The translations under genes were made by a program, and so were the position numbers. Shown here piece after piece: positions 1 to 64,000 of a stretch of DNA of 64,000 nt. The DNA comes from Macrobrachium rosenbergii (taxonomy: Eukaryota; Arthropoda; Malacostraca; Decapoda; Palaemonidae): positions 81,665,539 to 81,729,538 of the forward strand of contig NC_089742.1 of NCBI RefSeq assembly GCF_040412425.1. The letters are read 5' to 3'. A model generated the notes under the pieces. That model was not told the DNA's origin. It saw nothing but the letters and a program-made list of their open reading frames with translations, and did no database searches. Each line of letters starts with the position of its first letter. The first letter of the stretch is position 1.

Positions 1-885
1 TCGGAGTCATACGAAGGCGAGGAAAAGTTTTTCAAAAATTCACCAAAAATAGAAATTTTTGTACTAGAACTTTCCGTTTTGTTGCGAATAAAGGTAAATG
101 ATTGATTGTTACTAGAATGTAAAATTTTTAGCGTACAGTTGCGTTTTTGAGCATTTGGTCGAGTCGAAGTTGACGAATATTGAAATTTGTCACTTACCGT
201 GATTTAAGTAGAAAATATTACAAAACTTTGAAGGCTAAAAAAAATGACTATTTTTGTTGTATTCTACATGAAATTGCGCACATTTGATATATAATAACAC
301 TTTATGTAGCAGATAATATAAGCAGCTGAAAAAATTCTCGGCAAGTTGACTCAGAAATGACAGGATTTTCAGTGGAGTCCGGCGTGCGCGCCAGGAAAAT
401 TTTTTTCAAAAATTCACCAAAAATAGAAATTTTGTGCTAGAGACTTTCCATTTGTTGCAGAATAAAGGTAAATGATAGATTGTTACTAGATGCAAGAATT
501 TTGGCCTACAGTTGCGTTTTTGAGCATTTAGGTCGAGTCAAAGTTGACGAATGTTGCAAAATTTTGTCAGTTATCATTAGTTTAAATGAAAATGTTACAA
601 AACTGTGAAAGAGCTAAAAAAGAATGATTTATTTTTGTTGTATTCACCATGAGAGTGCGCACATTTTGATGTATAACACTTTATGTAATGAATAATATAA
701 AAGCGGCGAAAAAATTCACGACAAGGTGACTCAAAAGCATCAGGATTTTCAGCGAAGTCAGCTGTGTGTGGTGAAGGAAAAAGTTTTTCAAGTTACCATA
801 AATCGAAATATTATTGCTAGAGACTTTCCGTTTGTTTGCAAAATGAAAATTAAGGACTGAATATCACAGAATATTAGATTTTTTG
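1..885 (+). repeat. Tandem ~370-385 bp satellite units of copy A
   Basis: Two full units and a broken third one are visible. The landmark 'ctagaGACTTTCC' or a close variant recurs near 66, 438 and 818, and each unit carries a stretch like TTCACCAAAAATAGAAAT and a later AAAGTTGACGAA. The same unit fills the three non-autonomous copies at 13923, 37618 and 49542. The third unit stops at an (AT)n tract, so the array is truncated on the side facing the transposase. Confidence 0.85.
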
Positions 886-905
886 CTTACCCAAAAGACC
901 AAGTA

Positions 906-1030
<125 letters not shown>

Positions 1031-1289
1031 CACACATTCATACATACACACATATATAATTATATTGTTTTTTACTTTGTCTGAATACATAACTAAAAGG
1101 AGATGGTTGTGAAAAACTTTGTTTTTGCATAAAACGAAATAATATACAAACACCAATGGAGTACAGATATATAAAAACTTGTAATAAATATAAAACAAAA
1201 ATAAATTCAATACAGAATACTCACTCGTAATCCTGACTCTTCATTCATTCTTGTTTTCTCCCTCCTCCATTGAAGAGTCTTGCATTTTT

Positions 1290-2990
1290 TCCTCACGACA
1301 TGGCGAGGCACAAGCGGAGGAGAATCTGTATACTGCTGATGGGCGCACTTGGCTCCGCTGCGCCCTCGGTGTCGCTCGGATAGGGCGCACTCCAGTATAT
1401 AACCACAGTGTGGTACTTACCGGCTACCTCATCCAGACCTGCAAGTGCTACCTTGCAGGTGCGACAGGCGTACGGCTGTCTCTCCTTCTGCCATTCATAT
1501 GGCACCGGCACCGTTCTGTTTGCGCCTTCTATGAGCTCTAGCGTCTTGATCTCCTGGCTGCAGCCGACACACAGGGTCGACCTGACGGGACACTGGAATC
1601 AGGGAGGCGTGGCCCGGATCATCAAGGTTAGCTGACTTGGCAGAGAGGCGTCGGCAGGATCAGGAATTCTGAGGTTGGCCACCTACGCGACATCTGCCCC
1701 TTTCCTCTCGGAGCAAACTGGAGCTTCGGGGCAGGGCCGGCGTTGGAGGAAGCCACTCCTCTGGGTTGAGTTTAGCAGAGGCATTCCCAGCCACCTCAAG
1801 AGCGCTGGATGTGGAGTCGGCACCTCGGCGTCGAATTATACCCACGGTAAAGGATGTAGGCATTCTGGAGGCCAGCTGAAGAGGAGGTATTTGTGAACTT
1901 CTGTGTCCACCTCCTGGTTCTCCTGGCGAAGGATAATACTGGATGGAAGTTGATCAAAGAGATCCAACTCCTCCCATGTACCCTGTTGCAGTGCCGGTAT
2001 TGAGTGGGGCGCTGGACAGAAACTCCTCATATGTAACTGAAGCCCTGCCAACTGTTCTTCGGCTGAATGACCTCTACTTGGATGGGCTCATGACTCGTTG
2101 TAATCATGGGTACGAGTCGGACCCCTTCAACAGATGACGAACATCTCCTTCGCCGCCACTCTGTCTCTCCTCTTGCCAGATGTTGCGGGTGGCTATGAAA
2201 CCTCTGCGAGGACATTGGGCCCCCACGCACCAACCGAAGGGTACCACTAGCGATGCCCCTGCTTCATACAGTTCCTGGGCCAGGGATGCGAATTATAATA
2301 ATTATCCATAAACAGGTGGTATCCTGGTTACGAGCTTGATTCGGGCAAACCGGTGTCACCCAGCGTGGAGAAGACCCCAGAATACACCAAGAAGTCCCAC
2401 GGCGTATCCAGTGTTGAAAACTTCCCGTAATGAAAAATAACACACCATATTTCTTTGGCTTCTTGGGGTTTGTACACTTTTATACTTAGACGCCCTTTGT
2501 ATGGCATCATACCTCATCCAAAGAAAGGTTCTTGGAAGGAACCACGAGTGCTGGATTCACGAATGAACTCCAACACTGGGCGGACTAAGATGAGGCGGTC
2601 GGGAGTTATTCGAGAATTATAGCCCTTGGTTGAAAGAAGCGTTGAAATACCTGTCCATCGCCAGGAAACTATCACGAGGCAATGCGGGCATTGAGGCGTG
2701 CAAAAATTCGCCTCAATATTGCCTGACGTCGGCAGCAGGCATCATTCCAAATGTGGAGCCCAAAATATCGCCATGTCTGGCGAGATTGCAGCCCACGCCA
2801 GCGTCACGACAACATCGTCTGCAGTTCCTCACAGCAGTACCCAGTAATCTGCCGTCTCGCAACAAGGTTCAGCAATTCCCAGCGTCAGGAAGAAGCTGAA
2901 TGAACCCCAGTGTAGTGGAGGCACAGGGGCCGGTCAGTCCAGGTGCTGCCGTGAATGGGTGCATGTTGCCAGGTGGGGTGGGGTCCTCAA
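1290..2990 (-). pseudogene. piggyBac-type transposase, decayed
   Basis: Reading the minus strand from high to low coordinates gives the piggyBac order in broken frames. There is an N-terminal stretch like FTAAPGLTGP near 2960, then LPRDSFLAMDRYFN near 2680, DRLILVRPVLEFIRES near 2600, and the hallmark LDE followed by MMPYKGRLSIKVYKP near 2510. HLFMDNYYNS with the second catalytic Asp is near 2310, MITTSHEPI near 2100, and a C-terminal cysteine-rich finger with CRTCKVAL and KYHTV near 1420. Frameshifts fall between LDE and MMPYKGR and between later blocks. The third catalytic Asp, expected before MITTSHE, reads as Gly. Family knowledge: piggyBac transposases are about 550-600 residues with a DDD triad and a C-terminal zinc finger. 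The gene cannot make an active enzyme. The open frames on the opposite strand here are shadows. Confidence 0.85.
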
Positions 2991-3891
2991 CCACCCCTCA
3001 TCGCACCGGACGAATGGCCTTCACGAGCTGCGCGGCGTTGGGCCTGCGGGTCTGCGCTCGCGCGCAGCATCACCTGCGATCTTCGCACTCCCACATTTAG
3101 CCTGGGCCATCTCCTTCCCTGGCACCGGTCTCGTCCCACCAGCCACAATCGAGGCATCACTCCTCCTCCAACTCAGACTCTCCCTCAAATGCCTTCAAAA
3201 CCACTAAATTCTAATTCACTTTCTCCTGTGGATCCCGTACGGACATTGAGGCAAATACTCATCATCACTGACATCCAGGCGTGATGTCCTCACCCAGCAG
3301 ATGACCAACTGCCACGAAATCAGGACTTCCACCTGCCAGTCAGGCTCGACAAGTATTCGTCTGTGTCCTTTTTGTTGGAGGCCTCCCAAATGTTTTCAGA
3401 TGCCCCTCAGACACCCCTGATGCTTCCTAGGGGTTGTAAAAGGCACGGGATGTGGTCCTGGGTCAGATTTGGTCACACGTGTGCGAACAACACGGCGCTG
3501 AGAAGCTGGGTCACTTTGGCTGCTGGGTCCTTCTCCAGCATCCCAGTCTAAAACTCGCCCACACGCTCACTACCGACAGGCAGTATGCGCTTTCACGGTC
3601 CTGACGGCTTTGTGACATCTCTGCAAACGTCCTGTTGGAGCACGAACACGCAAACACTCGCCAAAGTTCTGCAAAACACAATTGTGTCAAAAAATCGCTC
3701 CCGCAAGGTCCGACGCTGATGCTATCTGGTGCGAGAAGGAGGGAATTCGCGCATGCGCGTCTGGGTGATGCTTATAAACAAAACAACAGCTTGATCCGTG
3801 AACTCCCAGCATCCCTCAAGGCGCGATTTGAAACCTTCCGCAAACTAGGCCTATAATTATTTTTCCGCGAATATTTAAAAAAAGCATTTTC

Positions 3892-3956
3892 AGTTGACGT
3901 ATGCTACATCCACTTGGCATACGACAGACAATTTTAGTCGACGTATGGTACGTCCA
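3892..3956 (+). repeat. Subterminal direct repeats at the right end of copy A
   Basis: Two ~21-bp direct repeats, agttgacgtatgctacatcc (3892) and tagtcgacgtatggtacgtc (3935), sit just inside the right terminal repeat. The same pair is found at the right ends of the copies at 13923, 39847 and 51731 but not at the opposite ends. Inference: candidate transposase binding sites. Confidence 0.6.
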
Positions 3957-3975
3957 TTAAGCGTTAAAGGGTTAA

Positions 3976-4869
3976 GATGATAACTCTAAAGTGATTTGGA
4001 ACTCTAAAGTGATTTAGACAGGAACTTGATGTGGTCCAGCAATGGGAAATATTCTGTTAAACCTCGCCCTTAGTGCTGGGTCCGATCTCAACAGACTGGT
4101 AACCCCTACAGCACTATGAGGAAAGGTAGGTCTGTCAGGGGAGCTGCCTTAAAGGCAGCAATATTGCTCCTTCCCTTTTAAGGGGCTCCTGGACAGAGGA
4201 AACTCATCTTGAATGAATTTTAAGTTTTCCGTACTGTGAAAGAAATCCAAAACCTTCAACCTTTGGCGGTAAAAACAAATAGCAAAACTAAATTCAATAA
4301 GGATTCAACCTTGACCCAATTTGATTCCTTTATTGGAAATGACAATTGGTCAAGATTCTTAATATCAAAAAATTAAAATCCCATTTAATCACTAAGACTT
4401 GACGACTACCTGTTAAGCACACTCAACTGCTGAAATGACTTTCAGATAATAAAAAACAAGACATAGTTGAATGAAGAAACAATAAAAAATCAATGTGAAT
4501 TAACTTGCAATATAATCTACAGATGCCTCAAAATTTAAAGCAAGAAAACATGACAATGAACAGTGTACAAGAAACATACTGCCCAATAATGAAGATGAAC
4601 TAATGAAAAAACTATTTTAAAACTTAAAATATTATATAGTAAAGTGCAAAACTGTCAAATTTATGCTATTCCAAGCAGGAAAAATCAAATTTAAATCACT
4701 ATGATCTTCCACTGAAAATAAACATGGACCAAAATAGCGAAGTAAAACCATCTAAACCCAAAATCTCAGTGCAAAAACTGAAGTAAATTTGGACACAGCA
4801 GTATAACGCCATAGAAGCTCTAGATGTATACTGTGGATCAAATGATTACACAACAAAATGGAACCGTGG
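3976..4869. other. Unassigned AT-rich stretch
   Basis: I see no coding region, terminal repeat or known repeat here. There is a short pyrimidine/purine-rich block around 4140-4200 without recognisable structure. Confidence 0.5.
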
Positions 4870-5165
4870 TGAACCCCATAAAGGGGTAGTGCTGTCAGTG
4901 GACCTCGTCCAGTGCACTGTAGGCATTACTTAAGGTTCCATGCAGCGTCCCTTTGGCCCCTAGCCGCCACTCCTTTCATTCCTTTTACTGTACCTCCATT
5001 CATATTCTGTCTTCCATTTTACTTTTCACCCTCTCCTAACAATTGTTTCATAGTGCAAATGCAAAGTTTTCCTCCTGTTACACCTTTCAAACCTCTTACT
5101 CTCAAGTTTTCTTTTAGCGCTGAATAACCTCATAGGTCCCAGTGCTTGGCCTTCCAGCCTAAATT
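4870..5165 (+). repeat. Interspersed SINE-like repeat (decapod type)
   Basis: The sequence from the AGTGCACTGTAGGCATTACT block through CGCTGAATAACCTCATAGGT to CAGTGCTTGGCCTTCCAGCC matches, from memory, a repeat common in decapod transcripts. It ends in a tail of TTTTATATTCTA type. I cannot see target duplications. The call rests on recall, so confidence is moderate. Confidence 0.45.
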
Positions 5166-5254
5166 TTATATTCTAACTGTGGTGAACCAACGTGAATAAA
5201 ACTTGGTCAGAATCAAAATCTGGTGTTTGCATTATATATTAAACACAAAATTGA

Positions 5255-5720
5255 AATTATTTCAAGACAGAACTGGAATGTACATAAGAGAAGCAAACCT
5301 GGAACTGAAGGTAGTGTAACAGTAAAAATAAAAAAAATAAATACAACAAAGAGGAACTGGTGAACAGCTGTGAATAAAATGTGGTTAGAATCACTACAAA
5401 ATCAAGTGTGCACATTATATATACAACACAGATTTAAAAATATTTCTAGATAGAACTGGAATGTCCATAAGAGATGCAAACATGGAACTGAAAGTAGAGG
5501 GTAAACAAAAAAAACCCTTGGAATGTCCATAAGGGAGGCAAAAAAAAGAAAAAAATAACTTTACAGATAACAAATAATACATAAAACACAGAATTAAAAA
5601 TATTTCTAGATAGAACTGGAATGTCCATAAGAGATGCAAACATGGAACTGAAAGTAGAGGGTAGACAAAAAACCTCTTGGAATGTCCATAAAAAAAAAGT
5701 ACTTTATAGATAACAAATAA
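5255..5720. repeat. Tandem ~160-183 bp repeat, about 3 copies
   Basis: The block AGAACTGGAATGTCCATAAG recurs at 5453 and 5613 (160-bp spacing), with a diverged copy at 5270. Each is followed by GATGCAAACATGGAACTGAA or a variant. The overlapping minus-strand open frames simply repeat this unit. Confidence 0.75.
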
Positions 5721-5974
5721 TGTACAAAAAAATAATACATAATAAAAGGGAATGTAAAGAAATAAACTGATTTTATTACGTGTATTTTACCTTGATCACC
5801 CAAAGACGCTGGCGGAGGTGGAGCAGCTAGACATACGGGCTACTGAGTGTCTCTGTGAGTACGGAGGGTGGTGGTGGGAGGGAGGAGATTGGCAGGGGAG
5901 GTTTTTTCACATTGTGCTCTATCGCTGACTTAACTTACTTGCTACACACTTACTACTGCATTGCTAAATTTAAC

Positions 5975-6550
5975 AAGTTCCTCATTGGTTGGGTTGGTAC
6001 CGTTCCCGGCTAGCACTCTGCTGGGCCTGTGTTCGATTCTCCGACTGGCCAATGAAGTTAAGTTAAGTATATCTTAGTTTAACCAGACCACTGAGCTGGT
6101 TAACAACTCTCCTAGGGCTGGCCCGAAGGATTAGACTTATTTTTACGTGGCTAAGAACCTACTGGTTACTTAGCAACGGGACCTACAGCTTATTGTGGAA
6201 TCCGAACCACATTATGACGAGAAATGAATTTCTATCACCAGAAATAAATTCCTCTAATTCTTCTTTGGCGGCTCAGAGAGTCGAACGCTGGGCCAACAGC
6301 ATGCCAGTCGAAAGCTCTACCACTCCTCCAAAGAAGAACTACTGGCCAATGAAGAATTAGAGAAATTTATTTCTGGTGATAGAAATTAATTTCTCGTTAT
6401 AATGTGGTTTGGATTCCACAATAAGCTGTAGGTACTGTTGCTAGGTAACCAATTGGTTCTTAGCCATGTAAAATAAATCTAATCCTTCAGGCCAGCCCTA
6501 GGAGAGTTGTTAATCAGCTCAGTGGTTTGGTTAAACTAAGGTATACTTAT
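5975..6550 (+). repeat. tRNA-headed SINE (outer), interrupted
   Basis: A tRNA-like head with an A-box-like GGGTTGGTACC (5991) and a B-box-like TGTTCGATTC (6030) is joined to a body containing GTGGTTTGGATTCCACAATA, GGCCAGCCCTAGGAGAG and a tail of GGTATACTTA type. It is flanked by a 10-bp target duplication, taaatttaac, at 5965-5974 and 6551-6560. A second SINE is inserted at 6058-6340, so the body resumes at 6341. Confidence 0.75.
6058..6340 (-). repeat. tRNA-headed SINE (inner) inserted in the outer SINE
   Basis: This minus-strand copy has the same body as its host SINE but a different tRNA-like head: A box around TGGTAGAGCTTTCG and B box around GCGTTCGACTC, at about 6280-6330. It is bracketed by a perfect 14-bp duplication, ACTGGCCAATGAAG, at 6044-6057 and 6341-6354, which is the expected target-site duplication of L1-type retroposition. 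The two SINEs form a long inverted repeat. Confidence 0.8.
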
Positions 6551-6733
6551 TAAATTTAACTTGCACACAACGTATGCTACACTTATCGCTAAACTTAATG
6601 GCTACTTTTTTTATTTTCAATCTTCTTCTTCCCTGACTTTTGCCTTTTTGCCACACTTTCCACGCTTTCACGCGCAGTGCGTATCACTAAAAACCTGTCC
6701 AAGGTGGTTTGTTTCTTCCTGTCTCAAAATTTT

Positions 6734-8603
6734 TCAAAAATGAGCTAGGCAAGTGTCATTAAACAGTTCCAACGCACGACCTGTTGCAACTTTTTCATTG
6801 TGTTTCTTTTCAATAAACACTACAATTTTCTCCCACATTCCCAACACTTCCTTAATCTCACTTGTAGCAACCTCCTCCGACACTTGCTCCTTTTCCTCCT
6901 CCAAAACCTGCAAAGCCTCTGTATGCTGCTGCTGCTGATGTAGCTCCTTTAATTCCTCCGTTGTCAGTTCCTTGGTGTGCTCCTCGATGAGGTCATCGTC
7001 TTCTTCATCCACTTCCAGGACCATGGACTTTCCGAGGGACACGATATTCTCCACCCCTTGATCTTCAGGTTCGAATCCTTCAAAGTCCTGTTTGGACACA
7101 ACCTCACGCCACAGCTTCCATGTACAGTTTAAGGTTCTCCTTGTAACACCCTGCCAGGCCATGTTGATAATTTTGGGCAGGTAGTGATCCTTTCAGACCT
7201 CTTGAAGAATAAGGTTTGTGGCCTCCGTACTCAAAGCAGCACTTGAACAGGTGCTTGGTGAAGAGCTTTTTGAAATTTGAACTCGCCTGCTGGTCCATGG
7301 GCTGCAGGATATGGGTGGTGTTGGGTGGAAGGAAGAGGACCTTGATAAACTTTAATTCTTCGTAGATGTTGTCTGTGAGGGTTGGTGGCTGCAAGGGAGC
7401 GTTGTTGAGGGTGAGAAGGGTTTTCAGGGGTAAGTTATTTGTGGTGAGGTAATTCTTGATGGTAGGACCAACAACCACGTTTACATACTGGATGAAGATA
7501 TCCCTGGTGACCCACTCCTTTGAGTTTGCTCCCCACATAACCTGGGGGTTTCCAAGTGATATATGAGTAACAGCTTAAGTTTGCAGTCACCATCCGCATT
7601 TGCGCACAGCGTGAGGGTTAACCTATCCTTCATAGGGGTTTGTGGCCAGGCAAGCTTTTCTCCTCTGCCGTTTTATAGGCCCTCCTCGGCATCTTTTTCC
7701 AGAAGACGCCCTGTTTAGTCACAGTTGAAAACTTGCTGGGCGACCTATCCTTCTGCTTCTCAAAGTTCGGCAAATCTTTTAACAAATTCTTCAGCTGCCT
7801 TCACATCAGAGCTTGCTGCCTCACCATGTTTGACAACGGAGTGAATGCCAGTCCTCTTCAAAATTATCAAACCAGCCCCAACTGGCTTTGAATGACTTTT
7901 CTGATGCCTTGTCTATCGATGCTCCCAGTGTCTTCCTCAAAATCTGCATAGATGTATTGTGCCGTCTCACAGATGATGCTCTCCATCACAGTACAGTAAA
8001 CCCCCCGTATTCGTGGATTTCTCTGTGGAACGTATCTACCATTATTAGCGGAATATTCGCCCATTGGCGGTATTTTTCACTGAGAAATATTCACTAATTA
8101 CTATATTTTCATATTTTCATGACTAAATGCACTTTTTGTGATAAAACTATTAAAATACTCAGGTGTAAGCATTTTTTAGAGTTTTTTTTGTGTTTAAACT
8201 ATCAAAATTGGCAGTTCTAAGTGTTTTTAGAGGGGTTTTAAGTATTTGTGGATTTTAGCTATTTCGGGGTGTGCGCACGCGCGGTACGCATCACCAGCAA
8301 ATACGGGTAGTTTACTGTATCTCCTGCAAGCTGCTTGTCATTCAGCCACAGCAACAACTCCATCTCTTCATGGGCAGAGATCCGGAGCTTTGAAATAATC
8401 TTAAGCTCTTGGCTTGCGTTATAGCCTTTATCAACTCCTTGTGCTTCAAAATCGTAGAGATTGTAGTAGTCTGGTCGTAATGCTTCACCAAGTCCGTAAC
8501 ACACACCTTGATTGTGTTTTTCTATGATTTCATACTTCGTATCCAAGGTAATCAGCCTTTTATCCTCAGCACTGGTCTTAACACTCACTTTCTTAGGACC
8601 CAT
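6734..8603 (-). pseudogene. Tigger/pogo-type transposase A, broken
   Basis: The frame begins with ATG at 8603 (MGPKKVSVK) and runs into an N-terminal DNA-binding region. It is interrupted by a MITE at 7994-8317 and continues with VMESIICETAQYIYADFEED. Further on come FNCD near 7745 (first catalytic Asp, followed at once by a stop), LLTLNNAPLQPPTL near 7420 (second Asp changed to Asn) and HILQPMDQ near 7310 (third Asp present). The C-terminal part from about 7160 is Glu-rich and ends at 6734. Frameshifts occur near 7540 and 7110. Known: Tigger transposases have a CENP-B-like N-terminus and a DDD core, cutting and pasting at TA. The right terminal repeat reads CAGTCAAACCTTGACTTATG from 8891 leftwards next to TA. 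I could not place the left terminus. Confidence 0.85.
7994..8317. mobile_element. Pogo/Tigger-type MITE inside transposase A
   Basis: The ends are CAGTAAACCCCCCGTATTCG and the inverted CAAATACGGGTAGTTTACTG, flanked by TA at 7992-7993 and 8318-8319. It is 324 bp long and non-coding. Relatives with the same ends lie at 32739, 35250 and 55809. Removing it with one TA kept makes the surrounding transposase frame continuous. Confidence 0.9.
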
Positions 8604-8890
8604 GGTGAAAACCAAGAAATATTCCAAAATACAGGGTACAGCGAGAAAACAGAGAGAAATGCTACAAGATTCTGCAGAGATTGCCTGCATGGCAACATAA
8701 CCACACGAACTGAACTGGACTGCTTGGCTAGGCATTTTGGTGCTGGCAATGGCAGATGCATTGGAAGATGGTGTCTCCCAGGCTCATAGCTCAAATCTCA
8801 GCTCACTTCTTAAAGCAAAAAATTGCTCATGTGCCAGCTTACATCTCAGAAAACTTGTATGTTGGTTCACTCATAAGTCAAGGTTTGACT

Positions 8891-9217
8891 GTAATTTGTA
8901 TTTTTCCTAACTATACAAACCTGAGGTCTTTACATAAGGATGGATGGATGTATGTATGATATTTAGGGCAAAAGCCCAGGCACTGGGGTCAACTTTTCAT
9001 AAGGAATATGCTTCAGCACAGCTGGAAATGGTCGTTTAACTTTTAAACAAGGTGGCTGTATAGTTAACTACCATCCGACTGGTGGGAGTCCTGCCCACCC
9101 AGACGGTAACCATTCACTTTGCCTTTCGTCCCAGGTATCAGAATGAGGGGTGGCATGAGGTGGGGCATTTAACTGTAAAGACCTCAGGTTTGTATAGTTA
9201 GGAAAAATACAAATTAC
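8891..9217. mobile_element. Inverted-repeat terminus, probably DIRS-like
   Basis: The arms 8891-8934 and 9174-9217 are near-perfect inverted repeats of 44 bp containing TTGTATTTTTCCTAACTATA. A further partial arm begins at 9236. The neighbouring minus-strand sequence to 10572 holds a tyrosine-recombinase remnant. Known: DIRS elements have inverted terminal repeats instead of direct LTRs. Inference: this is the terminal region of that element. A stand-alone fold-back MITE is the alternative. Confidence 0.55.
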
Positions 9218-9281
9218 TTTTAAAATCTGTCATTTGTTCCTATACAAAATACAAACTTGTCAGTCTTTACATAAGGAAGGC

Positions 9282-10572
9282 TTATTTCCTTGGAGGGAGG
9301 AATCTGAGTAAGTCTCTGAACTGACTGGTAGTTCGCCACACCTGGGTCTTCTTCCTGGTCGAGTAGATCAAGGAAGAGGGCCGTGCCTCTGACATGTTGA
9401 ACGGAGTATGGAACTGCATGTTCAACTGTAAAGACTTCTGGGCCTTTTCAAATGTATGAGTTGTAAGCAACATCATTTGAAAAGGGGCTAGGTTGAGTCT
9501 GAGTGTCAGAGACAATAAAGCAATGTGTAAGCATTGGGTTTGTTTTATTGCCAGGACCTCTCTCTCTCCTTGCTAGAGAGGGCAGGACTTGCTCTTATAC
9601 ATCTATAGTATATATATAATAGAATGGAATTCAGTTGTAAATCTCACCTGCATCAGTGCCCGTTCCAGCTTGTGACAGCTCATTACCTACCCTCTGCCTG
9701 CAGGAAGGTTGAAGAGAAGGGGAGGGGAGGTCAGTCACCCACACACACTCTTTCGCAATCAAACACCTTAGGTGAGATGCTACCTGTCCTCTAGAGGAGC
9801 TGGGTAAACTACACAACTTGTTAAGCAGCCACCACAGGAACCAAGGAAAGAGTCCAAGGACTTGTGGGTAATGTCCCAAAGGCAAAAGGACGTGAAGATG
9901 GTCTGGTGTGACCGTATACCCCTGCCTTCAATACCCAAGGAACTAAGATTCTTCCTGAATGCAAGGGACAGACCAATGCCCCTGACTTCGTGAGTATGCC
10001 TATTTGATCACCTCACGAAGCCAGAAAGAGACTGTGTTCTTGGACACCTCTTTCTTAGTCGAGCCAATACTAACAAAGAGTCATTGACACTCAGGCTGGA
10101 GATGTCGAGTCTTCTTAAGCTAGTAGTACTGCAGCACTCTGACAGGACAGAGTAGTATTTTGTCTGGATCATTAGCAACAAAGTCCTCTAAGGAGGGGAT
10201 AGTAAAGGACTGACGGATTCTGAGTCTTCGTTGCAAAACCCAGGGCAAAATAGAGTGTAACTGATCCCCATCCCCTTGAGGGTCAGAGCCGTCTGACAAC
10301 TCTTGTAAAGGCTTGTATAGTGCACAAGTCAAGCTCCTAAGAATGGGAGTCACATCCCACTCAAGGGGCCGGAGTTTCCTGGGAGGGCAAGACCCTTCAA
10401 AGCCTTTGTCAGTAGAGAAATCTCCAGTGAGGAGGAGATATCCACACCTTTCAGGCGTAGAACTGGACCCAGGGTTTCTTTGTGGGGCTGTTAAACTTAA
10501 TACCCAAACTAAGTGCTGTTTTCTCATTTTCTGATTGTTGTTGGGATGAAAAGTTGCAGAAATTGGATTCAT
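9282..10572 (-). pseudogene. DIRS-like tyrosine recombinase remnant
   Basis: Minus-strand frames contain LRPLEWDVTPILRSLTCALY, then a stretch ending in ILLCPVRVLQYY (about 10120-10170). This resembles the CPVRAL.Y block of DIRS-type tyrosine recombinases, which follows PWDL..VL..L. Downstream broken frames contain NTVSFWLREVIK (near 10020) and LGLFPWFLWW (near 9840), in the place of the C-terminal catalytic region. I do not see the full R-H-R-Y set, and stops and shifts are frequent. Around 9282-9885 the frames are open but unrecognised. The reading as DIRS fits the inverted repeats at 8891-9217. Confidence 0.6.
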
Positions 10573-10619
10573 CTATCTCTTTCCATGTTGAACTGTTGAT
10601 TAGTGAGTATAATGTCAAA

Positions 10620-11060
10620 GCGTAATCTTCAGGCTTTTGGGTCATAAAAATAAAAAATAAGAAAATACAGTAAAAATATAAATGAGAACAGCACAAAATA
10701 TAAATTAAAAAAATCATAAGTGTAACTACATGAACCAAAGCAAGCTGTAGCAAGTTCTCCGATGCCAGCAAATGATCTTGTGCATTAGTACATACCTACG
10801 CATGCAACTGTGTTTATCTTTGGGGTTGTAAAAATACAAATGAGAATAGCATAAAATATAAATAAAAAAATTGTAAGTGTAATAACACAAACCAAAACAA
10901 GCTGTAGGAAGTTCTCTGATGCCAGCAAATGAGTTTGTGCATTTTTATGTACCCTATGCACATGATGGTGATTATTTTTGGGTTGTAAAAGTAAAAATGA
11001 GAAAATAGTAAAAATATAAATGAGAATAGCATAGAACATATAAAAAAGACCCAAGATGAA
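10620..11060 (-). repeat. Tandem ~190-bp repeat family, minus orientation
   Basis: Two to three units run on the minus strand, with recurrent pieces TTTGCTGGCATCAGAGAACT and TATGCTATTCTCATTTGTAT. Relatives on the plus strand are at about 42350-42540, 53050-53310 and 54040-54370, where they are joined to (GA)n tracts. The local open frames repeat the unit and are not genes. Confidence 0.65.
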
Positions 11061-11390
11061 GATGACGGGAATCCTGACAGTCGTTCATCTAACATGTAAA
11101 TGTGCTAGCTGGAAATTCCAGCTCTTCATTTTAAAAGCAGCAGTGATGAACTCTCTTGTGCAAGTCAACAGAATTACCTGTACCATTTATTTTGCCTGTG
11201 CTTCATTAAAATAAAGCTGGAATGAGTTCAGCAAGTGAAAACAAATATTTGCATAGATGTTTTAGTCAACAATATTGCTCGAAATGTCTCTACTTTGTTG
11301 GATGCTGTACTGAAATATATGGAACAACCTGATGATGCTCTTAAAAATAGTATTCTGTTTGTTAGAAATTTCAGAGAAATCTGAGTAACA

Positions 11391-12003
11391 ATGGCACCAT
11401 CTTATCTAAAATGTTTATCATGGAATGTAAACGGTTTACATAAAAGGTCTACTGATGTTCACTCGTATGTTTTATCCAATGATACTGATGTAATAACTTT
11501 GCATGAGGGGAATCAATAGAGTAGGTTTTCATTTAGCTGGATATCAAAGTTTTGAGTTACCTGCAGATCCTCTGAGCAACACATGGGAATTAACTACATT
11601 TATTAAGAACAACATTCCCGCTGTTATGGTTAATGGTACAGATTTTAAATATCAATGTTCACATGGTGGCTCATGTCATATATATTATTAAAGCCTGTAT
11701 TCATTCTAATATGTCGGAATTAGAAAATTTACCTTCTACCATATTTAGTGAGCCATGTTCATTGTTGGGTGATTTGAATGCTCGTCATGAAAATGTACGT
11801 ACTGCTGGATGCCCAAATAGAAATGGATGTTCTTTGAATAATATACTGAATTCCATGGATAGTGTTTGGGTTTTGGGTAAGAATGAACCTGCTCATATAA
11901 GGGGTGGAAGACTTGATTATGCTTTGCTTTTCAATATAGCAGAAGCACTTGTTGTGGGTGAATTGCCTAGTGATCATTTTGGAATCTGTGTAGAGTATCT
12001 GTA
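11391..12003 (+). pseudogene. LINE: AP endonuclease region
   Basis: The frame starts MAPSYLKCLSWNVNGL at 11391, the typical opening of an APE-type endonuclease, with the catalytic Glu in TLHEGN. It breaks by stop and frameshift near 11515-11690. It then continues with CSLLGDLNARHENV (GDxN motif), GGRLDYALL and LPSDHFGICVEY (SDH motif). Target-primed non-LTR retrotransposons use this domain to nick DNA. The element also encodes RT and RNase H (next entries). The short stretch just upstream (11270-11380) may be the end of ORF1. Confidence 0.8.
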
Positions 12004-12690
12004 AATATAAGGAAATTAGCTTTTAACTTCTCTAGGAAAAAATATGTTTTGAGGTCACAGGAAAATGCTAAATTGATGAATAAGTTCATGAATGGTACAA
12101 AGATCAGAAGAGAGCAGAAGGACATGGTAATGATGAAAATAAATTTTTCGATGACCTCCTCAGTGCTGTTGATGATACTGTACTCTGCATACAGTTAAAG
12201 AAAATTATACAAGAGCCTGTAACAAAAATAAGTATTATGATGATAAAGCTGTTCAAGGTTGGAAAAGACAGTTAAGGAAGGTGCAAAAATAAGGGAGTCT
12301 AAATCCTAATGATGATCAAAACAGGGAAACCATGATCCAAACAGCTGAAGGAATGTCAGATACAAGAAAAGTAGTAAGAGGGAATTATTGGGACGGTTTC
12401 TTGAAAGAGATTTCTTTAATAAAATCTCTTGGTGGTGTATGGAATGAGTTAACAAGATAAGAGGAGTTAAACGAAAAAATGTTGTTCATCCAGACCCTCA
12501 AGGTAAGGCCGATGAAATAATGAAAAAGTGGTCTGGTAAGTTTTAGCAGCCTACCTGTAAACACTCAGGCATGTTTGAAGAACAGGTTGCCTAAAAGGCA
12601 GCTTTTGGTAGAAATGCAAGCAGGAATAAAAGATGAGACTTGTCTACCCAATATTAGAAATGAATTATTGTACTATCAAGCGAGGAAGGT
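12004..12690 (+). pseudogene. LINE: linker between endonuclease and RT
   Basis: This is continuous with the same LINE but full of frameshifts. Short basic stretches such as RVRGNYWDGFLKEIS are discernible around 12370-12420. No motif is recognisable, and the assignment is by position. Confidence 0.5.
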
Positions 12691-13810
12691 ATGGATGGAG
12701 TAACATATGATATAATTAATTGTTTGATTGCAATGGATGACAGTCTGCTATCAGATTTGATTAATTTGTTCTATGCAAATGACAGGTTACCTATAAAATG
12801 GAAGATAGCTTTAATGATACCAGTCCCTAAAAGTAATGGAGAATATTGGCCTATATCTCTGACATCGTGCTTTTGCAAATTAATGGAAAGACTTGTTTTA
12901 AACAGCTATCCGATAATTTGTTTGGTTTTATAAAAAATAAAAGTACAACGGATTGTGTTATTAAAGTACTAAGCAACAGGAGGGCCAGACGTAGGGCTTT
13001 TGTAGACCTTAAGGATGCCTTTGATAGGGCAAATGGTGAGGTAATCCTGGAAGAACTGGCAAATAAAGGAGTGAAAGGATTATTGTTAAAGTATATACAT
13101 AGCCATCTAACTGGAAGGAAACCTAAGGTGTGGTTCCAGGGTCACGAATCTAAGGAAATGTTATCAGAGATAGGTACACCACAAGGTGGAGTATTAAACC
13201 CTACTTTGTTTAATGTACTGATAGACGAAATTTCAAGACATTTCCAAGAGGTACTGATATTGTAATTTATACTGATGATATTCTTATACAAGATGATTCT
13301 TATGCTACTTTGTCATTAACAATGGCAAAGATGCAAAACTTATGTCTGCATATGGGTTTAGTTATAAATGAAAATAAGAGCAAAATACATACTTGCAGAC
13401 AGACAGATAGTTCTTTTTTATTTAATGGGAAGGTACCAAAGTAAGTCGACAGTAATAAGTATCTTGGAATGTACCGTATGTAAGTTTTAAAAAGACCATG
13501 TTCGAGATGAACTATGTTAGAAATCTTTGTCTGGAGAGACTTAAACAATTACAAGTGCTTGCAAACAAGGTAATGGAACAGGCATTCCAGTTTTAAGGAT
13601 GGTTTATGTTAGTACAGTACGCTCAGTTATCGATTATGCAGCGCCTGCATTGTTAAGTTATTCGGAGAAGGAACTGAAGAAATTAGAGGCTAATCAAAAT
13701 GAAGCAATGCATGTTATATTGGGATGTAAAATTAGCACCAGGATAGAATTAATGAGAATGGAATTAAACTTGCCTCATGTAATTGACAGTATTAGAGAAA
13801 CTGTTGTTTG
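12691..13810 (+). pseudogene. LINE: reverse transcriptase
   Basis: The RT blocks occur in order across frameshifts: IKWKIALMIPVPKSNG and PISLTSCFCKLMERLV (about 12790-12900), FVDLKDAFDRA with the first catalytic Asp (about 12999-13030), and GTPQGGVLNPTLFNVLIDEI (about 13172-13230). VIYTDDILI follows at about 13260-13290, with YTDD in place of YADD. The thumb/connection region YVSTVRSVIDYAAPALLSYS runs to about 13810. Together with the RNase H at 17870 this suggests an I/R1-like lineage of non-LTR elements. The element is split at 13923 by two TTAA-flanked insertions. Confidence 0.85.
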
Positions 13811-13922
13811 AATGATAAGAAGAGGGGAATGAAGTATGGAAATGATAACTGCTAAGTTATCAGGAAGGTTTAATACTCCAATTCAAGCTAACAGCTATTC
13901 ATGGAAATTGTATAACATTATA

Positions 13923-16138
13923 TTAACGCTTAAACGCCGACTGGACGTATCGTACATCGACTAAAATTGTCTGTAGGGTGCCGAGTGGACGTTAGGTATG
14001 TCGACTACAAAAAGTTTTTTAAATATTCGCGGAAAAATAGTTATAGGCCTAGTTTGCGAAAGATTTTAAATCACGCGCCTTGAGGGATGCTGGGAGTTCA
14101 CGGATCACACTGTTGTTTTGTTTACAAGCCTTACCCAGCCGCGCACGAGCGAATTTCTTTCTTCTTGCACTACAGAGCATCAGCGACGCATCTCAGAAAT
14201 TCTTTCGTCACTTTGTCGTAATTTTTGCACCGTTTTATATTAACCGTTACATAAAGTTTTATTTATGAAAATGTGCGCAATTTCATGTAGAATACAACAA
14301 AAACCAATCCATGGTTGTAGCTTTTATAAGTTTTAAAATATTTTCATATAAATCACTATAAGTGCCAAAATTTCAACCTTCGGTCAACTTTGACTCTACC
14401 GAAATGGTCGAAAAACGCAATTGAAAGCTAAAACCCTTACATTCTAGTAATAATCAATCATTTACCTTCATTTTGCAACAAATTGGAAGTCTCTAGCACA
14501 ACATTTCGATTTATGGTGAATTTTTGAAAAAAAACTTTATCCTTACGTCCGTGCGCGGTAACTCGCCCGAAAAACTCAGAAATTCTTTAGTCAATTTGTC
14601 GTAATGTTTGCATCGTTTTATATTAGCCGTTACATACAGTTTTATATATGAAAATCTGTGCAATTTCATGTAAAATACAAAAAAAAAAAACCATGGTTGT
14701 AGCTTTTATCAGTTTTGAAATATTTTCATATAAATCACGAGAAGTGCCAAAATTTCGATCTTCGGTCAACTTTGACTTGACCGAAATGGTTGAAAAACGC
14801 AATTGTAAGCTAAAACTCTTACATTCTAGTAATATTCAATCATTTACCTTCATTTTGCAACAAATTGGAAGTCTCTAGCACAATATTTCGATTTATGGTG
14901 AATTTTGAAGAAGAAGAAGAAAAAAAAAAAAAAAAAAATAATCCTTACGTCCATAAGGTAACGGTTAAAAATCTCGGAAATTCTTTCGTCACTTTGTCGT
15001 AATGTTTGCACTGTTTTATATTAGCCGTTACATAAAGTTTTATATATGAAAATTTGTGCAATTTCATGTAAAATACAACAAAAAATAACTCATGGTTGTA
15101 GCTTTTATCAGTTTTGAAATATTTTCATATAAATCATGATGTGCCAAAATTTCAACCTTCGGTCAACTTTGACTAAACCGAAATTGTCGAAAAATGCAAT
15201 TGTAAGCTAAAACTCTTACATTCTAATAACATTCAATCATTTACCTTCATTGTGCAACAAACGGGAAGTCTCTAGCTCAATATTTCGATTTATGGTGAAT
15301 TTTTAAAAAAAACTTTTTCCTTACGTCACCGCCTTGCGTAACTCTGCTGAAAATCTCTCCAATTTCTTTAGTCACCTTGTCATAATTTTTGCACCGTTTT
15401 ATATTAGGCCTTACATAAAGTGTTATACATGAAAATGTGTGCAATATCATGTAGAATACAACAAAAAATAACTCATGGTTGTAGCTTTTATCAGTTTTGA
15501 AATATTTTCATATAAATCACGATAAATAGAAAAAATTCGACCTTCGGTCAACTTTAACTCGACCGAAATGGTCGAAAACTGCAATTGTAAGCTAAAACAC
15601 TTACAGTCTAGTAATATTCAATCAATTACCTTCATTTTGCAACAAACAGGAAGTCTCTAGCACAATATTTTGATTTATGGTGAATTTTTGAAAAAAGCTT
15701 GTTTTTACGTCCGCGCGTTACGAATTCATGCATCATTTTGTGATAATATTTTCTCTGTGTTGCTTTGATCGTTTTACAATTTGTTAAACAGTATACCAGA
15801 ATCATTGCAATTTAGTGTACAATACAACGAAAAAAACAACTCATTAGCTTTAACTGTTTTGCTCACAGAGCGATTTTTAAACAATTATATATGAAAATTT
15901 TTTTGTGGTCATATATTCCAATATTTATATATGATATTTTTTTTCATTTCTGATGGTTGCATACTAAACTTCATGCAATGACAAAAAAGGAGCCAAAAAT
16001 GAACTCTTAATCTTAAAAACTAAGCGTGCTGTGATTAAAAAAAAAAAAAAAAAAATTTCCGCTTCGGCGCTAACTCCTGAATGCCGCCGGCATACGACAG
16101 ACACTTTTGTAAATAGAGGCTCAGCGTTTAAGGATTAA
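13923..16138 (-). mobile_element. Satellite-bearing piggyBac derivative, copy B
   Basis: It is flanked by TTAA at 13923-13926 and 16135-16138. It runs in reverse relative to copies A, C and D: the end with GACGTATCGTACATCG repeats is on the left, and the end with GCCGCCGGCATACGACAG is on the right. Next to the left end, 14030-14150 matches the unique subterminal part of copy A (ATAGTTATAGGCCTAGTTTG). Four ~380-400-bp satellite units follow (landmark GTCTCTAGC at 14490, 14871, 15270 and 15652). There is no transposase, so it is non-autonomous. Both outermost CCC/GGG triplets carry a substitution. Confidence 0.85.
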
Positions 16139-17690
16139 GGGGAGCGCACGCTTACATAGAAATAATGCCCTGATTTTTATGGTGATGTTCCAGAAAAAAT
16201 TTGAGAGTGATCGGATGATTATTTTGGATTTTATTGGGGGGGGAAAAAAAAAAAAAATAAATAAATAAAAATGATTCACCTCCCTCATTTTTAGAGCTAT
16301 TGTAATGTGGCTTCATACACAGAAAGTATATCATAGTATGAAAAGAATAATGGGAAGAATTTTTCTATTCCTTTTTTTTTTGGTGGGGGTGAGGGGGGAT
16401 TTTCCCCCCAAATTTGTATAATTTGATTATCACGGGTTCCTCACCAACCTAAAAAAACCTAGACCCAAACAAATATTCGTCTTTCTTTCCTCTTTCCAAT
16501 GGTATATTTAACTTTAAAATTTACCTAAAAATAAAAAAGTAGTTCGCGTTTGAAGTGCAAAAAAGTGAAAACTGAGAAAAACGACCGTAAAGGTCAACAA
16601 GTTTTTTTTTTTTGGCATTCGTGGAAAAAACTTATCTTAGAGCATTATTTTGGTTGATTTCTGGCTCCAGGTCACCCCCCTTTATAAAAAGGGGTATTAT
16701 TCGCTCGAGGCGAGGGTATCATCAAGTACCACTCAACTCATTGTTGCCTGGTTTGAAACTAAGAAACTAAAAGTTTAGTAGCTACCAGGCTGATATTCTT
16801 GACTCATTTTCAGTCGTTTTCTTCACTTGTTTGGTCTTTTGAGTTTGATTTTCAAGCCTTTTTGTCTCTCGAATGAAGAACTTCTATACTTTCACTTGTG
16901 CCAAACAGATGTGTCAGTAAGTTGAATTTCTCATAGCCAAAGCTGTGTTCAATTTCCTCAATATTTATCTCACTCAATTGATGGTGCTGAGATTTTCCAT
17001 TGCTAATTCACTTTGCTGGGGCACTAACTGTAAACCTACACAATTGGCACTTCATTAAAATATCATTATCCCATCTATTGGCGGAGACGTCGATCAGAAC
17101 TTTACCCCTGCAATTTCATACCTTGCACCTAATACCCGACACTATTTTATCTAACTGAGATTTGATATAATGAACTTGTCATCATATACTCCCTTTTCAT
17201 CATCCTTTATTCATTTCATCAACTGTGAGCGTATTTTTGAAGGTGAAAGTATATAGATTGTACTTAAGAGTTACTGGATGTGAAAAAAAAAATGGCTAAA
17301 AAACGCCGCAAATAGTGAAAAAATTGCTGAGTAAAAAGTTGCCCACCACCCGCTTTCAACGTTTGGGGGCAACCCTTTCTCCTACCACGCATTCACCAAG
17401 GAACAAGCCATTGTTGTTGCCAGATGTAGGAGATAAGGTGATATAAAAATCAAAATAATTAATAAATTAGGCAAATAAAGGAAAAAATGACAATAGTCAT
17501 TAGGAGCCAAACGTCAGCCCTACCTCACTGTGTGGGGGGCGGAGGCCCAAAACCCCATCAATTTTAATATTTCGAAAAAATGCTTTGGTCATGTGATAAC
17601 AAAGGTGTTGCTCATGTCTTACGGCCATTTAACCATTTTTTTTAAATTTCAAAAATATTCATCAAAAATCGAAGAGTGCGCTCCCCTTAA
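16135..17690. mobile_element. TTAA-flanked TIR element E
   Basis: The ends are TTAA-GGGGAGCGCACGCTT and AAGAGTGCGCTCCCC-TTAA, a 15-bp terminal inverted repeat with one mismatch. TTAA lies at 16135-16138 (shared with copy B) and 17687-17690. About 1.55 kb of AT-rich interior holds no coding frame that I recognise. The TTAA target suggests the piggyBac superfamily, but the terminal sequence differs from copies A-D. Confidence 0.75.
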
Positions 17691-18516
17691 GTTATGATGC
17701 TGTGAAGTAGTGTGTTCAGCTGCCAATAGTAAGGCCTTTCAAGCCATGGTTATGTACAAAGGTAGAGATATGCAAAAAGAAATTGGATTACAAAAAGTGA
17801 GTGTCATCCTAATGAGTTAAAACAGGTGTTCTTACCACTACTGTATTATGTAATTTGCCAAGATGTAAAGTTTTTCATATATATTGTGATGGGTCTGTTA
17901 ATGGAGTGAAGCCTGTATGTGGAGTTGTCATACAAAAATTTGGTGACAATACATTTACTGATGACATGATTTCCAAATGAATGCAGGATAATAGCTCTAC
18001 AACAACAGCTGAGTTACGTGCAACTGAATTGTAAAGATCCTTCTAATGCTGATTTGGTACACCAATGCAAGGCTTTGATTTATGAGATAGAACGAAGTGG
18101 TTTTTATGTTAAATTTTACTGTATACCTCCTCATATAGGTATATATTTAAATGAAGTTGCTGACAAATTAGCAAAAGATGCAACATGTAAAAACCTCTGT
18201 TGATGCTGTATGTTTTCATCAAATAAAGAGAGGTATGAGGCATCGGACAGCTGCGTGGGAGACTGATAATGCGGAAAAGATTTTAGTAGGCGGCAGTAAT
18301 AGCATGAGGCATTATCTGTATGTACTATCTGGAAATAACCATATTACATATGGCGAAGCTCTGTCTAAAATTGACATGTTTATAATGAGGTTAAGGTTAG
18401 GATACAAGTATTCATGGGAATATGTTGGTGATGGTAATAATTTTTTGTGCAAGTTATGTGATGAGCCCAACTCTCATACATTATGTATTACATTGTACTG
18501 TATATTGTTTTCATAA
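17691..18516 (+). pseudogene. LINE: RNase H and C-terminal domain
   Basis: This is the continuation of the LINE after the nested insertions. RNase H motifs are visible: YCDGSVNGVKPVCGVVI (about 17880) with the first Asp, TTTAELRAT (about 18000) with the Glu, and CIPPHIGIYLNEVADKLAKD (about 18120-18180) with the last Asp. A C-terminal cysteine motif, FLCKLCDEPNSHTLC, follows at about 18445-18490. Several stops and shifts are present. The junction upstream reads TTAA-GTTATGATGC, consistent with a single ancestral TTAA at the insertion site. Confidence 0.8.
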
Positions 18517-19964
18517 ATTTGTACACACTGATAAATTAATTGTTTTGGAATTCTGTTGACTCAGTGGGGTTAGACTTTACTATATTTTCTTTTTCAAAAT
18601 AATTTATTGTCCAATACAATGTTTTGAGGAATTAATTCTGATGATGTCGACTACTAAGGAACCTTCTTCTGACTGTTACTATGGAAAGATGTTTGTATGC
18701 AGCATGCAATAAATTTTTTTCATGAGTCTGAAAAGGTCAGATAATGGAACTTGTCTGGTACATAAAGTATACTTTCTGCAGCCTGCTTTACTAACATTAT
18801 AATGTGAAGATGGCGTTATCTGATGGTGTCTGTTATCATTAGTTGTTCCACTTGTGAACCAACAACATTTGGGCAAGCTGAATCCCACAGGGGGCTGTGT
18901 GCAATAAACTTGCTCAGCAACAGTAATGGTTGTGATAACCAAGTTAGCAACAGTAATGGTTGTGATCACCAAGTTAATGTTTTGTAAATCAGATGAACTT
19001 TAATTACAACTCTGTTGGAGAACAGTTGGTCAGTGTGGCAAAGGATACCAATAGTAGCAAGGACAAAAACCAGTAAGCCAGAAAATCATGAAAAGCACAG
19101 GTAAATGCCTGAAAACCATGGATATGAAGGCAGAATGTATTCAAAACATAAAATTTTATCAATGATGATTACAGTAGTGCACTTTAAGTCTTGAAATTTA
19201 ACATTGTGGTCTGGTTAAACTAATTTAAAATTAACAATAACAACCAATTCAAAAACAGTATGTATGCACAACAATGCAGCAAGCCTGCAAACTGCTATGG
19301 GTGCTCAACTGAAGGATATGCCTCCAATTTATCAAATGTAACCTAAGAGTAGAGGAATGTTTTTGTTTGCATTAAAAATCACTTGAGGATAATTTTCTTG
19401 TACATATGTTTCCTTAAATTTATCTGGTGTTACTAAAGATTATCATAGAGTTACCACATTAGAGAAATAATTCAGTGTTTTTTTTATTATTATTATTCAT
19501 TTTCACAGTAATCCAAGTACCACATTAAAACCAGCTACAAAGATAAAATGTACATATTTATATATACAAAATAAAAGATAACTCTGACCATTAAACTCAA
19601 AATATTGCTTCCTTACATGAATTTTTAAGAAAACTATATAAATAGCAATTTATTCTAATAAATTAGTTAAAAAGTTACAGATAAATGTCAGTTCAATTTA
19701 CCTGGAATAAAACTTTAATAACAATTTTAATATTGTATCTTTGGTTTCTAAAATAACAATCAATAAAAGAAATTATTTACGAACAACATAGCATTTAAGA
19801 TAAGACAGAACAATTTAAATGGAAAATCATAAAGACTAATAGTGCCAACAGTTAGGATTCCAATTTCATTTCATTTACAAACAAATCCTAGTTACCGGCA
19901 TTTCTACAGCTAACCGCAAGAAATGTGCATGAACGGTAAGTTCATACATATTTACCTTATACAA
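18517..19964. other. 3' flank of ATAD5; no other gene seen
   Basis: AT-rich sequence between the LINE and the ATAD5 stop codon. It contains a 27-bp tandem repeat (acagtaatggttgtgatMACC AAGTTagca type) at about 18918-18978. No repeat family is recognised otherwise. Part of it should be the ATAD5 3' UTR, because that gene runs leftwards. Confidence 0.5.
19649..19654 (-). promoter_or_regulatory. Candidate polyadenylation signal AATAAA
   Basis: A minus-strand AATAAA lies about 310 bp past the ATAD5 stop. Another is at 19483-19488. Such hexamers are frequent by chance in this AT-rich DNA, so this is only positional evidence. Confidence 0.25.
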
Positions 19965-20211
19965 CTATGGACATAATGAATTTGCTAATTTAATCTTGTC
20001 TCCTCCAGATAAATCAATGCCATAATGGGAGGCCTGGCTTAAATATCTTCTTCCCCTTCTTGATTTACAAAGCACAGCAGTAAGTTCATCGTGGCGAACG
20101 ACACTTCTCATAAAGCAAAGGTAATCCATGAAACCTTTCCGATTAAGCTGATGCACAAGTGGCACTTGGTTAAGCAATCGCTCATCAATTTTTTCATATT
20201 CTTTTAGGCTC
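19965..20211 (-). CDS. ATAD5: ATAD5/Elg1, terminal coding exon
   Basis: The exon begins after a strong acceptor (polypyrimidine then CAG at 20212-20214 on the minus strand) and ends with TAG at 19965-19967. It encodes the end of the protein: SLKEYEKIDERLLNQVPLVH, MDYLCFMRSVVRHDE, then KSRRGRRYLSQASHYGIDLS and the last residues KLANSLCP. As I recall the vertebrate C-terminus, it has the same layout: a DYLPTLRTICR-like block, then a basic RRFLHYL stretch, then an ending near LAADFP. The first base completes a codon started in the exon ending at 25162 (AG|G, Arg), so the frames join exactly. ATAD5 replaces RFC1 in a clamp-loader-like complex that removes PCNA from DNA after replication. The role of this last segment is less well defined than the AAA core. 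Confidence 0.85.
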
Positions 20212-21017
20212 CTGAAAAATAATAAAAAAAACAAATAGTAATTCTCACTATAAATTGAAGATAAATAATTTCTCATAACTGCATACCAAATCCTATCTTG
20301 AGCAAACATTTTTCAACTGTCCAGTCAGTCTTCATTCAGCAAAAACTATGATCAGTCCTTGAGTTATGATTGTTTGCTATGTGATATTATATTATGAATT
20401 TACAATGGCAATACAGTTGGCCTCCACCTATTTGCAGTTCAATATTCGAGGATTCACCTATTCGTGGATTTTTCTGTGGAACATAACTCAAATTATTTGC
20501 GGAAAATTCGCCTATTCATGGATTTTTTCATAGAGCATATCTAAATTTTATGCTAATTCTTTTTATTTTATTTTTGTGACTAAATACATTTTTTATAAAA
20601 AAAAAAAAATGATTTACTAATTTTCAAATATTAATATTAATGTAAACAGCAAAATAACGTAAAAGTATTTTTTCTTATAAAAACGTTTGCCAAACGATGC
20701 GCAAATTCCAAACACAAAGCTCTCGGGAAAGAAAATGCAGCTTGGAAAGCTGAAATACCTAGGTGCAATGCTACTTGACACACTATTGGCTGGGGTTTGC
20801 AAAGAGGCCAATCCAAGAGCACCATTCATTTTCCTTGGTGCTGAGTGGCTGTACCCCCAAGACTTTGTCTCGTAGAGATGTGTTGCAAGAGCCCACATCT
20901 CTGCCAGTTCACTGCATAAACCTCTGCTGTTCGAGTGTTTCACCGTGTTTCTGTGTACTTTGTGTATCTTTGTGTCTCATTTTTAATCTTTGTGTAGATT
21001 TTTAATCGTGCCCTAAG

Positions 21018-22730
21018 ATGCCTCCTAAACGTTATGCTCCTTCTAAGCCTTCTGGAAAAGAGCCTAAGCACCAGATGAAGGTCATGATGCTCCAGAAGGT
21101 AGCACTTCTGGAACTGTTGAAGGAACGGAAAAGTTATACAGTACCATGTGTGATAAGAGCATCATGAGGATGGAGTCGGCATTAGCTGGTGTGGATATCA
21201 GAGTGCTGTAAGAACATCCCCTCTATGGCAACATCATCTGCAAGAAGAGATGAAAACTCTACCAGCAGTTTTAGACTGTTACAGAAGGCAGCGGCATGCA
21301 GGAAGCAGGCTTCTTAGGCTTCGACAACCCTGCCGAAGAAGAAGAGGAAGAAGCAGGACCATCATCAGCTCCTAAAGGTTTTCAGACCAGCAAGGAGAAA
21401 TTCTACGGTTTCCAGAAGTGGTTCCACCTGAAGCGTGTTTCTCTGCACGGGGAAATGGGATCGGCAGACACGGAGGCAGCCACCAAGTATCCTGAGACCT
21501 TCAAGAAAATCATCAGGGACAAGAGCTACTGTCCAGAACAGGTGTTCAATATGGATGAGACGAGCTTGTTCTGGAAGAAAATGGCTTCACAGACATACTT
21601 CATGATGGACGAAGCCAGAACCCCTGGGTTTAAGGCCCAGAAGGACAGGGTTACCCTCATCATGTGTGGGAATGCAGCTGGCTTCATGCTGAAACTAGGC
21701 CTCATTTACAAGGCTGTACACCCCAGGGCCCTCAAGAATAAGAACAAGAACTTGCTGCCTCTGTTTTGGATGCACAACCCCAAGGCCTGGATTACTAAAG
21801 TCCTTACGTCTAACTGGTTCATTCAGAGCTTCATCCCTCAAGTTAAGGATTACCTCAACAACTTGTGCATGGAGTTTGGGGTGCTGTTGATTATGGCTAA
21901 TGCTGGTGGCCACCCTCTGGATCTTTATTATGAGGGGGTCCAGCTCCAGTTCCTCCCTGCCAACACCACCTCTCTCCTCCAGCCTATGGACCAAGGCATG
22001 GTCCATGCCTTCAAGGCACTCTACACCTAGAACTCCCTCAAGCACCTTGTGAAGGCAACGGACAATGACAGTGAATTTATGCTGAAGGAGTATTGGCATA
22101 AATTCACGATTGCTGCTTCTGACTGTCATCAGCCAATTGTTGAAGGATATGAAGGAGACCCTTAATGCGTGCTGGAAGAAGTTGTGGCCAGAGTGTGTTC
22201 ATGATTATATGGGCTTCTCTCCTGAAGAAATTCAACATTCGGCCATTGATAAGGCAGTCCAATTGGCAAGGATGCTCAGTGGAGAAGGCTTCGATGACAT
22301 CACCAAGGACTAAGTCAGCACCCTCATTGATGCCCACTCTGGCCTCCTGATGGACCAGATTTGGAAGAGCTGACGAAGCCTGCCAGTGAGGAAGAAGACA
22401 CGGCAGGTTAAGGGGACAAGGAGGAGGATGAAGGCCTGTCTCTGGAACATCTGTCCCGAATTATGAGGGGAGCCAGGGAATTGCAGGAGATTACTAGGGC
22501 ATGGGATCCTTATATGGAACGCTCCATCAAGTTTTCAAATGTCCTTGATGCATGGATGGGGCCCTACAATAACCTCCTCGTCAGCACGAAAGAGGCAGCA
22601 ACAGCAGCTGCCTATCACCATATTTCTTGAGCCCATAAAGGCTCCAAAGCTTCCCCAAGCCCCTGAAGAAGTGCAACTGGTGGACGAAATGTCTAAAGAA
22701 GGGGAAAAGGCACCCCCACAGGAGATGTAA
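21018..22730 (+). pseudogene. Tigger-type transposase B, broken
   Basis: It starts MPPKRYAPSKPSGKE at 21018, is frameshifted near 21080 and 21210, then is open from 21296 to 22030. Core motifs are QVFNMDETSLFWKKM (first Asp intact, about 21540), KAQKDRVTLIMCGNAAG, LLIMANAGGHPLDL (about 21885) and SLLQPMDQGM (third Asp intact, about 21975). In the second motif the usual LDNAPGHP reads MANAGGHP, so the second catalytic Asp is lost. A stop at 22030 precedes a further decayed C-terminal region (FSPEEIQHSAIDKAVQLARM near 22220) that ends near 22730. Tigger transposases normally run about 500-600 residues with a DDD core, so this copy is inactive. The reverse frames over it are shadows. Confidence 0.85.
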
Positions 22731-23078
22731 CTTCTCTGCTTTGCTAAGCAGTCATATCTTCACCGTCATTCACAAAACTGCACAGTTAATTCATCATCTT
22801 CAATCAACATTCATCACTGGTGAGTATCCGTACGATTTACACAATCTTAAACTTCTCATTATTTTGTATATTTTTTCAATGCATATTTAAATATTTAGGT
22901 ACAGTACTTAACAGGTCCCTGTACTTGAGAATGTACCAATGTTACCCCTATCTACTATATACATTAAAAGAAAATGGTAAGGCTAGAATACTGAATGAAA
23001 GAAAATGTGCGTGCCTGAATATAGGGGTACCTTGATTAGTTGTAGGAGTGTTCATACATAGCTGTAAGACATATATTT

Positions 23079-23834
23079 TTAACCCTTAATGGATGGGCAT
23101 CAACATATTATGATCTACAGCAGGTTTAGAGTGATGGACAGGCTAACTCGTATGGGTATTAATATTAAACACCATATGATTTGGATGAATTTAACGGGAA
23201 AGATGTTCATAGCACTTCAATAGTCCATAAATGACTTATGGCAACTAGTAGCTCAGCACAAGACAGAGGGGAATGATACCAAGGATCAGTGTGCCTTGAG
23301 ACTTGATAGGGGAATGTATTGCCCTTCTCTATCCCATGACGTCTTTTTATTTATTTGCTCATTAATATACCCTGGGACTGCTGTTGGTTTTACTTCTTAT
23401 CTTTTATTACAGTATGTCAGCTATAATTGTAATTTTGCAAAGAAAAGTGCAAAGAAATATTAGAAAAGACATGTATACCTCACAGAATGTTACTGCAACT
23501 TCCCATTTTAGTTCTTATCTGTTATGATATTGTGAACTGTAATCATAATTTTACAAAATAAAATACATTATTAGAAAGAACATGTACAACCTGGTAAAAT
23601 TAGCATATTTTTACGAATGCCTTGTAAAAGAAGCCCCACACACGGCTGTAAATAGTCACTTTCACCTTCCCATGGAAGGTGGGAAAAAATGTAAAATAAA
23701 TTTTGTTTACACCATGTGCATTTGCATATCTTCCTCTTTCCATTGATGTGTTTTTTCTTAAATTGGCCAATCTTAAAGTTTGCCCGGTCTGGGGGTGTGT
23801 TTAATATATATTTAGCCTGTCCCTTAAGGGTTAA
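23079..23834. mobile_element. TTAA-flanked TIR element inside Tigger B
   Basis: The ends are TTAA-CCCTTAATGGATGGG and CCTGTCCCTTAAGGG-TTAA (TTAA at 23079-23082 and 23831-23834), about 750 bp apart. No coding frame is seen. The TTAA target and the CCC/GGG termini suit a piggyBac-superfamily MITE, but beyond the first few bases the ends differ from copies A-D and from element E. Confidence 0.65.
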
Positions 23835-24024
23835 GGGTAATATTGTAAGATGACTTTGAAATGATATTAAAGTGTTTTAGGAAGATAGTTTAAGGTATAT
23901 TTGGCATTTGAACTATTAAAATCAGCAGTTATAAGCATTTTTATGGGGGTCTCAGTGTTTGTGGATTTCAGCTATTCGCGGGCAAGTGTGGTCCCTAACC
24001 CCCGCGAATACCGGGGGTTGACTG

Positions 24025-25161
24025 AAGCAAGAGTACATATTCAGCAGAAATTGTATTCTGAATTTTGATTTGAGATGCAGGGTACGATATTCTTTGTGAA
24101 CAGCACACAGTCAGGCAGTGGCAGCATTCCTCTTTTTCCAAGCAAGCCAAGTGGTTGCTAGTGTATGCTCCCCATATTATGTACTGTTCTGTTGCTACTA
24201 CTTTTTTTTTTTTTACACCCTTCTGCATCCACACTGTATTTTTAAGCATCCATCATGTTTATGAAACATCTATCTGTCTCCTTCTACTGGTAAGAAGGGG
24301 AAGGCAATAACTATTGAGGAGAAAACTTAGGACGATTGGCAAGCATGATGGCAACATACCTGTAATGTACATCAGTGTCTGTCAAGCAAAACTTACTTTC
24401 ACAATTGATGATCTTGTTATTTTTATATTACTGTAATACTTTAGATTATAACATTTTTCTACACAATAAACTATCATCTTAACACATAAACGTTTCTACT
24501 TTCGTCAGAACCAGTCAGGAACAACAAGATTAAAATCATTTTTACAGTCACTTTTGCCTTTCACATTCATCACATAAATGCACAGCTTATATTCATATAT
24601 ACACTCCTTTTTATATACAGCAGCATTTCTTTTAAGAATCTTACTTTATAGCCTCTGTATGTATGTTAGTCATTAATAAATTTAAATTCATTCCTAAATA
24701 AAAGAAACAATGTTTTACTTCCTACAATTTGTCAACGACACTGACAAAAAATCATGTATAACTAAATGGTATTTTACAAATAAATATTACCAAATAGATA
24801 ATTATTACAATGTGTATGCTACCAAGAACGATGAATGCATTAATAGTGCATGTACACAATTGTCATTTCTTTGGGTACAAAAAATTTTTTTCTATTATTC
24901 CAAATATTCTTGTTATTAAATTTTTGTTAACAAAAGATATACAGTATGTGCTTTATTTATTACATCTTTATGTTACCAAATGTAAAAACTGGCATTATCT
25001 TTCATTTTGGGAAATAAATGTTTTTTATCAGTGCTTGAATTTCAATATATCCATGATAAAATTGACTTTTTGAGTCTTATGTAGATAATAGGACAGATCA
25101 AGTATTATTTTACACAGAAAGGAAAATTAAATTTGAGTATCTTAAATACAAACAACATTAC
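24025..25161. other. ATAD5 intron, right part; nothing recognised
   Basis: AT-rich intron sequence between Tigger B and the exon at 25162. No transposon end, RNA gene or coding frame is supported. Confidence 0.5.
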
Positions 25162-25976
25162 CTTTCATATGCATTTAGCTGTGATTCTAGAAGAGCTGGT
25201 TTTTCATTTTCTTGAACTGGAAGAGAAACTTGGCTCCAATCTGTTGTTGGCATATCTTCAAGGTATTTTTTAGACTCGTAATAACACTGTTGGAAAGCCC
25301 GATGTCCAATCTCTTCAACAATATGAGGAGTAAGTGTACATAGTCCCCAGTGTTTATAATGTCTTTCTAAGTCACTTAAACCTGGTGTGGGGTGCCTCTT
25401 CCACCAGTCACTATAACTGTTATCTTTACCAGGTTGTGCTAATCGATAGTGAGAATCCAATACATCAAGCTCACTTACAGTATTATAAAACCTGGCAATC
25501 GATGCTACACATTTTTCAGAGGAGTCTATTACATACTGAGGTGCCTGAATATTTTCTTCTGGTTCTTTATCTCCTTCCGTCTCCACAACAGGTGGTGGTG
25601 AAGATTCATCCTCATCTTCATCAATACTTAGCCAGTTATATTTTTGCCAAAGGTATGTTGTTCTTAAAGAGGGATCATCAGCCTGCAGTGGGTATTTTTT
25701 GGTTATCTTCTTTTCGTTTAAGGTATATGGTAAGAAAAATGGCAAACTTTTTGCAGTCTGAGTCCAGGTTACTGACTGTGAATCTTTGGTCATGATCCTT
25801 AAGTTCACTGATATATCAGTTTGCTTGTGTTTTTCCAAATCTGCAATATACCTAGAATGCACTTTACCCCATAATTTTTTCCGGTATGTTTCTACGATTT
25901 TTGATTTGGTGTCAATTTTTTCTGAAAAAATGTCACATAATGAAACTGCTTCCAAAATCACGTCTTCCTTACTTCC
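25162..25976 (-). CDS. ATAD5: ATAD5/Elg1, large penultimate exon (C-terminal region)
   Basis: The 815-bp exon is bounded by an acceptor (TTTCAG) at 25977 and a GTAATG donor at 25161. It opens in frame as GSKEDVILEAVSLCDIFSEK and carries an acidic linker (SIDEDEDESSPPPVVETEGD), then a helical C-terminal region with VASIARFYNTVSELDVLDSH, SDWWKRHPTPGLSDLERHY and VEEIGHRAFQQCYYESKKYL. The piece FYNTVSELDVLDSH corresponds to the conserved 'fy..is.LD.lD' segment of the ATAD5 C-terminal domain that follows the AAA core. Upstream the frame joins the exon at 41360 in phase 0, and downstream it joins the terminal exon through a split Arg codon. The 153-codon frame on the opposite strand is a shadow. 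Confidence 0.88.
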
Positions 25977-27128
25977 CTGAAAAAAATAAAAAATAAAAAA
26001 GATTAAGCTCCTTTTATTTTACTCATACTAAGTAAGTACAGTACATTTATAAATATATAGCATTTCATGTAATTCTCAAGAATAATTAGGCAAAACGATA
26101 TAAAAAGCAAAAGCAAAGTAGACATTTCCAATGCTTCCATCCTAAAAATTAAAACCATAATCTTAATCCCAAGTTTATCTATCAACTTTGTTACATCCAT
26201 TACACCATATATGACATTACGGAGTACGTGTTTACAAACCTGAAGACTTGTTACTGTTTGTACAGAGGGGTTAAACTTACATATATACTATATACTTTAC
26301 ATATACAATACTTTACTTTATATATATACTATAGTAGTACCAATCTAAGGTGAGGGTTTGGCGTGTCTAAAAATTTTTAGATGAAAACAAAGGTGCCATA
26401 TCTTTGTTCTTTGTAGAGGTGGCCAAAGTCAAAGCTCTGTATTCCTTACTAATCCCCCATTTTTCTGGGAAACATTACCCTAAGGTCAAAACCTATGTCC
26501 AGTACAGATTATCCTCCTTTCAGACTGGGTGAGGGGGAATGCCCACTCCAATTGTCTTAGAAGGGTTCGCTGGTATAAGTTTATTTTTCCTTTATTCAGA
26601 TAAATATTTATCATATGGTGTGTATTGGTATTAAAATTCAGAGTTATGAAACAGTTCTTTTTATTTTAACTTATTTATCAACAATCTACAAAAGAGACAA
26701 AACTAAAGGGAAATCACGGATATGGTAAATTTCATACATTAAACATTTCTTTATTTTCAGAAGCATTCAAGTAATAAATACAGTATATCTAATAAATAAG
26801 AATGATAATGATTCACTTTATTTCAGTTTGTGATCATATACATGTACAATGGTTTACAATGAGAACAATACAGAACAGCGTATAAAGACGAGAGATTTTA
26901 AGAGGACTCCTCATCGGAAGACTCCTCATCTGAAGAGTCAAGACTTATAATAAATGAGTCAATATATTTGTCTATCAAAATATCTTTTGCTGCATCTTCC
27001 ACTTGCAATTGCTCGGATTTGTCTTACGGCCTTCTCCCAATTTTTCAGGTGTCACAGTATCCAGAGCTTCTTTAGTAAGTTCGATAGATTTGTCATCTTA
27101 AAATTGTTTCTTTTAATCATATGAAACT
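25977..27128. other. ATAD5 intron, left part before the IS630-type pseudogene
   Basis: No gene is seen. The acidic and Ser-rich minus-strand trace near 26890-26940 may be the tail of the adjacent transposase or chance sequence. Confidence 0.4.
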
Positions 27129-28277
27129 TTTCACTTGGCCCCAAATTAGTTCTATCAGGTTGTATTGGCAATGGTAGGGAGGAAGCCGAATAATTTCATG
27201 CCCATTTTCTGCTGCAATTTTATCTACGACATAACGTGGTTTTTATTTTAACAGAGTACTCCTTTACCATCTCTAAAAAGTTGACTTTTCAACATTTTCT
27301 CTGTTGGTTTCAGCACCTTTAGAGATGAGCCACTCTGTAATGAAAAAAATTTTGCTTGACATCGTTGGTACTTTTTCTACTTTCCTTGAATGATATGGAG
27401 CATTATCCATCACAATAACTGAAGCTGGAGGTATGTTCGGGAGCAACTGGCAACGAAACCATTCTTCAAATACTTCGTGGTTCATTTGACGGTGATAATC
27501 ACCATCATTTTTTGCAGTGAATGTAAGCTCAGCGTTTGGAATGAAACCACATGCAGAGCCTGCATGTAGAATTATAAGTCGGCCACCTTTTCCTGACGGC
27601 ACTTTAATTCCAGAAGCATTCTCTGATTTATTATCTTTCCAGCATTTTCCCACAGTATAATTCTGGATTAACCTAAGTCTCATCTAGATAAATTACATTT
27701 CTTCGGTTCTCTTTGACGCTTTTTGCATTTTTTCTAGGAATCTTGTTCGCAAGCACTGCACGCCATATCGTTCCATCAAAATTTTCTACCATCGAGTTTT
27801 TGCGTACTGGAAACCAATTTCTTTCACTATTTTTCTTAAAGATTCTCTACCACCTTTGAATCCTGTTCTTTCCTCATTTCAGACAACACTTTGTTAATGG
27901 TTGGAATTTCTTTCCTCTCGTAAAATTGAGAATTATCCGATGAAGCAAACATTTGTCGAAGTCATCCAAACCAGTCACAGGTTTTGATCTTTTCCTCTTC
28001 TTTATCTCGAAACTGGGTTGCAAATAATTCTTATGACTCGTGCTTCTTTACATATTCGTTCAACAGTAGCTTTACTGGCGTTTGTTGCCTCAGCTGTCGA
28101 AGAGTTGCACGGCAACATTAGTAATGGGTCCTCTGTTTTGTTTCTCCATTGTGAAGTACCTTGACACATTATGAATAATTTTCCTTGCTTGTCCTTGAAT
28201 GACTCCCAGTGAGAAACTCTGACCATCCATGACGACTGCAAAGGCTGTATTGTCCTATAATGACAACTGTAGCTCAT
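27129..28277 (-). pseudogene. IS630/Tc1-type (DDE_3) transposase, broken
   Basis: From 28277 leftwards there is an N-terminal region with a helix-turn-helix-like stretch (SKATVERICKEARVIRI), then GGRESLRKIVKEIGFQ, then VIYLDET (first Asp, about 27690). Next come GIKVPSGKGGRLIILHAGS and CGFIPNAELTF, DYHRQMNHEVFEEWF, LLPNIPPASVIVMDNAPYHS (second Asp, about 27410), HEIIRLPPYH and NLIELIWGQVK (acidic third residue, about 27140). All three catalytic acids are readable, but stops and frameshifts separate the blocks (one stop falls right after LDET). The GKGGRL..HAG and NIPP.SVIVMDNA.YHS pattern is typical of a DDE_3 family widespread in arthropods and cnidarians. It lies in the 15-kb ATAD5 intron. 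I could not define terminal repeats. Confidence 0.8.
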
Positions 28278-28730
28278 TATATACCCGTGCGCCTGGTCCG
28301 AGACACGAGGTCAGAAGTGCATATCAGAAAGCCACATTTCTTCACTTTATAAGGTTAATGTTAATGACTGGTTTAACACAATTGTCGCCGGGCTCTGTGT
28401 ACAAAAGTCACGATTCAATCATTCTTGGAGCAAATTTATTACTTTCAGTTACTAAACTACTCCCTTTACCTCATTAAAAATGTTAATAGATTGATGTTTG
28501 GCAATGCCAGATCGATGTTTGGCAATGCCAGATCAGTTTCAATCTAACCACGGTATTTGATTTATTTTTTCATCTTATCCCCGAATATTTTTTTCTCCAT
28601 ATTCAGTTGACTGTTGTCTTGGAACAATATACACAAGAAAAAAATAACGTCAAAGATGGAAAAACATTTTCATACTAAAATTTCTCTATTTACAGAAAAG
28701 TTCAGTCAACAAACATCTTTTAACCATTTA

Positions 28731-28771
<41 letters not shown>

Positions 28772-31250
28772 TTTGACCTTCAACTATGTTTTGCATCCGC
28801 TAATTCTCACCTTCACCATAAAGGACCCAGCTTATAAGATTTGACCATTCTTAAAGAGATTAACGAAGGGTTATTGTTTCTTAACTGACAGATACAGATG
28901 TCAATACTTGACCTGAGAATCGAGATTGTAGATGTGGCAACATGTATGCCACGTTTCGTAAATATGATATTGAAAAACTGTTTTAAAATATTGATCAATA
29001 ACAACTTCATACATAAAAATCATGTTTAGTAAATATTTCAGAGTAATTCCACTCAGTTTTGTTATATAACAACGACCTATATTCCATGAAATTTTTCTTA
29101 GAATGGAAGTTTGGCAACGACGTAAATGTCTCTCGTCCCACAAAACCCTCACTTAGATTGGTACTACTTTAGCAAATTTAGTTCTGAATATAAATCATAA
29201 ATAGTTATTTTGTAATAACTATTTTTTTAGATGAATAAAAGGTGTTATCTGTTTATTCTGTTACCATAAAAGCAAGTACCAAGAAGGAACAGCAATTATT
29301 ATTACAAATAATGCACTATTTTTCTGGTTTATAGGTCCACCATTATCCTAACTTCTACTCTCACTTCCCACCCCTCTTTTGACTGCATGAAGATGATGAT
29401 CTGTTGTGAAGATGGCTCTGTCAATACTTTGTCACTATTGTGTCCTAAGTTATGGTCTTCAAAGGTTTATAGTATTTTGTCTTTTGCAATACTTACACTT
29501 TGTTTCCTGTTTTTCTCCATCTGTGCTTTTTTTCATCTTTTATTATCTAATTTGCAATCTCAAATGATTTACTTTTCTCTATTTTCACCTGTACACTGTA
29601 ATACTAAATTGCACAGAAGACATATTTCATATTATCAGCAAACTTCATTTACAAATAATCAGTCCATCAAAGCAACTACTCCAAAACTATATGAATAAAA
29701 TATACTTCACAGAATAGTACCCTATCTATAATAAGTACAAGGTATTTACTAAACACTCGTACAGCTCTAAATTTACTTAAGTTATGACTTGACTTTCAAC
29801 ACATTCAAAATAATCTCATTCTCAATTCTTGGTAACCTTAATCAATTCTTAAATATTTACATCTAAAAGTTGATAAAATCAACTTTGTGAATTTATTAGA
29901 TTTGTATTAAAAATAATTCTATTAACTTCAATAATGGAATACATATGCAAATAATTGGTATTATTGTCAATTCATGTTTTTATTTAACAGAATCTTTATC
30001 TTTTAATCATACTGATAACCTATAATTAATGATAAGGATGTTATATCTGAGGCCAAATCTTCATACCCTAGAGTACCTGAGATTTCTAATAACATAATGC
30101 CCGAAATAAAACATGTTCATTTTTGATAATGACAAGATTATAATCATAAAATTTTCAAAAAAATTTAATATAATAGTAAGGGGCCCTCCCACAGGGACCA
30201 AAGTTCTCTATTAATTTTACAAGTTTAGGAAATAAGAAAAAAATTTTGCTTAGGTACCCCACATGCAAGTGTAAGCTAACTCAAATAAAGGGGCAAATTT
30301 GAGATGGGTGCTAATAATACAGAAACTGAGATATATATAATTACAGTACACTATAATACCAATTTTATTGTCAGAATATTTTTGAGGTCACGAAATCTAA
30401 AAATTGTGCTAAGAAAAACACATTTGCCATAAAAGGGAGCCTACCTTTGTATTGTTGGTGGCTTGTATGCTTTTGCTCACTTGTACATACAGTATATTAG
30501 TTTTCAGTTAATTTTAATCAAATTAGCTGCCTCACATCACTGATCTATCCTTTTTATATATATTATTTATGTAAGTACTTGATTAAAATTAATTACTCTA
30601 CCTCCTGCATTTTGAGCTGTTCCTTCTTAATATATACACATGGGAATAGACTAATGAAAAATATACAGTACTGTATAAGGAACAGTTACTATTTATTTAA
30701 GTCAAGTAAAGTATATACTATATAGAAAAAGAAGGTAAATAATTTTGATAATTCAAATTAAAAATACCATAAATAGTATATAACATAACTTACAAGAAAA
30801 CTTTAAAGCACCAAAACACACAAGCCATAAGCGATACATGTACACCTGGACTTAAAACAAAGTCATAAGTTTAGTTGCTTGTAAATTTTTGTTCCTGTTG
30901 GTTTATATATACTTTTTATGATATTTTCAATTTATAAAAATTATTTACCTTACCACTTTAATTTTTTTGCTTAGCCACCCTTTTCCTATATACAGTACAG
31001 TAGTATATAAATAATTTACTTAAATTAGTTGCTTTAAACATATGTTTTTCACTGAACTATTACTTTGTACCATATATAATTCGCTACTTACATTTGATGT
31101 GTTTAACAAAAAATTGTCACCAACACTCTTATTCTAATAACCTTATTTATAACCTTTTCTTTGTTGTCCATAGTTTCTGTTTCTTACTATTCTATAATGT
31201 TACTAATATTCGTCTTTTATTATTATTATTACACAAACACACATACAGTA

Positions 31251-31252
<2 letters not shown>
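28278..31252. other. ATAD5 intron; simple repeats only
   Basis: AT-rich sequence with a 21-bp direct duplication (gatgtttggcaatgccagat, at about 28492 and 28513) and a (CA)n tract at 28741-28768. The remaining 2.4 kb shows no coding frame or terminal repeat that I can support. Confidence 0.5.
28741..28768. repeat. (CA)n microsatellite
   Basis: About 14 CA dinucleotides, continuing a looser ACATAC stretch. Confidence 0.95.

Positions 31253-31254
<2 letters not shown>

Positions 31255-31299
<45 letters not shown>
31255..31299. repeat. (AT)n microsatellite
   Basis: A pure AT tract of about 45 bp, just left of a TIR element. Confidence 0.95.
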
Positions 31300-31304
<5 letters not shown>

Positions 31305-31318
31305 AACATACATACATA

Positions 31319-31978
31319 CAGTAATCCTTAAATTGTCCAGATTAATAGAGCCAAGGGCCTGTTGGATAATGGTGTAATCCAGATAATAGGGAGTAAAAAA
31401 AATCTAGGGGTGTTCAAGGGTAACTCTATACCCTTCCTCACCTAACCTTGTCAATACTGTACCAAATAACTGTAAACACTCAGTATGCTTATAATAAACA
31501 ACACCCATTACACACTTTGAACTTAAAACTTTATGCAAAGGCAATTATCTATCTTTTTCCTCCAGATCTGTAACAAAATAGACTGCATAAATACACTGAA
31601 AAAAAAAAAATAATAATAAATAAAAAAAATGCAACCCCTTTTTTTTCTCTCATAAATGACAGTTCAGTAGGCAGGAAGCCTACCTGTGTTTACACACAAC
31701 CTACCATGGTTTTATGACCATTAATGTATTTTTATACAGCAGCTTTTGATTCAGTTGTTACTATACTGTTTTACCATACATGAGATACAAAATGTGTCTG
31801 TGTGATCTATCGACCTAGGCTAGCTTAGGTGTTACTCACAGGATCCATGTGCACTAATCAATTAGAATATTACAGCTGGGTTTAAGATAAAGGTAGTCAT
31901 GACACTATTATTTTACTTACCAATTCCATTTATAAGGTATTACTTTAATGAGTTATGTCATCATAGTAATATGTATTA

Positions 31979-32022
<44 letters not shown>

Positions 32023-32213
32023 AAAACCCAACCATCCATCTGCCATTTGTAGTTTACATTCTCAAAATCAGCTGATTGAGCCTACAAGGGAAAGATGTTC
32101 ATGACGCCACCCAGTGAGTATGTGCTTACGTAACCAAGTGTTGCCATTGTTTTTGCTTTTCTTGAATTGCTGTGGTGAGTTCCAGATAATGGTAGTCCGG
32201 ATAATTGGGGGAT
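31319..32213. mobile_element. Pogo-like non-autonomous element (ATTATCCG ends)
   Basis: The left end is CAGTAATCCTTAAATTGTCC at 31319 after TA, and the right end region is CCGGATAATTGGGGGATTAT, its imperfect inverse. The first ~130 bp (CTAGGGGTGTTCAAGGG onward) recurs at 52629-52760. It contains an (AT)n(GT)n tract at 31980-32021. No transposase is seen. The right boundary merges into microsatellite. Confidence 0.5.
31980..32021. repeat. (AT)n(GT)n microsatellite
   Basis: About 20 bp of AT followed by about 22 bp of GT. Confidence 0.9.
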
Positions 32214-32247
<34 letters not shown>

Positions 32248-32271
32248 TGTGTGTGTGTGTGTGTGTGTATG

Positions 32272-32358
<87 letters not shown>
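32214..32358. repeat. Compound palindromic microsatellite
   Basis: The order is (TATG)n, (TG)n, (TA)n, (CA)n. Because TG and CA flank a self-complementary TA core, the outer parts can pair and the whole is a potential hairpin or cruciform. Open frames over it encode Cys-Val, Tyr-Ile and Thr-His runs and are not genes. Confidence 0.95.
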
Positions 32359-32361
<3 letters not shown>

Positions 32362-32738
32362 CCAACCTCTTAAACCTGGCATTACATGGTCTGGAATCAG
32401 CCACCATTAGTTCATAAGCAGCCATGAGGGCAGTACCACATGTTTCAGTTTCTGGATTTTTTTTTTTTTTGAACTGGAGCTTGCTGCGCAAATACACAAG
32501 CTCAGTTTATTTCCAAAGAAAACATTCTGTGAAACTCAAAAATATACAGCATAGAATAGAAACATAATTTGCTTATATACTCATGTGTCATGCAATCATT
32601 ACAATTTTGTCCAAAAACATGATTTCATCATATATACGTACAACGTGTACAGTGTGAGCTGTTTTTTAGTATATTTCACTAGGCTAGACTTTTTATGCCT
32701 GTCTTGGTTTTGGTAGATACCGCTGATAATGCATATTA

Positions 32739-33092
32739 CAGTAAAAACCCCCCGTATTCGTGTTCTCATGATTCATGGACTCACGCGTTCGCGGGTTTCT
32801 CTGTGGAACATATCTAGCCACTATTCGCGGAAAATTCGCCCATTCGCAGTATTTTTCACTGAGAAATATTCACTAATTACTGTATTTACATATAATTTTC
32901 ATGAAGAAATGCACTTTTAGTGATAAAACTATTAAAATACTCAGGTATATGCATTTTTACAGGGGTTTTCTGTGTTTAAACTATCAAAATGGCCAGTTCT
33001 AAGTGTTTTTAGAGGGGTTTTAAGTATTTGCGGATTTTAGCTATTTGCGGGGGTGTGTGGGACGCATCCCCCGTGAATACAGGGGTTCACTG
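32739..33092. mobile_element. Pogo/Tigger-type MITE
   Basis: The ends are CAGTAAAAACCCCCCGTATT and GAATACAGGGGTTCACTG, flanked by TA at 32737-32738 and 33093-33094. It is 354 bp long, the same family as the MITE at 7994, and has an inner block GCGGAAAATTCGCCCATTCG. Confidence 0.88.
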
Positions 33093-33604
33093 TACACCCA
33101 AGTTAGCTTTTAACTAATAAATAGGCCTAGAAGCAAAAGTTCATTAGGTTAAATGCAAATCTTCATACATTGAATCAAGATTACCATCCTTGTGACTCCG
33201 CTAAGAATTCATCATTATTTCTTGTACAATTAACCACCACTTACCAGTACTGCATGCAAGGCATTGGCATAAACAACAGCAAGTACTGACAAACAATCGA
33301 ATCAAGAAACAGCTGTTTGCAGATGTCAGTTACTGTAACTAACACATGTTTATTAAGGGTTGCGTTACAGTTATCAACTTGTTAAAAATTTGCTAATTTT
33401 CAGAAAGTATGCCACTTAATTTATGGTTGTATGTTATGGCTGAAGAAACAAATAATGCGCAGGTCTCAAAACGTTTTGGAAGAGACATCATCATCTGATA
33501 CTGGTGAAACCACACCTTTACTTCATTTAATTTACTACATTTATAAAAAAAAAGCTGCATTTTCCAACTCAGCTTTGATAATTTACTTCAAAAATAAATC
33601 TCCG

Positions 33605-33737
33605 AAATCCGTTTCATTTAGCAACTAATGGCTGTGATGATGTTGGTAAAATCCGTTTCATTTAGCAACTAATGGCTGTGATGATGTTGGTAAAATCCAT
33701 TTCATTCAGCAACTAATGGCTGTGATGATGTCGGTAA
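33605..33737. repeat. 44-bp tandem repeat, 3 copies
   Basis: The unit starts AAATCCGTTTCATTTAGCAA and ends in GTGATGATGTTGGT. Copies begin at 33605, 33649 and 33693 and are nearly identical. Confidence 0.9.
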
Positions 33738-35898
33738 AACACAATCAGCTGATGATTTTAAAAATGTAAACATTAGCAAGTGGAAATGGCACGTGACTAC
33801 TATGTTCTGAATTATAATATGATATAACAATAATGCATGAAATATAGTTTCATACAGTACATAAAACAACAGTTTTACTAAAATTATCATTATTCTTAAT
33901 ACCTCTGTATTTGTTGAACCTTTGACAAGATAGACTGTGCTTTTCCACAACTTGTGGTATAGTTTTATATATTTTCTTTCTAAATTTACATAAAGTGGAA
34001 CTGCATATTATGTAGAAGAAAGATTTATGTTTTGTTGTTGTATTTAGTAAAGAAAATTGTTGTTTTGGCTGTTTCGTATATTTAACTGTAAGTATACGTG
34101 TAACAGTGCTTAACTACTGGCAATGGTTGTTTGTCCAGTAGTTAGCCGAACATTTGGTGTTGGTTGGCGACAGTTGTGGCAGCCAGTCTCGTCAACGCCT
34201 TGGTGTAGTGTGGATCTAATAAGGACTCAAGAAAAGGAAATGTAGCCATAGTTGTCGATGCTTCCAAGTCCACTTAAGTATTCCTTGTCATCCTACAGTT
34301 CATTTAGGGAAATTCCTTTAGGAGATATACATATCTAAATGTAAGGAGAATTTCTTGAGTTGTGCTTTGGATGAGGGTTACAAAGTAGAGATTGTGTTCA
34401 TGCCAATCTGATTCTAATTCAAGCTAGGAACATTGAGTGTGCCAACAGTAAGTTTATATTGTTTTATGTCTTAGATTAACATACACAATGCAATGCAGTG
34501 TTTTAAGTGCAATTTGGAATAGCATATGAGTGAAGTAACCTGGGTGTCGTAGTATAAGACTTAGGCTACGATTAGGTTAGTACGTCCCAAATCGTTTAGG
34601 CTACACGATAACACTTACAATTTGAAATGCTCTACTTATTCTGAATGAATCGGAATAGTATTACTGTATTTGACGTTTGCAAATAGATATCTGTCAGCGT
34701 AACAACCTGACCAGGGCCAATGGTTTCTCCCTCTCTTACACACACACATACACATGTAGCTTTCAAGAAACAAAAGCAGCATATTTTTAGGTTTTTGCTG
34801 AAAACAAAAGCCAGAAAAGTTTGAAATGCCCAAAAACATTGGAAGGTGCCAGGAGATCAGAACTTAACAGTGAGCTTAGAAAGAGGTTTAAGCTCCAACA
34901 TAGTGAAGGCGTAAGCATTTCCAAGATGCTTAAGGAACAGGCCAGAATTTTCCTAAGGAACTAAACCTAATGAATGACACTGCTAATTCATAAGCTTTGT
35001 TCTACTTTTGACAATAGCACTATACCTGTGGAATGAGCTGTTAAGACTTGGTTTACAGAGTTTTTTTTTTAGGGGTGATTTGTATCATCCAGGATTTTCT
35101 GTGGTCTGGCAGTGGCCTGCTCCCAAGGGTACTGGTTTACGGAGGTCGGACTGTGTGTATGTATGTGTAGAAAGTAGAATAAAATAGCATCAAAGATGTG
35201 TATGTATGTATATATGTACACACACACACATACAGTATATATATACATACAGTAAACCCCCTGTATTCTCGTTCTCACCTATTTGCGGATTTCTCTATGG
35301 AACATATATACGCATTATTTGCTGAAAATTCGCCCATTTGCGGTGTTTTTCACTGAGAAATATTCACTAATTACTATATTTTCATGTAATTTTTATGACT
35401 AAATGCACTTTTTGTGATAAAACTATTAAAATTCTCTGGTACCCAGGTAGTGCTCGAGTTACGATAATGCGTCTTACGATAATTTGATTTTGCGATGGGG
35501 TAAGCAATTAATATTGATACAACAATATTTATAAAACATTTTAAAATTTTGCATGGGTGTAGAAAGCAGCGTACAATCAGGCAGCGAGAGAGACCAAATT
35601 ACAATAGACCAACTTCTTTTCCTCCATCTCTTTATCCCATCTTCTACTTAAAAAAGTAAAAGAGAATGATAAAAATATTGTTAGTAACGTTATACAGTAC
35701 TGTACTCTTGCATAAACGCGTACAGCCATAAACAACCGAACAAAAACTGTTGTTTTGCTTATAACCGAGTCGGATAACAACAGCCATTTTGCTGGTATTT
35801 CAACCATCGTACGGTAGTAAACAACTACCGTGGTTATGTTACAAATGACGTTCAGTAGAACAGGATTGATATATTTTTACATTATACCCTTATTTGGT

Positions 35899-36060
35899 AT
35901 GGATAAAAGATCAGCAAGGAAATATACTGCTAAATTTAAGCTGCAAATTGTAGCTGAAGCTGAGAAAACAATGTTCAAGCTGCTAATGACTATAAATTAT
36001 CGTGCATCGGCAACATGCATGAAACTCGACCTTAATCAAAATTGGAGAGAAAGTATTTTA
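35899..36060 (+). pseudogene. N-terminal HTH fragment of a pogo-like transposase (copy 1)
   Basis: The frame MDKRSARKYTAKFKLQIVAE resembles the N-terminal Psq/CENP-B-type helix-turn-helix of Tigger/jerky transposases (KFKLQVV.EAE then a W-R block, NWRESI). It continues open to 36144, but no catalytic core is present in the element. The sister fragment is at 56451. The element is therefore non-autonomous with a coding relic. Confidence 0.6.
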
Positions 36061-36168
36061 ATCAAAACTACTGGGAATGAAAGAACACATATTACTGCTG
36101 TTTTTAAACTGATAAACAATAAATACGTACAGCTCATATTATGATGAAATCAAGTGAGAATAGAAAAA

Positions 36169-36275
36169 AGTTAAGTATACCTTAGTTTAAACAGACCACT
36201 GAGCTGATTAACAGCTCTCCTGGGGCTGCCCCGAAGGATTAGACTTATTTTATGTGGCTAAGAACCAATAGAATG
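36169..36275 (-). repeat. Truncated SINE (same body as 5975-6550)
   Basis: Only the tail half is present: AGTTAAGTATACCTTAGTTT through GGGGCTGCCCCGAAGGATTA to GTGGCTAAGAACCAATAG. The sister locus near 56700 lacks it, and a short repeat AATAGAA brackets it, consistent with insertion of a 5'-truncated copy. Confidence 0.75.
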
Positions 36276-36583
36276 GAATACTGATTTTTTTTTTTTTACA
36301 CAAAACAAACATGGCCCCAAATGGCCAACGTCATCTATTAACCAAAAAAGAGCTAAATTAATTTCACATCAAGATGTATTTAAGTTATATTTTGACTTAA
36401 AAACACTTTGTATAACGAAAAATAACCTTGCCCCATATACATAAAGTATCTAGATTCATTTACGCTAACTAAAAGCAAGAAAAGAGCTCTGAACTGAGTT
36501 AAATACGGCAAAATAAACTTACCGCTTAACTGATTTCCAAACAAAAACATTGATCGCTATGATCGTAACTTATAATACAAAAG

Positions 36584-36586
<3 letters not shown>

Positions 36587-36638
<52 letters not shown>
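36587..36638. repeat. (AT)n microsatellite
   Basis: About 50 bp of AT. The sister locus near 57010 has only a short AT stretch, so this array expanded in copy 1. Confidence 0.95.
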
Positions 36639-36642
<4 letters not shown>

Positions 36643-36921
36643 CACAATATTATTGGATACAGTGAATTAAAGCATAACATTTTAAAAGATACATGGAAAA
36701 GATGCATATTCGTTACGTTGATGTTGGTATAATATGATATTAATATGTGAATATAGAGTACAATGCAGTATAGTGTAGGCTAAGTTAATTCTTGTTTGTT
36801 TTTCAATTTCTCTTTGTATTGAATTATCATAAGTCACTCTGCATGAACCTCCAGAATTAGCTATCAATAATTACTATACCCTGTGTGTACAGAGTATACT
36901 TTATAGTATAGGCCAGGCTAC

Positions 36922-39885
36922 TGTAAGAGCCCGACACCGTCTCTTCCAAACACGACTGCACCGCACCCTCCGCCTGAGCAGTCGTCTCCGCAGCCGGGCC
37001 GATTAATCAGACGTTACCCACATCTTGGGGGAGATTATTTGTAAGAGCCCGACACCATCTCTTCCAAACATGTGTGTGTTCGTGCGTTCGTCAATCGTCA
37101 TCCATCGGAGTGAACAAGACAAAACAAGAGCATCTCGTTTTCTTTCTCTAACGGAACGCGACTTCAACCATACAATATTTCCGTCTGTTTCTCCCTAACC
37201 ATTGTTGTCTTGATTTATGTACAATCACCGCTACTTGCACTGCCATGCACTCATAATGTTCCACCGAATCTTCTGTATCAAACTGTATGTATGTTTCTGT
37301 TTGTGAAGACGACAAACGTCTCGCCATTTCACATATATTATGCTACTGCATTGTATTCATTAATCTGTCTGGAATCTCATGCAATTGGCCATATGTAGAA
37401 TTTCCTGGCCTTTCCATTGATATATGTTTCATCACTGTATGTTAATCCTGTCTCTCAATATCGCCATATGTTTCTCTGCTGACAAACACTGATGCCCGAA
37501 TCTGTACCTCTGTTTTTACCTGTCTGTGTGTAGACGCTACTTTACCGCTCGCACGCGTCAATAACAGCTTCGAAGATTCTGTACATTTATCTCAGTAAGG
37601 AACTACCAATAAACCAGTTAACCCTCTGACGCCGAGCCTCTATTTACAAAAGTGTCTCCCGTATGCCGGCGGCGTTCGGGAGTTAGCCCCGAAGCGGAAA
37701 AAAAGTTTTTTTCAAAAAATCACAGCACGCTTAGTTTTTAAGATTAAGAGTTAATTTTGGTTCCTTTTTTTTTTGTCATTGCCTGAAGTTTAGTATGCAA
37801 CCATCAGAAATGAAAAAAATATTATCATATATAAATATTGAAATATATGACTGCAAAAAAAAAATTTCATATATAATTGTATACAAATAGCGCTAAGCAA
37901 AACGGTTAAAGCTAACACGTTATTTTTTTTCTTTGTATTGTACACTAAATTGCAATGATTTTGGTATATAACAAATTGTAAAACGATCAAAGCAACACAG
38001 AAAATATTATCACAAAATAATGCATGAATTAAATAGCATACGGACGTAAAAAAGTTTTTAAAAATTCACCATAAATCGAAATATTGTGCTAGAGACTTCC
38101 CGTTTGTTGCAAAATGAAGCTAATTGATTGAATATTACTAGACTGTAAGTGTTTTAGCTTACAATTGCAGTTTTCGACCATTTCGGTCGAGTTAAAGTTG
38201 ACCGAAAGTAGAATTTGTTCTATTTATCGTAATTTATATGAAAATATTTCAAAACTGATAAAAGGTACAACCATGAGTTATTTTTTTTTGTATTCTACAT
38301 GAAATTGCACACATTTTCATATATAAAACTTTATGTAACGACTAATATAAAACGGTGCAAACATTACGACAAAGTGACGAAAGAATTTCTGAGATGTTCG
38401 GCAGAGTTACCGCGCAGACGTAAGGAAAATGTTTTTTTCAAAAATTCACCATAAATCAAATTCACCATAAATCGAAATATTGTGCTAGAGACTTCCAGTT
38501 TGTTGCAAATGAAGGTACATGATTGAATATTACTAGGTTGTAAGAGTTTTAGTTTACAATTGCATTTTTCGATCATTTCCGTCGAGTTAAAGTTGACCGA
38601 AGGTTGAAATTTTGGCACTTATCATGATTTATATGAAAATTTTTCAAAACTGATAAAAGATACAACCATGAGTTATTTTCCGTTGTATTCTACATGAAAT
38701 TGTGCACATTTTCATATATAAAACTTTATGTAACGACTAATATAAAACAGTGCAAACATTATGACAAAGTGACGAAAGAATTTCAGAGATGTTCGCAGTT
38801 ACGGTTTTGTGGGCGTAAGGAAAAAAATTTTTTTTCTTTTTAAATTCACCATAAATCGAAATATTGTGCTAGAGACTTCCAGTATGTTGCAAAATGAATG
38901 TACATGATTGAATATTACTAGAATGTAAGACTTTCAGCTTACAATTGCGTTTTTCGACCATTTCAGTCGAGTTAAAGTTGGCCGAAGGTTGATATTTTGG
39001 CACTTACGTTGATTTATATGGAAATATTTCAAAACTGATAAAAGCTACAACCGTGATTTATTATCTGTTGTATTCTACATGAAATTGCGCACATTTCCAT
39101 ATATAAAACTTTATGTAATGACTAATATAAACCGGTGCAAATATTACGACAAGGTAACAAAAGAATTTCCGAGACGTTCGGCAGAGTTACCATGCGCAGA
39201 CGTAAGGGAAAAGTTTTTTCAAAAATTCACCATAAATCGAAATATTGTGCTAGAGACTTCCAATTTGTTCCAAAATGAAGGTATATGACTGAATATTATT
39301 AGAATGTAAGAGTTTTAGTTTACAATTGCATTTTTCTACCACTTCGGTCGAGTTAAAGTTGACCAAAGGTTGAAATTTTGGCACTTATCGTGATTTATAT
39401 GGAAATATTTCAAAACTGATAGAAGCTACAACCATAAGTTATTTTCTATTGTATTCTGCATGACATTGCGCACATTTCCATATATAAAACTTTATGTAAC
39501 GACTAATATAAACCGGTGCAAACATTACGACAAAATGACCAAAGAATTTCTGAAATTTTCAGCCGAGTTACCGCGCGGACATAAGGAAAAAGTTTTTTTC
39601 AAAAATTCACCATAAATCGAAATATTGTGGTAGAGACTTCCAATTTGTTGCAAAATTAAGGTAAATGATTGAATATTACTAGAATGTAAGAGTTTTAGCC
39701 TACAATTGCGTTTTTCGACCATTTCGGTTGAGTCAAAGTTGACTGAAGGTTGAAATTTTTTGTAGTCGACGTACGGTACGTCCACTCGGCACCCAACAGA
39801 CAATTTTAGTCGACGTATGATACGTCCAGTCAGCGTTTAAGGGTTAACAACCAGCCAGTATGTCACTCAATCTCCAGTCCTTACA
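36922..39885 (+). mobile_element. LTR retrotransposon remnant with piggyBac derivative inside
   Basis: It is flanked by CTAC at 36918-36921 and 39886-39889. It starts with a 5' LTR fragment (TGTAAGAGCCCGACACC, 36922 to about 36954) and a short internal remnant ending in a purine-rich TTGGGGGAGATTATT. A second LTR follows from 37040, beginning TGTAAGAGCCCGACACC and ending CAGTCCTTACA at 39885, so the LTR termini are TGTAAG...CTTACA. This LTR contains AATAAA (about 37608) and is interrupted by copy C at 37618-39847. Without the insert it is about 620 bp. No gag or pol remains. The sister locus at 57250 lacks the element. Confidence 0.75.
37618..39847 (+). mobile_element. Satellite-bearing piggyBac derivative, copy C
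   Basis: TTAA lies at 37618-37621 and 39844-39847. The left end is CCCTCTGACGCCGAGCCTC and the right end is CCAGTCAGCGTTTAAGGG. Five satellite units are seen (landmark at 38089, 38483, 38869, 39249 and 39629; spacing 394, 386, 380 and 380). The right subterminal direct repeats TAGTCGACGTACGGTACGTC and TAGTCGACGTATGATACGTC are present. No transposase. It is inserted in an LTR. Confidence 0.9.
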
Positions 39886-39988
39886 CTACCATATATGTAT
39901 ACTGTACATGGTATGGGTTTTTTTGGAACCTAGCACCATCATAAATAGGATAATACCTGGGGGTAAACATCCCCTGCAAAATATATAT

Positions 39989-39999
<11 letters not shown>

Positions 40000-40041
<42 letters not shown>
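40000..40041. repeat. (AT)n microsatellite
   Basis: A pure AT tract at the junction between the composite nest and a Penelope-like fragment. Confidence 0.95.
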
Positions 40042-40046
<5 letters not shown>

Positions 40047-40059
40047 CACACCTTACACA

Positions 40060-40221
40060 TCTCTGATGCTGTTTTATTCTATTTTCCAATGTTTTTCCAG
40101 TTTGACTAATATAAAAGTTATTAAAAGACTTATATGGAATTTGATATACATATCCTTTACTACTATGTAGCAATTTGTGTGTGTTTTCAAATCCAAAATC
40201 TTCAAGTAGATGGAGTATCAA
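40060..40221 (-). pseudogene. GIY-YIG endonuclease remnant, Penelope-like element
   Basis: The minus-strand frame reads GFENTHKLLHSSKGYVYQIP, then FNNFYISQTGKTLENRIKQH. This follows the GIY-YIG layout of Penelope-like elements (VY.I.C..C...YIGQTGR.L..RI.EH). The catalytic-region YIGQTG is YISQTG here, and the Cys pair expected after VYQIP is replaced by Tyr and Phe. Only the C-terminal nuclease part remains, the frame runs out into the (AT)n tract, and no RT is seen nearby. Confidence 0.6.
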
Positions 40222-41359
40222 TGAAGTTATTGTAATACGGTACTACAGATAGGTTTTTGTTATAAGTCCCTTTTTTCATAAATTTTGTTTTTTGTTACTT
40301 TTAATTTTTTTTTTACTTTTAATGCACTTTCTAATTTAGTTAAGATATTTTAATTTCCTGCTTATATTCCTAATCATATATTTCACCATCAATTTATCAA
40401 GAGCTACACAAATATTACTCTCAAAAACATGGATGTGAAGTCAAGCCCTCTTGAAACTTCAAGTTGTAACCTGCGACCTGGTCGTACATGTAGGTCTACA
40501 AGAAACCAATATTTATTTAACAGCAGCACTCTTATGTACAACATACTTGATTAATGTGTACTACACGTATTAAAACCTATTTCCTATTTCTTTTCCTTCA
40601 CACGTCTTAATTTACTTTATGCCATACAGTACAGTACTATTAAACAAATACAAAAAGTAATGAACTGCACTCCTAAAAAACTGCATTAATTTATAGCATC
40701 CAGGACTGACAAATTATTCAAGTATTAAGAGAGATAAAGTTTCACTAGAAAACTGTAGTACAGAAAAGTAGAAAAAGTGTTATAGGTGAAAAGTATCAGG
40801 AGTGAAAATATTTCAATGGTAAAGAGAAGTAAGGGTGAAGCAGTAGTATGAGTAAGCAGTGTGTTGACTGAAAGCAATGGATATGTCTTGAGTGCATGCA
40901 GGTTGAAAGAGTAAGTAGAACATGAGCAAACGAGCTAGATCCCCGAAACCAGCCTTCATACTACATCACCAAACTAGTTAACTATCACTAAAAACTAATG
41001 ATACATTTAGAACTTTGCTTGATGGACATTACAAAGTTTTTGAAAATTTATAGAAAACTATTTTACCATGCTACATTAAGAAAATACTAGAGAACAATGT
41101 GCAGTAGTAATTTAGTAGAAATATTACATAACAAAGAAGAATACCACTACTATTCAACTCATACAGCATTGCTTTCTTGCTCTTTACTTTTCTTCTAACC
41201 CTTTTAGTCTCTTTCTTCTTACTTGTTCAACTTATTTAACATTATCTTACTCAAATTTATTAGTCTTAATTAAGAACAAATCTGTCAAGTGTGCCCCATG
41301 AGTCAACAAAATGGCTCAGTGGTCATGTTAAGTAATGAGTAATGATCATAAAAACTTAC
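40222..41359. other. ATAD5 intron; nothing recognised
   Basis: AT-rich sequence without a supported coding frame or terminal repeat. Confidence 0.5.
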
Positions 41360-41529
41360 TGTGTTTGTGAGACAACTGCATTTCTCTGAAGAGGAACCAA
41401 AATTACTCCAAGCTTGAACATCCAGAAGAGATTGTCTTATATCACATTTGTTTACAGAGACAAGATTTTCAATATCACCCAAACAAATGTGCTGGCCATT
41501 CACTAAACATATCAACTGTAAGTGCTGAG
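41360..41529 (-). CDS. ATAD5: ATAD5/Elg1, exon for the AAA+ lid region
   Basis: The 170-bp exon has acceptor TTGCAG at 41530-41535 and donor GTAAGT at 41359. It encodes HLQLICLVNGQHICLGDIEN and CDIRQSLLDVQAWS and ends KCSCLTNT. The block CDIRQSLL..QAW corresponds to CDIR(Q/K)SILYLQFW in ATAD5, in the lid that follows the AAA+ core, and the Arg of CDIR is the sensor-2-like position. The exon starts with the last two bases of a codon whose first base ends the exon at 57984 (G|CT, Ala), and it ends in phase 0, matching 25976. Confidence 0.88.
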
Positions 41530-42012
41530 CTGCAACAAAATAAGAACACATATGACAAATTCCATCAAAGATAAAAGACATATAAGACAAGTATTTCTCC
41601 AATAAAAACACACAAAACTTACAACCAAAACAATGAGAAACTTAACAACTCTAGCAAAAGCTTACAATGACAGCAAATATTTTATCATTGGAATTACCTG
41701 ATTATACCATACCAAAATATAAATTATTATGTTCAACTAGTACAGTATTCATACACAAAAACACAGACCCACAAATTTACTTAAATTTTTATTTTATATG
41801 ACTATTACCAACAATTTCTGTAAAAACTTACATGGTGCATATGATGTATGTAGTAATGATGGTTGTGCATAAGTAAAAATTTATTTTAAATTACTGAATG
41901 GTGCAATGATTAAGTCTACAAACATCATTAATGGCTTTTATGTTTATTCACTTATATTATTGTTCTCAGTTTAATTAAATAAATATAATTTAAATAAATA
42001 AATATATATTTG

Positions 42013-42540
42013 CAAGTAAGCCTTCAATTATCAGGATCTCGACATTACCCAACACACTCAGACCAGGGACCAAGGCAGTGTTAGTTACACTGCTTACACT
42101 ATTAAACCTTACACTATTAAACAGATTAAGAAAGAGTTTCAGGGGGTGGGGAAGCACTCAAGAAGTTTCCAAGGCAGGGGATGGGTTGGATGGCTAGGCA
42201 CCACGGGAAAGGGGGGGTAGTAAGGTGGTGTTGAGGAACTCACTCAGAGAAGGGGTTGTTTTGGAAGGTGGGTGGAGCTGGGGAGCAGTTTCCCTGGCTA
42301 GGAGAGGATGCAGTGTTGAATGGTGAAGAGGGACAGGTACATTTCTGACATGCTAGAGCTTGTTTTGTTTTGTGCTGTTATGCTTATGATTTTATTAATT
42401 TATATTTTACACTATTCTCACTTATATTTTCACTGTACTTCCTAATTTTTTATTTTTACAGCCCAAAAGATAAACACAATAATGTGCATAGGGTACATAT
42501 ATAGGCACACTCATTCACTGGTGTTGTGAAACTGCTAAAG
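42013..42540 (+). repeat. Dispersed repeat, sister of 52629-53310
   Basis: It begins TGCAAGTAAGCCTTCAATTA and contains TTGTTTTGGAAGGTGGGTGG, then the TATTTTACACTATTCTCACT minisatellite block. The same order is found at 52629-53310. It is probably part of a pogo-like element whose other end I cannot fix. Confidence 0.6.
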
Positions 42541-43021
42541 CTGCTTTTATCTCATGTTTTTATATGTATTATTTTTCCACATTTTATTAAAGGATATGTA
42601 CACTCGGCAAGAAAAGTGAGGATACAGTTTTCTTAAATCTTCGGACATGTATTGCTAAATAATGAGACATCTGGTAACTTTAGAAAGGAGGAGCTTCAGT
42701 CTTATTGTGTGTGTTTTTGCTTGACCTCCTAAAACTTTCAATCATATTCTACGGTTCTGAAATCATTGATACTTAAATGCAGTAGTAAGCTTTACAGTAT
42801 TCGTTCAAGTTGTAATTTGCAGCGACAGTTCTGAGCAAAATAAACATTTTTCCACATAACCTACGAAGTAACCTTGCACATATGAATTTATGACACCACA
42901 ATGAAGGGAATGCTTGCATAATCGGAAACGCGATCTTCCATAATGAAATCAAGAGTTAAATTTGAGCTATGTCCAACGAAAAACTTGGGGAACAATAAAG
43001 GAACTAATGCAATGTTATGGT

Positions 43022-43139
43022 GAGAGAGAGAGAGAGAGTTGCTGTTGTGTAAGCCTAGGCCTATATGTAGAGCTACTCATTTCATTATTTTTTTCTTTTA
43101 GAGATTGATCGATACTATATTTGCATAGTATGCTTTAGC

Positions 43140-43206
<67 letters not shown>

Positions 43207-43305
43207 TGTTGTGTAAGCCTAGACCTACATGTAGAGCTACTCATTTCATTATTTTTTTTTTCTTTTGAGATTGAGTGATACTGTATTTGTACAGTATGTT
43301 TTAGC

Positions 43306-43382
<77 letters not shown>
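43022..43382. repeat. Tandem duplication with (GA)n at each junction
   Basis: A ~105-bp unit containing GCTGTTGTGTAAGCCTAG and TTTAGCAATGGAGAG occurs twice (about 43039-43143 and 43203-43307). It is bounded by GA tracts at 43022-43038, 43144-43201 and 43308-43382. The tracts differ in length. Glu-Arg and Ser-Leu open frames here are artefacts of the repeat. Confidence 0.9.
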
Positions 43383-43385
<3 letters not shown>

Positions 43386-43885
43386 ATGACAACGTTAAGA
43401 AACATCAAGTTACTTGTGTTTTCCCGCCAAAGTTATCGCGGTACTCCGCACATCATAGAGAACGCTCTTGCGGATTTAAATAGACTGGGTCAACCTGCCC
43501 TAGCTGTCACAACATTTACTGCCATTAATTCCAGCTGACCTTTAACACCGTGAAATACAAATATGAATCTGTTAAAATTAAGGAAATTATCATTACCTCA
43601 TATGATGATGCAATAATAAGCCTGTTCATGACGGAAAACGAGTAAATATTGCCGTTCTGATAAACAGTACTACACCGAGATATCCACACACTATCTTTTA
43701 GATCTCTATGAACGAAGTCATCTGAGAAATTCTGATTACTTCGGACATGCATGGGGTTTTTAAGTATCTGAACGTTTTTGTTTTGCAGATTTAACATATA
43801 TGATATAATTTGCATTGTATTTTCATATTCTAGAGCAAATTTACCGAGATTATGTGTTTTCTGTAAGAAAAAAATTAAAATTCGA

Positions 43886-44199
<314 letters not shown>

Positions 44200-44200
<1 letters not shown>

Positions 44201-45212
44201 GTAAACCAAGCAAAGCAAAAAGGGAAAATGGCAAACATGATACTGCACTAAGAAACACACACACACAAACGCAAACACTACGTACTGTAGAAACGGTAAC
44301 ATCAACATTGATTAAATGCCACACGTAGATGTAAACACACACACACAGGCATACAAGTAATTCATATACCCACATTTCTATTTCTGTTTTTTTTGTTACC
44401 ATCACAACTAGAGCATGTGGTTTATATTTACATTATTTTTCACAAAGAAAATTATGTTTTCATTATGAATTTTTATTGTACTGTCAATTTTATAGATGTA
44501 AATTAATTAAAATTGTTTTTATTGTAGTTAATGTTATTGTAATGTGATTTATTGTATTACTATTGTTTTGGATGACATATATCCGTCTGCACACTGTAAT
44601 AAAACAACATGATGCTATGTTCACATAATAGACTTTGTAGAGGTCACAACGAGTGATGGAAGGCCCTACAGCATACAACACTAACACAAGATATAACCAT
44701 AAAAATGGCAACAACACCTTTTAAATCATGTGCTTTCTAAACCCCCTTTCCACTTCTATCCCTGTAATCCGTATACCTGTTTTTTATTTCTGTTTTGTTT
44801 GTTGCCATCACAACCAGAACACGTGATTTATTTTTTCATTATTTTTCACAAAGAAAATTGTTTTCATTATGAATTTTTTTTGCAGTCACTTTTTATATTT
44901 GCAAATTTATTAAAATTGTTTTTACTGTACTTAATGTTATTGTAATTATTTATTGTATTATTGTTTTGGGGGCTACATATCCATCCACACGCTGTAATAA
45001 AACACCAAGAAGCTACGTTCAGATAATACACCTTGAAGAGGTCACGACAAGTGATGGAACAGCTGTGGTGTTGTATTCCCAGCAAATGGAACAGAGTTAA
45101 TCTTTGTTTTTGTACCCATCAACTAAATTTGGAAGAATATAGAAGATTCAGAAAATATTGTCAAACTAATAAGTTGATCAACAATCAAAAATCTGTAGAA
45201 TTCAAAGAAATC

Positions 45213-45216
<4 letters not shown>
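44200..45216. repeat. Diverged ~330-bp direct repeat pair
   Basis: Blocks such as TCACAAAGAAAATTATGTTT and TTATTGTATTACTATTGTTT at 44440-44660 recur in diverged form at 44840-45070 (with AACACCAAGAAGCTACGTTC against AACAACATGATGCTATGTTC). No coding region is seen. Confidence 0.6.

Positions 45217-45273
<57 letters not shown>
45217..45273. repeat. (AT)n microsatellite
   Basis: About 57 bp of AT. Confidence 0.95.
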
Positions 45274-45277
<4 letters not shown>

Positions 45278-45307
45278 CAATACTGTATACAGTATATATA
45301 CACACAG

Positions 45308-45657
45308 GCAGTCTCCTGTTTACGACGGGTCCGGCTTATGACGTTCTGAGGTTACAATGTTTTTCCAATATATTCATCAGAAATTATTTCCTGGTTTACG
45401 ACACAAGTTCTGGGGTTACCTACTCACCAGTGGCATCGGTTAACGGCGTTTTGGCTTTATGACGCTTGGCTAACGACATTGTTAACCAGATTTTCAGTGC
45501 AGATAACCCGTTAACGGTGCCTTTCAGCAGTTTATTGGCACTTTTGTCGCTGTTAAATGCCATTTTTTATCATAACTATTGTGAAGTTCTGGTTAAAGAC
45601 AATTTTTGGTTATTGACACTTCGTCGTGAACAGAACCCTTGCCATTAACCGGGGACA
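45308..45657. mobile_element. MITE with GTTTACGAC-type ends
   Basis: The left end is CAGTCTCCTGTTTACGACGG and the right end is CCCTTGCCATTAACCGGGGAC, an imperfect inverse. The interior has many TTAACGGC/GACACT blocks and no coding frame. Boundaries are approximate. Confidence 0.5.
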
Positions 45658-45693
45658 AACATACATGCATAAAAAATAAAATTTTCTCTTATC

Positions 45694-45698
<5 letters not shown>

Positions 45699-45740
<42 letters not shown>
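45699..45740. repeat. (GA)n microsatellite
   Basis: About 42 bp of GA, upstream of the GATTAGAGATGAAACATCAA dispersed unit. Confidence 0.95.
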
Positions 45741-45742
<2 letters not shown>

Positions 45743-46117
45743 TGAAGTGTTTATACATCGAAGCACAGTATGTAACTTGCTGGGGATGAGACTATGGTTG
45801 GGAGAAGAATGTTGAGTGTTGCCTATGTACGAAATTCGGATTTTAAATATTTTTACGGTGATTAGAGATGAAACATCAACAATGATAAAATATGCTCTTG
45901 TGTACTGTTATAATATGTGTGATAATCATAGTCAACTAAACTTGTAATGAAATACGGTACAATAAATCAAAGAGAAAAATATGGCAACATTACCTCCCTC
46001 ATCTGTCGTGAACTTGTTGGATTTTATTGGTGATTAGATCAATACAATATAAATGGATTCTGTAAGTGAAATAATGTGTTAAAGATATTTTGCAGTGTTT
46101 TCTCATTAAAGTATATG

Positions 46118-46120
<3 letters not shown>

Positions 46121-46191
<71 letters not shown>
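46121..46191. repeat. (GA)n microsatellite
   Basis: About 70 bp of GA. Confidence 0.95.
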
Positions 46192-46569
46192 ACAAAATTT
46201 TTTTAATAAATTTATGGGAGATGGTGAGGACTACCCACAAAAAGACATAAACCAAGAACTTACTGTAGTAAATTTTTTTTTTTTTTTTAATCATAAATGT
46301 ACTTGTACATAATCATGAAATAACTAACATGACATAACAAACCTAGCATTCTGTTTGGAGGTGCGTGTTCCGTTATTCTAAACTACCCAGTTATTTTAGA
46401 TATGTTCTATACAGTAGTACCATTCTAAGATACGTACCTGTACAGTAAATATCACTTCAAAATCATCGTACAACATAGGAAAATATCAATGTACGTAAAA
46501 TGTACACAAGTGCATTACAGTATGCACAGAACGATGTGTAAAGTTAGGCAGGTCAAAGAAAACGTGTGT

Positions 46570-47521
46570 CTGAATGATAGGGGATACTTAAGAGTAACAG
46601 TTGTAGGCTGGTACTTGAAATGATATTAGGGTGTTCTGGGATGATAGTTTGAGGTATATTTTTGTTTGAACTGTCAAGTTTGGCAATGAACTGTTAAAAT
46701 AGGCAGTTATAAGCATTTTAGGGGTTATATAGCCTACTTAAAGAGTAACAGTAGTAGGAGAATACTGTAATGTAAGGCTACTTTGGGTGTTTTGGGATGA
46801 TGGGTTGGGGTGTATTTTTTGTTTGAAATATCAAATTAAGCAATAAAATGTTAAAATTGGCAATTATAAGCATTTTAGTGGTATATAGCTTACTTAAGAG
46901 TAATAGTGGTAGAAGAGTCCTGTAATGCAAGGTTACTTTGGGTGTTTTGGGATGATGGGTTGGGGTGTATTTTTGTTTGAAATAATATTAAATTGTTTTA
47001 GCGTGATAATTTAAGTTATATTTTTGTTTGAAATATCAAATTATGCAGTGAAATTTAAAATATGCAGTTATAAGCATTTCAGTTTAAGGGGTACAGTGTG
47101 TCCTCGACTTAAAGCGCGGGATCTGTTCCAGCACTGCGCTGAAAGTTGATTTCCACCATAAGTCGATTTTTCGCTCCTGTATCAGCACTTTAGGTGCTGC
47201 AACTTGAGTTATGGCATCATTACTTGATGTTGCATCAAGTTACAGTGCTGTAAGCGCCATCAACTTGTTCCCTATTCTTGCCATAAATGCCAACAACGGT
47301 GTTTTTGGCGCCATAACTTGATGCACCATCAAGTTACGGGACTAAAACATCATTATGGTGCTGAAAGAGCCCCGTAAGATCGAATCGTTGGAAGTTGAGG
47401 ATGCACTAAGGTATTTGGCAGTTTTAAGAATTTTTTAGAGGGGATTTTTGAATTTCCATGGGTTTTACATTTCCGTGGTAGGTTCTGGAACCTAACCCCG
47501 CTTAAAAAATGGGGAGCACTG
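46570..47521. mobile_element. 3' remnant of a Tigger-type element with internal ~155-bp repeats
   Basis: Three tandem units begin near 46593, 46744 and 46898 (AGAGTAACAGT, then GGTGTTTTGGGATGAT and GCAATTATAAGCATTTTAG). The right end is ATGGGGAGCACTG (47521) followed by TA. The unit is related to 23840-23940 in Tigger B, and the right end is related to the element at 63796. A MITE is nested at 47094. The left boundary is unknown. Confidence 0.6.
47094..47406. mobile_element. MITE with CAGTGTGTCCTCGACTT ends
   Basis: The left end CAGTGTGTCCTCGACTT follows TA at 47092-47093. The inverted right end is AAGTTGAGGATGCAC, then TA. The comparable region at 63890 reads GGGGTACAAGGTATTTGGC on the opposite strand, which is an empty-site version. 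Confidence 0.75.
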
Positions 47522-48100
47522 TACCTACATAGTAATGTAATGTTATGTACTATCATTATTTCAATCTTTTTACCATAATGTACATCTACTGATATATTTC
47601 AATCATTTATATAATGTATATTATGTGTAGGTAGGCACTGAGTTACTATATATATATATGTATATATATATATACACAGTATATGAATTTTTATCACATC
47701 ACCAGGATTTTATATACACAAACATTAAGCTACAAATGTCATTTAATATTCAATTCGCTCTACCTCAGAAATAACACTGAAGGGGAAATATAACTGATAG
47801 TTGGTTCTTCACTCCACAGGATCGAACTGCCAAACTCCACAGGATCGAACCGCCAAACAATGATAAAAAATGACTTTCAGTAACACCCTACACCACTTAG
47901 CTATCAAGCAAGTCTAGGGTGTCACTGAATGTCATTGGTTCTCATTTTACAGTAGTTTGATCCTGTGAGGTGACAAATCACTTATCAATTATAATACCGC
48001 TTTGGTATTATTTCTGAGGTAGAGTGAAGTGGATGTTAAACAACATTGGCGCTTAATGTGTGTGTGTATATATATAAACACACACCCATACATATATATA
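47522..48100. other. Unassigned spacer with short inverted repeats
   Basis: Around 47790-48010, TCAGAAATAACAC and AGGATCGAACTGCCAAA are mirrored by TTTGATCCTG and GGTATTATTTCTGA, giving a loose ~230-bp palindrome. No coding region is seen. Confidence 0.4.
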
Positions 48101-48527
48101 GATGCCCCTCTACTTACGAACGAGTGACATTCCAAATGGTTGTTCGTAAGTTTATTTTGTTCGTAAGTTCAACTTCATATACCCAAGGTCAATACGTACA
48201 GTGCTATTTATGTTTTTTCATATTAAAACCAAATACTAGTACTGTTACTGTATTTTATAGAGTATTTTATTAATACAAATGATATACAAGACCTAACAAA
48301 CATATGATAATACAGTAAATGTAAAGTACATGTACAGCTTTCTTACTTTTGAAACTGGTGTCGCAGGCTTGTCATGATGGATGATATGGGGGGGCAGTGT
48401 GGATTAAGAGAGGGTGGCGGGTCGTCAACGTCTTTTTCATTCTCACCTTATTTGGGAAGGATTTCTTCATCACTTTCCTCTTCATTTGGGGAGGAAGCAA
48501 TCATTGGAGGTGAGGAGGCTCTTGAGA

Positions 48528-49541
48528 TTAAAGGCACTGGTTTTCAGGAATGTCTATGGAAATTTGCACTGTTTTTCTTTTCTTTTCATCGTCTAAGATA
48601 CGATAACACTGAAAAGGATCAATGAGAATTGTTGCTACTTTTGAGAATCTCTCTACATTGGGGTCCTGATTCTCAAAAATACTCAACACTTTTTCTAGAA
48701 GAGAAAACCCCTTGGCTATCAATTTTGTTTCAAACCTCTTTATGGGAACAAGTTGTTGTTGTTGTTCTTCATGTTCTTCTGGTTTTTGCCATTCTTCCAG
48801 TTCAATAAAATCCTGACTTGTCAACTCCTCTGAGTGACTGTCAAACAGCTCTTGAAGGTCCTCTTCCCTATGTCAAGGTTTAACTTTTCAATTACGTCAA
48901 TGAGACTCTTAATAATTCCCTTTTCCTCATCTTCTTGATTAAATCACCTGAAGTCATTTACAAACTGTGGGCATAAAGCCTTCCATATTCATTCATGTTG
49001 ATGCCATTTACTTCACACCATTCAGCACCATGTTCTTTACATAATTGTAAATGTTGTAACCCTTCCAGAAGTCACATAAGGTCACATCTGCATCATTTAT
49101 CTTCTTTAATGCTTGTCTATATGTATAGCTGGTATAGTATTTTTTGAAATTTGTTATTACGCCCTGATCTATTGGCTGAATGACTAAGTTGTGTTAAGTG
49201 GTAAATAAACAACTTGAACATCCAGATGGAAATCATCTAAGTGTGGTGGGTGGCCAGGGGCATTGTCCAAAATTACAAGAATCTTAACTGGAATGTTATT
49301 CTCTCTCCAGTACAGCTTGACTTCAGGGATAAAGTGATGGAAAAACCAGTCCACAAATACAGCAAGAGTCGCCCAGGCTTTCTTATTGGCCATACAGATT
49401 ACGGGTAGAGAACTTTTTGTGATATTTTTCAGTGCCCGACACACAAGGAGAGGTTTCAGCTTCATATCTCCCAAACAATTGCCACCCAGCAGTAGCGTTA
49501 GCCTATCCTTTGCTGCCTTAAATCCTGGCATCATCCTCTCT
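48528..49541 (-). pseudogene. Tigger-type transposase D, C-terminal part
   Basis: It continues the frame from 51732 after the insertion with ERMMPGFKAAKDRLTLLLGG, then NKKAWATLAVFVDWFFHHF and ILVILDNAPGHPPHLDDF (second Asp intact). A one-base shift follows near LPLNTT, and in another frame LVIQPIDQGVITNFKK (third Asp intact) is readable near 49170. Frameshifted sequence follows, then a Glu/Gln-rich C-terminal frame (48824-48528) ending in a stop. The catalytic residues survive better than in transposases A and B, so this is probably a younger copy. Confidence 0.85.
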
Positions 49542-51731
49542 TTAACCCTTTAACGCCGAAGCCCTATTTTCAAAAACGTCTCCCGTATGCCGGCGGCGTT
49601 CGGTGAGTTAGCGGCGAAGCGGAAATTTTTTTTTTTTTTTTTTTCAAAAATCACAGCACGCTTAGTTTTTAAGATTAAGAGTTCATTTTTGGCTCATTTT
49701 TTTGTCATTGCCTGAAGTTTAGTATGCAACCATCAGAAATGAAAAAATATCATTATCATATATAAATATTGGAATATATGACAGCGAGAAAAAAAAACTT
49801 GTATATAATTGTATACAAATCGCTGTAAGCAAAACGGTTAAAGCTAATGAGTTAATTTTTTTAGTTGTATTGTACACTAAATTACGATGATTTTGGTATA
49901 TAACAAATTTTAAAACGATCAAAGCAAACAGAGAAAATATTATCACAAAATGATGCATGAATTAAACGCAGCTGGACGTAAAAAATCTTTTTCAAAATTC
50001 ACCATAAATCGAAATATTGTGCTAGAGACTTCCCGTTTGTTGAAAAATGAAGCTAATTGATTGAATATTACTAGACTGGAAGTGTTTTAGCTTACAATTG
50101 CAGTTTTTTAAACCATTTCGGTCGAGTTAAAGTTGACCAAAGGTCGAATTTTTCTATTTATCGTGATTTATATGGAAATATTTCAAAACTGATAAAAGCT
50201 ACAACCATGAGTTATTTTTGTTGTATTGTACATGAAATTGCGCACATTTTCATATATAAAACTTTATGTAACGACTAATATAAAGCGGTGCAAATATTAC
50301 GACAACGAGACGAAAGAATTTCGAGATGTTCGCCGAGTTACAGCGCAGACGTAAGGAAAATGTTTTTAAAAAATTCACCATAAATCGAAATATTGTGCTA
50401 GAGACTTCCAATTTATTGCAAAATGAAGTTAAACGATTGAATATTACTAGAATGTAAGAGTTTTAGCTTACAATTGCGTTTTTACCATTTCGGTCGAGTT
50501 AAAGTTGACCGAAGGTTGAAATTTTGGCAGTTATCGTGATTTATGTGAAAATATTTCAAAACTGATAAAAGCTACAACCATGAGCTATTTTCTGTTGTAT
50601 TCTACATGAAATTGCACACATTTTCATATATAAAAGTTTATGTAACGACTAATGTAAAACGATGCAAACATTACGAAACCATGACGAAAGAATTTCTGAG
50701 ATGTTCGGCCGAGTTATAGCGCAGAGCGTAAGGAAAAAATTTTTTTTTCAGAAATTCACCATAAATCAAAATATTGTGCTAGAGACTTCCAGTTTGTTGC
50801 AAAATGAAGGTACATGATTGAATATTACTAGAATGTAAGAGTTTTAGCTTATAATTGCGTTTTTTTACCATTTCGGTAGAGTTAAAGTTGACCGAAGCTT
50901 GAAATTTTGGCAGTTATCGTGATTTATGTGAAAATATTTCAAAACTGATAAAAGCTACAACCATGAGTTATTTTCTGTTGTATTCTACATGAAATTGCGC
51001 ACATTTCCATATATAAAACTTTATGTAACGACTAATATAAAACAGTGCAAACATTACGACAACGTGACGAAAGAATTTCTGGCGCGGACGTAAGGAAAAA
51101 GTTTTTTTCAAAAATTCACCAAAAATCGATATTGTGCTAGAGACTTCCAATTGGTTGCAAAATGAAGGTAAATGATTGAATATTACTAGATCGTAAGAGT
51201 TTTAGCTTAAAATTGCATTTTTGACCATTTCGGTCGAGTCAAAGTTGACCGAAGGTTGAAATTTTGGCAGTTATCGTGGTTTATATGAAAATATTTCCAA
51301 ACTGATAAAAGCTACAACCATGGGTTGTATTTTTCTGTATTGTACATGAAATTGCGCACATTTTCATATATAAAACTTTATGTAACGGCTAATATAGAAC
51401 AATGCAAAAATTACGACAAAATGACGAAAAGAATTTATGAAATTTTCGGCTGAGTTACCGCCGTGCGTAAGAAAAAGTTTTTTAAAAAAATTCACCATAA
51501 ATCGAAATATTGTGCTAGAGACTTCCAATTTGTTTCAAAATGAAGGTACATGATTGAATATTACTAGAATGTAAGAGCTTTAGCTTACAATTGCGTTTTT
51601 CGACCATTTGGTCGAAGTCAAAGTTGACCGAAGGTTGAAATTTTTGTAGTCGACGACGTGCACGTCCACTTGGCACCCAACAGACAATTTTAGTTGACGT
51701 ATGATACGTCCAATAGGCGTTTAAGGGTTAA
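49542..51731 (+). mobile_element. Satellite-bearing piggyBac derivative, copy D
   Basis: TTAA lies at 49542-49545 and 51728-51731. The ends are CCCTTTAACGCCGAAGCCC and CCAATAGGCGTTTAAGGG. There are five satellite units (landmark at about 50021, 50397, 50779, 51137 and 51514; spacing 376, 382, 358 and 377), preceded by the ~400-bp left arm also present in copies B and C. The right subterminal repeats are present though the first is disturbed (AGTCGACGACGTGCACGTCC). No transposase. It is inserted in transposase D. Confidence 0.92.
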
Positions 51732-52338
51732 TACTGATGTACGTTCTATCTGGCATTTTTTCCCAGAAAAGGCCTATCTCGTCTATATTAAAAATTTGCT
51801 GAGGGGTATAACCTCCTTTATCAATGATTTAATTGAGTGTATCTGGAATTTTTTTGGCTGCTGCTTTGTCAGCACTCGCTTCCTCACCGCTTACACTTAA
51901 GTGATGTAATTTGGTTCGTTTTTTGAAGCTATGAAACCATCCATAACTTGCAGCAATTGTTTCATCTTTAGCACTTTCGCCAGCCTTAGCCTTCAAGTCA
52001 TCGAAAGGCATGAGGCTAAACTGTACAGACCTTTGTCTCTGGTGCTCCATCCAGAAACCCAGAAGTTTTTCCATTTCTTCTACCACTCTCCCCATTCTCT
52101 TATTTACAATTGTTGACTGCATTAGCACAGCACTTTTCATTTGCTCCCTAATTTTCTATTTGTTCTTCAAAATTGTGCTGATGGTTGAGCAATTCACCTT
52201 ATAATGGTACACTATGACAACCATTTTTTCACCACTTTCTAAATTCTTTATTATAGCCATTTTAGTTTCCACTGAGATGGCTTGCTGCTTTTTAACACTA
52301 CCACTTTCATCAGTGGCTTTGTGCTTGCCATTAGCCAT
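51732..52338 (-). pseudogene. Tigger-type transposase D, N-terminal part
   Basis: It starts MANGKHKATDESGSVKKQQA at 52338. A CENP-B-type helix-turn-helix follows (KMAIIKNLESGEKMVVIVYH, then VNCSTISTILKNK), and a second DNA-binding segment with GWFHSFKKRTKLHHLSVSGE after a shift near 52150. A stop follows DTLN, then QIFNIDEIGLFWEKM with the first catalytic Asp. The frame is cut by TTAA at 51728-51731 within ...RTYISI and resumes in frame at 49541. Confidence 0.85.
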
Positions 52339-52628
52339 GATATATTAATGGATGCGGTAAATATTTCACGATAAAAATGCACAAATGAATTGCCACACGG
52401 GAGATGAAATCTTAGCACTAGCATAGGTACAAAGAAACTGGAGAGCATAGTGGCGTAAGCTATGGTGCTGTCCAGCGTGGGTAGCGGCAGAAAATGTAAC
52501 TAAATCGAGGCAGGCTCTCACAATAAAATTTGGACTTGCGGGTCGCGGCCCGGATCGTTCCAAACAAAAATTGAATTTATGAGCGTGGATGCCCCCATCT
52601 TTGAAAATTCATAAGGAGAGGAGTGCCT

Positions 52629-53309
52629 ATGCAAGTAAACCTTCAATTATCCGAATCAATAGAGCCATTGGTACATCCGATAATGGCGAGTAAAAAAATC
52701 TAGGGGTGTTCAAGGGCAACTCCATACCCTTCCTCACCTAACCTTGTCAATACCACATACTGTAAACAACTCTGTATGCTTATAAACAACAACCATCACA
52801 CTTTTAACTGAAAAATTTATGCAAGAGGCAATTATCTACCTTTTTTCCCCATATCTGTAACAAAATATATGGCATAAATACAGTATGGCTTGGCACCATC
52901 AGAGAGGAGGGGCAGTCAAGCAAGGCAGAGGAAGGCTCAGAGGTGTTGTTTTGGAAGGTGGGTGGAGGTGGGGGGCAGTTTCCATGACTGGGAGGGGGTG
53001 GGGATGCAATGTTGGATGGGTGAAGAGGGCTAAGTAGACCTGACTTGATAGAGCTTGTTTGGTTTTGTGTTTTTATGTTTATGACAGAGTAATTCACACT
53101 TTATTAACATATGTACAGTGCAGAGAGAGAGAGAGAGAGAGAGAACAATAACCAAAGTATGTTTAAATCAAAGTCTAAATACAGTAACACTCACACTCCT
53201 CCACTTTTTATTTATATTTTATGCTACAGTATTCTCAATTATATTTCTCCTGTATTTTCTCGTTATCTATTCTTTCAAACCAAAAGATGAAAGCAATCAT
53301 GTCCATAGG

Positions 53310-53310
<1 letters not shown>
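52629..53310 (+). repeat. Dispersed repeat, sister of 42013-42540
   Basis: It starts directly at the right TA of Tigger D: TGCAAGTAAACCTTCAATTA, then CTAGGGGTGTTCAAGGGC (shared with 31319-31450). TTGTTTTGGAAGGTGGGTGG and the TTTATGCTACAGTATTCTCA block come next (shared with 42350-42540). (GA)n occurs at 53122-53144. Confidence 0.6.
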
Positions 53311-53312
<2 letters not shown>

Positions 53313-53402
<90 letters not shown>

Positions 53403-54230
53403 AATATAAAGTGATAAAATATTCTCTTTTGTACTGTTATGATGTGTGATGATTATACTTAGAATCAACTAAACTTGTAATGAAATATGGATAAAAAAAA
53501 AAAAAACAAACATGCATAAGCACCAATTCCGTGGCACGGATAAACTAGCTACAGCTTCCTTGGTATTGCCTGGCTTATGTGTGAAATTTGCATTTTGAAT
53601 ATTTTTAGTGATTAGAGGTGGAATATCTACAGTGATATTCTCCTGTGTACTGTTTTGATGCAAGCGATAGTCAATACTTAAGTCAACTAAACTTGTAATG
53701 AGGTACAGTACATTAAAATGAGCAAAGCAAATAGAAAAAAAAAGTCAACATGTATATACACACTAATTCCTTGGGGTGGGTAAACTTCCTACAACCTGTT
53801 TGGTTTTGTGTTGCCTACATATGAAATTTTTAAATATTTTAAGTGATTAGAGATGAAATATCAACAGTGATAAAATATTCTCTTGTGTACTTTGATATGT
53901 ATGATAATCTACTTAGAGTCAACTGACCTTGTAATAAAATACAGTACAGTAAAGCAGACAAAGCAAAAGATATGACAACACATACCTATGCAAACACACT
54001 CATTCGATGGCGTCGTGAACTTCCTGGAGTTTGTTTAGTTTCATGGTTTTATACTAAAGCCTAATGTTTAGTTTCATGGTTTTATACTAAAGCCTAATGT
54101 TTAGTTTCATGGTTTTATATTAAAGTCTAATACAGTAACACACACTCTTACACTATTTTGTTTGTATGTTTGTATTTTATACTACAGTACTGTATTCCCA
54201 TTTATATTTTCACTGCATTTTCTTTCTTCT

Positions 54231-54266
<36 letters not shown>

Positions 54267-54629
54267 ATTTTTAGTTTTGCAAACCAAAAGATAAATGCAA
54301 TCATGTCCATAGGGCATGCACATACTCACACACTCATTCCATGCTGCTGGTGAACTTGGTACAGCCTGTTTGGTTTTGTATTGCCTACATATGAAATTTG
54401 CATTTTAAATATTTTTACAGTGATTGAGATGAAATATCAAGTGATAAAATATTCTCTTGTGTATAGTTATGTGTCATAATCATACTCAGAGTCAACTAAA
54501 CTTGTAAAAAAGTATTGTACATATGCATGCATGCACTCATCCAATGGCTTTGTGAACTTCCCGGAGTTTTAGTTTTGTATTTTTGTTTATGATACAGCAA
54601 TTCATATTTCATTAAAGGATGTGTACAGT

Positions 54630-54706
<77 letters not shown>
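53313..54706. repeat. GA-rich tandem/dispersed repeat block
   Basis: It contains (GA)n at 53313-53398 and 54632-54706 and (CT)n at 54235-54264. Between them are four diverged ~190-230-bp units, marked by GATGAAATATCAA...GATAAAATATTCTCTTGTGT and CTAAACTTGTAATGAAATAC at about 53400, 53610, 53850 and 54430. A 39-bp direct repeat (TAGTTTCATGGTTTTATA...) occurs near 54037-54125. No gene. Confidence 0.8.
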
Positions 54707-54713
<7 letters not shown>

Positions 54714-55808
54714 AACTGAGGTGTATTTACATTGATAAACAAACGAATTGGGAAACAGGTGTTTTGCAATTTTGAGAGATTTTACTTTAACATAAAAAAT
54801 GTTAGCTTACCAGAATACCTATATTACATTTATGTACAAAACTAAAAATAATAATGTCATTAATACATTTTTTCTTCTATCAAGTAAAAAATTATTTTCC
54901 TAATTCTTTCGGTTAGCAGGCTCAATCAGCTGATTCTCAGAACATAAACATTAAAAACGGCAGGGCAATTATTTTATACGTATTAAGATATACCAATATA
55001 ATAATACAGTATAAATGGATTCTGTAAGTAAAATAAGTTTCATTACCATTACCTTTATCTTAGATAGGTACAGCTGTAATAGCCTATTTGACTTTTGAAA
55101 ATGGATACTATGAGTGTTAACATCTGGGCTTGCCTAGGTCTGTAGTTCACACGTAGCCTACTCATTTTTATCCCGTGTATAGTAATACAATATGGTAGCA
55201 AGTGAAAAGTAAGTTACTGAATAAAAATACATTAATAGCGATAAATCCATGGTAGGCTGCTTCCAAACGAAGTTTGGTATATGTAAAAAAAAAATGTGAA
55301 TGAAATGGCTGCAGGAAGATAATGTTTATTAATATAATTTTTTTGGCTAAGCAATAAAAAAGGGTGTTTAGGGTGCAGTACAGGTGAGATAACCTTTTTC
55401 TATATTCTTGAGTAACTCAATCTTTTCTCGCGTAGATAAAAATTTATGCTTGCACGTCTTATTTCTAGCATCATCTGATCTCATGGGTGGCATATCGCAT
55501 GGGTAAATATACAGCTATATAAAAGAAATGATCAAGACTGTATCACCTACACAGTGCTGCTGGCGGCCGCTACATTAAGTTGCAAACAATATGTTGGCAC
55601 CACCCTCGTGGCCACTCAATGAACTAATGGTGTCTTGATTCAAAATTGAGCCAAACCACAGGAGTTCCTGCACCACAGAATGCCGGTTTTAAGAGGTTTG
55701 ACTGTGTAAGTGTTTTTAGAGGGAGTCTCAAGTATTAGTGAATTTCAGCTATTTGCTGGGTGCTTGTGGTCCCTAACCCCCACAAATACCAGGGTCTACT
55801 GATATATA
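54707..55808. other. Intronic stretch with two truncated Tigger-type right ends
   Basis: Near 55710 the right end AAGAGGTTTGACTG is followed by TA, and near 55799 a second right end, CAAATACCAGGGTCTACTG, resembles that of Tigger B. Their left ends are not found nearby. The rest is unassigned. Confidence 0.45.
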
Positions 55809-57523
55809 CAGTAAACCCCCCATATCCACAGTCTCATGATTCGCAGACTCACCTGTTCGCGGATTTCTCTATGGAACATATATACACATTATTTACTGAA
55901 AATTCGCCTGTTCATGGTATTTTTCACTGAGAAATATTCACTAATTACTGTATTTTCATCTCATTTTTAAGACTAAATGCATTTTTTCTGATAAAATTAT
56001 TAAAATACTCAGGTAGTGCTCGAGTTACGATAATGTGCCTTATGATAATTTGATTTTGCAATGGGGTAAGCAATTAATACTGATATGACAGAATTTTTAT
56101 AAAATACTTTTAAATTTTGTGCGGGTGCAGGCAACAGCGTACAATCAGGCAGCGAGAGACCAAATTACAATAGACCAAGTTCTTTTTCTTCATCTCTTTG
56201 TCCCATCTTCTAGTTGAAAAGTAAAAGAGAATGACAAAAGTACTGTCAGTAACATTAAACTCTTGCATCAATGCGTACAGCCATAAACAACCGACCGAAA
56301 AACTGTTGTTTTGCTTATCACCAAATCAGATCACAAAAGCCATTTTGCTTGTATTTCAACCATCGTATGGTAATACACAATTACCGTAGTTATAGTACAA
56401 ATGAAGTTAAGTAGAATAGGACATATTTTTACTTTATACCCTTATTCAGTATGGATAAAAGATCGGCAAGGAAATATACGGTTAAATTTAAGCTGCAAGT
56501 TGTAGCTGAAGCTGAGAAAACAATGTTCAAGCTGCTGATGACTATAAATTATCGTGCATCGGCAACATGGATGAAACTCAACCGTAATTAAAATTGGATA
56601 TTTTAATTCAAACTACTGGGCATGAAAAACACATTACTATTTTTACACCAATAAACGATGAATACGTAAAGCTCGTATTATGATGAAATCAAGTGAAAAT
56701 AGCGAACGGAATCTTGATTTTTTACACAAAGCAAATGCCCCCAAACAGCCAACGTCATCTATTAGCGAAAAAAATTGCCAAGTTGATTTCACGAGACGTA
56801 TTTAAGTTATATTTCAACTTGAAAACACTTCGTATAACAAAAAATAACCTTCTCCCATATACATAATGTATCTAGAGATTCATTTACGATAACTACACAC
56901 ATGAAAAGCGCTCTGAACTGAGTTAAATAAAGTGAAATAAACTTACCGCGTAATCGATTTCCAAACCAAAACATTGATCGCTATGATCACAATTTATAAT
57001 ACAAAAGCAATATAAGAATATATAAAATACTACTGGATACAGTGAATTAAGGCATAGCATTTTAAAAGATCCACGGAAAAGATACATATTCGTTATGTTG
57101 ATGTTTGTATAATACAATAAGTGAATATAGAGTACAGTATAATGTACTGAATTATCATAAGCCATTCTGCATGAACCTCCATTTAGCTGATATTAATAAT
57201 TACTATACTGTGTATGTATAGAGTATACTTTATAGTGTAGGGTAGGCTACCATGTATGTATACATGGTACTGAATACCCTAGTGTAGGCTAGGCTATATT
57301 CGAGATACATTTTTTCCAACGAACAATGGTTTTTTTGGAACCTAACCCCATCATAAGTAGGATAATACCTGTATAAGCATTTTTAGTTTTTTTTTTTTGT
57401 TTTAACTATCAAAATAGGCAGTTCTAAGTGTTTTTAAGTATTTGCACGTTTTAGCTATTCGCAGGGTGTGTGTGTGTGTGTGTGTGTGTGGTACGCGTCC
57501 CCCACAAATACAGGGGTTTACTG
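55809..57523. mobile_element. Composite nest in a Tigger-type MITE, copy 2
   Basis: The outer MITE ends are CAGTAAACCCCCCATATCCA (55809, after TA) and ACAAATACAGGGGTTTACTG (57523, before TA). The inner element runs from CAGGTAGTGCTCGAGTTACG (56010) to AGGATAATACCTG (57371), followed by TA. This copy lacks the SINE and LTR insertions of copy 1 and so serves as the empty-site reference. (GT)n at about 57465-57490. Confidence 0.8.
56451..56590 (+). pseudogene. N-terminal HTH fragment of a pogo-like transposase (copy 2)
   Basis: MDKRSARKYTVKFKLQVVAE and the following residues match the fragment at 35899 with few changes. The frame ends at a stop after MKLNRN, and no catalytic core follows within the element. 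Confidence 0.6.
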
Positions 57524-57983
57524 TATACTGTATATAAATTATATACGTACAGTATATGTACGTTACTGCTCAGAAGGGGTCTGCCTACATAAAAATGGCA
57601 GGCAACTCTGTTTCTTGGGTTGTTTCTCTTTTCTGTTTCTTTCTACTGCTTTCTTCTTGAGACACTCTCTGTCTCACTAAAAACATGTCTGATGATATTG
57701 TTTTTGCCTGCATTTTAAAACATTTCTTAAAAGAGACAGCAATTTCATTCACCAGGTTTACAACACAGTTTGCTACAGCTTTGTCACTGTGATATTATTG
57801 TACACATTCTGAGTTATATACAAACAGTTCTAATGTCAGTGTGAGCAGTGAATAACAATGATATTAAGACACCCAGCTATTCAGTGACAGACCCATAATG
57901 ACATCTACAAACATGGAGAGCAAATATAGAGAAAAGTAATAAATAAAAAATAAAATATGAATAAAAAATATTCAGTAACATAC

Positions 57984-58161
57984 CTATAAGGTCCTCTGGT
58001 GGCGGTTCAAAGTCGAGCCTCTCATAACTGCTTTTAATTTTACTCAGTGCACTGTGAGATGGGTAACTTATAGTAAGGATAATCGGTCTCTTTGTAGCTA
58101 TCATAAAGTTATTCACAGTGGAGAGAAAACCTTCATCTGACTCTTCAAAGACAATATCTAT
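57984..58161 (-). CDS. ATAD5: ATAD5/Elg1, AAA+ core exon (Walker B end and sensor 1)
   Basis: The 178-bp exon has acceptor TTGCAG at 58162-58167 and donor GTATGT at 57983. It encodes IDIVFEESDEGFLSTVNNFM, ATKRPIILTISYPSHSAL and FEPPPEDLI. In ATAD5 homologues the Walker B strand (LLVLFEEVD) is followed by a short acidic stretch, GFL..I..FM, then the sensor-1 strand ATTKRPVILTT. Here Walker B would be split, with only its last residues in this exon and the rest in an exon beyond the part I can read. The exon ends with the first base of the Ala codon completed at 41529. AAA+ ATPase activity in the ATAD5-RFC complex drives PCNA unloading. Confidence 0.88.
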
Positions 58162-58167
58162 CTGCAA

Positions 58168-58999
58168 GAAACATGAAAAATGAGTTTAATTACAAAAAAG
58201 GTCATTTTGGAAAACCAAAGCATAAATGGGTATCATACATACTTGATAGTGTAAAATTCCTAAAAATACAGAGGCCTTCTTGACTTCACATTCCTTTTAG
58301 CACATTTTTTAACAATTCATACCACTGTTAATTGGCTCTCAATAGCCATAATGAGAAGCACTGTAGTTTCATGCTTCTGCATTTGTTAACATTACCTTTC
58401 CCTTATATCATGCATAAATAAAAAGATATTTAGCTTTAACTTAGTAGTTACACTCCAGAGGTCTGAAAAACTTCTAAGGGCAGAACTTTTTTGGAAGACT
58501 GAGTACTCTAATGTGTTCACTATGGTGTGACTGCTCAACACCAAGGCTATCTCTAGCAAACCAACCAATCTCCTTGCCTTAGATAGGGTCCTCAGAATTT
58601 TTGCTATCAGATTTTATCAACATACCAATAGTACCAAGGCTCCAATCTTGCCAGCTAGCAACACCAGCTTTCCTCTCAAAACTTTTCCCCTCTGAGGGAA
58701 GACAGATCTCTAGTTAAGGGTTCAATCCTTGAAAATGGCTGCCTGCCAGAGGTGAAGCATCCCCCAACTGAGACCCAGGAAGGGAAAAAATGAGGAGTAC
58801 TTTCCCTTCCATCTTTACCTTTAAATCATCTAGCCTGCTACTGCAAGAAGGGAAGATACTGTTTGCCTATCAAGGGTAAAAGCTTCACAAACCCCTGAGA
58901 AAATCTTATTAAAGGATATTTTATCATGTTGAATGAAGGGGCAATTCTAATTTGATGAGAGCAGACCTCCTCTAAGTCTCTACAAGAAAATGTAATCTA
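58168..58999. other. ATAD5 intron; nothing firmly recognised
   Basis: The upstream exon carrying the start of the Walker B strand is not visible here or elsewhere up to 64000. From about 58440 base composition becomes more even, suggesting that the retroelement at 59000-61430 extends into it. Confidence 0.4.
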
Positions 59000-61430
59000 A
59001 CATCAAAAACACCAAAGACTATTCTGAGTGGAAGAATGCAGGACAGTACTATAAAACAAGCCACAGAGACAACCATCCTTGCTAGAAGACTGAGTCTTGG
59101 TTATGAAATGTGGGATAAACAAAGATATCAACAGAAGACCAGTGACTGGAGTGGCAGATCTACCCTGAAAGGCCATGGAGCAAGCTGACAAACATTATAG
59201 GGGCCAAAGTGAGCAAGCATGTGGTCTTAAAGGCATCCTCCAAAATGCTCCTCTCCCTAAGTCATGTTTGATAACCATTACACATGAGGAACAGTGACTG
59301 AGGATGAGGAAGAAACCTGTGGAAAAAAGGCTGCATAAGGGGACATACCTAATGGAGAAAGAGACCTGTGAAAATCCAGAGTCCCAGAAGGTCTGGGAAC
59401 CACTCCTGGTGATGACAAACATGAGCCATTAAGATATGAAAGTTAACTGAAGCCCAAACTTTTGCCAGCACCTGTCTCAAGTGACCAAACAGAGAGAATA
59501 CACAAGCATCTGGGCTGACCAATGCCTGAAGATGACATCCCATGAAGATGGTGTCCCAAGACTAAGTCACTGAGCCTGACAAACAGAGCAGCAGGGATGA
59601 AGACTGGCATTCAACAATGTGGCAAACAGATCCAACATGGAGGTTCTACACATTTGACTTGCAAATATCTCACTTTAGGGACAACTCCAATGGAAGAATA
59701 TGAGCATCCAGAACTAAGCTACAGACCACAAAAGGATCAAGGCACACTGGTAACATCATGTGCCTTCCCACCCAATCAAAGATCTTTACACCTAGCAGAC
59801 AGTGCCTTCAACCTTATTCACCCTGGACTCCAAAGGTAGGGGACAGCGATGTTGCCAGTCAAGACTGCTGCAGAACAACCCTTGTGGACATGCTAGTTAT
59901 ATATTCTTGGAGGCCTAAGAAGACTGCCTAAAGCTATAGGAAGCTGATACACAAACAGCTCTCTTTTCTGAACCCTAGATCCGAGACTGACAGATAGGGT
60001 CCCCATCAAGAAGTCAATGTCCAAAAAAATTAGGAGATCCAGGTCCAAAGGTACTAGAGGAACTCCCTAAAGAGGTTCTAGCAATCCCTTTACCAATGAA
60101 AGTTGTGAAAAATGGAGTGCAAAGTCAGGATCCTGATGATTGGAGACAATGATGCCATCTTCCAACAGGAAGCCAGCTGGAAACCTTAAGGAGCAAATAC
60201 TACAGTACATTGGCTGATAAATACCAGCCAAAACTTGGTTGTGTGACAAGGTTGAATGATGAGCTAATCAATGGTTTTGAGGAGATGCTCCACACTGTCT
60301 ACACAAGGACAGGCCAATTCTACAATTGTCTAAAACCATCCCTAGGTTTATTCCAGTGGTTGGATGGCGACACGTCTGACTTCTCCAGGTTGACCTGCGT
60401 ACCTAAGACCCAACACCAATTCAGAAGAAACTGCAGGTGACTACCACTTCTATGAAGAAGCAAGAAACAACCAATCCCTCAGGCAGCAATGAAGACTCGT
60501 AGTAAAGATCTGAGGGGCAAAACAAAGGGTCCTGAACTGGAAAGCAGGTTAATGGGGACCTGGAAATATGCTTTCCTCAGTTAGTCCCCTCTATGAACAG
60601 TCCTCTGGACAGATATGCTTTCCTCAGTTAGTCCCCTCTATGAACAGTCCTCTAGACAGAGTCCACAATCTCCATAATCAAGTGAAGACATTTGTTGAGT
60701 GGGTTGAGGGTGATGATTGGTCTCAATCCTCCCATAGACTTTGAAACAAGGATGAGACGAAGGCAGAAATCCTGCAAGTCACAAGGAATCTTGATGGCAC
60801 TCTTGAGCATCCTCAAGGCCTCGTCTCTTTGCTGGAATGGAGAGTAGAAGCCCAACATAATCAAATGAGCAGTGGCAGACAACTCAAACTGAGAATGGCA
60901 ACCAGTAACTGAAATGGAGAACCTCCAACACCATGGATGCCATATTAGTGGACTCTCAGGCCTTCCAGTTCTCCTACAGACAGCTCTTAACCTGGAGAAG
61001 GACTTCATCTGTGACCACCCTTGGCAGGAGACTTGAAAGAAGAGTTCCCTGGGTCTCCTGGATTAAGAACTGCAGCTAAGGATCAGAAAGATGCTGAAGT
61101 GGAGAGAAGGGTGAAGCCTCTGTGGCAAAAATGAGGTCTGCTTTTAGTATGGCATCACAGATCATTGGCGCAGACTGGAAAAATGATGGCAGTGAGGTGA
61201 CTTGAGATGGGAAGCAGCAAGTGTAGACAACAAAGAGAGGTGGCTTCAGTCCCTAAATTAAGGATGGTGGCCTTGGTGGCAGGTGAAGTCAACTTCTCTC
61301 CCAAGGCTTGAAGCAAGTTCTCCCAAAAGAGGTCAGTAGCCATGGGACCTAGACATACAGTGAGTGTAACTTTTGAGGACAGCCAACCACTGGCAATATA
61401 CTCAGCATAGGGAGAGCTGGAAGACAGCAA
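59000..61430 (-). pseudogene. Retroelement RT remnant, DIRS/Ty3-like
   Basis: On the minus strand near 60730-60660 the frame reads CLRLILVSKSMGGLRPIITL NPLNK. This matches the 'lv.K..Gg.RP.inLkpLNk' opening of DIRS and Ty3-type reverse transcriptases. Further broken traces follow: QFRTLCFAPQIFT, like QFrtLPFGLstAPr.FT, near 60500, and VNLEKSDVSPSN, like vN.eKS.l.Psq, near 60400. The catalytic YxDD motif is not readable. Upstream (61430-61010) and downstream frames are open but unassigned. It contains tandem duplications of 46 bp (60567) and, just outside, 52 bp (61636). Inference from layout: DIRS is favoured, given a DIRS-type recombinase remnant at 9282-10572. Confidence 0.55.
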
Positions 61431-61635
61431 GAAACTAGCAGTAACAAGACGCTATGTTCATCTCCAAAGCTGATCATCTGGCAAAAAGAGGTCTGAACAA
61501 ACTGGGGGCATCAGTGGCAATTGACTTCACAACAAATGAGGAGAGACAAGCCTGAGAAGAGCATCCCAGGATACAATAAAATACAAGGATGATCTAGGAG
61601 AAGCAGACGATGACTTATGTTCAGTGGCGAGCCAC

Positions 61636-61739
61636 ACCTTCAACTGGAGCTGCAACCAGCTATTAATAGCACCAAATTCTTGTAAATACCTTCAACTGGA
61701 GCTGCAACCAGCTATTAACAGCATCACATTCTTGTAAAT
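61636..61739. repeat. 52-bp tandem duplication
   Basis: ACCTTCAACTGGAGCTGCAA begins at 61636 and again at 61688, with nearly identical sequence through TTCTTGTAAAT. Confidence 0.9.
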
Positions 61740-61817
61740 GTGATCCAAAGACATAGCATCTGGAAACTCAAAAGCCTTGGCGCCAAAGGTTACTACATCA
61801 TGACACCGAGTGGCACT

Positions 61818-61818
<1 letters not shown>

Positions 61819-61860
<42 letters not shown>
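61819..61860. repeat. (GA)n microsatellite
   Basis: About 42 bp of GA. Confidence 0.95.
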
Positions 61861-61861
<1 letters not shown>

Positions 61862-62199
61862 ACTCTTGTCAAGAGCTAAAAATAAGGATTTTACAACTTT
61901 TGATTTTTCTAACTTCATACTTTTGGGAAGATTTTTGGCCCTTGAATCATCCATGCTGGAATCTCTGGATATCTATTCTCATAATCCTTTGTAATTTTAA
62001 AGAATTTTCATCCATCTCTTCATAGATAGGAACTTGGAGGGGTTTACTCAAGTTGTGGATGTTGAATTTATTTGAGTTACATTCCCCAAGTATGTATTTA
62101 GTACGGTTATTAGATGAATTTTTCAATCTATTTATTTACAGGAGTGTAAGTTCTCTTCTTAGATCTAGTGGGAGCTAATCAGTATCTACAGATATGCTT
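61861..62199. other. Boundary of the jockey-like element; unassigned
   Basis: No motif is seen. It may hold the 3' end of the LINE to its right. Confidence 0.4.
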
Positions 62200-63780
62200 T
62201 CAACAGAAGTTCTGAAGGCTCCTATGTTATGGATGACATTAGAGTTTCATTTCACAAGCGCTCGAGTAAATTTGACAGACATAGTCTATTCTAGATTTAC
62301 ATAATGCATTCCAGTATATAGTTTTAAAAATTTTTTTTATCTGCTCCCCAAAAATACTAGACACAACTTTTAAGACATCTTATGACGTTCTAGCTTTATC
62401 CTTTAAAGAGCTTATATGTGAAGCCCAAGTTAGTTTCCAGTCCAGTATCAGCCTTGGAAATTTCATCTTCAAATGGGGAGATGCTACTGTTCAACGTCTA
62501 GAATAGTTGGCACCTTTTGGGTTCTTCTTTTCCTGAAACAAACTGCTATAGTTCTGGAATCAGAAAACTTGAAACTATTTTCAGAAGCCCAATTGGTGAC
62601 TGAATCAATGGCCCTTTGAATATGCCTACTTACAATCTGTGGATCAAGAGCAGTTCAGTAGATGCAAATCATCAAAAAGTGAACTCCTGACAGGAGCAGA
62701 GATTGCTTCTATGATCCTGTTAATTGCCACAGAAAAACTCGCGGCAATACATACACTTCCTTAAGGTAACCCCTCATATTGCTTGTATAAAGATGATATA
62801 TTTCAAATTTTAACTCCAGATATCTTGCTGTTAGTAAAGCCTTGATAAATTTTAACATGTTGACTTTTACATGTAATTCATCAGGTTGTTGAATAATGTC
62901 AAACCAACAAGTGGGGTTGTATGCCTTATCCATATAAAAAAATATATACCAATTAATTGCTTTTTCTCTGCAAATCTTTGCTGTATCTGATCTGAGAGAC
63001 AAAGAAAGGGGTCTACAGTGCTTCTGTTCTTTCTAAAGCCAAAATGATTTTCAGATATGCAGTTTTTTTTTTTTCAGAAACCACATCAGATGACAATTTT
63101 TCATTTCCGCCATGAGTTTACATCGGCAACTTGTTAGGGATATTGGTCTGTAATTGGCTGCAGACTATCCCTACCCTCTTGACTTACAGCTTGGAATTAT
63201 AAGCGCAATTTTCTAGCTATTGGGAATGATTCCTGTTTCCCATATTTTGTTAAAAATCTCTTAACAAAAATACCTTCACTTTATCAGGAACATGTTTTAT
63301 CATACTATAAATGATGTTATCTTCTCCTGGGACAGTTTCTTTTGTGGTAGACAGGGCATGCTGTAGCTCAATCATTGTGAAAGTGGCATTGTACTCTTCT
63401 AAACTGCCAGAAAGTTGCAACTGAATTTCTAATTCAGAATCTATGACCTTAAATTTGATAGACAGTACTTGGCTTTTGAGATCACTGAAAAATGTTCCTT
63501 AAGCCTATTGACCCAATCATCTGGGTCCATGATTAATTTGTCATTTATTTTTAATGATGATGGTAAAGGGGAAGGTACAAATTTGCCACTGATTTTTTTT
63601 TATCTTTTTCCATATCTCTTACAGAAGTTTTAGAATTTATTCCATTAACATATTGCATCCACGAGTCTCTTTTTGCTTGTTTATAGTAGTGCCACTGTTT
63701 TGCTTGGGCCCACTTATGATTGATTTTACAGGGGCTACAGAGCCACTATTTTTATACCTTCGGTAACAGTTCATAGTCTC
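62200..63780 (-). pseudogene. Jockey-like LINE reverse transcriptase, broken
   Basis: From 63780 leftwards on the minus strand the RT order appears across stops: DPDDWVNRLKEHFS (about 63510), IWETGIIPNS and KIALIIPSCKSRG (about 63240-63180), then AANYRPISLTSCRCKLMA (about 63160-63110). FFYMDKAYNPTCWFDIIQQP follows, with the Asp-Lys-Ala-Tyr block (DKAYN in place of EKAFD), MLKFIKALLTARYLELKFEI, and finally LILDWKLTWASHISSLKDKA (about 62440). These are typical of jockey-clade non-LTR elements (FLDIEKAFD, YRPISLTS, fLGl.lD..L.W..Hi..l). The YADD box is lost in frameshifted sequence. No endonuclease is visible in the window. Confidence 0.75.
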
Positions 63781-63795
63781 TCTCCTTAAAATCCA

Positions 63796-64000
63796 GTGCT
63801 CCCCAACTTTTTCGCAGGGATAGGTTTCAGAACCCACCGCGGAAATGCAAAGTCTGCAGAAATGCAAAATCTCTTCTAAAAACACTTATAACGCCAAATA
63901 CCTTGTACCCCTTAAACTAAAACACTTATAACTGTCTATTTTAAAAGATCACTGCCTACTTTAGCAGTTCAAACAAAAATATACCTTAAATTTAAGGTAT
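63796..64000. mobile_element. End of a Tigger-type element, cut by the window edge
   Basis: It starts CAGTGCTCCCCAACTTTTTC at 63796. The following ~190 bp is the reverse complement of 47408-47521 and of part of the tandem units at 46600-47090 (AAAACACTTATAACTGTCTA). The rest lies outside the window. Confidence 0.65.

Follow-up and report, generated by a model that had tools for sequence, protein, structure and literature searches.

How satellite DNA is born is an open question, for which transposons with internal arrays provide one leading model. The question is raised here by a 64,000-nucleotide stretch of the genome of the decapod Macrobrachium rosenbergii, called the window below (G000:C2:81665539-81729538 of a 3.18-Gb, 78-contig assembly), in which four copies of a piggyBac-like transposon family, A to D, hold tandem units of the same ~380-bp sequence. 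Has this family captured or grown a satellite, and does it spread it? The reading that we favour, with a probability of about 85%, is that a piggyBac family holds the array in both its transposase-bearing and its small members, that transposition moves the array as a block, and that array length changes through duplication and loss of blocks of units.

The original prediction described three small copies, B, C and D, with common ends and TTAA on both sides, and their coordinates, ends and flanks proved exact. The ends are closely similar, forming short inverted ends around the array, and B lies in inverted orientation relative to C and D:

13923..16138, minus strand: copy B, small member of 2216 bp, TTAA at both ends (end and flank comparison)
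14189..15696, minus strand: array of copy B, 3 full units plus 344 bp (TRF and unit boundaries)
13923..14188, minus strand: right end of copy B, 266 bp, 83% identity to that of copy A (alignment)
37618..39847, plus strand: copy C, small member of 2230 bp, TTAA at both ends (end and flank comparison)
38053..39763, plus strand: array of copy C, 4 full units plus ~171 bp (TRF and unit boundaries)
49542..51731, plus strand: copy D, small member of 2190 bp, TTAA at both ends (end and flank comparison)
49986..51647, plus strand: array of copy D, 4 full units plus ~169 bp (TRF and unit boundaries)

The 4, 5 and 5 units of ~380 bp that had been read in B, C and D are, when counted by boundaries, 3 full units plus 344 bp in B and 4 full units plus ~170 bp in C and D, and TRF gives a period of 381-385 with 3.9-4.5 copies in all three. 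The left end measures 435-444 bp throughout, and the right end ~84 bp in C and D versus 266 bp in B. Small copies accordingly come as a B type and a C/D type, which differ in the junction of the last unit with the right end. Every small copy checked contains the array (B, C, D, L002-L008 and L056-L061). These copies are otherwise MITE-like but, at ~2.2 kb or more, are made too long by the array to pass for MITEs, which are short non-coding elements of a few hundred base pairs. The best-kept copies carry CCCTTAAACGCCGA at both ends, the ends of the window copies being imperfect. In the available text of one account, the ends of the piggyBac superfamily are defined as terminal inverted repeats of 12-19 bp with CC[C/T]T (PMC2872659), and the family has such ends.

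Copy D preserves a record of its own arrival, since it splits another transposase gene:

48528..52155, minus strand: pieces of a DDE_1 transposase gene flanking D, the target that D interrupts (frame reconstruction, Pfam)

When D and one TTAA are removed in silico, an open stretch of 152 amino acids runs across the joint and aligns to a DDE_1 paralogue at window positions 21275-22030 with no gap at the joint. Because the split frame is rejoined in this way, D is a clean insertion with TTAA duplication. We take the split gene to be Tigger/jerky-like. The DDE_1 transposase at 21275-22030 is itself a remnant of another mobile element, as is a reverse transcriptase (RVT_1) remnant at 12837-13265. 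Two minus-strand open stretches, at 25158-26018 and 57877-58185, presumably resemble exons of an ATAD5-type gene; neither had a Pfam match.

Copy A had been predicted to share its right end and its units with B-D, which it does, its right end being 83-87% identical to theirs. Of the extent assigned to it, positions 1 to 3975, the right boundary holds, with TTAA, but the left boundary is the window edge. The whole element measures 5169 bp (G000:C2:81664345-81669513) with TTAA at both ends; its left end falls outside the window by 1194 bp, and its full array comprises 4 full units and a ~110-bp piece. The parts inside the window are:

1..3975, plus strand: copy A, transposase-bearing, cut by the left edge of the window (end and flank comparison, outward extension)
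1..895, plus strand: part of the copy A array inside the window, its last 2 full units and a part-unit of ~110-117 bp (unit boundaries)
1100..3710, minus strand: decayed piggyBac transposase region of copy A, from about 3710 to 1100 (homology to loci with PF13843 open frames)
3711..3975, plus strand: right end of copy A with TTAA (alignment)

The decayed piggyBac transposase ascribed to A is confirmed through its relatives. Ten translated pieces of it gave no Pfam match above the cut-off, but the region is homologous to locus L017, where a 673-codon open stretch gives E 4.8e-64 with DDE_Tnp_1_7 (PF13843) and, in the PDB, E 9.6e-62 with piggyBat. Loci L029 and L025 match PF13843 at E 1.1e-57 and 1.6e-46, and it is through these three open relatives that the family has the DDE_Tnp_1_7 transposase of the piggyBac superfamily. 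The nearest protein to the family's transposase, from Macrobrachium nipponense, is 85% identical over 88% of its length.

We used the transposase region (window 1300-3700) as a query, which gave 1083 candidates, of which 40 were scored and 30 loci, A's own included, were cut out. Units lie to the left of the transposase in 26 of these 30 loci, so the array is not the mark of small members that it had been taken for, and 21 of the 26 have a last unit that breaks off at position 109-112. The other four loci (L015, L016, L033 and L038) have no unit within about 1.3 kb of the transposase; at L016 the array lies beyond reach because the AT microsatellite there is so long. In copy A an AT microsatellite occupies window positions 907-1030, between the last part-unit and the transposase. 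We extended 17 transposase copies outwards, A and 16 loci all chosen from the 26 with units, so that the presence of units in 17/17 follows from the choice. Both ends with TTAA were found in 13 of the 17, which are 4504-6034 bp long and have 2-5 full units each, some of them degenerate. L019, whose left end is truncated, has 6, and across transposase-bearing copies the number of full units runs from 1 to 6.

That 26 of the 30 transposase loci have units, 21 of them with a fixed junction, might indicate that the array is useful to the element, as an enhancer, a terminator or a platform for transposase binding, and is kept by selection; a role in transcription is suggested for the repeats of the Daphnia element Pokey in the available text of its description (PMC3849761). 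We regard this as possible but doubtful. The number of full units varies from 1 to 8, and small copies keep the array although they have no gene to regulate. We also considered the units as repeats of terminal binding motifs and rejected the idea: of the 8-mers that are frequent in right ends, AAATCACG alone is frequent in units as well (57% of 96), and the units therefore do not repeat terminal motifs.

A second transposase lineage is represented by copy E, upstream of A (L102:1835-3001, L039:1-1155). This element of 3921 bp (G000:C2:81659734-81663654) has TTAA at both ends, finishes 690 bp before the left end of A, and contains one full unit and a ~110-bp piece in the sequence read, which excludes the middle, 81660901-81662499. 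In its 5' part, the transposase of E shares 74% identity with A's. A search with E's transposase piece found 39 other relatives among the 40 scored of 1057 candidates, 15 of the 39 at 84-87% over the whole length, and none of the 40 listed places is shared with the list from the A-lineage search.

The small members resemble E more than A. B-type right ends are 93% identical to that of E versus 82% to those of A's lineage, and in a right-end tree E groups with the small elements with split support of 100/100; the tree takes in B-type copies and leaves out the C/D type because its right end is too short. Units of small elements are 88% identical to E's unit versus 80% to units of A's lineage. 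The left ends of B and C are also nearer to E, whereas that of D is 89% identical to E and 90% to A's lineage. Because the right-end, unit and B/C left-end identities favour E, B-D are most likely deletion derivatives of E's lineage that arose by gene loss, an assignment least sure for D. The original prediction depended on B-D sharing their ends with transposase-bearing members, and the ends are the same. The array is present in the transposase-bearing members as well, and the small members therefore have it by inheritance.

We then asked how far the units are dispersed inside elements. Within the window, no unit match was found outside A-D. First looks through the assembly gave 8696 candidates for query B, 7077 for the array of C, 1146 for one unit, and 1083 and 1057 for the transposases of A's and E's lineages, numbers that are not copy numbers because only 40 were scored per search. 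One unit of D recurs at 98-99% identity in 39 other scored loci of its 1146 candidates, on many contigs. Ten of these 39 were inspected, and all ten have both ends with TTAA, in ten different flank pairs. Of ten inspected among the 40 scored loci of the C-array search, nine have both ends and one lacks a recognizable left end; the nine have TTAA on both sides in six cases, CTAG on both sides in one and, in the remaining two, TTAA altered by a single base on one side. Taken together, of 20 loci chosen solely for their unit or array sequence, 19 show both ends of the element, and 16 are flanked by TTAA left and right. Seven further B-like copies have TTAA on both sides in four cases. One copy, L092 and L093, has CTAG rather than TTAA on both sides, and L007 is flanked by CTAG and CCAG, one on each side.

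The TTAA target-site duplication of the piggyBac superfamily is therefore found at B, C and D, at 13 of 17 transposase copies, at 16 of 20 internally picked loci and at the empty site of D. That transposition spreads short arrays has good support. That most units might lack TTAA-flanked ends, which would tell against the prediction, is not the case in this sample of loci, picked by similarity. Such picking biases the sample to young, similar copies, and old or free arrays may therefore be missed.

The arrays themselves change in length, from 1 to 8 full units, and some show growth by recent block duplication. The array of L056 comprises 8 full units and a partial one, and its units 2-3-4 are each 98% identical to units 5-6-7; in L061 the identity of units 2-3 to units 4-5 is 98 and 97%, and unit 2 of the transposase copy L010 is 98% identical to unit 3. 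Six longer or odd arrays were fetched, of which L057, L059 and L061 have both ends with TTAA. The left ends of L056 and L060 are partly unmatched, the right end of L060 is worn, and the left end of L058 lies outside the fetched sequence. L058:433-2389 is a composite whose array has a right-end piece between its units, as might result from recombination between two elements or arrays. The longest array found, of 8.4 units, is inside an element, and a search with the L056 array found nothing longer than about 2.3 kb besides L056 itself among the 40 scored of 6982 candidates.

The prediction left it open whether the array was captured or had grown, and our comparisons favour growth over capture because the array starts, within the left end, as a diverged part-unit. 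Unit positions 197-357 have a counterpart in the final ~155 bp of that end. In a shuffle test, 7 of 12 pairs scored above the highest of 200 shuffles for this segment, versus 1 of 12 for the remainder of the left end; against A's unit, every pair fell short. A diverged part-unit is present in the left end of both lineages. The subterminal DNA at the left of the element itself is therefore the probable source from which the monomer grew, a view that sequence comparison in part supports.

On the alternative, a transposon would have picked up a pre-existing genomic satellite, pieces of which are now carried along. A worn edge unit of such a captured array would give the same picture at the left end, and capture has precedents in the available texts: a review reports that the authors on miDNA4 of Xenopus propose capture of an existing tandem repeat (PMC12628747), and the repeats of Pokey derive from the rDNA spacer (PMC3849761). 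Rfam detected no RNA gene in the window at the gathering threshold, the rDNA spacer itself being absent from Rfam. We consider capture unlikely, given the confinement of all window unit matches to A-D, the element ends at 19 of 20 unit- or array-picked loci, the lack of any array above 8.4 units among the 40 scored of 6982 candidates and the part-unit shared by the left ends of both lineages.

Growth within the element could be the first stage of something larger, in which a monomer from the left end, amplified to 2-6 units in transposase copies and 4-8 in small ones, is sown genome-wide and has by now given rise to long arrays in parts of the genome that sampling or assembly has missed. We think it rather improbable that the family has gone so far. 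The prediction that the transposon spreads satellite seeds is borne out in that the array has moved as a block to TTAA sites, but not for the founding of long satellites, the longest array found having 8.4 units.

The register of the units indicates how arrays descend. In small elements, same-index units of different elements are 91.2% identical (180 pairs) versus 89.2% for different-index units within one element (60 pairs), a contrast that is favoured by the choice of these copies by similarity. Units of D and L059 match in register at 97, 97, 99, 93 and 97%, and units within D are 89-95% alike to one another; the D unit found at 98-99% elsewhere is only 90-94% identical to its neighbours in D. 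With the array of C as query, whole arrays of small elements match in register at 90-94% across dispersed loci. In transposase-bearing copies, where the index was counted from the transposase side, the contrast is reversed, with 91.6% within elements (21 pairs) versus 89.0% between same-index units of different elements (422 pairs). In these copies, therefore, homogenisation inside elements, or a wrong or lost register, outweighs descent by position. That the arrays arose independently, each after its insertion, or that their similarity is an assembly effect, with the element spreading no arrays, is hardly credible: block duplications do change arrays within single loci, and units of a single transposase-bearing copy resemble one another more than their same-index counterparts in other copies, but the in-register identity and the recurrence of the D unit in 39 loci lead us to reject it for the small elements.

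The favoured reading, of an array carried by both member types, would then work as follows. A tandem array of the ~380-bp monomer, seen between the left end and the 3' end of the transposase gene, would probably have grown out of left subterminal DNA. Small copies have the same ends and the array but no transposase, and would have lost the gene by internal deletion; the family transposase, acting on the shared ends, would move them. The array goes along as a block to new TTAA sites, as the TTAA-flanked, in-register copies show, and duplication or loss of unit blocks, probably by unequal exchange, changes its length.

Transposons with internal satellites are already known. A close parallel is Pokey and mPok of Daphnia, as described in the available text (PMC3849761). 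Like the present family, this is a crustacean piggyBac with a TTAA target. Insertion in 28S genes is characteristic of Pokey. Transposase-bearing Pokey copies have 2-5 copies of a ~200-bp repeat in the non-coding region between end and transposase, as the array here lies beside the gene, and mPok, small deletion derivatives, keep the Pokey ends, as the small copies here keep theirs. However, the Pokey repeats, of rDNA spacer origin, lie upstream of the gene, whereas here the array is on the 3' side of the gene and has no known outside source. Furthermore, mPok lacks the repeats, whereas the small copies here keep and extend the array.

The other cases are again taken from the parts of the sources available. 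Xmix/Xstir of Xenopus are TTAA elements in which, as here, an internal segment was amplified into tandem repeats that ride on the element (PMC12628747, PMC2872659, PMC6004289). Xmix has been placed in the T2 family, presumably Kolobok (PMC6004289), and also termed a piggyBac-MITE (PMC2872659); both are described as small elements, whereas here there are transposase-bearing copies too. The Xenopus element miDNA4 is a small DNA transposon whose satellite motif is present singly or as an array, as here, and growth inside the element is a proposed route to satellites, but it belongs to Tc1/mariner rather than the piggyBac superfamily (PMC12628747, PMC9659126). Cg_HINE of the oyster likewise carries dispersed short arrays, mostly of up to 5 monomers and at longest 29; unlike the present family, these are non-autonomous Helentrons that move by a rolling circle without target-site duplication, with monomers mostly of 140-180 bp (PMC7492417). 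The word piggyBac does not occur in the available part of a crayfish satellitome paper (PMC13130569), and the matches listed in our literature search include no piggyBac family whose transposase-bearing and small copies share one array.

In this family, arrays of one unit, of many units and freshly duplicated in blocks stand side by side in a chromosome-scale assembly. Because these stages occur together, and the same array is present in both member types, its origin, growth and spread can be counted and dated. The family would also give piggyBac a case in which, unlike in Pokey, an array survives and lengthens in small derivatives.
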